Positions 1 through 64,000 of a DNA stretch of 64,000 nt are shown here, piece after piece. This DNA comes from Mesostigma viride (lineage: Eukaryota; Streptophyta; Mesostigmatophyceae; Mesostigmatales; Mesostigmataceae), in the NCBI GenBank assembly GCA_009746045.1, contig RPFO01000310.1, positions 1,000,234 through 1,064,233 on the forward strand, written 5' to 3'. Position numbers and translations under genes: made by a program. The first letter of the stretch is position 1, and every line of letters begins with the position of its first letter. The notes below the pieces were generated by a model. That model saw nothing but the letters and a program-made list of their open reading frames with translations, was not told the DNA's origin and ran no database searches.

Positions 1-992
1 TGCACACTTTCGTATCATGACACCACCAACGTCAACCATGCACTAGAGGCCAGCTAGTTTGGGCAGTGCATGTAATGGAGACAAGAAAAGGTTACCAGCA
101 ACTATCAGGCTTTCAACGCCGCCGTATCTGCTGAAGGCTTCGGCCATGCACTCATGCATTATGGCGCAATATGACCACACCATCGATGCTCTCATATCTG
201 GCAGCCGCCCCAGACACCGCATGACCAAAGGGACATGGGCTGGACACTCCCCACCCCCATGCCACCTGGCCACCCCACCCACCCAGGCAGCGTGGCTGAA
301 GCTGCATGAAGGCCACATGTACTGGTTAAAGAACTGGGCACTGGGGAATGCCTTGCACGCAAATGCCCACGCGCATACGATCTAGCCATCTAGGTATGGC
401 AGCTTGCACATACATAGGACTGCCCGACGTACCGGGAAGGTAAGGCAGCGGACCAATCACACACCGGGTCGCCGGCCATGACTTCACCATTACTTCCTCG
501 AGCTTGCTCGTGCTTCCCTGGTACGTGGTGCACCGCCCACCTCGTGCCGGACCAGCACCGCCTTCATCCACAGTTCGGCCACTTTGATAGAGGCACAGAA
601 GCGGCTTGTGTTCAACCCACTGGCCGGTATTCCGTATCTACCAGTCAAGTGAGCCCTGACATTAACCTTTGTGGCTCCGGGGGGCCAAGCCTTTCTCAGT
701 TACCGGCAGGCGCTTACTTGGCTGGTCAGACGCCTTCCGTTTGGTTGAAAACCGCAACACCCCCAGTCCCCCCTCCTTTCTCTGAGGGTCATCAGTGCTG
801 AGTCATCCCAGTCCATGTAGCGCAACGCAGACCAGGATGAAGACCAAAAGTCTCCCTCTTCGCATCATATGACAGGAATTATGCGCAGCTGAGGTTGCAG
901 TCACAGCTCCCAAACAGCTGGCCTCCTCTTTCCTGCGCAGCCCTGCTGAAGTAAGTGCATGGAATGTGTGGGGTACCGTGTGACCAGCTGCG
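1..992. repeat. Unit 1 leader module, no recognised gene
   Basis: This stretch recurs with small differences at 26761-27725 and 57918-58909, which defines the large tandem unit. Short open frames exist on both strands, but none keeps an uninterrupted frame through all three copies and none resembles a family I recognise. One example is the + strand frame at 478-801, which is frameshifted in unit 2. I see no convincing gene. Confidence 0.75.
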
Positions 993-1922
993 ATGTTGGG
1001 TGGAGCTGTAGTTGCGTGACGAACAGGTGGAGAATGCTCTATCATACGCCAATGTGAGGTCGGGTGTTATACCAGTTGTGATGTTGGGTGGAGCTGTAGT
1101 TGCGTGACGAACAGGCGGAGAATGCTCTATCATACGCCAATGTGAGGTCGCGTGTTATACCAGTCAGCATGTTGGGTGGAGCTGTAGTTGCGTGACCAAC
1201 AGGCGGAGAATGCTCTATCATACGCCAATGTGAGGTCGGGTGTTATACCAGTTGCGATGTTGGGTGGAGCTGTAGTTGCGTGACAAACAGGCGGAGAATG
1301 CTCTATCATACGCCAATGTGAGGTCGGGTGTTATACCAGTCAGGATGTTGGGTGGAGCTGTAGTTGCGTGACGAACAGGCGGAGAATGCTCTATCATACG
1401 CCAATGTGAGGTCGCGTGTTATACCAGTCAGCATGTTGGGTGGAGCTGTAGTTGCGTGACAAACAGGTGGAGAATGCTCTATCATACGCCAATGTGAGGT
1501 CGGGTGTTATACCAGTCAGCATGTTGGGTGGAGCTGTAGTTGCGTGACAAACAGGCGGAGAATGCTCTATCATACGCCAATGTGAGGTCGGGTGTTATAC
1601 CAGTTGCGATGTTGGGTGGAGCTGTAGTTGCGTGACCAACAGGCGGAGAATGCTCTATCATACGCCAATGTGAGGTCGGGTGTTATACCAGTCAGCATGT
1701 TGGGTGGAGCTGTAGTTGCGTGACGAACAGGTGGAGAATGCTCTATCATACGCCAATGTGAGGTCGGGTGTTATACCAGTCAGCATGTTGGGTGGAGCTG
1801 TGGTTGCGTGACGAACAGGTGGAGAATGCTCTATCATACGCCAATGTGAGGTCGGGTGTTATACCAGTTGCCATGTTGGGTGGAGCTGTAGTTGCGTGAC
1901 ATGCGGGTGGAGAATGCAACTA
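993..1922. repeat. 88-bp minisatellite, about 10.6 copies
   Basis: The phrase ATGTTGGGTGGAGCTGTAG returns every 88 bp (for example 993, 1081, 1169 and 1873). The last copy decays after GCGTGACATGCGGGTGG. Copies differ at a few fixed positions (GTCAGC or GTTGCGA before the core; GACGAACAGG, GACAAACAGG or GACCAACAGG after it). Because 88 is not a multiple of 3, no frame stays open across copies, so it is not coding. Confidence 0.95.
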
Positions 1923-2340
1923 TCTGTGCTTGAGGAGTGCCAGAAGAGCTGGTGAGGACATGGGGACGAAGCAGTTGTGTTGAGGGGGGCGGCATGAGGG
2001 TGTGCATGTCGCGCTCAGGTGCAGAGGGTAAAATCGCAAAGAAAAAACAAAGCAGTAAAAACGACAAAGCTTAAAGAACCTTCCCCAGAAATGGAGTCTT
2101 TTGTCTCAGCACCGAAGCAGTAGTGTTGGGGGGGGGCGACAGGGGTGTGTGCATGTCCAGATCAGGTACAGAGGAAAATCATCGCAAGGAAGTAGCTATC
2201 AGTCTAAAAAGCAAAGGTCTTTCACCGGAGATGGAGTCCTTTGTCATCAGCACCACCAAGGGATCATGCAGGGAAGGTTGGACCAGGTTTACTTCATCAA
2301 CATTGCTGCCTCTGTACCCTTGCTAGGGGGAAAGGGGAAA
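1923..2340. repeat. Spacer between minisatellites (unit 1)
   Basis: This is a unique spacer that recurs at 27776-28070 and 63531-63795. It contains two imperfect copies of a GTGTTGRGGGGGGCG...GTGCATGTC motif (1977-2010 and 2124-2157), while units 2 and 3 carry one. It has short open frames but no recognised gene. Confidence 0.6.
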
Positions 2341-2611
2341 TCTCCAGGTTCAGGCCATAGGGATCGGGGGGATGCTGGCAAGCAGATGAATGCCACCGCA
2401 AGGGGACCAAACAAACTACCCGATGAAGCACACAGGTTCAGGCCATAAGAAAGGGGGTGCTGGCAAGCAGATGAATGCCACCGCAAGGGGACCAAACAAA
2501 CTACCCGATGAAGCACACAGGTTCAGGCCATAAGAAAGGGGGTGCTGGCAAGCAGATGAACGCCACCGCAAGGGGACCAAACAAACTACCCAATGAAGGA
2601 AACAGGGTCGC
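2341..2611. repeat. 85-bp repeat, about 3 copies
   Basis: The block containing GGTTCAGGCCATA and GGACCAAACAAACTACCC repeats with spacings of 88 and then 85 bp. It is also present at 28070-28320 and at the right edge of the window. Confidence 0.85.
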
Positions 2612-2618
2612 TCATCTA

Positions 2619-2914
2619 AGCAGCCTAGCCCTCAGCGGTACCTGATCCCGTGGCTGGCTAACCGAGGCATGCTGCAATACGTTTGGAACCCATCGAAGCA
2701 GCCTGGCCCTCAGCGGTACCTGATCCCGTCGCTGGCTCACCAAGGCATGCAGCAATACGTTTGGAACCCATCGAAGCAGCCTGGCCCTCAGCGGTACCTG
2801 ATCCCGTCGCTGGCTCACCAAGGCATGCTGCAATACGTTTGGAACCCATCGAAGCAGCCTGGCCCTCAGCGGTACCTGATCCCGTCGCTGGCTAACCGAG
2901 GCATGCTGCAATAG
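2619..2914. repeat. 78-bp minisatellite, about 3.8 copies
   Basis: Tandem 78-bp units contain ACGTTTGGAACCCATCGAAG and CAGCGGTACCTGATCCCG. The period is divisible by three, so several frames on both strands stay open; one + frame reads a 26-residue repeat containing QYVWNPSKQPGPQRYLIPSL. The length of these frames follows from the period and is not evidence of coding. Unit 2 holds about 10.8 copies. Confidence 0.9.
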
Positions 2915-5070
2915 GTTTTGAAGCCGCGCCTTGCCTGGAATGGGGAGGTGTCAAGGAGGAAGGGAGGGGGGAAGAAAGAGAGCGCAATGCGAGGCTGGTT
3001 AATCAACGTGTCATAATGCCGGTGTAATACCCAGCATCACAACATCATCTCTCCTGCATGTCGAGGCAGCATTCGTGCACGCCTGTCCTCAGACTAACAC
3101 GACGGGAGAACAGGATACTGAGATTGCTCGGATCAGCATTGCCAAAACCGAAATAAGCGCACTTTTTCGGAATGGCCTACCAGTCTACCGCACCTTGAAA
3201 GATCGGCGCCCCATGTCAGCATACCAACCTGCAATGGCATCATCCGGAGCGTTGTCTTAAATTTTCCGTGCAAAGCTGCGGACAGGACAGCATTCATGCA
3301 GGTGCCATCCGGATAGCATGCAACCTTGCCGGGACGATAAACCTCCAATAACGACGAGACCGTGTCCTGCCACTACAGTATTGCCTCACAGAATTGCCCA
3401 AAGAAACAACCATATTGCCAACACCAACGCGCAGCTCAGAATTTGAAATGGGCTTTCTGTGACGCACAACGATCGTAATGCCGCGGCAAACTGGGCAACC
3501 GGAAAACCCAGGTTGTGCTCTGGCGGCGATCTTGAGGACAGGACCCGTGATGACTAGAAATACGTTGCTCATTAGGCGAGCAGCGAACAGCGAAGAGCAA
3601 CTTACGTTTTTACTTGCAAGAGTAGCCCACCCACTCCCGTCCGCAAAGCATATGGATTGATTCATGGATTGATTCATGGATTATTGCTTTTCGTCGGCTG
3701 GCTTCAAGCAAACACTGCAATACCAAACTATTTCACTGCAATATGCGACTTGCGGGACCATCACGCCGGCCGGTACGGTGGGGCAGATCCTCTACGCTTC
3801 CATATCAACCTCTTTTGCATTGAGAGGCTTTTTATAACCGCCAGTGTACATAGTGTTACCGGCAAGGCGGCAACCTTAGCCTGCCATTTCTTCCCTGTCG
3901 GGTTGTGTATCTGTGGTGCACGGATGCATCGAGTGCACAGTCGACGTGCATGCCACATGGCATCGGGAGCGAAAACTTCTGATTTTGCGCATGTCACGTG
4001 CCTCGGTGCCACGCGCCACACGGTCCAGGCGCTGCCAGCGCATCGCCACCGAGGTACGTTCAACTTTATCCGGAGACAGGCAGAATTATACGCGCGCTAA
4101 GCTTACGGTCAGAAGTCAGGGGCTGCGGACCGTAATCTACAGCAAATTCGATGGCGTTGGGGACGCCAAGGAAACGGAAAGACTAATGTTCTTTGCGAGT
4201 GAAATATACATCGTTTCCCCCGTCCCTTTCTCGGACTTCTTTTTGTCTATAAATTAGTAGGACTTTCAATTCGCACGAAGCACGGGGGCCAGCCTGAAAG
4301 TCACAGTGAAATACGTCGACCCAAATTAAATTCGGCTGGAAGCAGACAGGTGATTTGGCTCGCCGTACCGTGTCGAGCCCGTAGATTATTTACATTCTGG
4401 TGACTTCCCATTTATCTATATCCGTCGTCAACTCACACGCAGGGCTCCGACGAGGGACGGGGGACAACGCACGATAATGGTCAAGAGGTGGCGTGGAACT
4501 GTGGATGCTTAGTGCTAGCCAGACCGTTCCCTGCCCTCTAAACACAAGATGAAACAGCTGAGAGTAGGTGAAGGGGCTGCAAAGTTTTGCAAAGCCATGC
4601 CTCGCAACGGCGAATAGCGGGGCGCGAGTAAGGCGGAACGATAAGGCTATCAAGCCTAGCTAGAACTCCTGTCGGCTTGCCACCGCGTTCTCGTCTCTAA
4701 AAAATGGTAAGAGACGGAGATATTGGCTGGTGCGCGCGTAACCCCCCGCACCCCCCCTGTACCTTGCAAGTCTGGCCAGCTGTATTGGAACATGCTTACC
4801 CCTGTCGGTAGCGCATGCAAGCAAGCTGCATGGGGTGCCTTGAGTTACTACTTGTTTTCTCAACTGACTCAAACTCCCATACCGGTCATTCCTCCCTGAC
4901 TATCTTTTCTTCTTGGTTGTATTTACTATCAAATACACGAAATCAATATTTTAATCTTTCGCGACCTTGAGAGGCACATCTCGGTTGTTGTGAGGTGGTA
5001 TTCCTAAATTTGGCATATGTCAGGGATGTCTCTGGGCTAACGCAGGGAGCTAGACGTCTCAGGGGTGCAA
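2915..5070. promoter_or_regulatory. Unassigned region upstream of gene A
   Basis: This region is related to 29183-31196 in unit 2 but more diverged than the modules around it. It has no recognised gene on either strand. A TATA-like CTATAAATT lies at about 4248-4256, but unit 2 reads CTACAATCT there, so the element is not conserved. The promoter and first exon(s) of gene A probably lie here or beside the 82-bp array. I could not define a start codon or first donor that works in both copies. A 13-bp direct duplication (ATTGATTCATGG) is at about 3657-3680. Confidence 0.35.
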
Positions 5071-8000
5071 GCTGAGGGCAAGCATGGACCAGTGAATGTG
5101 GTGCACGTGTGTCTCATCGCTCGCTTGGCCAGCATGCCTGGTTCCTGTGGATGCTGAGGGCAAGCATGGACCAGCGCATGGGGTGCACGTGTGTCTCATC
5201 GCTTGCTTGGCCAGCATGCCTGGTTCCTGTGGGTGCTGAGGGCAAGCATGGACCAGCGCACGCATGGGGTGCACGTGAGTCTCATCGCTTGCTTGGCCAG
5301 CATGCATGGTTCCTGTGGGTGCTGAGGGCAAGCATGGACCAGCGCATGGGTTGCACGTGTGTCTCATCGCTTGCTTGGCCAGCATGCCTGGTTCCTGTGG
5401 ATGCTGAGGGCAAGCATCGACCATGGGGTGCACGTGTGTCTCATCGCTTGCTTGGCCAGCATGCGTGGTTCCTGTGGATGCTGAGGGCAAGCATGGACCA
5501 GCGCATGGGGTGCGCGAGTGTCTCATCGCTTGCTTGGCCAGCATGCCTGGTTCCTGTGGATGCTGAGGGCAAGCATGGACCAGTGCATGTGGTGCACGTG
5601 TGTCTCATCGATTGCTTGGCCAGCATGCCTGGTTCCTGTGGGTGCTGAGGGCAAGCATGGACCAGCGCATGGGTTGCGCGTGTGTCTCATCGCTTGCTTG
5701 GCCAGCATGCCTGGTTCCTGTGGATGCTGAGGGCAAGCATGGACTAGCGCATGGGGTGCACGTGTGTCTCATCGCTTGCTTGGCCAGCATGCCTGGTTCC
5801 TGTGGATGCTGAGGGCAAGCATGGACCAGCGCATGGGGTGCACGTGTGTCTCATCGCTTGCTTGGCCAGCATGCCTGGTTCCTGTGGATGCTGAGGGCAA
5901 GCATGGACCAGCGCATGCATGGGGTGCACGTGTGTCTCATCGCTTGCTTGGCCAGCATGCCTGGTTCCTGTGGATGCTGAGGGCAAGCATGGACCAGCGC
6001 ATGGGGTGCACGTGTGTCTCATCGCTTGCTTGGCCAGCATGAGTGGTTCCTGTGGATGCTGAGGGCAAGCATGGACCAGTGCATGGGGTGCACGTGTGTC
6101 TCATCGCTTGCTTGGCCAGCATGCCTGGTTCCTGTGGATGCTGAGGGCAAGCATGGACCAGCGCATGGGGTGCACGTGTGCTCATCGCTTGCTTGGCCAG
6201 CATGCCTGGTTCCTGTGGATGCTGAGGGCAAGCATGGACCAGCGCATGGGGTGCGCGTGTGTCTCATCGCTTGCTTGGCCAGCGTACCTGGTTCCTGTGG
6301 ATGCTGAGGGCAAGCATGGACCAGCGCATCGGGTGCACGTGTGTCTCATCGCTTGCTTGGCCAGCATGCCCGGTTCCTGTGGATGCTGAGGGCAAGCATG
6401 GACCAGCTCATGCATGGGGTGCACGTGTGTCTCATCGCTTGCTTGGCCAGCATGCCTGGTTCCTGTGAATGCTGAGGGCAAGCATGGACCAGCGCATGGG
6501 GTGCACGTGTGTCTCATCGCTTGCTTGGCCAGCATGCCTGGTTCCTGTGGATGCTGAGGGCAAGCATGGACCAGCTCATGCATGGGGTGCACGTGTGTCT
6601 CATCGCTTGCTTGGCCAGCATGCCTGGTTCCTGTGGATGCTGAGGGCAAGCATGGACCAGCTCATGCATGGGGTGCACGTGTGTCTCATCGCTTGCTTGG
6701 CCAGCATGCCTGGTTCCTGTGGATGCTGAGGGCAAGCATGGACCAGCGCATGGGGTGCACGTGTGCTCATCGCTTGCTTGGCCAGCATGCCTGGTTCCTG
6801 TGGATGCTGAGGGCAAGCATGGACCAGCGCATGGGGTGCACGTGTGTCTCATCGCTTGCTTGGCCAGCATGCCTGGTTCCTGTGGATGCTGAGGGCAAGC
6901 ATGGACCAGCGCATGGGGTGCACGTGTGTCTCATCGCTTGCTTGGCCAGCATGCATGGTTCCTGTGGATGCTGAGGGCAAGCATGGACCAGCTCATGCAT
7001 GGGGTGCACGTGTGTCTCATCGCTTGCTTGGCCAGCATGCCTGGTTCCTGTGGATGCTGAGGGCAAGCATGGACCACCACATGGGGTGCACGTGTGTCTC
7101 ATCGCTTGCTTGGCCAGCATGCCTGGTTCCTGTGGATGCTGAGGGCAAGCATGGACCCGCGCATGGGGTGCACGTGTGTCTCATCGCTTGCTTGGCCAGC
7201 ATGCCTGGTTCCTGTGGATGCTGAGGGCAAGCATGGACCAGCGCATGGGGTGCACGTGTGTCTCATCGCTTGCTTGGCCAGCATGCCTGGTTCCTGTGGA
7301 TGCTGAGGGCAAGCATGGACCAGCGCATGGGGTGCACGTGTGTCTCATCGCTTGCTTGGCCAGCATGCGTGGTTCCTGTGGATGCTGAGGGCAGGCATGG
7401 ACCAGCGCACGCATGGGGTGCACGTGTGTCTCATCGCTTGCTTGGCCAGCATGCCTGGCTCCTTTGGATGCTGAGGGCAAGCATGGACCAGCGCATGGGG
7501 TGCACGTGTGTCTCATCGCTTGCTTGGCCAGCATGAGTGGTTCCTGTGGATGCTGAGGGCAAGCATGGACCAGTGCATGGGGTGCACGTGTGTCTCATCG
7601 CTTGCTTGGCCAGCATGCCTGGTTCCTGTGGATGCTGAGGGCAAGCATGGACCAGCGCATGGGGTGCACGTGTGTCTCATCGCTTGCTTGGCCAGCATGC
7701 CTGGTTCCTGTGGATGCTGAGGGCAAGCATGGACCAGCGCATGGGGTGCGCGTGTGTCTCATCGCTTGCTTGGCCAGCGTACCTGGTTCCTGTGGATGCT
7801 GAGGGCAAGCATGGACCAGTGCATGTGGTGCACGTGTGTCTCATCGCTTGCTTGGCCAGCATGCGTGGTTCCTGTGGATGCTGAGGGCAAGCATGGACCA
7901 GCGCATGGGGTGCACGTGTGTCTCATCGCTTGCTTGGCCAGCATGCCTGGTTCCTGTGGATGCTGAGGGCAAGCATGGACCAGCGCATCGGGTGCACGTG

Positions 8001-8376
8001 TGTCTCATCGCTTGCTTGGCCAGCATGCGTGGTTCCTGTGGATGCTGAGGGCAAGCATGGACCAGCGCATGGGGTGCACGTGTGTCTCATCGCTTGCTTG
8101 GCCAGCATGCGTGGTTCCTGTGGATGCTGAGGGCAAGCATGGACCAGCGCATGGGGTGCACGTGTGTCTCATTGCTTGCTTGGTCAGCGTGCGTGGTTCC
8201 TGTGGATGCTGAGGGCAGGCATGGACCAGCGCATGGGGTGCGCGTGTGTCTCATCGCTTGCTTGGCCAGCATGCCTGGTTCCTGTGGATGCTGAGGGCAA
8301 GCATGGACCAGCGCATGGGGTGCACGTGTGTCTCATCGCTTGCTTGGCCAGCATGCCTGGTTCCTGTGGATGCTGA
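5071..8376. repeat. 82-bp minisatellite, about 40 copies
   Basis: Tandem units contain GCATGGACCAGCGCATGGGG and TTCCTGTGGATGCTGAGGGC. Most are 82 bp; some carry a 4-bp insertion giving GCGCATGCATGG, two lack one base (CGTGTGCTC), and one near 5415 is shortened. The array ends directly before the first recognised ANK exon of gene A. Its TTCCTGTGGATGCTGA segment also opens the conserved 3' block of the ANK introns. Frames that look like 61-179 aa proteins here are by-products of repetition. Confidence 0.93.
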
Positions 8377-8445
8377 CATACGTGCACGCATGCTTTGGGC
8401 TGTGTGATTCGAACATGTTGGGATTCCTGTCGCTGCTGCGTGCAG

Positions 8446-8559
8446 GCCAACACCCCACTGCATAAGGCATCAGAGGAAGGCCGTTTGGATGTCGTCCGGC
8501 AACTTCTCGCGACTTGTTTATTTTTCGACCGGAGGGCAATGATAGAGGCCAAGGATAAG
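8446..8559 (+). CDS. Gene A exon 1 (first recognised ANK repeat)
   Basis: The exon follows TGCTGCGTGCAG and precedes GTCAGT. It is 38 codons, phase 0. It starts ANTPLHKASEEGRLDVVRQL and then diverges: the usual IASGADV is replaced by a longer segment ending EAKDK. It lacks the first codon of the standard 33-residue exon, as does its counterpart at 31915-32010. The extended second helix makes this a capping or degenerate repeat. Confidence 0.75.
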
Positions 8560-9455
8560 GTCAGTTCAGGTTTTAGTGGTCTACTGGCTGTGGTTTTCTC
8601 CTATTGTTACGCAAATTCGAAGGATTGCAATGCGCACAATCGTTGAGCAGAAACTAGAGAGCATGCCTGCCCACGCTTTCCCCCCACTTGCATGCCCTTG
8701 TAATCAAGTTTTGCTTGCAAAGAATATTGAAGGCTGCTGGCCAGATGAATGCTACGGACCGAGACGCTAAACATGGTTTTTCAATGAATGACCATTGCAA
8801 GAGTTTATGTAGCTGTTTGTCTGTGTCGTCTGACAGCGCCCAATCATCCACAGATAGCTCCCCACCCTTGAATTGTCCTCTTTCCAATTACAGATACCTG
8901 GGAAGGATGAGCAGCTCATTGTGAGCAGCTCAGATATCGGCTCATTTTGAAAAGCTTGCGATCTATGTCACCTGCCCAGTGGACTCTTGTTTGTTTGGTG
9001 CATCGTCGCATTACTAAGGTTGACCTTGGCTGTCATTGAGCCATGCTGTTGAGGTCATGCCATGCGGGACAGCACCACGCACCGTGTCTGCCAGTACAAA
9101 CTCATGTTTTGCCGGCCTTGTATTCCTGTTTGCATTATGTCCCACTAATCCCAGTAACGCTTCGATTAGACTTTTGCCCAGAACAGCCGCTTGCTTGAGC
9201 GCATGTGCAGGGAAGACAACTGTCGATATCCTAGTGCAAACATCAACAGGTCTTTCCCAATCCTTTTTGTTGGCGGCACTCCGATCACGTATTCCAAGCG
9301 CATCCCATCCCCTTCGATCAGTGCGCACAATTTTACTTGCCCTTTGCTCGTCTGATCTGTTATCTGAGTCAAGTTTTGCTGTGCTCACGCGCTATGCGTT
9401 CCAGCACCCACGTGGGTAGTAATCCTGAGTACGAGGGGAAGCTAGGCAGTTATCA
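8560..9455. other. Gene A intron 1, 5' part, with unexplained open frame
   Basis: This is intronic sequence. On the - strand an open frame covers 9014-9388 (124 aa; contains HALKQAAVLGKSLIEALLGL and EFVLADTVRGAVPHGM). Its composition looks more protein-like than the + strand frame over the same bases, but I recognise no family and see no counterpart in unit 2. It may be a captured gene fragment. Confidence 0.3.
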
Positions 9456-11356
9456 TTAAGGGGAGGGTCCCATAGAAATATATCAAAACTTACCCCCCCT
9501 AATAACTACAGAAATGCAACTGACAACCACTGAATGATGTTTGGGGACCATAAACATGATGTTTGGGCATGCATACCACCACTTGTTGGGGGTACTACCC
9601 CCAGCCATACACCGGCTATGAGCTAAAAATAGAAAAAAACGCTGTCCGGGGCACATCTTGCCCAGAACAGTGGGAGAACCAGTTGCATGAAAAAAGCACA
9701 ACCCATATAAAAATGTCATGGGACATTATCTCTACCTAATTGGATCAACAAAATCAGCACATCCCTTTGAGTTATTAATTTTTGGGCCAAAAATACGCTT
9801 TTTTAGGCGGGGCGTCCCCATACACACTCATAACACATCAATTAGGCCTGAAAAGCACAAGTCAAATTCTGTCATGACCATAGAAGGCACTGTCAAAGTT
9901 TGGTGGCATTCTGAGCTCAGCTGTAGCAGTTATTAATTTTGGCAGTTGGCCACCTGTGCAGACGCTAAGGAAGGCATTAGTAAGTATTAAGGCACACTAA
10001 CACTTCCTATGCCATCCAAAAGGCTCCTGACCATGCCCAATTGGACCACAATGTACAAGGAGGTGGCTGGGCACGTCATGTGCCCTTGCCTTACCTCGAC
10101 ACGGGCAACCTGTTGCGTGTGTGCACAACAATGAGGCAGGTAGCTCTACATGCCTAGCCAACACTTCTAAAGCATATTCCAGGTTTATGGTGTGGGCATC
10201 ATCCCAAAACCAAGCTCAAACACACCCTAGAAAGCCATATCCACTAATTGCCCAACAAGGGTAACAACAGACAGTCCACAGAGAAAGCAGAATTATCATA
10301 CATGCTGCTTGCCAAGGCTTCTTACCATGGTTACCTTGCCTTGCTAGCATATGAATTAGGGCTCTCCCATTTTAGTGGGAGAAAGGCCAACAAGACAACG
10401 ATACCCCCTACCTACGCGCAGTTCCACCCATGCAGTATGCCCCTCAGAAAAACCACTGCCACCTTTCTTTCCAGCGCAATTGTTTGCCAAGAAACAAACT
10501 CAAGCTTGTGAGCCTCTAACCACAATGAAGCCTCTGCTAAGAAAGGCCGCGTCAATATTCACACAAAACTGAGTGCTGTTAGCAATCTCCTTCCAAGAAA
10601 CCACTCAGCAAATCCCTGACAACTTGACGATATGCCACGGTCACGCTTTGACACATCCCAGCCATGCAACGTACATAAAAACCACTGAAAGGTGCCAGGA
10701 ATCTGGCGATGCGCAGCACGGAATGGCATTATACCTGGCGCTAACTGCACGGAAAGAAGCCGAAAACTTGCGTTGATAACCCATAAAGGAAGCGAAACAC
10801 TCATAGGGTCACGTTGATCACACGATCGTACCATTACCGGAATTGTCCTTCGCCCAGCGGCGCAAGAAAGAACAACCTTCCATGGAATAATAAGACGCGC
10901 ATCCCGCGAGCCTGGAGAGTGTCTTACCGATCATGACGGAAATCTTGCCGAAACCCAGCAATTTTTTTAAAGCTTTACCAATAACGATTTATACGCATCC
11001 TTGACGCTAGGTAAAGCCCATAAAACCTGACAATCACCGCCGCCAGCGTGCATTCTAATTTATTCCTCTCGACGAAAACGTCAGATTGGACCCCGGTGGC
11101 GTTGGTCATCAATAAAATCATCGACACTGCAAAAAACGCGAACTCCGCTACGAAGTAGTATCATTTACTCATCGTCTTTAAGATTCGCTCAGTTTCTCTG
11201 CATTCCGCGAGCTATCTTTTTCTACTCTGCCTGAAAGCACGTCGCCATGGCCAGCTCCGGTAGGGGTGCGCGCCCCGTGCACCACTTTTTCACGGTACGG
11301 ACGGGTACCGCGAATTTTTCGGCGCCAAAATATTCGCGCCGGGACCGTCCCCTTAA
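9456..11356. mobile_element. TTAA-flanked non-autonomous DNA transposon
   Basis: The 1893-bp insert (9460-11352) is bounded by TTAA on each side (9456-9459, 11353-11356). Its ends are short inverted repeats: GGGGAGGGTCCC on the left, and GGGGACGGTCCC as the reverse complement of the right end. The same host sequence without the insert lies 240 bp downstream: GAGGGGAAGCTAGGCAGTTA, then CCATTAAG, then TAGTAGTATGCTAC (11568-11612). It is a paralogous empty site. No transposase frame is present, so the element is non-autonomous. TTAA target duplication is the hallmark of the piggyBac superfamily; the assignment is inference. Internal sequence at about 10500-11225 is related to 37886-38510 in gene B. 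Confidence 0.75.
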
Positions 11357-11816
11357 GCTGGTAGTATGCTACAGCTACTTAAGGTTAAGGAGGTCATTAT
11401 CTGAAGAGTGTATTGAGTAGCCGGGCAGCTACCAGGAATCATGCTTTCCACGTGGGTAACGGCTCATGCATCGTTAAGCAAGTATGCTTGGTTACTGTGA
11501 ACGGTGACATGACAGTGTGTGTACTTTCTGGGTTGTGCACGGTTGGGATGTCATGACCGCTATCCTGAGTATGAGGGGAAGCTAGGCAGTTACCATTAAG
11601 ATAGTAGTATGCTACAGCTACTTAGGTTAAGGAGGTCATTATCTGAAGAGTGTATTGAGTAGCCGGGCAGCTACCATGTATCATGCGGTCTACCTGGGTA
11701 AGGGCTCATCCATCGCTGAGCAAGGATGCTTGGTTACTGTGAATGCTGACATGCTAGTGTGCTAGGTTGTGCACGGTTGTGATGTCATGACCGCTATCCG
11801 TTGCTGCTGCCCTCAG
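11357..11816. repeat. Tandem duplication of about 240 bp in gene A intron 1
   Basis: The block TAGTATGCTACAGCTACTTA through GTGATGTCATGACCGCTATC occurs at about 11362-11563 and again at about 11603-11800. Together with 9422-9459 the first copy was originally continuous and was later split by the TTAA element. The second copy runs directly into the acceptor of gene A exon 2. Confidence 0.75.
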
Positions 11817-11912
11817 GCTGGCTACACCCCGCTGCATCGTGCATCAAGGAAAGGCCATCTGGAGGTTGTTCGGCATCTCATCGCAAGTGGCGCGGATGTG
11901 GACGCTAAGAAG
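11817..11912 (+). CDS. Gene A exon 2, ANK repeat
   Basis: The exon lies between CTGCCCTCAG and GTTAGC, 32 codons, phase 0. It begins AGYTPLHRASRKGHLEVVRH and ends with the usual LIASGADV followed by DAKK, one codon shorter than the standard. Its donor, GTTAGC, differs from the GTCAGT used by most exons in the array. Confidence 0.82.
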
Positions 11913-12862
11913 GTTAGCGACCACAGAAGATTTTTTTCCTTCTTGATTGAGAGCAAAGTTTCTTAATCGTTGTGTAGCAACTAAGCCACATGATGCCGAT
12001 ACTGTACGTGGGGAAGGAAGATGGGGCGACGGACTTTACCACGCTGTCTAATTCATCCCCAGGGTTGAACATAGCCGGCGTTGAGATAGCTGCCCGCATG
12101 AGCCAACGCTTGTGGCCAACGCTTGTGGCCAGAGGAACACAATGGGGCCAGTAAGATGACAGGATCAGAAGACTGTGCGGTGATGATTGCGGCAACGGCG
12201 AGAAAAGTTTCTTAGCTTGAGAGTTGTCGAAGGAGAAGAAGCTGTATTGCTCTTGTGCATATCCTTTGGCCTGCTATCTCTGACATCCCCGACTCCTTAC
12301 TGCCCTTAAACATGAGGAAAAACATTATGTTTCTGTGTATTTGGGCACATGCTTGTATCCCTCTTCTTGTCATGCCGTGGGATGTCTCCTCCCAGCCATG
12401 TGCATGCGCAGTTCCCGAACGCCTGCGAAGCTTTAGTCCCCGAGTGCGAAGGACATGCGCTCAGTGGGCTATTGTCCTGGGGTCCATCTCTGCATTTTGG
12501 ACGTTCCCTATGGCTTGGCACTGCAGGTAGTGATAGTTGGGAGAGATCCATCCACGTCTCCACTGTCCCGGGTCCCGCTGTCACAGCCAGATCCCAGCAG
12601 GCTGTGGGTGGTATAGCCGTGAACACGATATGGCATGGAATGGCAGGCGTGGCTTGGCTTAGCTTCTGGCACTGGCCAGGAGGTCGGCTTGTCAAGACAG
12701 TGATAGCGGCAGTGTTCAGGGCCAATGGCGGTGTCGATTGGTGCGGGATCCTTTTTGCTGCAGGACACGGCAGGTTCCTGTGGATGTTGACGTGTTCATG
12801 TGTTGTGTGGCTGTTGTCATGCGACTGGGTTGTCACGGGACTTGTGTGGCTGCTGTATCCAG
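11913..12862. other. Gene A intron 2
   Basis: This intron of about 950 bp has no recognised gene. It contains a block with a duplicated GCCAACGCTTGTGG, related to segments in other introns (about 15130-15240, 32935-33070, 37280-37380, 37690-37800). The 3' end has the conserved TTCCTGTGGATGYTGA...TGTGGCTGCTG block that precedes ANK exons. Confidence 0.65.
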
Positions 12863-12961
12863 GATGGGAGTACCCCGCTACATGAGGCGTCCGCAGGCGG
12901 CCATCTGGATGTCGTCCAGCATCTCATCGCCAGCGGCGCAGACGTGAACGCCGAGGACGAT
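12863..12961 (+). CDS. Gene A exon 3, ANK repeat
   Basis: This is a standard 99-nt phase 0-0 exon between GCTGTATCCAG and GTCAGT. The framework is TPLHxAS..GHLDVVQHLIASGADV. Variable positions read D1, S3, E8, A11-G12, N29 and E31-D-D33. Confidence 0.9.
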
Positions 12962-13463
12962 GTCAGTTTCTGGGTTCATGCCAGTGAGCAATGGGGAAGT
13001 GCTGTTTCTTAAGGGTCGCATAGCCCTTGAGCAACGGAATGATTGTGTGTTGTGAAGAGGATAATGACGCATTCAGGAGATCTGGCTTGTTTCCAGCATG
13101 TATGCCCTTGAAATTGGAGTCTTAAATTATCTTGTTGAGGTTAACCTGTGTCATGCCTCCATTCATGTGTCCACTGTCCCTGGGCAGGATATCTCATCCA
13201 GATCTCAGGTTGTGGGTGGTAGTTGCGGGCATGACATGGCATGGAATGGCAGGCATGGCTTGGCTTCTTGCACTGGCCGGGAGGCCAGCTTGTCATGATG
13301 GTGGCAGTGGCAGTGTTCAGGTACAATGGCAGTGTCGATTGGTGCGGGATCCTTTTAGCTGCGCAACACGACGGCTTCCTGTGGATGCTGACATGTCCAT
13401 GTGTTCTGTGGCTGTTGTCATGCAACTGGGTTGTCACGGGACTTCTGTGGCTGCTGCCTCCAG

Positions 13464-13562
13464 TTCGGGAGTACCCCGCTGCATCATGCATCAAAGGGTG
13501 GCCGTCTGGATTTCGTCCAGCATCTCATTGCCAGCGGCGCAGACATGGAGGCCAAGAACAGG
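13464..13562 (+). CDS. Gene A exon 4, ANK repeat
   Basis: 99-nt phase 0-0 exon between GCTGCCTCCAG and GTCAGT. Variable positions: F1, S3, H8, K11-G12, R14, F17, M28-E29 and K31-N-R33. The 500-bp intron before it has the conserved 3' block and no other gene. Confidence 0.9.
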
Positions 13563-14118
13563 GTCAGTGATAACTCCATGCAGTGGGCAATGGCCGTGTG
13601 CGGTTCCATGATGGTCACATAGCCCTTGAGCAACGCGATGACCGAGATTGGGATGTGAACAAGGTGTCTGGTTTGTTTCCAGCGTGTATGCCCTCGTACT
13701 CGGAGCTTCAGCTGTATTTGTTGTCAAGACTAGCGCAAGTTGTGTGTAAACAAGCTGTACGTTTGCGTCAACGCTTTTGGTTTGACCAGGCTGTCTAGTG
13801 CATCCCCAACTTGCGTGCCCCTGTAATCCAAGTGTTGAGAACTTTTCTTGTCAAGGTTCCCGTGATGAGCATGTGCCTGCTACACGATATGGCATGGAAT
13901 GGCAGGCATGGCTTGGCTTCTTGCACTGGCCAGGAGGTCGGCTTGTCAAGACGGTGTCAGTGGCAGTGGTCAGGTACAATGGTTGTGTTGATTGGTGCGG
14001 GATCCTTTTGGCTGCAGGACACGTCGGGTTCCTGTGGATGCTGACCTGTCCATGTGTTGTGTGGCTGTTGTCATGCGACTGGGTTGTCACGGGACTTCTG
14101 CGGCTGCTGCACTCTCAG

Positions 14119-14217
14119 GATGGGGATACCCCGCTGCATGAGGCGTCCGCAGGCGGCCATCTGGATGTCGTCCAGCATCTCATCGCCAGCGGCGCAGACG
14201 TGAACGCCAAGAGCGAT
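14119..14217 (+). CDS. Gene A exon 5, ANK repeat
   Basis: 99-nt phase 0-0 exon. The acceptor is GCTGCACTCTCAG, a variant shared with exons at 39172 and 50572 of gene B; the donor is GTCAGT. Variable positions: D1, D3, E8, A11-G12, N29 and K31-S-D33. Confidence 0.9.
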
Positions 14218-14741
14218 GTCAGTTTCTGGCTGCACATATGCCAGTGGACAAAGCAGATGTGCTGTTACTTAATAGTCTCATAGCCCTGGAGCAACGCAAC
14301 TGCCCTCTCGAGCAACGCAATGACAGCGGAGTGAAGAATATTGGAACGAGGCCAGGATGTCTGGTTTGTTTCCAGCATGTATGCCCTCGTAATCGGAGTT
14401 TAAGATAATTTGTCGAGGTTAACCTGTGTCATGCCTCCATTCATGTGTCCACTGTCCCTGGACAGGGTATCACAGCCAGATCTCAGGCTGTGGGTGGTAG
14501 TTGCGGGCATGACATGGCATGGAATGGCAGGCATGGCTTGGCTTCTTGCACTGGCCAGGAGGTCAGCTTGTCAAGATGGTGGCAGTGGCAGTGTTCAGGT
14601 ACAATGGTTGTGTTGATTGGTGCGGGATCCTTTTGGCTGCGCAACACGATGGGTTCCTGCGGATGCTGACATGTCCATGTGTTCTGTGGCTGTTGTCATG
14701 CGACTGGGTTGTCACGGGACTTGTGTGGCTGCTGCCTCCAG

Positions 14742-14840
14742 TATGGGAGTACCCCGCTGCATCGCGCATCATTTCAAGGCCATGTGGATGTCGTCCAGCA
14801 TCTCATCGCCAGCGGTGCAGATGTGGAGGCCAAGAACAGG
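14742..14840 (+). CDS. Gene A exon 6, ANK repeat
   Basis: 99-nt phase 0-0 exon between GCTGCCTCCAG and GTCAGT. Variable positions: Y1, S3, R8, F11-Q12, V15, E29 and K31-N-R33. The flanking introns closely match those of exon 4 (about 13590-13760 against 14870-15060), so exons 4 and 6 belong to a duplicated block. Confidence 0.9.
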
Positions 14841-15539
14841 GTCAGTGATAACTCCATGCAGTGGGGAATGGCCGTGTGTGGTTCCATGATGGTCACATAG
14901 CCCTTGAGCAACGCGATGACCGAGATTGGGATGTGAATAAGGTGTCTTGTTTGTTTCCAGCATGTATGCCCTCGTACTCGGAGCTTCAGCTATTTTTGAC
15001 GTCAAGACTAGCGCAAGTTGTGTGTAAACAAGCTGTACGTTTGCATTAACGCTTTTGGATTTGATCAGGGTGTCTAGTGCATCCCCAACTTGCGTGCCCC
15101 TGTAATCCAAGTGTTGAGAACTTTTCTTGTCAAGGTTCCCGTGTTGAGCATGTGCCCACATGTGCCCGCGCTGGTGGCTGAGAAAAAATTGTGGGAACCG
15201 ATAAGAAGACAGGATCAGGAAAGTGGTGGCGATCGTGGCAAGGGAGGCGGCATTCTTTTCTAGCAGTACTCATTATTCTTATCTGCATTGCCTGGCCCTA
15301 TAAGAACCTCGACGATATTACTTAATACGCCGGCAAAGTTACAAGATTTTTTGCCATGTTGCTGTGGCGAAAGATGTCGTATGGGGAAAGGGATACGTGT
15401 GCCTTGAAATGTGACAAAAGCGAATACACCTAGCTAAGGTCGGCCTCTTTTCTTTTAGAGGGGGGCTGACAGCAAGCCAGGGGGTACATACCTCTGGTTT
15501 GATGAACCTTCATCAATAGGGGCACCTATGAACCTTCAT
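14841..15539. other. Gene A intron 6, 5' part
   Basis: It begins as a copy of the intron after exon 4, then carries the GACAGGATCAGG-type block found in several introns. ATGAACCTTCAT occurs twice (about 15501 and 15529), close to the start of the gene-A-only insertion. No gene seen. Confidence 0.55.
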
Positions 15540-18460
15540 ATGAGGATGACATACCGAGCGGCGATTGCACAAGGAAGGAGCAAGGCAGCAAAAAGACCAG
15601 CGCGAGAGAAGGGAGCACCTGCACCGCTGTCGCTCATTCTACGCCTGTGACCTGGCTTGCGAAAGAAAAGCAGCTTGCCAGCTTGTTCACCAAATGCACA
15701 AATCCCACCAGTTAGAGGGTGCAGTCGAGCAGGTCTTTGGGACCGATGACTGGGTGACAGATGCCAGTTTCTGGAGCTCGGCCCAGCTGAAGTCTGCAAT
15801 ACAGTTGCTTCAATGCCAATCACGTCTAGGTTGGCGATGTGCTTGAGGCGCGTGGCACTAACAAAGCGTCAGTGGCAAAACTTCAAGCCATTTTGGAGGT
15901 TGCAGCGGTCGACGAGGAGTCGCCAATCGTATCTGCGCAGTGGAATACGGCTGAGACAAAGGAGAAGGTCAAAGTCTCAGCAGACCGAGGGGCTGTCTGA
16001 CAGGAACCAAGGGAGAGGTTGGCCAGGTTTGTTGGATTACCTCTGGAAGTGGGGAATATAAGGGCGAGGAGTGCGAGGAGGAGGTGCTCATGCCCGACAG
16101 ATTCTTGCAAGGCTTGAAGGAAGCATTTGGGGGAGGGAGGAAGCCATAATCCAGCCAAAAGATTCGAAAGGTTTGGCGCTGCCAAGCCAAGCCAAGAGCC
16201 CGGGTTGGAGACAAGTGCACGTGTTGCCAGAAGTACTGGAAGAGTGCCAGTGACAACAGAATGGGTATCCAGACGTGGGCCACGACAAGCAAGCCAGAAA
16301 ACAGGCGGAACCTGGATAGCAGGAAAACTGTCATGAACGTTGGACTTGCCAAGGATAGCCTTCTCAGAAAGCTGGGCCCTGCAGGCTGAAGCTGGGGACC
16401 TTCTGGGCTTGGAATACTTAGTGAGGGTGGTGGCGACCTTGCTGCAGGTGGAGAGTCAGGGTGTGGGGGGGTGGAGGGTGGCAAGCCACCCAATCCTGCC
16501 AATCAAGGAGGAGGCTGCACCCTCCGCCAATCGGGCTATCGAGGCAGCCATGCAGGCTGCAATCACGCTTGGACAATCTCAGCGACGACCAGCAAAAAGG
16601 AAACATAGAATACCAGCATGGGGCCGCTTGCTTTTCCTGCTGCCGTATTTAATTTAGCCTAAGTGCACCACGTGCGGCAGGGTGAGATTGGCACGCTGGC
16701 GACAGCATGCTACGCGCCACCACCACGAGTATGCACTGAATGCAAGGTAAATTGGCTTGATTGGCTGGGGTGTTTGGGGGCTGGCCCTTTTCTAGAGGAG
16801 TGTGCTTTAGGTGGAGGGAGGAGGCCCGTGCGAGGGTCAAAAAGCACTGCACCTGGCTCAGTTCTTGCCACAAGCCAGGTGCAAACAGGTGCTGATGCAA
16901 TACATGGGAAGCAGAATGAATACGTACGGCAGACTCCGCGAGTGTGCCAAAGGCGGAGGTGGCAGGGAAGATGCGGCCACTCGACCTGCTGGCAAGCAGG
17001 CGGGTCATTTGCGCCAGCGAGGAAAACTGCATCAAGCCAGCAGTTGCGGCGAGCGCAAGGTACTGGGACGTGCCTAAGCTCTGCCGGGCATCAACGCCCC
17101 ACGATGGAATGGGGAAGCTCATGGGCAGGGCGGTGGGCGTGGGCGTGGTCACGTTCGGGGAGGAGCAGCCCAAGTGGGTGGATGGCTCCTTTGGGGCACC
17201 AAGGGGGTAGGCGAGCAACAGTTCACAGTCAACAAGGAGCTGAGCAACCAGCTGTGGGTGGACCCTCCCAACACCGTGCAAATTTCACCACTTGGGCATA
17301 CTCGCGGTTGTCTACATCAAGGGCCGGTGCTACAGCGCAGAAAGTACACCCGCGTCCTACCGTTACTCCGTCGAGGAGCCTGAGTGATGGTGGGACTACC
17401 AAGGGCTACCTAGTGTGTGGTCTGCTAGTGTGGGCCTGTCGGGGCCAAGGCGAGGGTTTGGCCTGTGCTAGAAGTGCTGGCTATGGCGCATTCCCATGTG
17501 GCGGTGCTGGGAAGGTCATACATGAGATGGTGCTCTACGTGAGCAGTGCCTTGGATCCGTGGGGCCAGGTAAGCGTCAGATTTAAGTGCAGGTAAGCTCA
17601 CTGTGTTGCGTGACGAATGGGGCCAGCCAACACGCCTGGATGTTGAGTACAAGGAGGAGCCACGGGGGAGCTGCAGATTGACCTGGAAAATCCCCTAGCC
17701 CCCATGTAGTCTCTTACCATCGATGATTTGGTGGCCAGCAACGGGCACACCTGTGAGGTGGTGAGCCAGCTCATCACGCGCACTATCAAGGGAGGCTACC
17801 TTTCTTACAACCTTGTGCCCACCAATGACAAGAAAAAGATGTCCAGCTTGGGTGGGAACGAGCTGGAGACCCTGGGGGTGGTGCACTGGCGGGCTGGCAT
17901 GCTGGAACCAATGGCGAAGCAGCTAATTGTGGAGGTTGCCCACACCCAAGCTACCCTCGAGGATGGGCTATGGCTGTGGAGCTTGCTGCTAACTCGGGGT
18001 GGTAATCGTGGCTGCACATGCTAAGCCACTGCTGCTTGTCTATCGGGCAGCGATGCTTCAAGTTTAACAGCCTGAAAGGGTGGGGCCAGCGGTCATGATT
18101 GCTATGGGCCGGGGTGAGGGAGGAGCTAGAGTGTGCCCTGGCATTGGCTCGTACGCTCAGAGGTGACAGGGGAGCACCTTTGGCAAAGGAGGCCGTAGCT
18201 TCTGGTGCGTCCACCTATGGACAGGGTGTCATCTGCGATGGAGCCAGGTGGTGTGATGGAGCTGGCCCACACACATGAGGCGCGGGGGCACTCAATCTTG
18301 CTCATACCAACCGAGGTGCCCTTCACTGGCCCTAGGTTATGGATTACGTGGGCCCAACACGCTATTGCCAGCCAGACATGGCGGGTTGGGGCCCTTAAGA
18401 GTTGCTGGCAGGATCCATGCATCAATGAGAAACGGACGTGGAGAGGAGTGCGTGCAGCCT
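15540..18460 (+). pseudogene. Gene-A-only insertion with broken coding remnants
   Basis: No counterpart was seen in gene B. On the + strand, protein-like stretches continue from frame to frame with stops and frameshifts between them. They include 15715-15838 (WVTDASFWSSAQLKSAIQLL), continued in another frame by a segment containing EARGTNKASVAKLQAILEVA. Next comes 16944-17210 (MRPLDLLASRRVICASEENC; GVGVVTFGEEQPKWVDGSFG), then a segment with FTVNKELSNQLWVDPPNTVQ. Last is 17728-18024 (VVSQLITRTIKGGYLSYNLV; LGGNELETLGVVHWRAGMLE). The first pair faintly resembles a SAP motif. I recognise no family with confidence. It is either a decayed gene or mobile element inside the intron, or an intron-containing gene whose exons I cannot join. 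Confidence 0.4.
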
Positions 18461-19082
18461 GAAAAATAGAGGCAATTGATAGTTAGATTCAGTTGGATTT
18501 TTACGTTGGCAATGGGGGGTTTGGCTAAGGGGTGGTTATCATCCTTAAGCTAAACAAGCAGAGCTACAGATTGTGCGCGCTTACCATGGCTTTCAGAAGC
18601 CGCTCCCAGTGGGTGCGAACGCAGAGCGCTCTTCAGCAAGCCGATGGCATTTTCCTCAGATGGTCCATGGAGGCCTTCCTGGCAGGCTGGTTTTGTGACC
18701 TGACTGCTTGACTTTCTTTTTTTTTTTAGTGGATTTGTGCTGCCTACCATCCCCGAGGCGGTCGAGGTCGCGGTCGCACCGTATGCCAGCATGCCAAGGT
18801 CTGGCTTCACCTGAACTACCCCGACGTTGTTTTACAACTGGGTACTGGCGGGCCGTATGCGTGCGGGGTGGCAGCGTATAACTCCGGCCATCAGCCCTCC
18901 GCCTATGCCTTGGCACCTTTGCTATTCCACTGCCCTGTTGCTAATTTCGCATCAACATGTACATTTGAGTGCGTTGATTATTGTTGCTTTCCAGTAGTAT
19001 GTACGCATTAGCAAGGCGCTCGGGCTGCAGGTTCGGGATGTGGCTCATCCTGGCCACCCCTTACCTAAGCCAGGGCATTGTC

Positions 19083-19118
<36 letters not shown>

Positions 19119-19242
19119 TATTTTTACGCCCCTCATCCAACCCCACTGCCGTGGCATACGTTGTCTATGGGCCCATAAGCCTGGTGAGGGGTCTCAACCT
19201 GATGTCCTGATATGCCATCTGCTCACAAATTACCGATTGCAG
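18461..19242. other. Gene A intron 6, 3' part
   Basis: It contains a T-run (about 18716-18728) and the GGCT microsatellite listed separately, and ends at the acceptor CGATTGCAG before exon 7. No gene seen. Confidence 0.5.
19082..19118. repeat. (GGCT)n microsatellite
   Basis: About nine uninterrupted GGCT units lie in the intron just upstream of gene A exon 7. Not seen in gene B. Confidence 0.95.
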
Positions 19243-19416
19243 AGGGGGGAAACGCCCCTGGATTGGGCCGAGAAATATATGGAAACGGACGTAGCACAGA
19301 TGTTGCGTCATGCTGCGGCCAAGCCAACAGTGGCCCAACCACGGGTGCAACAGCCGCCTGCCGCACCAAACAAGCCGCAGGTGCAACACCGGACTGACCC
19401 AGCTGAGGGAAAAGCA
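19243..19416 (+). CDS. Gene A exon 7, terminal half ANK repeat and linker
   Basis: The exon lies between CGATTGCAG and a canonical GTGAGT donor, 58 codons, phase 0. It starts RGETPLDWAEKYMETDVAQM, a C-terminal capping ANK helix pair, and continues into a Pro/Gln/Ala-rich linker containing QQPPAAPNKPQVQH. The gene B counterpart (51191-51259) has the cap but not the linker. Confidence 0.78.
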
Positions 19417-21084
19417 GTGAGTGCGGACAATCATTGTAATATTGCCCTCTGTATAGCCACTTAGTAGCTTTCCAAGGACACTTGGAGCTAAACACGCCCT
19501 TTGTGACCAAGTGCTTGCATCTGGCATGTGCAGGGATTGTGACTTCTCGTATCTCTGCAGAGCACAGCTACTTGTACATTAAGTAGGGTGGCACCCCTAA
19601 ACTGAAAAACTGCAGACTGGAGATAGCCCTGGTGGAACGTCATGCGTTGCGATGACACTTAGAGCCCTAGTTGGCATGCTTGTCCATAATGGCGATGGCT
19701 TTCTTCTTTGAATGCGTGCTCAGAGTGTGACATATCCTCATGTTTAGCTTTGCTCAATATGCCAGTGTGGGCGGTACCTAGTGGTCGCGATGACTCACCG
19801 GGGACATACTAGGGATGTCGTTCGAGCTCGTTTGGCATGCTCTTCTTAGTGGACTAGTACTACTAGAACTGCTGCCCATGCCTGGCTAGGTACTTTCTAC
19901 GCTGCCTGCAGCAGCTGCATGTTTCGCTTCTGCATGTCACAATTACAAATAGCCATGTGTTGCAGCTCTGTTGCCTGCGTGAAAGCGTTGGTGCTTTTTG
20001 TAGCACCAGCTGCTACGAAAAAGAAAAGGCGGTAAAGATGGAGAGAGTGCATGTTATGCCAGTATATCCGCATCAGCAGCGTCGTTTCGAGTAGAGTAAG
20101 TGGTGCCATTTCTATACGAAATTCTGCTTTGTTTTCAAACGGAGCTTAGGCTGTTAAATAAGGTATGTATGTGCTGATCGACTGTCTCTCGTACCCTAGC
20201 TAGGCAGCACTCCATGTCTTTCCAATAAATGATGGAAGCATGATAGGCTGAGGATGGCTTATTACAACCGTGAAGTGAGGGGATTGTCAAGTTGAGTGGC
20301 ATCTAAAAATCGTTTGTAGAATTCCAAGGCTTCTGGGATAGATAGTAGTGTCATAGGGAGTCAGATGGCCAGGGCTGGAGCTTTTTAACATTAATTTTCC
20401 ATCGACCTGCCGGGCCAGCTGGTGACTTGCCATGCTGTATTTATTCAGCACAAAATTCTCCAGAGAAGCTGCTATATAAATTCAGCTTGGGAGCCTGCAC
20501 CACTTACACAATCACACGATGGCCTTTAACGGGCTTCGTCCTTATTTAATGCGGTTTTGCGGTGGTTGCCAAGTAGTTTATGCAGTAGTTGGTAATTGAC
20601 TAGGCGTCACATGATACTCCGGCAAATGCATGTCACCAATTACTTAACCCTCCATTTTTAACATATACAACCCCTTCATTGTTTTTTTTGGTCCACGTCT
20701 GTGCGAGTGCTTTGGTTCAGGGCAGGAATGCCTGACAACCTTCTGAGGCCTTCAACCCTGACAAACGCATAGTCTTCCTCACCCCCTTTACCACTGTTTC
20801 CTTTCCCCAAATCGGCCAACTCCCATCCCCGGCTGATATGCATGGATGTGCGAACCTAGGGTGGGTGTCAACATGTTACCGAGTTAGAACCCAAACTACT
20901 TACTAGGAGCCCAGCTGGAACATGTGACGTAGAGTGCCCTAATCCTGATGACATGTTGCCCCAGGCACTTCTTTTGTTGTTAAATTAAACCTTGGAAGCA
21001 TCCATTTCCTACTCTCCATCCCACATCCTGACGGTAGCCATTTTCTGACCTTGTTATTTGCTTGCGCTGGATTGGACCATGCAG
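19417..21084. other. Gene A intron 7 (1.67 kb)
   Basis: This intron lies between the ANK array and the kinase exon. No recognised gene, repeat array or RNA. It is more than twice as long as the gene B equivalent (738 bp). The acceptor is TTGGACCATGCAG. Confidence 0.6.
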
Positions 21085-24000
21085 GCTATGAAGGATGCTT
21101 TTGCAGAGATTGACTGGCCTGCCTGCCAGTTGAATCCCCAACCTGGCCTGCTCTCCAGCCTGGAGGGTAAAGTAACCATCATGCAAGGAACCTGGACAGT
21201 TGCGCAGCTGGCCCACCGCATGGGGGTGGTGGTGAAGGGCAGCGCCTTGAATGCGGCGAGATTGGGCACAGAGCTTAGGCAAGAGGATCAGCGAAGCAGG
21301 GAGCAGCTGGCCCAGGCGCAGGCACAAGAGGACGTCATGCACCGCAAGCTGGCCCACCTTCGCCGGAACAGCACGGACGTGGCTGCGGCAAGGGAGCGGG
21401 ATGAGGCGGTGCAGGCATATGCGAGCAGCCTTCAGGCTCTGCGTGAGACTTTGGAGAAGAAGGCAGGCCTGTCGGAGCAGCGGCATAAGCAGCAGCTGGC
21501 GCTTAAGGAAACTATGGGTTTGTTTGACAGCAGCCAAGAGACATTGCCTGCTAGCGATGCGGGGAAAGGGCCTGAGCGAGACATGGAGTCAGCCGGCCGG
21601 CTGGCGCTTGAGCAGCTGAGGGCAGTGGTGAAGGACTGCGCTGATGAGCTGATGCCTGCATCGGTGGCTACACAGAAAGCCATGGAGCATTTGCAGGCGT
21701 GCTTGGAGAAACAGGAAAGCATCGCAGCGAAATTGCGGGGTCGGCTGGACGCTGCCGTCCAATCAGGGCAGCGGTTTGCAGCCTCGGTGCTTTCCCAGCT
21801 GAAGGGTGAGACTCCCGAGGAGGATGGCAGACATGCGCGAAAGATGTCAGAGGTAACATCCTTGCGTGAGAAGGAAGTGCGCAAGATGATGGCCCTGCGA
21901 GAGAGCATCCCAGGGACCCTGTCTCGCCTGGCCGCTGCTCAGCAGGAGAGCAAGCTGATCCAACGACAGCTCAGAAACACGCGCCACGACATCTTGGACG
22001 CGGAAGATGATGGGCGCACGGGGCAGCTGCAGCAGCTCAAGGAGAAGGAGAGGGCGCTGCTGGAGCAGGCCTCCAAGTTGGCCGCGGAACAAGCCACACT
22101 CTCTGAGTCGTTGGCGGATGCCAAGCTGCAGCAGTGGTACCCGGACTTGCTGGCGCAGGAGGAGCGCATCAAGGAGCTGCACAAATTTTTACCTGCAGGG
22201 ACCACCAAGGACCTCATGGACAATGAGTGGAACCTGTCCAAGTTCCGTGATAGCTCTGGAAAGCCGCTGATTTCAGGGAGTGTTGTATGGCGGGTGAGGC
22301 TGATGGAGGACTGGAATGGGAGGCAGTGGGTGGTGAAAGCAATGGGGCCAGGGCCGGAGTTGCGGCGGGAGGTCAACCGGCTGAAGGCGTTGCAGCACCC
22401 CCTGGTGATCCCCCTGGAGCGGGTGTTCATTGACAACAATGTGGCCTACCTGCAGATGCCCTACTACAAGAATGGGAACTTGCGTGGCTGGGTTGACAAC
22501 ATCGTGGGCGCCCAGAAGGGGGCAGCCAGCCTGACTACCCAGCAGGGTGCGCAGATCTGGAGCACGATGAAGCAGGTCTTCCAGGCGGTGGCCTTCCTCC
22601 ACCGCAAGGGCATCGTGCACCGCGACCTCAAGCCGGAGAATGTGCTGCTGCAGGATGACGGCCAGATCGCGCTGTGTGACTTTGGGGTCAGCCACGATGT
22701 GCTGGCCCACCTGCAGACGACCAAGGCAACGCTGGCCGTGGGGGGATACACCGCGTGCTATGCCGCCCCAGAGGTGCTTGCGGGGAAGGGCGTGTCCGCA
22801 AGCAACCCGTACGCCGAGGATCTATGGTCCCTGGGGGTGATGCTGCTGGAGCTGGCAGGGACCCGGCTGTCTTGGAACGCGATGACCTCCCGCCTGGAGG
22901 ATGAGCAGGGTCGCCCCATCAACACAGCCGACTTGCTGGTGGGCAAATCCAAGTGCCACCGCGATCTGATCACCCTGGCTGACTCCCTGCTTCAGAAGGA
23001 CCCTGACGCCCGGCCCAGTGCTGACGCGGTCCTTGCCAGCGAGTACTTCCAGCAAGACCCGTCCGCCAGCCAGGTGCAGCAGAACCGCCACCTGCTGCTG
23101 CTGACCAGCCACCTTGCGAAGCTGCGGCAGAGCCCTCAGGGTGGCGGGCGGCCCAAGACCCACGTGATGAAGTTGGACGTGCACGAGGGGCCCGGCATGG
23201 TTGCCCCGGTGCTGGCGCTGTTTGCTCGGGAGGACGTCAAGCCCGAGGAGACCGTGGTCGGCGAACATGCGGGCGTGCGCATCCCTCTCTCCGAGGTGCT
23301 CCACAACTTCTTTGCGGCGGTGGTGCTGCCTGCTGCAGGCCTGTTTGAGCAGGGCAAGGGGGATGGCGAGGATGCCAGTGGGTCTGGAGCGGCCTCCCAG
23401 GTGCGCGAGGGGGTGGCCTTCCTTCCCACCGTTTGCCAGGCGAGGGGCGCCAAGGCCACAAAGACCCACAGGCAGCGGCTGCGCACGGTGGGCAAGATCT
23501 TGGCCAAGGCGGTGTTACAGTGCATCCACGTGCCGGTGCAGTTTTGCAGCGCGCTCTTCTGTGCGCTGGTAGCCAAGGATGACCTCACGCAGTACAGCAC
23601 GGCCGACTGCCTGGAGATGCTGGCGGAGTTTGACCCCACCGATGCGCGCCGCATGCGCGTCACTCTGGCCATGAAGCACGGGGACGGCGAATCGGGGATC
23701 ACCCTGGGGGCCCTCATGGGCGATGCCGGCGCGGACGAGACCCTCATGACGGATGCCAACAAGGACCTGCTCGTGCGCAAGGCGATCCACCACCGCCTGG
23801 TCTTGACGCGGGCGGCCGAGCTCGCAGAGGTGCGCGCCGGCTTCCTGTGCCTCGACTGGGAGCCCCTGCTGGGTGTGCTGTCGCCGTTTGACCTGATGAC
23901 CCTCTTCTTTGGGACGGACTACCTGGACGTCAGCCGCGTCAGCCAGGCCTTCCAGCTGGACACGGCCAGCTGGGAGGGTAGAAAGGCGCAGGGGCAGCAG

Positions 24001-24537
24001 GCGTTGCAGTGGCTGCAGCGCTTCGTGCACGAGGCCTCAGAGACGTCCCTGCGCCTGTTCAGCATCTGTGCGCTGGGCGGCGCCAAGTCCTGGTGGTCGG
24101 GCATGTGTGCCGTGAAGAGGCTGGCCTCTGCCAGCAACGGGGGCCTGCCGGAGTTCTCCCGGGAGTCGGGCTCCCTGTACCTCCCTCTCCCCGGTAACGA
24201 CGGCTGCCCCTCGTACGAGGCGTTCAGCACGCGCATGTTTGCGGCGCTCAAGGTGCACGGGGAGTACGGCCAGCGCACCGAGGCGCAGCGTGCCCAGAAG
24301 ATGGGCATGGAGGAGATGCAGGGTGTGGTGCGGGCGATGGCGGGGCAGGTGAGGGCGGGGGGCTGGTACCGCTGCCCCAACGGCCACCTGTACTGCATCA
24401 CCGAGTGTGGCGGTGCCATGCAGGAGAGCACGTGTCCCACCTGCGGGAAAGGCATTGGCGGGAGCCAGCACCGGTTGAGGGGTGACAATGCGAATGCTCT
24501 GGACGTGGATGGGGCGCAGAGACCTGCATGGAACTGA
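21085..24537 (+). CDS. Gene A terminal exon: coiled coil - kinase - HECT-like - RZ finger
   Basis: This is 1150 codons plus TGA, numbered here from the first Ala after the acceptor. Residues about 60-370 are charged heptad-like coiled coil. The kinase spans about 400-660: Lys418 in WVVK, H512-R-D514 with N519 in HRDLKPEN, D532-F-G, and YAAPEVL. It looks catalytically complete, but the glycine loop is atypical. Residues about 735-1065 match HECT landmarks: RTVGKILAKAV (from 800), TDANKDLLVRKA (about 890), GFLCLDWEPLLGVLSPFDLM, and LPE...LYLP at 1021-1034. The usual catalytic Cys between those last two motifs is Glu1027. The C-terminus is an RZ finger, C1097-x3-H1101-x15-C1117-x2-C1120 followed by GKGIGGS. 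The Met 27 nt upstream of the acceptor is intronic and is not taken as a start. Confidence 0.9.
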   Translation, partial: AMKDAFAEIDWPACQLNPQPGLLSSLEGKVTIMQGTWTVAQLAHRMGVVVKGSALNAARLGTELRQEDQRSREQLAQAQAQEDVMHRKLAHLRRNSTDVAAARERDEAVQAYASSLQALRETLEKKAGLSEQRHKQQLALKETMGLFDSSQETLPASDAGKGPERDMESAGRLALEQLRAVVKDCADELMPASVATQKAMEHLQACLEKQESIAAKLRGRLDAAVQSGQRFAASVLSQLKGETPEEDGRHARKMSEVTSLREKEVRKMMALRESIPGTLSRLAAAQQESKLIQRQLRNTRHDILDAEDDGRTGQLQQLKEKERALLEQASKLAAEQATLSESLADAKLQQWYPDLLAQEERIKELHKFLPAGTTKDLMDNEWNLSKFRDSSGKPLISGSVVWRVRLMEDWNGRQWVVKAMGPGPELRREVNRLKALQHPLVIPLERVFIDNNVAYLQMPYYKNGNLRGWVDNIVGAQKGAASLTTQQGAQIWSTMKQVFQAVAFLHRKGIVHRDLKPENVLLQDDGQIALCDFGVSHDVLAHLQTTKATLAVGGYTACYAAPEVLAGKGVSASNPYAEDLWSLGVMLLELAGTRLSWNAMTSRLEDEQGRPINTADLLVGKSKCHRDLITLADSLLQKDPDARPSADAVLASEYFQQDPSASQVQQNRHLLLLTSHLAKLRQSPQGGGRPKTHVMKLDVHEGPGMVAPVLALFAREDVKPEETVVGEHAGVRIPLSEVLHNFFAAVVLPAAGLFEQGKGDGEDASGSGAASQVREGVAFLPTVCQARGAKATKTHRQRLRTVGKILAKAVLQCIHVPVQFCSALFCALVAKDDLTQYSTADCLEMLAEFDPTDARRMRVTLAMKHGDGESGITLGALMGDAGADETLMTDANKDLLVRKAIHHRLVLTRAAELAEVRAGFLCLDWEPLLGVLSPFDLMTLFFGTDYLDVSRVSQAFQLDTASWEGRKAQGQQALQWLQRFVHEASETSLRLFSICALGGAKSWWSGMCAVKRLASASNGGLPEFSRESGSLYLPLPGNDGCPSYEAFSTRMFAALKVHGEYGQRTEAQRAQKMGMEEMQGVVRAMAGQVRAGGWYRCPNGHLYCITECGGAMQESTCPTCGKGIGGSQHRLRGDNANALDVDGAQRPAWN

Positions 24538-26760
24538 GTGGGCGCTGCTAGTGCACGGCCTGCAGCCATTCCACTACTTGGGCTTTTGTGATAATGTCAT
24601 CGCCTCGTTCTACTTGGATTCGAATGGGCCTGGCATGCTTAGCTTGAGCTGCAAACAGCAGTGCACATGGGTTACAATGCAACGCGGACCATCCGCAGAG
24701 ACGGCCAGGTGCATCCTGCGCGAATTCGATGCGATGCTGAGCACACTGTTTGGTGTGGGCAGCTGATCTGCCGCAGTGCTGACAATGTTGGGGTGACATT
24801 TGCATGGTGCCAAGCTCTCCTCTTCCACGCATTCTTTGGTACAAAGCCAAGGGCTTGATCTGTCACACCTTATTTAGCCCTTCAAGTCTGCCTTGTAGAG
24901 CAGTGAACATTATTTGCCTAGTTTGTCCTAGTTCGCCTGCACAACCGGGATGTGGGTTAAGGTTTGGGGAGATCTGCTACTCTTTAACTCGGTTACGTGC
25001 ATGGGCGTTTGGAATGATATTGGCAACAGTTAGGTGCACACTACACACTTGCAGACGGGCATGTAGAGGTTTTGAAGGGTTGTAGCTAGCTAGTTATTAT
25101 CATACTGGTTGCCTCTTTGATACTGTTGCATGCTACTGAATGGCATGCGTGCCAATGCTGAGGGGTGTTTCATCGATAAGCTTGGGAAAGGATGGCAATG
25201 AAAGAAGATTTTCAATACAAAGTTTCAACAAATTATCAATGGCAACATGGGAGAAAAATCTTCTGATATAAAATGGAAAATACAAAAACAAAGCATGCAT
25301 GCATAATTTTAGTGACGAAAAGTGCGCAAATAGGCCATGGCTACATGATTCACGAAAAACCAATGCCATGCCTGCCTCTTCTGTTGTTTATTATATAAAG
25401 TTCCACCATGTGCAAGAATGAACAGGTTCATGGTGACAGGACACAACCTTGCCAACGGCCTGCCTGCAGTAGGCGTGGTGGGGTGCTGCCGTGTGGAGTT
25501 GTTGATGTGAGTTGAGCTGAGTTGAGTTTATTCCCGCGCCGGTGGTCCGACAGGGCTATTAATAGTGGATCCATAGGCTGGTCCGGCCTTATGGGGGTGG
25601 CAAAGAAGTGTGGAGTGTGCACCGACGTGGTCAACCCCTCACACAGCGTGCAGATGACAGCAACTAGGGGGGTGGGCATGCCAGCGCGGGCATCGAAGGA
25701 CAATCCACAGAGTGTCCCAGCGGTGGTTTGGCAGCGTTGAGGGCACAGCCAAGTATTATTGTTGCAGCCCGACATATAGCCCGCATAATAACGATAGGGA
25801 TTTGTGCGCGAACTTGCCTCTGTTTACCTACTCGAGAGATTACGGGGAACCGGATTTGTTTGCAATGGCATTTCATTTTGGGTTTTTGCCTCGAGCTTGG
25901 CGCTTTGAACCTGGACTGGTCCGGATCTGACTGGGAAACGCCAACAGAAGCACGCCAGCAGGTCGACCCCTTGTACTGTGTGCCGATGATAGCACTCAGG
26001 GAATGGGTACGCCAGCACGAGGGAGTACAGGCCACGGATATCAGGGAGTGTCCTAGCAGTGGTGGGCACAGCCAAGGATGATTGTTTCAGCCCACATAAC
26101 CTGCGAAAATTAAAAAGAGGGAACGCATGTTCGCCTGTGGTTACTAACACTACCTCAAGCACAGGCACCTGGCCTGCGCAGACAACGCGGGCGCGTCAGA
26201 TCGGTGAGCGCTGGCACCAAGCCCACCGAGCCCGGGCGCGTTATCTCTACCTGGTCTCCCCCTGGCTTCACGCGCCCAGGTCGTCACCATTGGACCTTCC
26301 AGGACAGGCTCCGTCGGGGCATGTGCTATCCCTGAGAAGACAGGCGCGTGCCCGGGGGCATGCACTCATCACGCATGACAGCGCTATCCCTGAGAAGACA
26401 GGCGCGTGCCCGGGGGCATGCACTCATCACGCATCTGGGGGCAGATGATCTGCAAAGATCGCTGGCAGAAGGTTGTGTTAGCCACAGTCCCCAAGTCCGT
26501 GGGGGAGCTGCGTGTGACGCGGATTGGCAAACAATGTGGGCCGTGGCACCTGCCCTTGTACCACTACATAGACCGTTTGACGCACGCTTTACCATCCATC
26601 CCACCCCACTCATGGAGGATTTATGCCCACGTGACGCAGTCATGTGTTTTGATTAGTTATTATATCATCAGCCAACATGTTCTACAAAGGTCTGAAACCC
26701 AGCTGGGCCCAGTACCCCAGCGTGTCGGATATCTTATTATTAGAAAGCGAAATAGAGGCA
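24538..26760. other. Downstream region of gene A (3' UTR and intergenic)
   Basis: It is related to 55451-57917. The start is presumably 3' UTR, but I see no clear poly(A) signal. It contains a diverged internal direct repeat (about 25720-25770 against 26055-26105, around CACAGCCAAG...CAGCCCRACATA). It also holds a perfect 58-bp tandem duplication (about 26327-26442, with GAGAAGACAGGCGCGTGCCC). No recognised gene. Confidence 0.6.
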
Positions 26761-27725
26761 TGCACACTTTCGTATCATGACACCACCAATGTCAGCCATG
26801 CACTAGAGGCCAGCTAGTTCGGGCGGTGCATGTAATGGAGACAAGAAAAGGTTACCAGCGACTGTCAGGCTTTCAACCCCGCAGTATCTGCTGAAGGCTT
26901 CGGCCATGCACTCATGCATTATGACACAATATGACCACACCATCAACGCTCTCATACCTGGCAGCCGCCCCAGACACCGCATGCCCAAAGGGACATGGGC
27001 TGGACACTCCCCACCCCCATGCCACCTGGCCACCCCACCCACCCAGGCAGCGTAGCCGAAGCTGCAGGCCACAGTGGGTAAAGAGGCACTGGGGAAAACC
27101 TTGCACGCACATGCCCACGCGAATACCATCTTGTATGCTTGCACATAGGACTGGGACGTACCGGGAAGGGAAGGCAGCGGACCAATCACACACCGGGTCG
27201 CCGGCCATGACTTCACCATTACTTCCTCGAGCTTGCTCGTGCTTCCCTGGTACGTGGTGCACCGCCCACCTCGTGCCGGACCAGCACCGCCTTCATCCAC
27301 AGTTCGGCCACTTTGATAGAGGCACAGAAGCGGCTTGTGTTCAACCCACTGGCCAGTATTCCGTATCTATCAGTCAATCGAGCCCTGACACTAACCCGCG
27401 TGGCTCCGGGGGCCAAGCCTTTCTCAGCAACCGGCAGGCGCTTACTTGGCTAGTCAGACGTCTTCCATTTGGTTGAAAACCACAACAACCCCATCCCCCC
27501 TCCTTTCTCCGAGGGTCATCCGTGCTGAGTCATCCCAGTCCATGTGGTGCAACCCAGGCCAGGATGAAGACCAAAAGTCTCCCTCTTCGCACCGTATGAC
27601 CTAGGGTTCCATTATGCGCAGCTGAGGTTGCTGTCACAGCTCCCAAACAGCTGGCCTCCTCTTTTCTGCGCAGCCCTGCTGAAGCAAGTGCATGGAATGT
27701 GTGGGGTACCGTGTGACCAGTTAAG
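26761..27725. repeat. Unit 2 leader module
   Basis: Second copy of the 1-992 module, beginning at the same TGCACACTTTCGTATCATGA. A run near 340-420 of unit 1 is shortened. No recognised gene; on the - strand a 165-codon frame (26803-27300) is open here but interrupted in unit 1. Confidence 0.8.
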
Positions 27726-27775
27726 ATGTTGGATGGAGCTGTAGTCGCGTGACTAACGGGCGAAGAATGCAACTA
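27726..27775. repeat. 88-bp minisatellite reduced to one partial copy
   Basis: A single diverged copy (ATGTTGGATGGAGCTGTAG, then GTGACTAACGGGCG) occupies the place of the long arrays in units 1 and 3. Confidence 0.85.
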
Positions 27776-28069
27776 TCTGTGGCACTTGCTTGAGGAGTGC
27801 CAAAAGAGCATGCGAGGACATGGGGACGAAGCAGTAGTGTTGAAGGGGGCGGCATGGGGGTGTGCATGTCGTGCTCAGGTGCAGAGGAAACAATAGCAAA
27901 GAAAAAACAAAGCAGTAAAAACGACAAAGCTTAAAGACCCTTCCCCAGAAATGGAGTCTCTTTTCTCAGCACCACAAATGGAAGGGGGTCATGCAGGGAA
28001 GGTTGGACCAGGTTAACTTCATCAACATTCCTGCCTCTGTACCCTTGCTAGGGGGAAAGGGGAAATCTC

Positions 28070-28339
28070 CAGGTTCAGGCCATAAGAAAGGGGATGTTGG
28101 CAAGCAGATGAATGCCACCGCAAGGGGACCAAACAAACTACCCGATGAAGCACACAGGTTCAGGCCATAAGAAAGGGGATGCTGGCAAGCAGATGAATGC
28201 CACCGCAAGGGGACCAAACAAACTACCCGATGAAGCACACAGGTTCAGGCCATAAGAAAGGGGGTGCTGGCAAGCAGATGAATGCCACCGCAAGGGGACC
28301 AAACTACCCGATGCAGGAAACAGGCAGGTTTGCTCATCT
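28070..28339. repeat. 85-bp repeat, about 3 copies (unit 2)
   Basis: Counterpart of 2341-2611. The last copy has a small deletion (GACCAAACTACCCGATGCAG). Confidence 0.85.
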
Positions 28340-29182
28340 AAGCAGCCTAGCCCTCAGCGGTACCTGATCCCGTCGCTGGCGAACCAAGGCATGATGCAAT
28401 ATGTTTGGAACCCATCGAAGCAGCCTGGCCCTCAGCGGTACCTGATCCCATCGCTGGCTCACCAAGGCATGCTGCAGTATGTTTGGAACCCATCGAAGCA
28501 GCCTGGCCCTCAGCGGTACCTGATCCCGTCGCTGGCTAACCAAGGCATGCTGCAATACGTTTGGAACCCATCGAAGCAGCCTAGCCCTCAGCGGTACCTG
28601 ATCCCGTCGCTGGCTCACCAAGGCATGCTGCAATACGTTTGGAACCCGTCGAAGCAGCCTGGCCCTCAGTGGTACCTGATCCCGTCGCTGGCTCACCAAG
28701 GCATGCTGCAATACGTTTGGAACCCATCGAAGCAGCCTGGCCCTCAGCGGTACCTGCTCCCGTCGCTGGCTCACCAAGGCATGCTGCAATACGTTTGGAA
28801 CCCATCGAAGCAGCCTGGCCCTCAGCGGTACCTGATCCCGTCGCTGGCTCACCAACGCATGCTGCAATACGTTTGGAACCCATCGAAGCAGCCTAGCCCT
28901 CAGCGGTACCTGATCCCGTCGCTGGCTCACCAAGGCATGCTGCAATACGTTTGGAACCCATCGAAGCAGCCTAGCCCTCAGCGGTACCTGATCCCGTCGC
29001 TGGCTCACCAAGGCATGCAGCAATACGTTTGGAACCCATCGAAGCAGCCTGGCCCTCAGCGGTACCTGATCCCGTCGCTGGCTCACCAAGGCATGCTGCA
29101 ATACGTTTGGAACCCATCGAAGCAGCCTGGCCCTCAGCGGTACCTGATCCCGTCGCTGGCTAACCAAGGCATGCTGCAATAG
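28340..29182. repeat. 78-bp minisatellite, about 10.8 copies
   Basis: Same unit as 2619-2914. It is open in at least two + frames (one 263 codons) and one - frame (281 codons), as expected for a 3n period. The tract ends at a stop soon after the last copy in both units. Confidence 0.93.
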
Positions 29183-31196
29183 TTTTAGAAGCCGGGCCCT
29201 GCATGGATTGGGGAGGTGTCAAGGAGGAAGGTCAGGGGGGAAAATCAAGGGGCGCAAAGACCGCTGGTAAGTCAGAGTGTCATAATGCTGGTGCAATGCC
29301 GCACATCGCAACATCATCTCTCCTGCATGGCGAGGCAGCGTTCGTGCTTGCCTGTCCTTAGACTGACACGACGGGAAAACATGACACTCAAATTGCTCAG
29401 TTAAGCATAGCCAAAAACGAAATAATCGCACTTTCTCGGAATGGTCTACCAGCCTACCGCACCTTGAAAGATCGGCGCCCGTGTCAGTAGACCAACTTGA
29501 AATGGCGTAATCTAGAACACTGGCTTACCGTGCAAATTTGCGGACAGGACACCATTTATGCAGGTGCCATCACGATAGCATATGCAAGCTTGCCGGGATG
29601 ATAAACCTCCAACAGCGACGAGACCGTGACTTGCCATGAAGGTATTGCCCGTCACGAGTTCCACAGAGAAACAAATATTTAGTGCCAACAGCAACGCGCA
29701 GCTCGGAATTTGTAATCGGCGTCCTGTGATGCAGGATAGTTATACACGCGATAGGCATGAACGATGTGACAGACCGGGCAAACCGCAAACCCTGCCTGTG
29801 CTCTGGCCGCAATCTCATCCCATGATGACTAGAGCTATGAATGATCTCATACGGCGGGCAGAGAACAGCGAAGGGCAACGTACAACTTCCACTTAAAGAG
29901 TAGCCCACCCACGGTCGACTATGAAGTTCTCGCCAGCAAAGCATATGGATTGATTTGTCGGAAGGCTTCATGCCTACAACCTGCGGGACCGTCAGGAGGA
30001 TATGGTGGGTTGGATCCTCTACGCTTCCACAGCAGCCTCTTTTGCGTGAGAGGCTTTTTGAAACCGCCAGCGGACATGATGTTACCGGAAATCTTAGCCT
30101 GCCATTTTTTCCCCGTTGGATTTGTGTTACTTGCGTATATGTACTGCATGAATGCACATTCGACGTGCATGCCACGCCAAGATTTCTGGTTTTGCGCCAA
30201 GTCACGTGCACGCCAGTGACGCCACAGCAGGCCACACGGTCCAAGGCGCTGCCAGCAAAGATCACCGTACAACTTTATCCGAAGGCAGCAGAATTATTCG
30301 CGCGGAAAGGTTAGTACGCAAAGTACATACACGTGGCCTAGCTGGCGGACCGTAATGTAAAGCAAATTACTTCGCGCTGGGGATGCCAAGAAAACGAAAA
30401 GACCATTTTTTTGTGCAAGTGTTTCATATAAACCGTTCCCCCCGGTCCCTTTCTCGGACTTCTCGTTGTCTACAATCTATCTAGTTGAACAATTCAAGTC
30501 GAACGGAGCACGGGGCCCAGCCTTAAGGGCCGGAGGATAGCGTGTTGTAGCTGTTTCTGGTACCAGAATGGTGAAGAGGTGGTGTGGATACTTGTGCTAG
30601 TCAGACTGTTCCCGCCCCTCTAAACACGAGATAAAACATCTGTGAGCAGATGAAGGGCTGCAAAGTTTTGCAATTCCATGCATCGCATCGGCGAATAGCG
30701 AGGCGCGAGTAAGGCGGAACGAGAAGGCTGCCAGTATTCGTGCACTGCCGTCGGCTTTCCACCGCATTCTCGTCTTTCAACAATGGTAAGAGATTGCGAG
30801 ATTGGCTGGCGCATGCATAATAATTCCCCCCTCTGCACCTTGCAAATCTGGCATGCTGTACTGGAAAATGCTCACCCTGTCGGTACCGCATCCAAGCAAG
30901 CATGAGGTGCCTTGAGTTACTACCTTGGGTGCCTTGAGTTTCCTTCACTGCCTATTGCTTTTACTTAATCCTTGTTAGGATTTGGACGTTGCTCAAGAGT
31001 GATCGCGCATATCCATGCCCTTAAACTAGAGTCCCAGTCGTCCTTACCTGACTATCTTTTCTTCTTGGTTGTATTTAGCAACAAATCAAGGGACAACAGG
31101 CACCCCTCGGTGATTGGGAGGTGGCGTTTGTGGATTAAGCGTATGTCAGGGATGGCTTTGGGCTATTGCAGGGAGCTAAACATCTCAGAGGTGCAA
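29183..31196. promoter_or_regulatory. Unassigned region upstream of gene B
   Basis: Diverged counterpart of 2915-5070. No recognised gene. The stretch just before the 82-bp array (ATGTCAGGGATG...) is conserved in both units, but it is open only in unit 2 and stops after seven codons in unit 1, so I do not call it a first exon. The gene B promoter and first exon(s) are expected here. Confidence 0.35.
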
Positions 31197-31858
31197 GCTA
31201 AGGGCAAGCATGGACCAGCGAATGGGGTGCACGTGTGTCTCATCGCTTGCTTGGCCAGCATGCCTGGTTCCTGTGGATGCTGAGGGCAAGCATGGACCAG
31301 CGCATGGGGTGCATGTGTGTCTCATCGCTTGCTTGGCCAGCATGCCTAGTTCCTGTGGATGCTGAGGGCAAGCATGGACCAGCGCACGGGGTGCACGTGT
31401 GTCTCATCGCTTGCTTGGCCAGCATGCCTGGTTCCTGCGGATGCTGAGGGCAAGCATGAACCAGCGCATGGGGTGCGCGTGTGTCTCATCGCTTGCTTGG
31501 CCAGCATGCCTGGTACCTGGGGATGCTGAGGGCAAGCATGGACCAGCGAATGTGTTGCACGTGTGTCTCATCGCTTGCTTGGCCAGCATGCCTGGTTCCT
31601 GCGGATGCTGAGGGCAAGCATGGACCAGCGCATGGGGTGCGCGTGTGTCTCATCGCTTGCTTGGCCAGCATGCCTGGTTCCTGTGGATGCTGAGGGCAAG
31701 CATGGACCAGCGCATGGGGTGCACGTGTGTCTCATCGCTTGCTTGGCCAGCATGCGTGGTTCCTGCGGATGCTGAGGGCAAGCATGGACCAGCGCATGTG
31801 CTGCACGTGTGTCTCATCGCTTGCTTCGCCAGCATGCCTGGTTCAAGTGACTGCTGAT
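31197..31858. repeat. 82-bp minisatellite, 8 copies
   Basis: Same unit as 5071-8376, with five times fewer copies. Some copies carry GCGGATGCTGAGGG or ACCTGGGGATGC variants. It also ends just before the first recognised ANK exon. Confidence 0.93.
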
Positions 31859-31914
31859 GTACCTGTGTGCATGCTGCGGGTTTGTCTTGGGATTCCTCTG
31901 GCTGCTGCGTTCAG

Positions 31915-32010
31915 GCCGACAACCCGCTGCACAAGGCAATACAAGAAGGCTGTCTAGAAGATGTACAGCAGCTGATCTCAACTGGTGCAGACGTTGAGGT
32001 CAAGAACGAG
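31915..32010 (+). CDS. Gene B exon 1, ANK repeat
   Basis: The exon lies between TGCTGCGTTCAG and GTCAGT, 32 codons, phase 0. It begins ADNPLHKAIQEGCLEDVQQL and ends EVKNE. It is the counterpart of gene A exon 1 but keeps the normal second helix. Confidence 0.8.
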
Positions 32011-32616
32011 GTCAGTGGAGGTTCTACCCTGGAAGACAAAATGGAAAATCTTTTTTTTCCATGGTCACACAAATTTGAAGCCCACGTGTGCGATGCCCAC
32101 ATGTGTTGCGCAGAGCCTCATGAGCTTTGTTGCGCAGCCACTTCTCCCACTTGTCACTGGTGGAGTACAGCTAGGTTGCGCAATGCCTATGGTACTTGAT
32201 GACAGTGGACGACTGCTGGACGGCAACTGAATTCCAGTCTTTTTGTGTCAAAAGCAAATGTAAAGCTTCTTTATGTGGAACTCGATTTTCGCCAACTTCC
32301 ACGCAGAACTACTTCAGCTTTAGATCGGTCGTCCAGGAGATGCAAGTGCGCTAATTCTGGCGACCTGCTAAGTTTCTTGTCTTCTGGAAAATAGGAACCT
32401 ACGGCGGCTTAAGGTGCCTACGGTCTGATGTGCGCCGCCTGGGTCGAAGCAGGTCGAATACCAGCTATTAGCACTCCCGTACACCTGAGCTGTGAGGTTA
32501 CAGGCAGTACGGACAAGTGTGCCTCGGTTGCTGTGGGGAGTGACATGTCACTGTGCGCTTTCTGGGCCTTGCACGAGTGGGATTGGATGGTTGCTAACTG
32601 TGGCTGCTGCATTCAG

Positions 32617-32715
32617 GTTGGGAGGACCCCCCTGCATTGTGCATCATCGGAAGGGCATCTGAGCATCGTCCAGAATCTTGTCACAAGCGGCGCGGCTGTG
32701 GACTCTAAGAATAAG
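32617..32715 (+). CDS. Gene B exon 2, ANK repeat
   Basis: 99 nt, phase 0-0, GCTGCATTCAG|...|GTCAGT. Diverged framework: V1, R3, C8, S11-E12, SIVQNLVTSGAAV and S30-K-N-K33. This is an older repeat outside the amplified block. Confidence 0.85.
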
Positions 32716-33725
32716 GTCAGTGATGGTTTCTGCCCGTGAGAAAAGGGGCACGCGCTCTTTTTTAGTTACCGCGTACCTATTTACGATCATGTAGCTGTTG
32801 TACTGTCCAACGGCCACGTGCGATACAGTGTGATAGGGCGACAGGTTTTGCCTGGCTGTCTAGTTTGTCCCTGGCTGTGTGCCCCTGAGAACGACATGTT
32901 AAAGACCTTTCCTGTCGAGGTTCGACATTAAGCAAGTTGCCGGCATATGCCACTGTTTGTGGCCAGAGAAACACGTTGGACCCAAGAGGAAGACAGGATG
33001 AGGGAAAAGGATGCGCAGAAGCGGCTGCGGCAACAGGGAAGGTGGTTTTCCTCAACTGTGACAATGTGCCAACGAAAATGTGCAATTGGCCATGTCATCT
33101 GGCGATGCATGATAGAATACTACTACAATGTAATCCCTAGTTGTTATGTCCCCCGGTTCTCGCCTTCAGTCATGCTTGAGAAGCAAGACCTGGGCGGGAC
33201 TTCGTATCCGGCCCTATATGCATACCGCTCTCTATGCCGCGTGTCATTCTGTGGGGCATTCTCTCATAGCCATGGACGCACATGCATATTCCTGATCTCC
33301 TGCAAAGTTTCTTTCTCGAATTGTAAAAATATCTATGTTACTCAGTGGGCCATTCTCCTGTAAACAATCTCTGAATTGCCAGCCTTTCCTATCGTTTGGC
33401 ATGGCAGATAAACGCCGCTAGGATGGTTCCATCCACCTCTCCACTGCCCCGGGGCCAGGTATCACAGCCAGCTCTTGGCAGGTTTTGGGTGATGGTTATG
33501 AACATGAGGGGGAACAGGCCGTCATGGCCTTCACGAGCCGGAGTCAGTTTGTCAGGGCCGTAGCGATGGCAGTGGTGTGGTGGTGTCATTGGGCGGCCTG
33601 ATCCTCATCAGTGTACAAGCACAGATAGAAACACGAATACATTTTTGGTATTGCTGAAATGTTTGCGCCACGTCTGTTGATGACTCGGTTGTCATGGGAC
33701 TTCAAATGGTGGTTGCTGGATCCAG
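32716..33725. other. Gene B intron 2 (1.0 kb)
   Basis: No separate gene. It contains the GTGGCCAGAGAAACAC...GACAGGATGAGG block shared with other long introns (about 12110, 15190, 37310 and 37720). It also contains a CCACTGCCCCGGGGCCAGGTATCACAGCC-type block, the precursor position of the GGGGCC arrays further along the gene. Confidence 0.6.
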
Positions 33726-33824
33726 TATTTGAGTACCCCACTGCTTTTGGCGTCAAGCAATGGCCATCTGGACGTCGTCCAGCATCTCATCGCCAGCGGC
33801 GCGGATGTGAATGCCAAGAATGAG
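33726..33824 (+). CDS. Gene B exon 3, ANK repeat
   Basis: 99 nt, phase 0-0, GGATCCAG|...|GTCAGT. The conserved PLH is changed to PLL and Gly2 to Leu (YLSTPLLLASSNGHLDVVQH). Ends K31-N-E33. Confidence 0.85.
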
Positions 33825-35105
33825 GTCAGTTTCTGGTTTCCTGCGAGTGGGCAGAGCAGATGTGCTGTAATTTATAATGGTTGCGGTGCGGGAAGTGGAC
33901 CGTAGGTCACCTCCCACCCTGCCCAGGGGGCATGGCATAATCATATGTGCTCGTGAAAGATCGTAAGAAAGGTCTCATCAAGAGAATGTAGAACTATAGA
34001 AGCGTGAATACGCCACACAATGCAGAATCTGATTCTGAGAGCTAGCTGTAGCAAGTTGTAGCAGCTAAAAGTAAATTTGTATTCCAAAGGGAGGCCTGGC
34101 TTGTTTTTCTTCCAGGTTTTTCTTTATGAAAGGTGCGTTGCGCCAGCATGAAAGGAATGGACTGTTTTGAAGGCTGTCATGTTTGCATGTGGCTGCTCTT
34201 ATGCTCAAGTTAGCCTCAAAATTCATGACAAGCCACCAGTAAAAATCAAGGCAGCTGCAGGGCCTAATTTGCTGACGGCGTTCTAGTTGTCCGCAATAAT
34301 TCACCTTTTAAAACTTTGTTGTGGCCATAGCTAGATTGGGAAGTTGGACACCTCATTCGGCTCCATTGAGTTTGGCTTCTTGGCCAGGCTCACGTTTGGC
34401 AGAGCGCGCCAGTTGGCACCGGGTACCATAGGTCTCCTGCGGTCCACCTTGATGGCAAGAAATTACGAACTGCTGGGCCCTGTCATCTTGCCAGGGCTGG
34501 TGCTATTCTTAATTCTGCAGCTAAACCCCTGTCCCTGATGTCTTCTGGTCTCGTCACTTTTTCTCTGTGGACTTTGTAAGCATTAGCTTGGCGATATTTT
34601 GTAATTGGCTCTATGTGTGTCTCGCTCTCCCTCTACAGAGTGTTGTTGTGTGGAAGTTTCCAGCTGCAGAATTGCACAAACCCGACCTCCTGCAAAGCTT
34701 TTATCTCAGATTGTGGAAAGGTGCTGCTCATCAAACCATTCTTCTGTGGTCTCTGCATGCATCACCGGCCTTTCCTGTGGTTCGGTGTGGCAGGAAGTAT
34801 TGTGGCTCTATCCTCCGTGGGTCAGGTGTCCTGGAGCCAGTTATCACATCCAGATCTCGTCAGCTTGTGGGTGGTTGTTGTGAGAATGAAGGGGGAGGCA
34901 TTGCTTTTTGCACCAGCTTGGATTTCAGTTTGTCAAGACTGTGGCAATGGTATAGATTAGGGACTGCTGTGCATGGTGGCGTTTGGTGTGCAGCCCTCAT
35001 CGCCGCTCAACCATGCTTTTTTTGTGTGCATGCTGACATTCTCGTACCATTTGTGATTGTTGCACTCCCTGGCTCACCACGAGGCTTGTTGGCTGTTGTA
35101 CTCAG
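33825..35105. other. Gene B intron 3 (1.28 kb)
   Basis: Long intron of mixed composition; no gene recognised. A GACCTCCTGCAAAGCTTTTA block near 34695 is related to the 'fused' introns at 44570, 46190 and 48360. Confidence 0.55.
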
Positions 35106-35204
35106 CATGGAGATGCCCCGATTTCCGTCGCATCAGAGGGTGGCCACCTGGAAGTTGTCCAGCATCTCATTACATGCGGCGCAAATGTGAACGCCAAGGC
35201 AAAT
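35106..35204 (+). CDS. Gene B exon 4, degenerate ANK repeat
   Basis: 99 nt, phase 0-0, TGTACTCAG|...|GTCAGT. It starts HGDAPISVASEGGHLEVVQH; the TPLH signature is altered to APIS, and TCGAN replaces ASGAD. Still open and in phase. Confidence 0.78.
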
Positions 35205-36167
35205 GTCAGTTTCTTGGCTTGAGCCAGTCGGCATAGCCGATTTTTTCTTTTGGAAATGGTCAATAGTGCAGAAATGACTAGGAATGAGGAAGCGATCGTC
35301 TATGTTGCCATGACTAGTGCTTAGAATGGTGTGCAAATACTGCCTATCCCAGAGGTCCCCCGGTCCTCCCTTTTCTTCAATGGGGAATGGTTAGCAAGAG
35401 CTGTACGTAAATTTGTGGCCCTATGTGTCTACCCCTCTCTGTGCAAGGTGTTGGTTGGTGGAACCTTTCCTCCCAGCTATGTGAATGCACAATACTGCAG
35501 AGCTTCTGTCTCGGTTTGTGTGAAACACTTCCGGCCAGCTCTTTCTCGGCTTCTGTCACGGCTTCTTCTCGGCAGGCTTGCTGGGCCATTCTGCCGCATT
35601 CTATCGCTGCATGCACTAGACCTTGCCTGTGGATTTGGCGTGGCAGGTGGTTGTGGTGTATAGGGTGGCATGCCTCTATCCATGTCTCCACTGTCCCATC
35701 ATCACAGCAATATCTCGGCAGGTTGTGGGTGGTAGCTATGGATGAGGAAGGGGGACAAGCAGCAATGGCTTTTCAAACCAGCCATGAGGCTCGCTCAGGG
35801 GGCCATTCTCCTGCGATTTACACCTGAATTACCGACCTTGGCTGCGGTTTGGCAAGGCAGGTAGCTATAGTAGGATTGCTCCATCCATGTCTCCACTGTC
35901 CCGGGGCCCGCTGCCACAGCCAGATCTTTGCAGGCTGTGGGTGGTGTCTGAACACGAGCGGTGACGGCTTCTTGCACCTCTTGAAGGTTAGATTGTCAAG
36001 AATGTGGGTGTGGCAGGGATCAAGGACCTTGGTGGTGTCGATGGGTAGTGGGATCCTCGTAGCTGCACATGCATGACTGGTTTTGGTGGATGCCTACAAG
36101 AACATGCAGCTTATGGTTGTAGGACAAGGGGGTTGTCATGGGACAGTTTTGTGGCTACTGCATCCAG
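35205..36167. other. Gene B intron 4
   Basis: About 960 bp without a gene. It holds two copies of the CCATCCATGTCTCCACTGTCC block (about 35676 and 35880), which suggests two intron units fused after loss of an exon. Confidence 0.5.
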
Positions 36168-36287
36168 GATGGGTGGACCCCGCTGCATCGTGTGTCATCC
36201 AACGGTCATCTAAACGTCATTAAGTATCTCATCTCAAGCGGCGCGGACTTGAACGCCAAGGCCTCTGCCCATGAGCTCTGGGTTCGT
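36168..36287 (+). CDS. Gene B exon 5, ANK repeat with unclear donor
   Basis: The acceptor is TACTGCATCCAG. The repeat is DGWTPLHRVSSNGHLNVIKY and then LISSGADLNAKAS. At the usual end (36266) the sequence is GCCCAT instead of GTCAGT. The next plausible donor is the GC-type GCAAGT at 36288. Using it gives a 120-nt exon of 40 codons that keeps phase 0. The end coordinate is therefore tentative; the repeat may instead be dead or skipped. Confidence 0.55.
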
Positions 36288-36963
36288 GCAAGTGGGCCAA
36301 GCCAAATGCTGTTATTTTATTCAACTATATGGTGGTAGTCTAATGACTCGCCAGTTCTCCCTATCAGTTGACCTTGGCTAACGAACGTTCTGCAGATACT
36401 GCCTGTCCCTGATGTCTTATGGTACTTTCGTTTCTCTTCAGTGGTGAGTGGAAAGCAAGAGCAAGGAGAATGCTTGGTATTTGGCCCTACATGTGTATAA
36501 TTCTCTGCGCCGCAATGACATGCATTTTAATGTTCCCTCCCAGCTATATGCACATACCTACATCCTGCAATGCTTCTCCGGAGGCGGAAAACATGCTGCT
36601 CCGTGGGCCGTTATTCCTGTAGTACATGTCTGCACTACAGACGTTTTGTGGCTACTCACAGCACGTAGCGATGGGATGGCTCCATCCATGTCTCCACTGT
36701 CCCAGGGCCAGGTATCATCACGGCCAGAACGCAGAAGGTTGCGGGTGATTGTTGGTAACACGAGCGGTGACGGCTTCGTGCGCCTCTAGGGAGTTAGCTC
36801 GTCAAGAATGTGGGTGTGGCAGGGATCAAGGACCTTGGTGGTGTCGATGGGTGGTGGATCCTCGTAGCTGCACATGATTGGTTTCTGCACGCTGACATGA
36901 CTGCGCGCTTTCGGGCTGTTGTATCACTGGGTTGTGAATACTCTTCATGGCTGCTGCATCCAG
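36288..36963. other. Gene B intron 5
   Basis: No gene. It contains the TTCTCTGCGCCGCAATGAC/CCAGCTATATGCACAT-type block related to the long introns of the amplified region, and repeats a stretch of the preceding intron (AATGTGGGTGTGGCAGGGAT at about 36000 and 36808). Confidence 0.5.
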
Positions 36964-37062
36964 GGTGGGAGAATCCCGCTGCATGTGGCGTCGTTACATG
37001 GCCATCTGGACGTTGTCCAGCATTTCATCGGCTGCGGTGCGGATGTGAACGCCAAGGACGAT
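36964..37062 (+). CDS. Gene B exon 6, ANK repeat
   Basis: 99 nt, phase 0-0, GCTGCATCCAG|...|GTAAGG. The only array exon in gene B with a purine at donor +3. GGRIPLHVASLHGHLDVVQH, then FIGCGADVNAKDD. Confidence 0.86.
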
Positions 37063-39171
37063 GTAAGGTCTATCTTCAATTCTTCACACCCGTGGACAGA
37101 CCGTCCCGTGGTGGCCGCACGTAGCCCTAGCGCAGCGGAACGCCTGCATGTCATGAAAGAAGATTGGGCGATGCACTTGGCCAAGCTATCTAGTTGGTCC
37201 CAACTGCCAGGCGTGATCTTATAGTTAGTGGATCTTATGGTAAGTGGATACCGATTTGTCCAGGTTCGAATTGAAAAGGTTGCCCGCACAAGCCAACACT
37301 TATGGCCAGTCGGAGCTTGATGGACCCGAAAAGTAAACAGGAGCAGGCACGATGTTAATATGGCCACAAGAACGGTGATTGTTTCCAACAGTTCTCAAAT
37401 AGCACGGAGTTTGAGAGAGTTTATCCCTGCCCTCTACACTTGGCTTGCCTACAATGTTTTGCAAATACTGCCTATCCCTGAAGTCCCTTGGTCCTCCCCT
37501 TTTCTTCATTTGTAAATGCATAACATAGGCAGGTCACTGCCTTCTTACTTGCAACATGGGTGTGTGATTAACCAACACTGGGCGTCGGGGTTGCCCAGGA
37601 TGTCTATTTCATCCTTGCGTGGCCCGTATTTGCGAGTAACTTCTTTTCTTGTCGAGGTTCCACAACACACAATTTGCCACCATGCGCCAAGCCTCATGCC
37701 TCGAGGACCCAATGGCCAGAGGACACAAGAAGAAGATAGGATCAATGATCAAGCTGTAATGATCACGGCAAGGGCAAGGTTTTCTCTCAACAGTGATGAC
37801 GAAGTGACAAGAAATAAGAGACCTCTCGTCCATGCCATCTGGCCATGGCTATCAACATCATGCAAATACTCATGGATTATGCAAGCGTGTGAGCCTCTAA
37901 GCACAGTGAGGCCGGTGCTAAGAAAGGTTGCATCAATATGCACATATAACTTAGTACTTTTAGCAAACACCTTCCAAGAAATCACTCGAAAACCACTCGA
38001 TATAACCCCGACAGCCTGCCGACATGCCATGGCTCTTGCCTTGACACGTCCCAGCCATGCAACGTAGATAACATCATTAAAACCTGCAAGGGATCCGGTG
38101 ACGAGCAGGGCGGATGGCAAGGTATCTGGCGCTACCTGACGGGAAAGAAGGCAAAACCTCAGGTTGATAACGTTGCTAAGCGAAACATTAATAGACGTTG
38201 AGCGCAGAATCCCACCAATAAAGGTATTTTCCTTCGCCCAGGGGCATTGGAAAGGGTCCCCCCTTCCGTGCAGAGACGTTGGACGAGCATGCCACGAGCC
38301 TGGACAGTGTCGTACCCATAATGATGGAAAGCTTGACGAAAAGCAGCACGATTTCTAAAGCTTCACGCTCTTAATAACAACATAAATGCTTTCCTACGGC
38401 TGATTGAATCCCACAACACCTGACATTGCAAAATGCACAAACAACATCATTGAATGATCTTCTTTAACCTTTAGGATTCGCGCTATTTCTCTGCATTCCG
38501 CATGCTATCTTTGTCTTCGTCCCTTCGTGCCTTTGTTGCATCCGTTGAAATCTGTTGAAATCAACCCTACCAAGCTGTACTTTGGCACGCAGCGAAACGC
38601 AATGACCGGGCGACAAACCTACCACGTTTGTCACACGCATACCGCTTGATACGTCCCCAAGCAGTTCTGTGGTCACGACGGCACGCTACTCGAATACGGA
38701 ACAGTTTGCACAACAGTATAAGCAAGAGTTTGGGCAAGCAAGCCATGTCATTCAGAGCCAAATCACGACGCAGTTTGTTTAAAGTCTTTCTGACAAACGT
38801 TTGCCGCAAACGGGGCAAACCTTTGGCGCGCAACCAGGGGACGCAACCAAGCCAACTTCACGCATGTAAGGGAACCCCTACGGTCGACCCCCCAATCGCG
38901 GCACGCTACTCGCACGCGGCAACAATTGGCAGCACCAGTTTGCGCAGACTTTTCGCACACCCAAATCGTAGAATCCATGCCTTTACCACCAGGGCGGAGG
39001 CAAGAATGTGGCAGTGCCAGTGATCAGGGACAGTGGCGGTGCTGATTGTTGGGGGATCCTTTTTGCTGCAGGGCACGGCAGGGTCCTGTGGATGCTGACA
39101 CGTCCATGTTTGCGTGGCTGTTGTCATGCGTCTGGGTTGTCACACAACCTGTGTGGCTGCTGCACTCTCAG
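37063..39171. other. Gene B intron 6 (2.1 kb) with element-like segment
   Basis: This is the longest intron of gene B. About 37886-38510 is related to the inside of the TTAA element of gene A (listed separately). About 38570-38990 is GC-richer sequence containing GCACGCTACTCG twice (38682 and 38900) and open frames on both strands; I recognise no protein. Confidence 0.5.
37886..38510. mobile_element. Diverged relative of the gene A TTAA element
   Basis: Segments match the interior of the element at 9456-11356 in the same order. GTGTGAGCCTCTAA...GCTAAGAAAGG matches 10506-10550, CACCTTCCAAGAAAYCACTC matches 10590, and CCCAGCCATGCAACGTA matches 10660. CCTTCGCCCAG matches 10848, and TTTCTCTGCATTCCGC matches 11193-11209. 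I did not find TTAA-flanked ends, so this may be a truncated copy, or a host sequence the element captured. Confidence 0.5.
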
Positions 39172-39270
39172 GATGGGTATACCCCGCTACATTGCGCATC
39201 ATGTGGTGGCCATCTGGATGTCGTCCAGCATCTTATCGCCAGCGGCGCAGACATGAAGGCCAAGGACAAT
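39172..39270 (+). CDS. Gene B exon 7, ANK repeat
   Basis: 99 nt, phase 0-0, GCACTCTCAG|...|GTCAGT. D1, Y3, C8, C11-G12, M28-K29 and K31-D-N33. Confidence 0.9.
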
Positions 39271-39752
39271 GTCAGTGATATCTCCATGCCTTGTGCCAGG
39301 GGGATGTGCAGTTTCTGGGTGGTCACATAACCCTTGAGCAACACAATGACCGTCCTAGCGAAGAAGATTGGGATGTGGCCAGTTTGTCTGGTTTGTTTCC
39401 AGCATGTATGGTTTCGTAATCGAGGCTTTAATAATTCTGTCAAGGTTACAATGTGTTGTGCTTCCACCCATGTCTCCACTGTCCCAGGGCAGGATATCAC
39501 AGCCAGATCTTGGAGGGTTTTGGGTGGTGGTTGTGAACAAAAGCCGGGAAGGTAGGCATGCCTTTACCACCAGCACGGAGGCAAGAATGTGGCAGGGCCA
39601 GTGATCAGGGACTACGGCGGTGTCGATTGGTGCAGGATCCCTTTAAGCTGCAGAGCATGGCGGGGTCCTGTGAATGCTGACATGTCCATGTGCTGCGTGG
39701 CTTTTGTCATGCGCCTGGGTTGTCACGGGACTTGTGTGGCTGCTGTCTCCAG

Positions 39753-39854
39753 AAATATGTTTGGACCCCGCTGCATTTTGCATCAAGGAACGGCCGTCTG
39801 AACGTTGCCCAGCATCTCATCGCCAGCGGGGCAGACCTGAAAGACAAGGACGAG
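39753..39854 (+). CDS. Gene B exon 8, 34-codon ANK repeat
   Basis: GCTGTCTCCAG|...|GTCAGT, 102 nt, phase 0-0. One extra codon at the start (KYVWTPLHFASRNGRLNVAQ), then LIASGADL and K29-D-K-D-E33. The inner turn is unusual. Confidence 0.85.
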
Positions 39855-40450
39855 GTCAGTGATGACTCCATGCAGTGGGCAAAGGGGATGTGCTGTTTCA
39901 GAATGGTCGCATAGCCCTTGAGCAACGCAATGACCATCCTAGTGAAGAAGAAGATTGGGATGTGGCCAGGATGTCTGTTTTCCTCCCAGCCATGTGCATG
40001 CACGATTTCCGAACGTCTGCGAAGCATTTGTCCCCGATGCGGAAGATATGCGGCTCAGTGGGCCATTCCCTATGGCTTCCGATTCCCTATTTTAAACCTT
40101 CCCTACGGCTTGGCATGGATGGTAGTGATAGTTGGGAGGGCTCCATCCACGTCTCCACTGTCCGCGGGCCCGCTGTCACAGCCAGATCGTGGAAAGTTGT
40201 GGGTGGTAGCTGTGAGCACAATATAGCATGGAATGGCAGGCATGGCTTGGCTTCTTGCACCGGCCAGGAGGTTGGCTTGTCAAGATAGTGGCAGTGGCAG
40301 TGTTCAGGGACAATGGCGATGTTGATTTGGGCGGGATCCTTTTTGCTGCAGGACTCGGCACGGTCCTGTGGATGCTGACATGTCCGCGTGTTGTGTGGCT
40401 GTTGTCATGCGCCTGGGTTGTCACGGGACTTGTGTGGCTGCTGCCTCCAG

Positions 40451-40549
40451 GATGGGTATACTCCGCTGCATGAGGCATCAGAGGGTGGCCATCTGGATGT
40501 TGTCCAGCATCTCATTGCAAGTGGCGCGGATGTGCACGCCGTGAACAAG
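40451..40549 (+). CDS. Gene B exon 9, ANK repeat
   Basis: 99 nt, phase 0-0, GCTGCCTCCAG|...|GTCAGT. Closest to the array consensus: D1, Y3, E8, E11-G12, H29 and V31-N-K33. Start of the amplified block. Confidence 0.92.
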
Positions 40550-41067
40550 GTCAGTGATGACTCCATGCAGTGGGCAAGGGGGGTGTGCTGTTTCTGGATG
40601 GTCACATAGCCCTTGAGCAACGCAATGACCGCATGTGATTGAGAAGAAAGAAGATTGGGACGTGGCCAGGATGTCTGCATGGTTTGTTTCCAGCATGCAT
40701 GCCCTCATAATCGGAGTCTTGAATGATATTCTCAAGGTTTATAGTTTATATGTGTCATGCCTCCATCCATTTCTCCCCTGTCCCAGGGCAGGGTATCACG
40801 GCCGGGGCCGGGGCCGGGGCCGGGGCAGGTTTCAGTTGATGGTTGTGTTGGACACACAGTGATCGGCAGGCATGACTTTACCACCAGCTTGGAGGCAATA
40901 ATGTGGCAGTGGCAGTGTTCAGGTACAATGGTTGTGTTAATTGGTGCGGAATCCTTTTAGCTGCGCAGCACGGCGGGTTCCTGTGGATGCTGACATGTCC
41001 GCGTGTTGTGTGGCTGCTAAGTCATGCGTCTGGGTTGTCACCGGACTTGTGTGGCTGCTGCCTCCAG

Positions 41068-41166
41068 GATGGGTATACTCCGCTGCATGAGGCATCAAAG
41101 GGTGGCCATCTGCATGTCGTCCAGCATCTCATCTCCAGCTGCGCGGATGTGCACGCCGAGGACCAG
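41068..41166 (+). CDS. Gene B exon 10, ANK repeat
   Basis: 99 nt, phase 0-0, GCTGCCTCCAG|...|GTCAGT. D1, Y3, E8, K11-G12, H16, SSCAD (Gly27 to Cys equivalent), H29 and E31-D-Q33. Confidence 0.9.
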
Positions 41167-41678
41167 GTCAGTGATGACTCCATGCAGTGGGCAAGGGGGG
41201 TGTGCTGTTTCTGGATGGTCGCAAAGCCCTTGAGCAACGTAATGACCGCATGTGATGAAGAAGAAAGAAGATTGGGACGTGGCCAGGATGTCTGGTTTGT
41301 TTCCAGCATGCATGCCCTCATAATCGGAGTTTTGAATGATTTTCACAAGGTTTATAGCTTATATGTGTCATGCCTCCATCCATTTCTCCCCTGTCCCAGG
41401 GCAGGGTACCACGGCCGGGGCCGGGGCCGGGGCCAGGGCAGGTTTCAATTGATGGTTGTGTTGGACACACAGTGATTGGCAGGCATGGCTTTACCACCAG
41501 CTCAGAGGCAAGAATATGGCAGAGGCAGTAATCAGGTACAATGGTGGTGTCGATTGGTGCGGGATCCTTTTAGCTGCGCAACACGACGGCTTCCTGCGGA
41601 TGCTTAAATGTCCATGTGTTGCGTGGCTGTTGTCATGCGTCTGGGTTGTCACGGGACTTGTGTGGCTGCTGCATCCAG

Positions 41679-41777
41679 GGTGGGAGTACCCCACTGCATG
41701 AGGCGTCATTTGGTGGCCATCTGGATGTCGTCCAGCATCTCATCTCCAGCGGCGCAGACGTGAAGGCAAAGGACGAT
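41679..41777 (+). CDS. Gene B exon 11, ANK repeat
   Basis: 99 nt, phase 0-0, GCTGCATCCAG|...|GTCAGT. G1, S3, E8, F11-G12, K29 and K31-D-D33. Confidence 0.91.
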
Positions 41778-42238
41778 GTCAGTGATATCTCGATGCCTTG
41801 TGCCAGGGGGATGTGCAGTTTCTGGATGGTCGCATAGCCCTTGAGCAACGCAATGACCGCATGTGATGAAGAAGATCGGGACGTGGCCAGGATGTCTGGT
41901 TGGTTTCCAGCATGTATGCCCTCATAATCGGAGTTTTGAATGATTTTGTCAAGGTTTATATGTGTCATGCCTCCATCCATTTCTTCCCTGTCCCAGGGCA
42001 GGGTACCACGGCCGGGGCCGGGGCCGGGGCCGGGGCAGGTTTCAGTTGATGGTTGTGTTGGACATACGGGATTGGCAGGCATGGCTTTACCACCAGCTCA
42101 GAGGCAAGAATATGGCAGAGGCAGTGATCAGGGACATCGGCGGTGTTGATGGGCTGATGTTTTGTATTGCACCTTGTGTTGTGTGGCTGTTGCCATGCGT
42201 CTGGGTTGTCACGGGACTTGTGTGGCTGCTGCCTGCAG

Positions 42239-42337
42239 TATGGGGGTACCCCGCTGCATGAGGCATCAAAGGGTGGCCATCTGCATGTCGTCCAGCATCT
42301 CATCTCCAGCGGCGCAGACGTGAAGGCAAAGGACTGG
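42239..42337 (+). CDS. Gene B exon 12, ANK repeat
   Basis: 99 nt, phase 0-0, GCTGCCTGCAG|...|GTCAGT. Y1, G3, E8, K11-G12, H16, K29 and K31-D-W33. The preceding intron has the shortened 'GATGGGCTGATGTTTTGTAT' form. Confidence 0.91.
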
Positions 42338-42826
42338 GTCAGTGATATCTCCATGCCTTGTGCCAGGGGGATGTGCAGTTTCTGGATGGTCAAATAGCCC
42401 TAGAGCAACGCAATGACCGCATGTGATAAAGAAGTTTGCGACGTGGCCAGGATGTCTGCATGGTTTGTTTCCAGCATGCATGCCCTCATAATCGGAGTTT
42501 TGAATGATTTTGTCCAGGTTTATATGTGTCATGCCTGCATCCATGTCTCCACTTTCCCAGGGCAAGGTATCACGGCTGTGGCCGGGGCAGGTTTCAGTTG
42601 ATGGTTGTGTTGGACATACGCGATTGGCAGGCATGGCTTTACCACCAGCTCGGAGGCAAGAATGTGGCAGTGGCAGTGATCAGGGACAATGGCGGTGTTG
42701 ATTTGTGCGGGATCCTTTTAGCTGCATGACTCGGCGGGTTCCTGCGAATGCTGACATGTCCGCGTGTTGTGTGGCTGTTTTCATGCAACTGGGTTGTCAC
42801 GGGACTTGTGTGGCTGCTACCTCCAG

Positions 42827-42925
42827 GGTGGGGATACTCCACTGCATCAGGCATCAGAGGGTGGCCATCTGGATGTTCTCCAGCATCTCATTGCAAGTGG
42901 CGCGGATGTGCACGCCGTGAAAAAG
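42827..42925 (+). CDS. Gene B exon 13, ANK repeat
   Basis: 99 nt, phase 0-0, GCTACCTCCAG|...|GTCAGT. G1, D3, Q8, E11-G12, L18, H29 and V31-K-K33. Confidence 0.91.
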
Positions 42926-43421
42926 GTCAGTGATGACTCCATGCAGTGGGCAAGGGGGATGCGATTTTTTATAATGGCCGTGTAGCCCTTGAGCAACGCA
43001 ATGACCGCATGTGAAGAAGAGTCTTGGGACGTGGCCAGGATGTCTGGTTTGTTTCCAGCATGCATGCCCTCATAAACAGAGTTGTAAACAATTTGTCGAG
43101 GTTAACCGGTGTCATGCCTCCATCCATTTCTCCCCTGTCCCAGGGCAGGGTACCACGGCCGGGGCCGGGGCCGGGGCCGGGGCAGGTTTCAGTTGATGTT
43201 TGTGTTGGACATACGGGATTGGCAGGCATGGCTTTACCACCAGCTCAGAGGCAAGAATATGGCAGAGGCAGTGATCAGGGACAATGGCGATGTCGATTGG
43301 TGCGGGATCCTTTTGGCTGCAGAACACGGCGGGTTCCTGCGAATGCTGACATGTCCGTGTGCTGTGTGACCGTTGTCATGCGCCTGGGTTGTCACCGGAC
43401 TTGTGTGGCTGCTGCATCCAG

Positions 43422-43520
43422 TATGGGGGTACCCCGCTGCATGAGGCATCAAAGGGTGGCCATCTGGATGTCGTCCGGCATCTCATCGCCAGCGGCGCAG
43501 ACGTGAAGGCAAAGGACAAT
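43422..43520 (+). CDS. Gene B exon 14, ANK repeat
   Basis: 99 nt, phase 0-0, GCTGCATCCAG|...|GTCCGT. Y1, G3, E8, K11-G12, R19, K29 and K31-D-N33. Encodes the same protein sequence as exon 15. Confidence 0.9.
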
Positions 43521-44017
43521 GTCCGTGATATCTCCATGCCTGGTGCCAGGGGGATGTGCAGTTTCTGGATGGTCGCATAGCCCTTGAGCAACGCAATGAC
43601 CGCATGTGATAAAGAAGTTTGCGACGTGGCCAGGATGTCTGGTTTGTTTCCAGCATCTATGCCCTCATAATCGGAGTTTTGAATGATTTTGTCCAGGTTT
43701 ATATGTGTCATGCCTCCATCCATTTCTCCCCTGTACCAGGGCAGGGTACCACGGCCGGGGCCGGGGCCGGGGCCGGGGCAGGTTTCAGTTGATGTTTGTG
43801 TTGGACATACGGGATTGGCAGGCATGGCTTTACCACCAGCTCAGAGGCAAGAATATGGCAGAGGCAGTGATCAGGGACAATGGCGATGTCGATTGGTGCG
43901 GGATCCTTTTGGCTGCAGAACACGGCGGGTTCCTGCGAATGCTGACATGTCCGTGTGCTGTGTGACCGTTGTCATGCGCCTGGGTTGTCACCGGACTTGT
44001 GTGGCTGCTGCATCCAG

Positions 44018-44116
44018 TATGGGGGTACCCCGCTGCATGAGGCATCAAAGGGTGGCCATCTGGATGTCGTCCGGCATCTAATCGCCAGCGGCGCAGACGT
44101 GAAGGCAAAGGACAAT
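44018..44116 (+). CDS. Gene B exon 15, ANK repeat
   Basis: 99 nt, phase 0-0, GCTGCATCCAG|...|GTCCGT. Same residues as exon 14, with one silent change (CTC to CTA). Confidence 0.9.
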
Positions 44117-44993
44117 GTCCGTGATATCTCCATGCCTGGTGCCAGGGGGATGTGCAGTTTCTGGATGGTCGCATAGCCCTTGAGCAACGCAATGACCGCA
44201 TGTGATAAAGAAGTTTGCGACGTGGCCAGGATGTCTGGTTTGTTTCCAGCATCTATGCCCTCATAATCGGAGTTTTGAATGATTTTGTCCAGGTTTATAT
44301 GTGTCATGCCTCCATCCATTTCTCCCCTGTCCCAGGGCAGGGTACCACGGCCGGGGCCGGGGCCGGGGCAGGTTTCAGTTGATGGTTGTGTTGGACGTAC
44401 GGGATTGGCAGGCATGGCTTTACCACCAGCTCAGAGGCAAGAGTGTGGCAGAGGCAGTGATCAGGGACATCGGCGGTGTTGATGGGCTGATGTTTTGTAT
44501 TGCACCTTGTGTTTGCATCATTCTCTGTGCAGCTTGTCTATTGGGGGAACACTGCTTCCTAGTTGTGCACATGCACACTCCTGACCTCCTGCAATTCTGT
44601 AGTTTAAGTTTGTGGGAAGCGTGCCCCTCAATCAAGTCTATCCATCATCTGTCATCTATGTCTGCAATGCTGACCTTCCCGATCTTTGATTGAGATGGCT
44701 CCCTTCATGTCTCCACTTTCCCGGTGCCAGGTGTCACGGCCTGATCGCAGAAGGTTGTGTGTGGTGGTTGTGAACCTAAGCCCCAGGCAGGCATGGCTTT
44801 ACCACCAGTTCGGAGACAAGAATGTGGCAGTGCTGCTGTGGCAGTAATCAGGCACAACGGCGGTGTTATTGGCTGGGGATTCTTTTTGCTGCGCAACACG
44901 ACGGGTTCCTGTGGATGCTGACATGTCTGCGTGTTGTGTGGCTGTTGTCATGCGCCTGGGTTGTCACGGGACTTGTGTGGCTGCTGGATCCAG
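44117..44993. other. Gene B intron 15 (877 bp, fused type)
   Basis: It starts like the normal short intron up to GATGGGCTGATGTTTTGTAT, continues into a long-type segment (GACCTCCTGCAATTCTGTAG), and ends with the standard 3' block. It looks like two introns joined after loss of one ANK exon. The same form recurs at 45726-46603 and 47899-48776. Confidence 0.65.
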
Positions 44994-45092
44994 TTTGGGA
45001 GTACCCCACTGCATTATGATTCAAAGGGTGGCCATCTGGATGTCGTCCAGCATCTCATCGCCAGCGGCGCAGACGTGAACGCCAAGAGCAAT
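44994..45092 (+). CDS. Gene B exon 16, ANK repeat
   Basis: 99 nt, phase 0-0, GCTGGATCCAG|...|GTCAGT. F1, S3, Y8, D9 (the framework Ala becomes Asp), K11-G12, N29 and K31-S-N33. Confidence 0.9.
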
Positions 45093-45324
45093 GTCAGTTT
45101 CGACTCCATGCAGTTGGCAAGGAGGATGTGCTGTTTCATAACGGTCGCATATCCCTTGAGCAACGCAATGACCGTGTGTGGTGAAGAATATCGGGACGTG
45201 GCCAGGATGTCTGGTTTGTTTCCAACACGTATGCCCTCGTAATAGGAGTTTTGAATGATTTTGTCGAGGTTATTATGTGTCATGGCTGCATCCATGTCTC
45301 CCCTGTCCCAGGGCAGGGTACCAC

Positions 45325-45388
45325 GGCCGGGGCCGGGGCTGGGGCCGGGGCCAGGGCCGGGGCCGGGGCCGGGGCCGGGGCCGGGGCA
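45325..45388. repeat. Longest GGGGCC array (about 11 units)
   Basis: GGGGCC units with two interruptions (GGGGCT and CCAGGG) in the intron after exon 16. G-quadruplex potential is on the + strand, i.e. in the pre-mRNA. Confidence 0.93.
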
Positions 45389-45626
45389 GGTTTCAGTTGA
45401 TGGTTGTGTTGGACACACAGTGATCGGCAGGCATGGCTTTACCACCAGCTCGGAGGCAAGACAGTGGCAGTGGCAGTGGTCAGTGGCGATGGCGGTGTTG
45501 ATGGGTGCGGAATCCATTTGGCTGCAGAACACGAGGGGTTCCTGCGAATGCTGACATGTCCGTGTGCTGTGTGACCGTTGTCATGCGCCTGGGTTGTCAC
45601 GGGACTTCTGTGGCTGCTGCATCCAG

Positions 45627-45725
45627 TATGGGGATACCCCGCTGCATGAGGCATCAGAGGGTGGCCATCTGGATGTTTTCCAGCATCTCATCGCCAGCGG
45701 CGCAGACGTGAAGGCAAAGGACAAT
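45627..45725 (+). CDS. Gene B exon 17, ANK repeat
   Basis: 99 nt, phase 0-0, GCTGCATCCAG|...|GTCCGT. Y1, D3, E8, E11-G12, F18, K29 and K31-D-N33. Confidence 0.9.
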
Positions 45726-46603
45726 GTCCGTGATATCTCCATGCCTGGTGCCAGGGGGATGTGCAGTTTCTGGATGGTCGCATAGCCCTTGAGCAACGCA
45801 ATGACCGCATGTGATAAAGAAGTTTGCGACGTGGCCAGGATGTCTGGTTTGTTTCCAGCATCTATGCCCTCATAATCGGAGTTTTGAATGATTTTGTCCA
45901 GGTTTATATGTGTCATGCCTCCATCCATTTCTCCCCTGTCCCAGGGCAGGGTACCACGGCCGGGGCCGGGGCCGGGGCAGGTTTCAGTTGATGGTTGTGT
46001 TGGACACACAGTGATCGGCAGGCATGGCTTTACCACCAGCTCAGAGGCAAGAGTGTGGCAGAGGCAGTGATCAGGGACATCGGCGGTGTTGATGGGCTGA
46101 TGTTTTGTATTGCACCTTGTGTTTGCATCATTCTCTGTGCAGCTTGTCTATTGGGGGAACACTGCTTCCTAGTTGTGCACATGCACACTCCTGACCTCCT
46201 GCAATTCTGTAGTTTAAGTTTGTGGGAAGCGTGCCCCTCAATCAAGTCTATCCATCATCTGTCATCTATGTCTGCAATGCTGACCTTCCCGATCTTTGAT
46301 TAAGATGGCTCCCTTCATGTCTCCACTTTCCCGGTGCCAGGTGTCACGGCCTGATCGCAGAAGGTTGTGTGTGGTGGTTGTGAACCTAAGCCCCAGGCAG
46401 GCATGGCTTTACCACCAGTTCGGAGACAAGAATGTGGCAGTGCTGCTGTGGCAGCAATCAGGGACAATGGCGGTGTTATTGGCTGGGGATTCTTTTTGCT
46501 GCGCAACACGACGGGTTCCTGTGGATGCTGACATGTCTGCGTGTTGTGTGGCTGCTGTCGTGTGACTGGGTTGTCACGGGACTTGTGTGGCTGCTGGATC
46601 CAG

Positions 46604-46702
46604 CGTGGGAGAACCCTGCTGCATTATGCGTCAGGGGGTGGCCATCCGGATATCGTCCAGCATCTCATCGCCAGCGGCGCAGACGTGAATGCCAAATGTG
46701 AT
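46604..46702 (+). CDS. Gene B exon 18, ANK repeat
   Basis: 99 nt, phase 0-0, GCTGGATCCAG|...|GTCAGT. R1, R3, TLLHYAS, G11-G12, HPDIV, N29 and K31-C-D33. Confidence 0.9.
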
Positions 46703-47190
46703 GTCAGTTTCGACTCCATGCAGTGGGCAAGGAGGATGTGCTGTTTCATAACGGTCGCATATCCCTTGAGCAGCGCCATGATCGTGTGTGGTGAAGAATA
46801 TCAGGACGTGGCCAGGATGTCTGGTTTGTTTCCAACACGTATGCCCTCGTAATCGCAGTTTTCATCATTTTGTCGAGGTTACTATGTGTCATGGCTGCAT
46901 CCATGTCTCCCCTGTCCCAGGGCAGGGTACCACGGCCAGATCTCGGAAGGTCGCGGGTGGTGGTTGTGAATATGCGATGATCGTTAGGCATGGCTTTACC
47001 ACCAGTTCGGAGACAAGAATGTGGCAGTGCTGCTGTGGCAGTAATCAGGCACAATGGCGGTGTTATTGGCTGGGGATTCTTTTTGCTGCGCAACACGACG
47101 GGTTCCTGTGGATGCTGACATGTCCATGTGTTGTGTGGCTGCTGTCGTGTGACTGGGTTGTCACGGGACTTGTGTGGCTGCTGCCTCCAG

Positions 47191-47289
47191 GATGGGAGAA
47201 CCCTGCTGCATTATGCGTCAGGGGGTAACCATCCGGATATCGTCCAGCATCTCATCGCCAGCGGCGCAGACGTGAACGCCAAGAGCAAT
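47191..47289 (+). CDS. Gene B exon 19, ANK repeat
   Basis: 99 nt, phase 0-0, GCTGCCTCCAG|...|GTCAGT. D1, R3, TLLHYAS, G11-G12, N13 replacing the framework Gly, HPDIV, and K31-S-N33. Confidence 0.9.
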
Positions 47290-47510
47290 GTCAGTTTCGA
47301 CTCCATGCAGTTGGCAAGGAGGATGTGCTGTTTCATAACGGTCGCATATCCCTTGAGCAACGCAATGACCGTGTGTGGTGAAGAATATCAGGACGTGGCC
47401 AGGATGTCCAACACGTATGCCCTCGTAATCGCAGTTTTTCATCATTTTGTCGAGGTTATTATGTGTCATGCCTGCATCCATGTCTCCACTTTCCCAGGGC
47501 AGGATATCAC

Positions 47511-47561
47511 GGCCGGGGCCGGGGCCGGGGCCGGGGCCAGGGCCGGGGCCGGGGCCGGGGC
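47511..47561. repeat. Second longest GGGGCC array (about 8 units)
   Basis: GGGGCC units with one CCAGGG interruption, in the intron after exon 19. Confidence 0.93.
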
Positions 47562-47799
47562 AGGTTTCAGTTGATGTTTGTGTTGGACATACGGGATTGG
47601 CAGGCATGGCTTTACCACCAGCTCGGAGGCAAGACAGTGGCAGTGGCAGTGGTCAGTGGCCATGGCGGTGTTGATGGGTGCGGAATCCATTTGGCTGCAG
47701 AACACGAGGGGTTCCTGCGAATGCTGACCTAGTCGTGTGCTGTGTGACCGTTGTCATGCGCCTGGGTTGTCACGGGACTTCTGTGGCTGCTGCATCCAG

Positions 47800-47898
47800 G
47801 ATGGGGATACTCCGCTGCATGAGGCATCAAAGGGTGGCCATCTGGATGTTTTCCAGCATCTCATCGCCAGCGGCGCAGACGTGAAGGCAAAGGACAAT
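47800..47898 (+). CDS. Gene B exon 20, ANK repeat
   Basis: 99 nt, phase 0-0, GCTGCATCCAG|...|GTCCGT. D1, D3, E8, K11-G12, F18, K29 and K31-D-N33. Confidence 0.9.
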
Positions 47899-48776
47899 GT
47901 CCGTGATATCTCCATGCCTGGTGCCAGGGGGATGTGCAGTTTCTGGATGGTCGCATAGCCCTTGAGCAACGCAATGACCGCATGTGATAAAGAAGTTTGC
48001 GACGTGGCCAGGATGTCTGGTTTGTTTCCAGCATCTATGCCCTCATAATCGGAGTTTTGAATGATTTTGTCCAGGTTTATATGTGTCATGCCTCCATCCA
48101 TTTCTCCCCTGTCCCAGGGCAGGGTACCACGGCCGGGGCCGGGGCCGGGGCAGGTTTCAGTTGATGGTTGTGTTGGACACACAGTGATCGGCAGGCATGG
48201 CTTTACCACCAGCTCAGAGGCAAGAGTGTGGCAGAGGCAGTGATCAGGGACATCGGCGGTGTTGATGGGCTGATGTTTTGTATTGCACCTTGTGTTTGCA
48301 TCATTCTCTGTGCAGCTTGTCTATTGGGGGAACACTGCCTCCTAGTTGTGCACATGCACACTCCTGACCTCCTGCAATTCTGTAGTTTAAGTTTGTGGGA
48401 AGCGTGCCCCTCAATCAAGTCTATCCATCAACTGTCATCTATGTCTGCAATGCTGACCTTCCCGATCTTTGATTGAGATGGCTCCCTTCATGTCTCCACT
48501 TTCCCGGTGCCAGGTGTCACGGCCTGATCGCAGAAGGTTGTGTGTGGTGGTTGTGAACCTAAGCCCCAGGCAGGCATGGCTTTACCACCAGTTCGGAGAC
48601 AAGAATGTGGCAGTGCTGCTGTGGCAGTAATCAGGGACAACGGCGGTGTTATTGGCTGGGGATTCTTTTTGCTGCGCAACACGACGGGTTCCTGTGGATG
48701 CTGACATGTCTGCGTGTTGTGTGGCTGCTGTCGTGTGACTGGGTTGTCACGGGACTTGTGTGGCTGCTGGATCCAG

Positions 48777-48875
48777 CGTGGGAGAACCCTGCTGCATTAT
48801 GCGTCAGGGGGTGGCCATCCGGATATCGTCCAGCATCTCATCGCCAGCGGCGCAGACGTGAATGCCAAATGTGAT
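48777..48875 (+). CDS. Gene B exon 21, ANK repeat
   Basis: 99 nt, phase 0-0, GCTGGATCCAG|...|GTCAGT. Same residues as exon 18. Confidence 0.9.
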
Positions 48876-49356
48876 GTCAGTTTCGACTCCATGCAGTGGG
48901 CAAGGAGGATGTGCTGTTTCATAACGGTCGCATATCCCTTGAGCAGCGCCATGATCGTGTGTGGTGAAGAATATCAGGACGTGGCCAGGATGTCTGGTTT
49001 GTTTCCAACACGTATGCCCTCGTAATCGCATTTTTCATCATTTTGTCGAGGTTATTATGTGTCATGGCTGCATCCATGTCTCCCCTGTCCCAGGGCAGGG
49101 TACCACGGCCAGATCTCGGAAGGTCGCGGGTGGTGTTTGTGAATATGCGATGATCGTCAGGCATGGCTTTACCACCAGCTCGGAGGCAAGAATGTGGCAG
49201 TGGCAGTGGTCAGGTACAGGGGGGGTGTCGATTGTTGCGGGATCCTTTTAGCTGCGCAACACGGCGGGGTCCTGTGGATGCTGACATGTCTATGTGTTGC
49301 GTGGCTGTGGTCATGCGACTGGGTTGTCACGGGGCTGGTGTGGCTGCTGCCTCCAG

Positions 49357-49455
49357 GATGGGAGAACCCCGCTGATTGATGCGTCAGAAGAAGGGCACCT
49401 GGATGCCATCCGGCATCTCATCGCAAGTGGCGGGGATGTGAACGCTGCGGACAAG
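49357..49455 (+). CDS. Gene B exon 22, ANK repeat
   Basis: 99 nt, phase 0-0, GCTGCCTCCAG|...|GTCAGT. DGRTPLIDASEEGHLDAIRH, then LIASGGDVNAADK. TPLH is changed to TPLI. Last exon of the amplified block. Confidence 0.88.
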
Positions 49456-49660
49456 GTCAGTTTTGTCTTTAAGCCAGAGGGTAACGCCTGAGTGTAGTCA
49501 TGACCAACAGCAATAGTTACTGCGCTGAGCTATGGCTACGCAAGGCAACCATTCTTGAGGTCTATGCTCCCGTTTATTAGCAGTTTCGGACTGTGCATGT
49601 GCTCAGTGCCGGGCTACTATCTGCTGTGACACTTCTCTCACATTGATCATAGTTTGGCTG

Positions 49661-49720
49661 GCAGCAGCTGGCAGCGGTTGGCAGCGACTGGCAGAGGCTG
49701 GCAGCAGCTGGCAGCCCATG
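49661..49720. repeat. CTGGCAGCAG/CTGGCAGCGR short repeat
   Basis: About six imperfect 10-bp units (CTGGCAGCAG, TTGGCAGCGA, CTGGCAGAGG and similar). Confidence 0.8.
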
Positions 49721-50075
49721 GCAAATGTGGTTTGCCTGTATTCACATATGTGCAGTCGCATCCTGGTTTCAGGGATCACATGGATCTAGGAAGATATCTG
49801 GCCAGGGTTAAATGGCCCTCCCCACCTAAAACTGCCTGGTCGCACATCATGCCCAGCAGGTTTTTCAAGGCAGGATCGCCATGACCTCGTACTATACACT
49901 AGGGAAAGAGAGTTGGCAGGCGTGGCTTTTGCAACAGCCAGGATGTCAGCATGTATTTCAATGCCCATGCCAGCAGCCAGGGACCATGACATTCATGGGT
50001 GTGGGCTCATCTCCAGCCGCCTTCTCAAGGATGCTTGCATGGTTCTCGCTAATGCACCAGCATGTCAGCTGAGGT

Positions 50076-50111
50076 GACGGTCCCGGCACGAATTTTTTGG
50101 CGCCGAAAAAT
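50076..50111. mobile_element. Isolated 36-bp match to a TTAA-element end
   Basis: This stretch matches the reverse complement of 11314-11349, the right end of the gene A element, with about two mismatches. Shared parts include GACGGTCCCGGC and TTTTGGCGCCGAAAAAT. No TTAA is visible beside it and the rest of the element is absent. It could be a solo terminal fragment or the edge of a related element. Confidence 0.6.
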
Positions 50112-50571
50112 GTGTTGGACAATGAGAGAGTATTGACTCAGTGTGAGACAGTGTTTGCAATGACACCAGTGCGTGGTGGTCCTTCCATCATTTAGTGTAC
50201 CCATGTGTCCATCGTCTCACAGTCCCAAGCCCAACATGCCATCTGTCGCAACGAATGTCATGATGCCATGCGTGCTTATCTACCACTGGTCCCGCCAATA
50301 TTGCACTACTGGTTCGTTACAACTGTGCCGTCCCTCTGACCTTAACCAAAAGATGTATTGCCGGTCCATATTGCCGCTCTGTACCAAAACTGGTACGCAC
50401 GAATTATGTTTCCAACTGCCGTAACCACAATTCAGATTTCAGCCCATGTTGCGTGTGTGTCTTGGCAACAAGTCAGTATTGACCTAGCACTGCTAACCAT
50501 GTCTTTGCACGCGCATGCGGGGTCGTGTGTGGTGGGATGGCATGGGAGTTGCGTGGTTGCTGCACTCTCAG

Positions 50572-50670
50572 GATGGGTATACCCCATTGCATAGAGCATC
50601 ATGGACGGGCTCTCTGGATATCATCCGGCATCTCATCGCCAGCGGCGCAGATGCGAACGCCAAGAATCAT
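50572..50670 (+). CDS. Gene B exon 23, ANK repeat
   Basis: 99 nt, phase 0-0, GCACTCTCAG|...|GTCCGT. DGYTPLHRASWTGSLDIIRH, then LIASGADANAKNH. Outside the amplified block. Confidence 0.88.
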
Positions 50671-51190
50671 GTCCGTTCCTGGGTTGTGTCAGTGGGAGGG
50701 CAGATATGTTATGTTTTGTTTTGGCAGAGTGCATGGCCGAATGCAGTACCTGCGTGTGATGCACGCAAACAAATGAGCCAAGTTGCGGAGAAAGGCTTAG
50801 CATGTCTGCTACAATGTGAATGAGGAGAATCTGTAGTCGCCAGCATGTTTTTGCTTAAATGTCAGATTCAGCCAGCGTCTGGGCCGAACTCACCAAGGTA
50901 CATGCCATAAGCTACAATTTTTTCACTGCTGCAATTAATATCCTTTTTGAAGGTTGAGGTGCGTTCATCAAGGGTGCTTTGCCTGGCAAGCAGGATTTGA
51001 AAGAAAAACATGTATGTGATGTGTATTTGTGCTATGTACTTGCTATCAAATTTGAAGAAAGTGGGATGTGTAGCGACATGCTGTCATCTTCTTAGCTGCC
51101 ATAAGGTAGGTCTTATATATTTCACTAGCCAAGGTCAGGTTTCGCTGCTGAACCTATTGCTCTGATATGGCGTATGTTAACCAACTACAG
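50671..51190. other. Gene B intron 23
   Basis: 520 bp, AT-richer than the array introns; nothing else seen. Confidence 0.6.
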
Positions 51191-51259
51191 GCGGGCAAGA
51201 CACCCCTTGACCTTGCTGAGGAAGAAAAGGAAGCGGACGCGGCGCAGTTGTTGCGAGAG
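51191..51259 (+). CDS. Gene B exon 24, terminal half ANK repeat
   Basis: The exon lies between AACTACAG and a canonical GTAAGC donor, 23 codons, phase 0. AGKTPLDLAEEEKEADAAQL, then LRE. C-terminal ANK cap. It lacks the Pro/Gln-rich linker of gene A exon 7. Confidence 0.82.
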
Positions 51260-51997
51260 GTAAGCCCCAGGCGCAGCAGTCACCTGCCACATTAACTGTG
51301 GAGAACGTGGTGAGAGCGGCCAAAGGGTTAGTCCTGCGCCCTGTGGCCACCTGCTGCCAACAACCCAAAAAGCATGCTAGTGCTCTTTCATTATGTGTAT
51401 GACCACCTTCAACGCACTTGGGCAGGCGCGATTGGTTCTCGGACCGATGGCAAGCACACCGCACTCTATGATGCAGTAGAAGGCCATGGTTAACAGGCAT
51501 CCTTTCAAGTTAGGAAATCATTCTGGCTTGGCTCCATAATGCATCCTTGGAACGCCCCACCCTTTCTTAAGTATGATTAGAAGTGGCACCTCAATTACAA
51601 GACCCATACGTTGTGCCTGCATAAGCCAAACTACTTGTTGACTCGTTGAACATCCGAGAAGTGCATAGTGCTCGCAATCCTCATTTTCTTCTTTCCCTCA
51701 AATATTCTCCCCATCCTCGGCTTTTGTACAGTGACCTTATGTCCTCACCTATCTCTCATGATCTTCTATACCCGCTGGTCTTGCATGCTGATCAGCCAGA
51801 GCCCTTGTGAGATCAAGTTTTGAAGAGCATGGCAGAGTCAGGATGCGCACTGGTATGCTGCCCCAGGCGACCACTTCCCAATCTTGCTACCTGCGATTGC
51901 ATACTACCTATAATGCTTGTGGTAAAGTAAACCTGACCTGCTCGCCCTGTATGTGGTTGGCTCATCTTGCTGCATGCTCATGCCTGACGGGGAACAG
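51260..51997. other. Gene B intron 24 (738 bp)
   Basis: Nothing recognised. Acceptor is GGGGAACAG. Confidence 0.65.
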
Positions 51998-54900
51998 GCT
52001 ATGAGGGACGTTCTTGCCGAGATTGACTGGGCCACCCATCAGTCGATTCCACAACCTGGCCTCCTGGCCAGCCTGGAGGGTATGGTGCCAGGCATACAGG
52101 AAACCTGGACACTTGCGCAGACCGCCCACCGCATGGGGGTGATGGTGGAGGGCAGCGCCTTGAATGCGGCGAGACTAGGCGAACAGCTCGAGCAAGAAGG
52201 TCAGCGCAGCAGGGAGCGTCTGACCCAGGTGCAGGTGCAAGAAGAGGCCATGCACCGCAAGCTAGCCCACCTTCGCCGGAACAGCACGGACGTGGCTGCG
52301 GCAAGGGAGCGGGATGAGGCGGTGCAGGCATTTGCGAGCAGCCTTCACGCTCTGCGTGAGACTTTGGAGAAGAAGGCAGGCCTGTCGGAGCAGCGACTCA
52401 AGCAGCAGCTGTTGCTAAAAGAAACCATGGGTCTGTTTGACAGCAGCCAAGAGACACTGCCTGCTAGCGATGCGGGGAAAGGGCCTGAGCTAGACAAGGA
52501 GGCAAACGGCCGGCTGGCGCTTGCGCAGCTGAGGCAGGTGGTGAAGGACTGCAATGATGAGCTGATGCCTGCAGCGGTAGCTACACAGAAAGCAATGGAG
52601 CATTTGCAGGCCTGCTTGGAGCAGCAGCAAAGCATCGCAGCTAAGTTGCGGGGTCGGCTGAATGCTGCCGTCCAATCAGGGCAGCGGGTTGCAGCCTCTG
52701 CGCTTTCCCAGCTGAAGGCTGAGACTCCCGAGGAGGATGGCAGACATGCGCGCAAGATGTCCGAGATAACGGCCTTGCAACAGAAGGAACTGCACATGAT
52801 GATGGCCCTGCGAGAGAGCATCCCAGGGACCCTGTCTCGCCTAGCCGCTGCTCAGCAGGAGAGCAAGCTGATCCAACGACAGCTCAGAAACACGCGCCAC
52901 GACATCTTGGACGCGGAGGATGATGGGCGCAAGGGGCAGCTGCAGCAGCTCAAGGAAAAGGAGAGGGCGCTGTTGGAGCAAGCATCCAAGTTGGCTGCGG
53001 AACAAGCCACGCTGTCCGAGTCGTTGGCGGATGCCAAGCTACAGCAGTGGTACCCGGACTTGCTGGCGCAGGAGGAGCGCATCAAGGAACTGCACAAGTT
53101 CCTACCGGCAGGGACCAGCAGGGACCTGATTGACAACGAGTGGAACCTGTCCAAGTTCCGCGATGGCTCTGGCAAACCTTTGATGCCAGGGAGAGGCGTA
53201 TGGCGGGTGCGGCTGATGGAGGACTGGAACGGGAGGCAGTGGGTGGTGAAGGAGATGGGGCCGGGGCCGGAGTTGCGGCGGGAGGTCAACCGGCTGAAGG
53301 CGTTGCAGCACCCTCTGGTGATCCCCCTGGAGCGGGTGTTCATTGATAACAACGTGGCCTACCTGCAGATGCCTTACTACAAGAATGGGAACTTGCGTGG
53401 CTGGGTTGACAGCATCGTGGGCGCCCAGAAGGGGGCAGCGAGCCTGACCACCCAACAGGGTGCGCAGATCTGGAGCACGATGAAGCAGGTGTTCCAGGCA
53501 GTGGCCTTCCTCCACCGCAAGGGCATCGTGCACCGCGACCTCAAGCCGGAGAATGTGCTGCTGCAGGATGACGGCCAGATCGCGCTGTGTGACTTTGGGG
53601 TCAGCCACGATGTGCTGGCGCACCTGCAGACGACCAAGGCAACGCTGTCCGTGGGGGGATACACCGCGTGCTATGCCGCCCCGGAGGTGCTTGCGGGGAA
53701 GGGCATATCCCCGAGCAACCCATACGCCGAGGACCTGTGGTCCCTGGGGGTGATACTGCTTGAGCTGGCAGGGACCCGGCTGTCTTGGAACCCGACCACC
53801 TCCCGCCTGGAGGATGAGCAGGGTCGCCCCATCAACACGGCCGACTTGCTGGTGGGCAAGTCCAAGTGGCACCGCGATCTGATCACCCTGGCTGACTCCC
53901 TGCTTCAGAAGGACCCTGACGCACGGCCCAGTGCTGACGTGGTCCTTGCCTGCGAGTTCTTCCAACAAGACCCGTCCGCCAGCCAGGTGCAGCAGAACCG
54001 CCACCTGCTGCTGCTGACCAGCCACATGGCGAAGCTGCGGCAGAGCCCTCAGGGTGGCGGGCGGCCCAAGACCCACGTGATGAGGTTGGACGTGTGCGAG
54101 GGGCCCGGCATGGTTGCCCCGGTGCTGGCGCTGTTTGCTCGGGAGGACGTCAAGCCCGAGGAGACCGTGGTGGGCGAACATGCGGGCGTGCGCATCCCTC
54201 TCTCCGAGGTGCTCCACAACTTCTTTGAGGCGGTGGTGCTGCCCGCTGCAGGCCTGTTTGAGCAAGGCAAGGGGGATGGCGAGGATGCAAGTGGGTCTGG
54301 AGCGGCCTCCCAGGTGCGCGAGGGGGTGGCCTTCCTTCCCAGGGTTTGCCAGGCCAGGGACGCCAAGGCCGTGGAGACCCACCGCCAGAAGCTGCGCACG
54401 GTGGGCAAGATCTTGGCCAAGGCGGTGCTGCAGTGCATCCACGTGCCGGTGCAGTTTTGCAGCGCGCTCTTCTGTGCGCTGCTGGCCAAGGACGACCTCA
54501 CGCAGTACAGCACGGCCGACTGTCTGGAGATGCTGGCGGAGTTTGACCCCACCGATGCGCGCCGCATGCGTGTCACTCTGGCCATGAAGCACGGGGATGG
54601 CGAATCGGGGATCACCCTGGGGGCCCTCATGGGCGATGTCGATGCGGATGAGACCCTCATGACGGATGCCAACAAAGACCTGCTCGTGCGCAAGGCGATC
54701 CACCACCGCCTGGTCTTGAGGCGGGCGGCCGAGCTCGCAGAGGTGCGTGCCGGCTTCCTGTGCCTCGACTGGGAGCCCCTGCTGGGTGTGCTGTCGCCGT
54801 TTGACCTGATGACCCTCTTCTTTGGGACGGACTACCTGGACGTCAGCCGCGTCAGCCTGGCATTCCAGCTGGACACCGCCAGCTGGGTGGGCAGGGAGGC

Positions 54901-55450
54901 GCAAGGGCAGCAGGCGTGGCAGTGGCTGCAGCGCTTCGTGCACGAGGCCTCGGAGACGTCCCTGCGCCTGTTCAGCATCTGCGCCCTGGGCGGCGCAAAG
55001 TCCTGGTGGTCGGGCATGTGTGCCGTGAAGAGGCTGGCCTCTGCCAGCAACGGGGGCCTGCCGGAGTTGTCCCGTGAGTCGGGCTCCCTGTACCTCCCTC
55101 TCCCCGGTAACGATGGCTGCCCCTCGTACGAGGCGTTCAGCGCGCGCATGTTTGCAGCGCTCAAGGTGCATGGAGAGTACGGCCAGCGCACGGAGGCGCA
55201 GCGTGCCCAGAAGATGGGCATGGAGGAGATGCAGGGTGTGGTGCGGGCGATGGCGGGGCAGGTGAGGGCGGGGGGCTGGTACCGCTGCCCCAACGGCCAC
55301 CTGTACTGCATCACCGAGTGTGGCGGTGCCATGCAGGAGAGCACGTGCCCCACCTGCGGGAAAGGCATTGGCGGGAGCCACCACCGGTTGAGGGGCGACA
55401 ACGCGAATGCACTTGATGTGGATGGGGCGCAGAGGCCCGCATGGAACTAA
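51998..55450 (+). CDS. Gene B terminal exon: coiled coil - kinase - HECT-like - RZ finger
   Basis: Same length as the gene A exon (1150 codons plus TAA), with no net indel, so residue numbers are shared. Kinase: Lys418, H512-R-D514, N519 and D532-F-G are all kept. HECT-like: the LPE...LYLP motif is kept and Glu1027 again occupies the catalytic Cys position (codon 55076-55078). RZ finger: C1097, H1101, C1117 and C1120 are kept. Differences from gene A are uneven. I count 28 in the first 91 residues and only one or two in the last 90. Long open frames on the opposite strand (one of 825 codons) are a by-product of GC-rich third positions. The Met at 51953 is in the intron. Confidence 0.9.
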   Translation, partial: AMRDVLAEIDWATHQSIPQPGLLASLEGMVPGIQETWTLAQTAHRMGVMVEGSALNAARLGEQLEQEGQRSRERLTQVQVQEEAMHRKLAHLRRNSTDVAAARERDEAVQAFASSLHALRETLEKKAGLSEQRLKQQLLLKETMGLFDSSQETLPASDAGKGPELDKEANGRLALAQLRQVVKDCNDELMPAAVATQKAMEHLQACLEQQQSIAAKLRGRLNAAVQSGQRVAASALSQLKAETPEEDGRHARKMSEITALQQKELHMMMALRESIPGTLSRLAAAQQESKLIQRQLRNTRHDILDAEDDGRKGQLQQLKEKERALLEQASKLAAEQATLSESLADAKLQQWYPDLLAQEERIKELHKFLPAGTSRDLIDNEWNLSKFRDGSGKPLMPGRGVWRVRLMEDWNGRQWVVKEMGPGPELRREVNRLKALQHPLVIPLERVFIDNNVAYLQMPYYKNGNLRGWVDSIVGAQKGAASLTTQQGAQIWSTMKQVFQAVAFLHRKGIVHRDLKPENVLLQDDGQIALCDFGVSHDVLAHLQTTKATLSVGGYTACYAAPEVLAGKGISPSNPYAEDLWSLGVILLELAGTRLSWNPTTSRLEDEQGRPINTADLLVGKSKWHRDLITLADSLLQKDPDARPSADVVLACEFFQQDPSASQVQQNRHLLLLTSHMAKLRQSPQGGGRPKTHVMRLDVCEGPGMVAPVLALFAREDVKPEETVVGEHAGVRIPLSEVLHNFFEAVVLPAAGLFEQGKGDGEDASGSGAASQVREGVAFLPRVCQARDAKAVETHRQKLRTVGKILAKAVLQCIHVPVQFCSALFCALLAKDDLTQYSTADCLEMLAEFDPTDARRMRVTLAMKHGDGESGITLGALMGDVDADETLMTDANKDLLVRKAIHHRLVLRRAAELAEVRAGFLCLDWEPLLGVLSPFDLMTLFFGTDYLDVSRVSLAFQLDTASWVGREAQGQQAWQWLQRFVHEASETSLRLFSICALGGAKSWWSGMCAVKRLASASNGGLPELSRESGSLYLPLPGNDGCPSYEAFSARMFAALKVHGEYGQRTEAQRAQKMGMEEMQGVVRAMAGQVRAGGWYRCPNGHLYCITECGGAMQESTCPTCGKGIGGSHHRLRGDNANALDVDGAQRPAWN

Positions 55451-56213
55451 GCGGCCGCTGCCTCTGCACGGCCTGTAGCCATGCCGCCAAGTGTGCGACC
55501 GAAAAGATCGCCATTGCCTGAATCTGCTTGATTCGAATGGGCCGAACATACTTGGCATGAGATACAAACAGGAGTGCACATGGGTGACAACACGTCATTG
55601 ACTATCCACAGAGAAGGCCAGGTGCATCCACACAAATTCGATGCGTTGCTATGCTCACGATTTGGTGTGGGCAGTTGATCTGGGGCAGTGCCGACAATGT
55701 TGGGGTGAAATTTTCATGGTGACACGCTCTCCTCTTCCACGCATTCTTTGGTACAAAGCCAAGGGCTTGATCTGTCACACGTTGAGCCCTTCAAGCCTGC
55801 CTTGTACAGCAGTGAACACTGTTTGCCTCGTGTGTCCTAGTTCGGCTGCACAAATGGCGCGTGGTTTTAGGTTTGGGGGGATCTGCTACTTTTGACTGTG
55901 ATGCATTCAACTCGGTTACGTGCATGTGCGTTTGGAATGATATCGGCAACAGCTAGGTGCACGCTACCTGCTTGCAGACGGGCATGTAGAGGGTTTGACA
56001 GTTGTAGCTAGCTAGTTATTATCATACTGGTTGTCTCTTTGATACTGTTGCGTGCTACTGAATGGCATGCGTGCCAATCCTGCGGGTTGTTTCATCGATG
56101 AGTTGGGGAAAGGATGGCAATGAGAGAAGATTTTCAAGACAAACTTTAAACAAAAGGTCAATGGCAACATGGGAGAAAAATCTTTTTTGATATAAAATGG
56201 AACTACAAAAACA

Positions 56214-56235
56214 ATGCATGCATGCATGCATGCAT
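56214..56235. repeat. (GCAT)n microsatellite
   Basis: About five GCAT units; unit 1 has about two at 25294-25302. Confidence 0.9.
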
Positions 56236-56314
56236 AATTGTAGCGATGAAAAGTGTGCAAATAGGCCACGGCTACATGATTAATGAAAATTAATGAATGC
56301 TGCCTGCCTGCTGT

Positions 56315-56658
56315 ATTGTTTACTATATAGTTCCACCACAAGAATGCACAGGTTCATGGTGACAGGACACAACCTTGCCAACGGCCTGCCTGCGTGCTCT
56401 ATTGTTTACTACATAGTTCCACCACAAGAATGCACAGGTTCATGGTGACAGGACACAAACTTGCCAACGGCCTATCTGCCCGCTCTATTGTCTACTATAT
56501 AGTTCCACCACAAGAATGAACAGGTTCATGGTGACAGGACACAACCTTGGCAACGGCCTGCCTGCCTGCTCTATTGTTTACTATGTAGTTCCACCACAAG
56601 AATGAACAGGTTCATGGTGACAGGACACAACCTTGCCAACGGCCTGCCTGCGCAGTAG
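56315..56658. repeat. 86-bp repeat, 4 copies
   Basis: ATTGTTTACTATATAGTTCC recurs at 56315, 56401, 56487 and 56573. Each copy carries AGGTTCATGGTGACAGGACA. Unit 1 has a single copy (about 25385-25470). Confidence 0.92.
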
Positions 56659-57917
56659 GCATGGTGGGGTGCTGCCGTGTGGAGTTGTTGAGTTGCTCGA
56701 GTTGAGTTGAGTTGATCGAGTTCACTCCCGCGCCGGTGGTCCGACAGGGTTATTAATAGTGGATCCAAAGACTGGTCCGACCAGGGGTGGCAAACAAGTG
56801 CGGAGTGTGCACCGACGTGGTCGACCGGCCCGGCTCGTACTGCGCGTGCAGATGACAGCAACTAGGGGGGTGGGCATGCCAGCGCGCCGGGCATGCAAGG
56901 GCGACTCACAGGAGTGTCACACCAGTGGTGGCCGGTTTGGCAGCGTTGAGGGCAGAGCCAAGTATTATTGTTGCAGCCCGACATATAGCCCGCAGAATAA
57001 CGATAGGGTTTTGTGCGCAGACTTGCCTCTGTTTACCTACTCGAGAGAGATTCCGGGGAACCGGATTTGTTTGCAATGGCATTTCATTTTGGGTTCCCGG
57101 CCTCGAGTTTGGCGCTCTGAACCTGGACTGGTCCGGATCTGACTGGGAAACGCCAACAGAAGCACGCCAGCAGGTTGACCCCTTGTACTGTGTGCCGATG
57201 ATAGCACTCAGGGAGTGGGTACGCCAGCACGAGGGAGTACAGGCCACGGATATCAGGGAGTGTCCCAGCAGTGGTGGGCACAGCCAAGGATAATTGTTTC
57301 AGCCCACATATCCTGCAAACTAAAAAGAGGGAACTGTACGCATGTTTGCCTCTGGTTACTAACACTACCTCAAGCACAGGCACACACAGCAGACGAGGCG
57401 GACGCGTCAGATCGCGGTGAGCTGGCACCAAGCCCACCCAGCTCGGGCGCGTTATCCCGTACCTGGTCTCCCCCTGGCTTCGCGCGCCCAGGTTGTCACC
57501 ATTGGACCTTCCAGGACAGGCTCCGTCGGGGCATGTGCAATCCCTGAGAAGACAGGCGCGAGCCCGGGGGCATGGATTCATTACGCATCTGGGGGCAGAT
57601 GATCCACAAAGAGCGCTGGCAGAAGGTTGCGTTAGCCACAGTCCCCAAGTCCGTGGGGAAGCTGCGTGTGACGCGGATCGGCAAACAATGTGGGCCGTGG
57701 CACCTGCCCTCGTACCACTAGATCGACTGCTTGAAACTCCACCATCCATCCCACCCCACTCACCAAGGATTTATGCCCCTGTGACGCAGTCCATGTATGT
57801 GTGTTTTGATTAGTTATTATATGATCAGCCAACATGTTCTACCAAGGTCTAAACCCCAGCTGGGCCCAGCACCCCAGCGTGTCGGATAACTTATGATTAG
57901 AAAGCGAAATAGAGGCA

Positions 57918-58909
57918 TGCACACTTCTAGTATCATGACACCACCAACGTTAACCATGCACTAGAAGCCAGTTAGTTTAGGCGGTGCATGTAATGGAGAT
58001 AAGAAAAGGTTACCTGCGACTGTCAGGCTTTCAACGCCGCAGTATCTGCTGAAGGCTTTTCCATGCACTCATGCATTATGACGCAACATCAAGGAGACGG
58101 CAACCAGCGCAACATGACCACAACATTGATGCTCTCATACCTGGCAGCCGCCCCATGTTCAAAGGGACATGGTCTGGACACTTCCCACCCCCATGTCACC
58201 TGGCCACCCATCCCCCAGGCAGCGTGGCGGAAGCTGCAGGTCATACTGGTTAAAGAACTGAGCACTGGGAAAGGCCTTGCACGCACATGCCCACGCGAAT
58301 ACGATCTTGTATGCTTGCACATAGGACTGGGACGTTCTGGGAAGGGAAGGCAGCGGACCAATCACACGCCGGATCGCCGGCCATGACTTCACCATTACTT
58401 CCTCGAGCTTGCTCGTGCTTCCCTGGTACGTGGTGCACCGCCCACCTCGTGCCGGACCAGCACCGCCTTCATCCACAGTTCGGCCACTTTGATAGAGGCA
58501 CAGAAGCGGCTTGTCTTCAACCCACTGGCCGGTATTCCGTATCTACCAGTCAAGTGAGCCCTGACACTAACCTGCGTGGCTCCAGGGGGCCAAGCCTTTC
58601 TCAGTTACCGGCAGGTGCTCACTTGGCTGGTCAGACGTCTTCCGTTTGGTTGAAAACCGCAACACCCCCAGCTAGTCCCCCCTCCTTTCTCTGAGGGTAA
58701 TCAGTGCTGAGTCATCCCAGTCCATGTGGTGCAACCCAAGCCAGTATGAAGATCAAAAGTGTCCCTCTCCGCACTGTATGACCGGTTCCCATTATTAGCA
58801 GCTGAGGTTGCTGTCACAACTCCCAAACAGCTGGCCCCCTCTTTTCTGCGCAGCCCTGCTGAAGCAAGTGCATGGAATACGGGGGCTACCGTGTGACCAG
58901 CTGCGAATC
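57918..58909. repeat. Unit 3 leader module
   Basis: Third copy of the 1-992 module, starting TGCACACTTCTAGTATCATG. It marks a third tandem unit that continues past the window. Confidence 0.85.
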
Positions 58910-61900
58910 ATGTTGTGTGGAGCTGTAGTTGCGCGACAAACAGGTGGAGAATGCTCTATCATACGCCAATGTGAGGTCGGGTGTTATACCAGTCAGCACG
59001 TTGGGTGGAGCTGTAGTTGCGTGACCAACAGGCGGAGAATGCTCTATCATACGCCAATGTGAGGTCGGGTGTTATATCAGTCAGCATGTTGGGTGGAGCT
59101 GTAGTTGCGTGACAAACAGGCGGAGAATGCTCTATCATACGCCAATGTGAGGTCGGGTGTTATACCAGTCAGCATGTTGGGTGGAGCTGTGGTTGCGTGA
59201 CAAACAGGCGGAGAATGCTCTATTATATGCCAATGTGAGGTCGGGTGTTATACCAGTCAGCATGTTGGGTGGAGCTGTAGTTGCGTGACAAACAGGTGGA
59301 GAATGCTCTATCATACGCCAATGTGAGGTCGGGTGTTATACCAGTCAGTATGTTGGGTGGAGCTGTAGTTGCGTGACGAACAGGTGGAGAATGCTCTATC
59401 ATACGCCAATGTGAGGTCGGGTGTTATACCAGTCAGGATGTTGGGTGGAGCTGTAGTTGCGTGACAAACAGGTGGACAACGCTCTATCATACGCCAATGT
59501 GAGGTCGGGTGTTATACCAGTTGCGATGTTGGGTGGAGCTGTAGTTGCGTGACGAACAGGTGGAGAATGCTCTATCATACGCCAATGTGAGGTCGGGTGT
59601 TATACCAGTCAGCATGTTGGGTGGAGCTGTAGTTGCGTGACAAACAGGCGGAGAATGCTCTATCATACGCCAATGTGAGGTCGGGTGTTATACCAGTCAG
59701 CATGTTGGGTGGAGCTGTAGTTGCGTGACAAACAGGTGGACAACGCTCTATCATACGCCAATGTGAGGTCGGGTGTTATACCAGTCAGCATGTTGGGTGG
59801 AGCTGTAGTTGCGTGACGAACAGGTGGAGAATGCTCTATCATACGCCAATGTGAGGTCGGGTGTTATACCAGTCAGCATGTTGGGTGGAGCTGTAGTTGC
59901 GTGACGAACAGGCGGAGAATGCTCTATCATACGCCAACGTGAGGTCGGGTGTTACACCAGTCAGCATGTTGGGTGGAGCTGTAGTTGCGTGACAAACAGG
60001 CGGAGAATGCTCTATCATACGCCAATGTGAGGTCGGGTGTTATACCAGTCAGCATGTTGGGTGGAGCTGTAGTTGCGTGACAAACAGGCGGAGAATGCTC
60101 TATCATACGCCAATGTGAGGTCGGGTGTTATACCAGTCAGCATGTTGGGTGGAGCTGTAGTTGCGTGACAAACAGGTGGAGAATGCTCTATCATACGCCA
60201 ATGTGAGGTCGGGTGTTATACCAGTCAGCATGTTGGGTGGGGCTGTAGTTGCGTGACGAACAGGCGGAGAACGCTCTATCATACGCCAATGTGAGGTCGG
60301 GTGTTATACCAGTCAGCATGTTGGGTGGAGCTGTAGTTGCGTGACGAACAGGCGGAGAATGCTCTATCATACGCCAATGTGAGGTCGGGTGTTATACCAG
60401 TCAGCATGTTGGGTGGAGCTGTAGTTGCGTGACAAACAGGTGGAGAATGCTCTATCATACGCCAATGTGAGGTCGGGTGTTATACCAGTCAGCATGTTGG
60501 GTGGAGCTGTGGTTGCGTGACAAACAGGCGGAGAATGCTCTATCATACGCCAATGTGAGGTCGGGTGTTATACCAGTCAGCATGTTGGGTGGAGCTGTAG
60601 TTGCGTGACGAACAGGCGGAGAATGCTCTATCATACGCCAATGTGAGGTCGGGTGTTACACCAGTTGTGTTGTTGGGTGGAGCTGTAGTTGCGTGACGAA
60701 CAGGTGGAGAATGCTCTATCATACGCCAATGTGAGGTCGGGTGTTATACCAATCAGCATGTTGGGTGGAGCTGTGGTTGCGTGACGAACAGGCGGAGAAT
60801 GCTCTATCATACGCCAATGTGAGGTCGGGTGTTACACCAGTTGTGTTGTTGGGTGGAGCTGTAGTTGCGTGACGAACAGGTGGAGAATGCTCTATCATAC
60901 GCCAATGTGAGGTCGGGTGTTATACCAGTCAGCATGTTGGGTGGAGCTGTAGTTGCGCGACAAACAGGTGGAGAATGCTCTATCATACGCCAATGTGAGG
61001 TCGGGTGTTATACCAGTCAGCATGTTGGGTGGAGCTGTAGTTGCGTGACAAACAGGCGGAGAATGCTCTATCATACGCCAATGTGAGGTCAGGTGTTACA
61101 CCAGTCAGCATGTTGGGTGGAGCTGTAGTTGCGTGACAAACAGGTGGAGAATGCTCTATCATACGCCAATGTGAGGTCGGGTGTTATACCAGTCAGCATG
61201 TTGGGTGGAGCTGTAGTTGCGTGACGAACAGGTGGAGAATGCTCTATCATACGCCAATGTGAGGTCGGGTGTTATACCAGTCAGCATGTTGGGTGGAGCT
61301 GTAGTTGCGTGACAAACAGGCGGAGAATGCTCTATCATACGCCAATGTGAGGTCGGGTGTTATACCAGTCAGCATGTTGGGTGGAGCTGTGGTTGCGTGA
61401 CAAACAGGTGGACAACGCTCTATCATACGCCAATGTGAGGTCGGGTGTTATACCAGTCAGCATGTTGGGTGGAGCTGTTGTCGCGTGACAAACAGGTGGA
61501 GAATGCTCTATCATACGCCAATGTGAGGTCGGGTGTTATACCAGTCAGCATGTTGGGTGGAGCTGTAGTTGCGTGACGAACAGGCGGAGAATGCTCTATT
61601 ATACGCCAATGTGAGGTCGGGTGTTATACCAGTCAGCATGTTGGGTGGAGCTGTAGTTGCGTGACAAACAGGTGGAGAATGCTCTATCATACGCCAATGT
61701 GAGGTCGGGTGTTATACCAGTCAGCATGTTGGGTGGGGCTGTAGTTGCGTGACAAACAGGCGGAGAACGCTCTATCATACGCCAATGTGAGGTCGGGTGT
61801 TATACCAGTCAGCATGTTGGGTGGAGCTGTAGTTGCGTGACAAACAGGCGGAGAATGCTCTATCATACGCCAATGTGAGGTCGGGTGTTATAGCAGTCAG

Positions 61901-63531
61901 CATGTTGGGTGGAGCTGTGGTTGCGTGACAAACAGGCGGAGAATGCTCTATCATACGCCAATGTGAGGTCGGGTGTTATACCAGTCAGCATGTTGGGTGG
62001 AGCTGTGGTTGCGTGACGAACAGGTGGAGAATGCTCTATCATGCACCAATGTGAGGTCGGGTGTTATACCAGTCAGCATGTTGGGTGGAGCTGTAGTTGC
62101 GTGACAAACAGGCGGAGAATGCTCTATCATACGCCAATGTGAGGTTGGGTGTTATACCAGTCAGCATGTTGGGTGGAGCTGTAGTTGCGTGACAAACAGG
62201 CGGAGAATGCTCTATCATACGCCAATGTGAGGTCGGGTGTTATACCAGTCAGCATGGTGGGTGGAGCTGTAGTTGCGTGACGAACAGGTGGAGAATGCTC
62301 TATCATACGCCAATGTGAGGTCGGGTGTTATACCAGTTGCGATGTTGGGTGGAGCTGTAGTTGCGTGACAAACAGGCGGAGAGTGCTCTATCATACGACG
62401 ATGGGAGGTCGGGTGTTATACCAGTCAGCATGTTGGGTGGAGCTGTAGTTGCGTGACAAACAGGCGGAGAATGCTCTATCATACGACGATGGGAGGTCGG
62501 GTGTTATACCAGTCAGCATTTGGGTGGAGCTGTAGTTGCGTGACAAACAGGTGGAGGATGCTCTATCATACGCCAATGTGAGGTCGGGTGTTATACCAGT
62601 CAGCATGTTGGGTGGAGCTGTAGTTGCGTGACGAACAGGTGGAGAATGCTCTATCATACGCCCATGTGAGGTCGGGTGTTATACCAGTCAGCATGTTGGG
62701 TGGAGCTGTAGTTGCGTGACAAACAGGCGGAGAATGCTCTATCATACGCCAACGTGAGGTCGGGTGTTATACCAGTCAGCATGTTGGGTGGAGCTGTGGT
62801 TGCGTGACAAACAGGTGGAGAATGCTCTATCATACGCCAATGTGAGGTCGGGTGTTATACCAGTCAGCATGGTGGGTGGAGCTGTGGTTGCGTGACAAAC
62901 AGGTGGAGAATGCTCCATCATACGCCAATGTGAGGTCGGGTGTTACACCAGTCAGCATGTTGGGTGGAGCTGTGGTTGCGTGACGAACAGGCGGAGAATG
63001 CTCTATCATACGCCAATGTGAGGTCGGGTGTTATACCAGTCAGCATGTTGGGTGGAGCTGTAGTTGCGTGACGAACAGGCGGAGAATGCTCTATCATACG
63101 CCAATGTGAGGTCGGGTGTTATACCAGTCAGCATGTTGGGTGGAGCTGTGGTTGCGTGACGAACAGGTGGAGAATGCTCTATCATACGCCAATGTGAGGT
63201 CGGGTGTTATACCAGTTGCGATGTTGGGTGGAGCTGTGGTTGCGTGACAAACAGGTGGAGTATGCTCTATCATACGCCAATGTGAGGTCGGGTGTTATAC
63301 CAGTTGGGATGTTGGGTGGAGCTGTAGTTGCGTGACGAGCAGGCGGAGAATGCTCTATCATACGACAATGTGAGGTCGGGTGTTATACCAGTCAGCATGT
63401 TGGGTGGAGCTGTAGTTGCGTGATGAACAGGCGGAGAATGCTCTATCATACGCCAATGTGAGGTCAGGTGTTATACCAGTTGCGATGTTGGGTGGAGCTG
63501 TAGTTGCGTGACCCACAGGTGGAGAATGCAA
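58910..63531. repeat. 88-bp minisatellite, about 53 copies
   Basis: 4.6 kb of the same 88-bp unit as 993-1922. The total length equals 52 periods less one base, explained by one deletion at about 62520 (CATTTGGGTGG). Recurrent variants (GTGGACAACGC, GTTGTGTTGTTGG, CGACGATGGGAGG) occur in several copies, suggesting multi-copy duplications within the array. Confidence 0.95.
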
Positions 63532-63795
63532 CTATCTTTGGCACTTGCTTGAGGCGAGCCAGTAGTGTTGAGGGGGGCGGCACGGGAGTTTTCATGTCCT
63601 GTTTAGGTGCAGAGGAAACAATCGCAAGGAAGAAGCATTCAAACGACAAAACAAAGACCTTTCCCCGAAAACATTTGGAGACTTTTGCTGTGTCAGCACA
63701 ATGTGCCAAGGAATCATGCAGGGAAGGCTGGACCACTGTCTACTTCATCAACATTCCTGCCTCTGTACCCTTGGTAGGGGAAAAGGGGAAATCTC
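63532..63795. other. Unit 3 spacer
   Basis: Counterpart of 1923-2340 and 27776-28070; no recognised gene. Confidence 0.6.
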
Positions 63796-64000
63796 CAGGT
63801 TCAGGCCATAAGAAAGGGGATGCTGGCAAGCAGATCAATGCCACCGCAAGGGGCCGAAACAAACTACCCGATGAAGCACACAGGTTCAGGCCATAAGAAA
63901 GGGGATGCTGGCAAGCAGATGAACGCCACCGCAAGGGGACCAAACAAACTACCCGATGAAGTACACAGGTTCAGGCCATAGGGAGGGGGATGCTGGCAAG
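63796..64000. repeat. 85-bp repeat, cut by window end
   Basis: At least two copies of the 85-bp unit (GGTTCAGGCCATA at about 63798 and 63883, and again at 63968). Continues past the window. Confidence 0.85.

Follow-up and report, generated by a model that had tools for sequence, protein, structure and literature searches.

Within a 64,000-nucleotide stretch of the Mesostigma viride genome (contig RPFO01000310.1, positions 1,000,234 to 1,064,233; hereafter the window), two tandem plus-strand genes place single-repeat ankyrin exons 5' of a 3453-bp terminal exon encoding a Ser/Thr kinase, a HECT-like region and an RZ zinc finger. Given excess change at the predicted target-contact positions of the repeats, we propose, at a probability of roughly 0.5, that each gene may encode a recognition receptor that acts inside the cell, has a diversified binding arm and signals through its kinase and RZ-dependent ubiquitin transfer; it would work in the manner of the repeat-diversified NLRs of fungi, though it is not itself an NLR.

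Two tandem genes share a modular layout

The first-pass annotation had described two tandem genes with the domain order ankyrin, kinase, HECT-like region and RZ finger. Its coordinates proved correct, as judged by open 3453-bp exons, Pfam matches and an ankyrin HMM scan, and the order was confirmed by Pfam, the HMM and the exon phases. Two cap exons (19243-19416 and 51191-51259) were absent from it; the open reading frame of the copy 1 cap returned no Pfam match. The two terminal exons (21085-24537 and 51998-55450) are both open and 91% identical in protein. In both copies the terminal exon and the cap are in phase 0 with AG/GT borders, as are 28 of the 29 ankyrin exons, and the predicted spliced proteins remain open over 1411 and 1900 aa when the one ankyrin exon lacking a GT donor (36168-36266) is left out. 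The modular architecture of both genes is well supported at the level of sequence.

Further upstream, a conserved block (3774-4854 in copy 1, 30001-30927 in copy 2) contains a candidate start, ATG followed by GTAAGAG, preserved in both copies at 4704 and 30783. This block and the terminal exon were duplicated as the outer ends of one unit. Features outside the array are as follows.

4704-4706, plus: candidate initial coding exon of copy 1, ATG then directly GTAAGAG (suggested by conservation in both copies)
5071-8376, unstranded: minisatellite of 82-bp units, about 40 copies, within the putative first intron of copy 1 (repeat detection)
19243-19416, plus: copy 1 ankyrin-like cap and linker exon (AG/GT, phase 0)
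21085-24537, plus: copy 1 terminal exon, 1150 aa, with helical stretch, kinase, pseudo-HECT and RZ finger (open, Pfam)
30783-30785, plus: candidate initial coding exon of copy 2, ATG then GTAAGAG (putative)
31197-31844, unstranded: minisatellite of 82-bp units, about 8 copies, within the putative first intron of copy 2 (repeat detection)
51191-51259, plus: copy 2 ankyrin-like cap exon (predicted gene model)
51998-55450, plus: copy 2 terminal exon, 1150 aa, with helical stretch, kinase, pseudo-HECT and RZ finger (open, Pfam)

Eight other open reading frames were tried as candidate genes, five in introns or flanks (16663-17592, 28256-29179, 34525-35187, 19069-19461, 9024-9416) and three on the minus strand (15886-16455, 53105-55594, 57087-57770); none gave a Pfam match above the curated cut-off, with a few weak ones below it among all eight.

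The array is built of single-repeat exons

To map the repeats we ran a six-frame scan of the window with an HMM. Its seed was 8 repeats from the window plus 4 from homologues, and it was then rebuilt iteratively from the matches it found, which makes its E-values partly a product of construction. The scan returned 29 exons, all on the plus strand, of which copy 1 has 6 (8446-14840) and copy 2 has 23 (31915-50670). The weakest scored E 9.9e-07 and the next match E 0.38, and the minus strand held no ankyrin match at E < 1. A strict ankyrin pattern matched 8 times in the window and not at all in ten block shuffles; together, shuffles and scan rule out a chance origin. Where no basis is given below, an exon rests on the HMM scan and its splice borders.

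8446-8559, plus: copy 1 ankyrin exon 1, 114 nt (HMM scan, gene model)
11817-11912, plus: copy 1 exon 2, 96 nt (HMM scan, splice borders, gene model)
12863-12961, plus: copy 1 exon 3, 99 nt, phase 0-0
13464-13562, plus: copy 1 exon 4
14119-14217, plus: copy 1 exon 5
14742-14840, plus: copy 1 exon 6
31915-32010, plus: copy 2 ankyrin exon 1, 96 nt (HMM scan, gene model)
32617-32715, plus: copy 2 exon 2
33726-33824, plus: copy 2 exon 3
35106-35204, plus: copy 2 exon 4
36168-36266, plus: copy 2 exon 5, lacking a GT donor and given a nominal end, perhaps dead (HMM scan; outside the gene model)
36964-37062, plus: copy 2 exon 6
39172-39270, plus: copy 2 exon 7
39753-39854, plus: copy 2 exon 8, 102 nt (HMM scan, splice borders, gene model)
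40451-40549, plus: copy 2 exon 9
41068-41166, plus: copy 2 exon 10
41679-41777, plus: copy 2 exon 11
42239-42337, plus: copy 2 exon 12
42827-42925, plus: copy 2 exon 13
43422-43520, plus: copy 2 exon 14
44018-44116, plus: copy 2 exon 15, identical in protein to exon 14
44994-45092, plus: copy 2 exon 16
45627-45725, plus: copy 2 exon 17
46604-46702, plus: copy 2 exon 18
47191-47289, plus: copy 2 exon 19
47800-47898, plus: copy 2 exon 20
48777-48875, plus: copy 2 exon 21, DNA identical to exon 18
49357-49455, plus: copy 2 exon 22
50572-50670, plus: copy 2 exon 23

With fixed 33-codon boundaries, 24 of the 29 exons were preceded by AG and followed by GT; moving the irregular ends raised this to 28, all phase 0-0, with 36168-36266 the sole exon wanting a donor. 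The array had been called expandable, and the scan, borders and phases agree, with one repeat per exon: as each repeat occupies a symmetrical exon, adding, removing or exchanging repeats leaves the frame intact. Duplicated units measure about 0.6 to 2.8 kb, introns included, and two exon pairs in copy 2 are identical in protein. The difference of 6 versus 23 repeats is one between paralogues in a single assembly.

Variation concentrates at predicted target-contact positions

Tests of selection drew on 26, 25 or 24 of the 29 exons. Three that are first exons or have an irregular length (8446, 11817 and 31915) were excluded throughout, the 102-nt exon at 39753 from the two smaller sets, and 48777, identical to 46604, from the smallest, which served for the omega and bootstrap tests; the donor-less exon at 36168 was retained. 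A designed ankyrin library is described in PMC3308923 as randomised at positions 2, 3, 5, 10, 13 and 14. These six rank 1, 2, 3, 4, 5 and 8 of 33 in variability among the 24 exons; the set comes from an independent source but was looked up once the variable positions were known rather than fixed beforehand. Omega reached 3.42 at the six positions versus 0.47 elsewhere (likelihood-ratio statistic against 1, 52.3), figures that recombination among repeats can inflate; two six-position control sets of our choosing gave 0.32 and, for a convex-side and loop set, 0.52. Pairwise, contact-position pN was 0.539 against an overall pS of 0.315 (ratio 1.71, bootstrap 1.46-2.06; 24 exons). Synonymous change was close at contact codons and the rest (0.362 versus 0.308), so the contact codons are not simply mutation hot spots. 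By these codon comparisons, the repeats show excess change at target-contact positions.

We weighed this pattern against a housekeeping ankyrin-kinase/ubiquitin signalling protein whose array arises by unequal crossing-over and whose exposed positions drift unconstrained, with no role in recognition. PMC5120217 describes fast, 'horizontal' divergence as a general trait of tandem repeats, with purifying selection relaxed in most cases, and the duplication of units with their introns, the protein-identical exon pairs and an overall pN/pS of 0.68 (25 exons), not above 1, would all fit. Relaxation alone, however, gives an omega of at most 1, as against 3.4 at the contact positions, and neither the equal-sized convex-side and loop set, at 0.52, nor the similar synonymous rates follow the contact signal. 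This account is possible, yet we rather doubt it.

Close repeat pairs differ at non-contact positions too. Mean distances over 19 of the 29 exons were 0.193 for exons, 0.161 for upstream and 0.243 for downstream introns; the exons of pairs 13464/14742 and 44994/46604 are further apart than their flanks, and those of 12863/14119 and 40451/42827 closer.

A HECT-like region without its cysteine precedes an RZ finger with all its residues

Pfam scanning of the copy 2 terminal exon returned Pkinase (1.5e-38), RZ finger (1.2e-20) and HECT (6.1e-08). The domains lie as follows.

22357-23049, plus: copy 1 protein kinase (Pfam stretch)
23449-24060, plus: copy 1 HECT-like region (Pfam stretch)
24334-24492, plus: copy 1 RZ finger (Pfam, residue pattern)
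53270-53962, plus: copy 2 protein kinase (Pfam stretch, containing HRD and DFG; the beta3 Lys immediately precedes it)
54356-54973, plus: copy 2 HECT-like region (Pfam stretch; C-lobe extends downstream, Glu for catalytic Cys)
55247-55405, plus: copy 2 RZ finger, predicted nucleophile codon 55319-55321 (Pfam, residue pattern)

The kinase sequence keeps the beta3 Lys, the HRD Asp and the DFG Asp; its glycine loop, judged by eye, is degenerate. Pfam HECT matched in 5/5 pieces scanned, with profile matches to NEDD4 and UBR5, and in sequence both N-lobe and C-lobe are present, the latter alignable to E6AP. In that alignment, E6AP LPTSHTCFNVLLLP corresponds to LPELSRESGSLYLP, placing Glu where HECT ligases carry the catalytic Cys; deletion of the catalytic loop is ruled out by the same alignment, in which the loop is present. 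Four of five members have Glu at this position and one has Arg. No HTCF-type motif occurred in 16 chassis proteins, 13 of them informative because the models P0012, P0013 and P0125 lack that stretch. Judged by its residues, the HECT domain is catalytically dead, which justifies the label 'pseudo-HECT' used in the first-pass annotation.

The RZ zinc finger reported there likewise stood, on its Pfam score and on a residue pattern with C/H/C/C zinc ligands in both copies. This type of finger attaches ubiquitin to microbes in animals. A sequence search matched it to RNF213 chains at E 1.4e-07. PMC11549300 lists C4505, H4509, C4516, C4525, C4528 and H4537 of RNF213, comprising the zinc ligands, a predicted nucleophile (C4516) and a predicted base (H4537); all six have counterparts in the window (C1121, H1125, C1132, C1141, C1144 and H1153) at the same spacing, C1132 at +11 and H1153 at +32. 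With nucleophile and base both predicted, the finger is catalytically complete as far as its residues tell. The strict spacing recurs in 12 of 16 chassis proteins examined; Trebouxia P0013 has Tyr in place of one zinc ligand, and in Myrmecia P0011 the spacing between two of the ligands is longer by two residues.

Overall, the chassis is under purifying selection: dN/dS between the two copies is 0.24, and by part 0.03 (RZ plus tail), 0.17 (kinase), 0.21 (linker plus HECT) and 0.33 (coil). Among 23 windows of 50 codons, one reached 1.3 and one 0.88.

A possible recognition receptor

In the receptor reading, the protein would probably be cytosolic. The ankyrin arm would use its variable concave face to bind a foreign or non-self protein. 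Binding may cluster receptor proteins through a putative helical coil, and the kinases of the clustered proteins would then phosphorylate one another or partner proteins. The dead HECT could act in regulation or offer a dock, perhaps one for a ubiquitin-loaded E2, and the RZ finger would take ubiquitin onto Cys1132 and pass it to the ligand, the receptor itself or a microbial surface. Repeat diversification at the target-contact positions is what points to a possible immune or self/non-self role.

The same machine may instead recognise self or symbiont proteins, in mating, cell recognition or symbiont housing, rather than proteins of attackers; we consider this unlikely, noting that it overlaps the main reading and that our confidence figures are not exclusive. 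A partner to tolerate or police does exist, since a genome of the Rickettsiales symbiont 'Ca. Megaira' was assembled from an M. viride library (PMC10132079), and repeat-diversified ankyrin NLRs are linked with fungal self/non-self recognition (PMC4986451).

Relatives carry differing heads

Protein searches scored the 8000 candidates sharing most words, so the family spread is a lower bound. Among the best 120 of 1966 matches, those at the top were Mesostigma viride proteins. At least 12 Mesostigma gene names, together with Trebouxia and Myrmecia, have the chassis in an intact or a damaged model, and its heads, among the matches listed, are ankyrin, USP7-like or none annotated. P0009, P0010 and Myrmecia bisecta P0011 (kinase-HECT-RZ) share 48, 42 and 34% identity over 95-100% of the kinase-to-RZ part; P0013, whose HECT region is interrupted by a gap in the model, shares 38% over 40%. 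A USP7-like head sits on the same chassis in Mesostigma P0006, P0123 and P0124, in the place that ankyrin holds in the window genes; in P0124 the catalytic Cys of USP7 is replaced. Looking for relatives of the HECT-RZ part among viruses and prokaryotes, we found 4 and 23 stretches that matched a pattern, none of which was confirmed.

The statement that no described protein has this domain order agrees with the literature searched, mostly at the level of listings; it did not hold for unnamed predicted proteins, as P0009 and P0010 (M. viride) and P0013 (Trebouxia sp. C0006) combine ankyrin, kinase, HECT and RZ. That the ankyrin exons and the 3453-bp exon are separate genes, a stand-alone kinase/RZ chassis starting in or just before the terminal exon beside a separate or decaying array, is improbable: the closest annotated Mesostigma models among the matches listed (P0003, P0004) do begin at the terminal exon with no ankyrin, and in copy 1 the cap lies 4.4 kb beyond the final ordinary ankyrin exon, but against this stand the shared phase 0 and AG/GT borders with open spliced proteins, the joint duplication of upstream block and terminal exon, and the three single-protein predictions just named. 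Array and terminal exon would accordingly be expected in one transcript.

We also entertain, as a tentative and rather doubtful extension, an NLR-independent recognition system at the base of the streptophytes: a multigene family in which exchangeable heads (a natural ankyrin 'library' of symmetrical 99-nt exons, or dead USP7-like decoys) serve one conserved kinase/dead-HECT/RZ chassis, the catalytic step of the HECT having been handed to the RZ finger and target binding being written as ubiquitin on the intruder. If true, a receptor of the green lineage would combine an RNF213/ZNFX1-type finger, known from animal cell-autonomous immunity, with a binding arm diversified in the germline, and would do so in a single-celled alga that branches close to the origin of land plants. 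Its ligase layout, dead HECT beside live RZ, would be one that we did not find in the literature searched. With the gene pair one can test directly how unicellular algae distinguish self from symbiont and parasite.

Comparison with known systems

Fungal NLRs with arms of highly conserved ankyrin repeats (for example PNP_UDP/NACHT/ANK of Podospora; PMC4986451) resemble the window genes in their near-identical repeats, differing repeat numbers, multigene family, positive selection on the concave binding face and exchangeable partner domains; binding-face selection and repeat-number polymorphism are discussed there as fitting non-self recognition. Unlike them, the window genes have one repeat per exon, a repeat-number difference seen only between two paralogues, and a kinase, pseudo-HECT and RZ output, in a green alga. 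Scanning both terminal exons alone, we found neither NACHT nor NB-ARC among Pfam matches up to E 1.

With the RNF213 and ZNFX1 ligases (PMC11549300, PMC13270118), the window finger shares the four zinc ligands, nucleophile Cys, base His and RNF213 spacing, whereas it lies C-terminally, behind a kinase and dead HECT. The Pfam scan of the terminal exons gave no AAA+ or helicase match and no RING above cut-off; a Sina_RING match at E 0.29 overlaps the RZ finger.

P0009, P0010, P0013 and P0011 have the same chassis as the window genes and, by eye, no long near-identical repeat array. The HECT ligases E6AP, NEDD4, UBR5 and HACE1 are akin in profile, E6AP being alignable through the C-lobe, and differ in retaining the catalytic Cys that is Glu or Arg in the window family. 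HACE1 also pairs ankyrin with HECT.

Two tandem genes are predicted to join ankyrin arrays to a kinase, HECT-like and RZ chassis

Its introns and database matches mark the window as probably eukaryotic DNA. The two largest ORFs of the window, 51926-55450 (1174 aa) and 21049-24537 (1162 aa), encode proteins sharing 91% identity, in which Pfam detected a protein kinase (E 1.5e-38 and 6.8e-40, respectively), a HECT domain (6.1e-08 and 1.5e-08) and an RZ finger (1.2e-20 and 1.1e-20). Top matches in the protein collection were the Mesostigma viride predicted proteins P0003 and P0004 (Mesvir1 models 17139 and 17142), with 95% identity across query residues 395-1165. Overall, they are 91-94% identical to both window copies and identical to neither, so that the window is probably from M. 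viride or very close kin but may derive from a different strain or contain additional copies.

With repeats of the window and of homologues as seed, an HMM search returned 29 ankyrin exons on the plus strand (E ≤ 9.9e-07) and no minus-strand ankyrin match with E < 1. With 33-codon boundaries fixed, 24 of the 29 were 99 nt long and flanked by AG and GT; once irregular exons were given their real ends, 28 were AG/GT-flanked and in phase 0-0. The sole exon without a GT donor, 36168-36266, encodes an intact repeat and is apparently being lost. Joining the ankyrin exons to the ANK-like cap exon and the terminal exon (acceptor CAG|GCTATG, at 21085 and 51998) yielded spliced models of 9 exons (1411 aa) and 25 exons (1900 aa, omitting exon 36168), neither with an internal stop. 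Our guess for the start, backed by its conservation in both copies, is a candidate ATG followed directly by GTAAGAG. The array-to-terminal-exon join is absent from the public models P0003 and P0004, as both begin at the terminal exon; ankyrin, kinase, HECT and RZ occur within single models in the Mesostigma proteins P0009 and P0010 and in P0013 of Trebouxia sp. C0006.

Self-comparison of the window matched 3774-4854 to 30001-30927, the terminal exon plus 3' flank at 21082-27777 to 51995-58960, and the window start to both 26761 onward and 57918 onward. In our reading, the window contains two entire genes, whose candidate starts are separated by 26 kb, and is bounded on either side by the end of an adjacent copy; more copies probably exist.

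Ankyrin repeats vary at binder-library positions

The most variable residues of the 33-residue repeat were 11, 33, 8, 3 and 1, with residue 12 ranking eighth. A published ankyrin binder library is described as randomising positions 2, 3, 5, 10, 13 and 14 of D-x-x-G-x-T-P-L-H-x-A-A-x-x-G (PMC3308923), which, after a two-residue shift, correspond to window-repeat residues 33, 1, 3, 8, 11 and 12. None of 200,000 random six-position sets matched the variability of these library positions, which were taken from that source only after the variability table had been seen.

The comparison was between repeats inside one assembly rather than orthologues, a setting in which recombination limits the reading of omega. 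For a tree built from the nucleotide sequences of 24 ankyrin exons, a codon model that estimates omega separately for two classes of position gave 3.42 at the six library positions versus 0.47 at the 27 remaining ones (LRT 52.3 in the test against omega 1). Two control sets that we picked on the basis of ankyrin structure gave 0.32 (buried) and 0.52 (convex side and loop), and a separate test with classical DARPin positions gave 2.78 versus 0.58 (LRT 29.6). Pairwise pN agreed with the codon model (0.539 at contacts, 0.131 elsewhere); pS was 0.362 and 0.308, respectively. Repeats are reported to diverge fast among themselves in general (PMC5120217).

Exon pairs 43422/44018 and 46604/48777 each encode the same protein, the latter pair also with the same DNA, a mark of very recent unit duplication. 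Ankyrin introns within 40800-49723 carry recurrent GGCCGG and similar short runs, several of them near ends of matching duplicated units; these runs are possible break points.

The RZ finger keeps its residues while the HECT-like region lacks the catalytic cysteine

RNF213 is reported to bind metal through C4505, H4509, C4525 and C4528, with C4516 as predicted nucleophile and H4537 as predicted base, and its H4509A and C4516S alleles ubiquitylated none of three targets tested (PMC11549300). Residues C1121, H1125, C1132, C1141, C1144 and H1153 of the window protein show spacing identical to these six. Strict RZ spacing was found in 12 of 16 chassis proteins examined; in P0011 (Myrmecia bisecta) the last two zinc cysteines lie two residues further apart, P0013 has Tyr for His, and two Mesostigma models lack the RZ domain, P0012 together with HECT and P0125 together with most of the kinase. 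The kinase retains beta3 Lys, HRD and DFG in every one of these proteins but P0125 (15 of 16); its glycine loop appears degenerate by eye. Among the matches listed, the nearest non-chassis relatives were seven RZ proteins with the helicase-type domain PF13087, including one that bears the name NFX1-type zinc finger-containing protein 1-like.

Against solved structures, a profile of the HECT-like region matched NEDD4 (2.2e-06), UBR5, HUWE1 and other HECT ligases; all five pieces scanned had a Pfam HECT match, and the E6AP C-lobe was alignable along the Myrmecia piece (E 0.0017). In the joint alignment, the catalytic-Cys stretch of E6AP, LPTSHTCFNVLLLP, lies over LPELSRESGSLYLP in the window, LPTFEREMGCMYLP in P0009, LPAFERETGCMYMP in P0006, LPLFERRGGYLRMP in P0010 and APIFHAEARVVFLA in P0011, placing Glu (four of five members) or Arg (one of five) at the position of the cysteine. 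Between the window copies, dN/dS was 0.24 for the whole chassis (coil part 0.33, linker plus HECT 0.21, kinase 0.17, RZ plus tail 0.03), with one of 23 windows of 50 codons at 1.3 and one at 0.88. Given the value of 0.21 and the replacement of Cys by Glu or Arg, the HECT-like region is probably in use, but not as a classical HECT ligase.

The chassis occurs with different heads

Among the matches listed, at least 12 distinct Mesvir1 gene names have the chassis, either whole or as a damaged model. For P0003-P0005 no head is annotated; P0009, P0010, P0012 and P0125 are ankyrin-headed; P0006, P0123 and P0124 bear a USP7-like head including the UCH domain, and P0007 and P0008 USP7 tail domains. 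P0124 (Mesvir1/1955) aligns with USP7 at E 8.1e-74, and GATCYMNS of USP7 reads GANPVANP. As the Cys of this motif, presumably the USP7 nucleophile, and its neighbours are replaced, the P0124 head looks dead as well; it is possibly a decoy. In P0009, clathrin propeller and linker matches precede the ankyrin repeats, perhaps through gene-model fusion.

Beyond Mesostigma, the matches listed place the chassis in Myrmecia bisecta, Trebouxia sp. C0006 and the fragments P0133 and P0134. Taking Myrmecia and Trebouxia to be trebouxiophytes, the chassis is therefore common to one streptophyte and trebouxiophyte green algae.

A working analogy with fungal NLRs

Fungal NLRs with ankyrin repeats, reported to vary in repeat number and to show positive selection on the concave binding face, one site excepted (PMC4986451), are by analogy the closest working counterpart of the window genes. 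The two differ in that a Pfam scan found no NLR nucleotide-binding domain in the window's terminal exons, so that on this test the window genes are not NLRs. They may work in an NLR-like manner: the protein would bind a target, bound proteins would cluster, and the clusters would signal through phosphorylation and ubiquitin. Among animal RZ-finger proteins, RNF213 is described as acting on bacterial LPS and ZNFX1 with long RNA, where ubiquitylation of the RNA itself is disputed (PMC13270118). M. viride libraries reportedly yielded a 'Ca. Megaira' genome (PMC10132079), making this bacterium a possible target. Literature searches on the architecture, Mesostigma, diversified repeats, RZ and ankyrin libraries, with subscription papers mostly outside, brought up no description of this architecture among the papers listed.

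Minisatellites of the locus

Minisatellites lie in the putative first introns and between genes:

5071-8376: 82-bp unit, ~40 copies, putative first intron of copy 1
31197-31844: 82-bp unit, ~8 copies, putative first intron of copy 2
993-1900: 88-bp unit, 10 copies, intergenic
58909-63529: 88-bp unit, 52 copies, intergenic
2613-2922: 78-bp unit, 4 copies, intergenic
28335-29185: 78-bp unit, 11 copies, intergenic

With a unit length divisible by three, the 78-bp minisatellite probably holds open spurious long reading frames.
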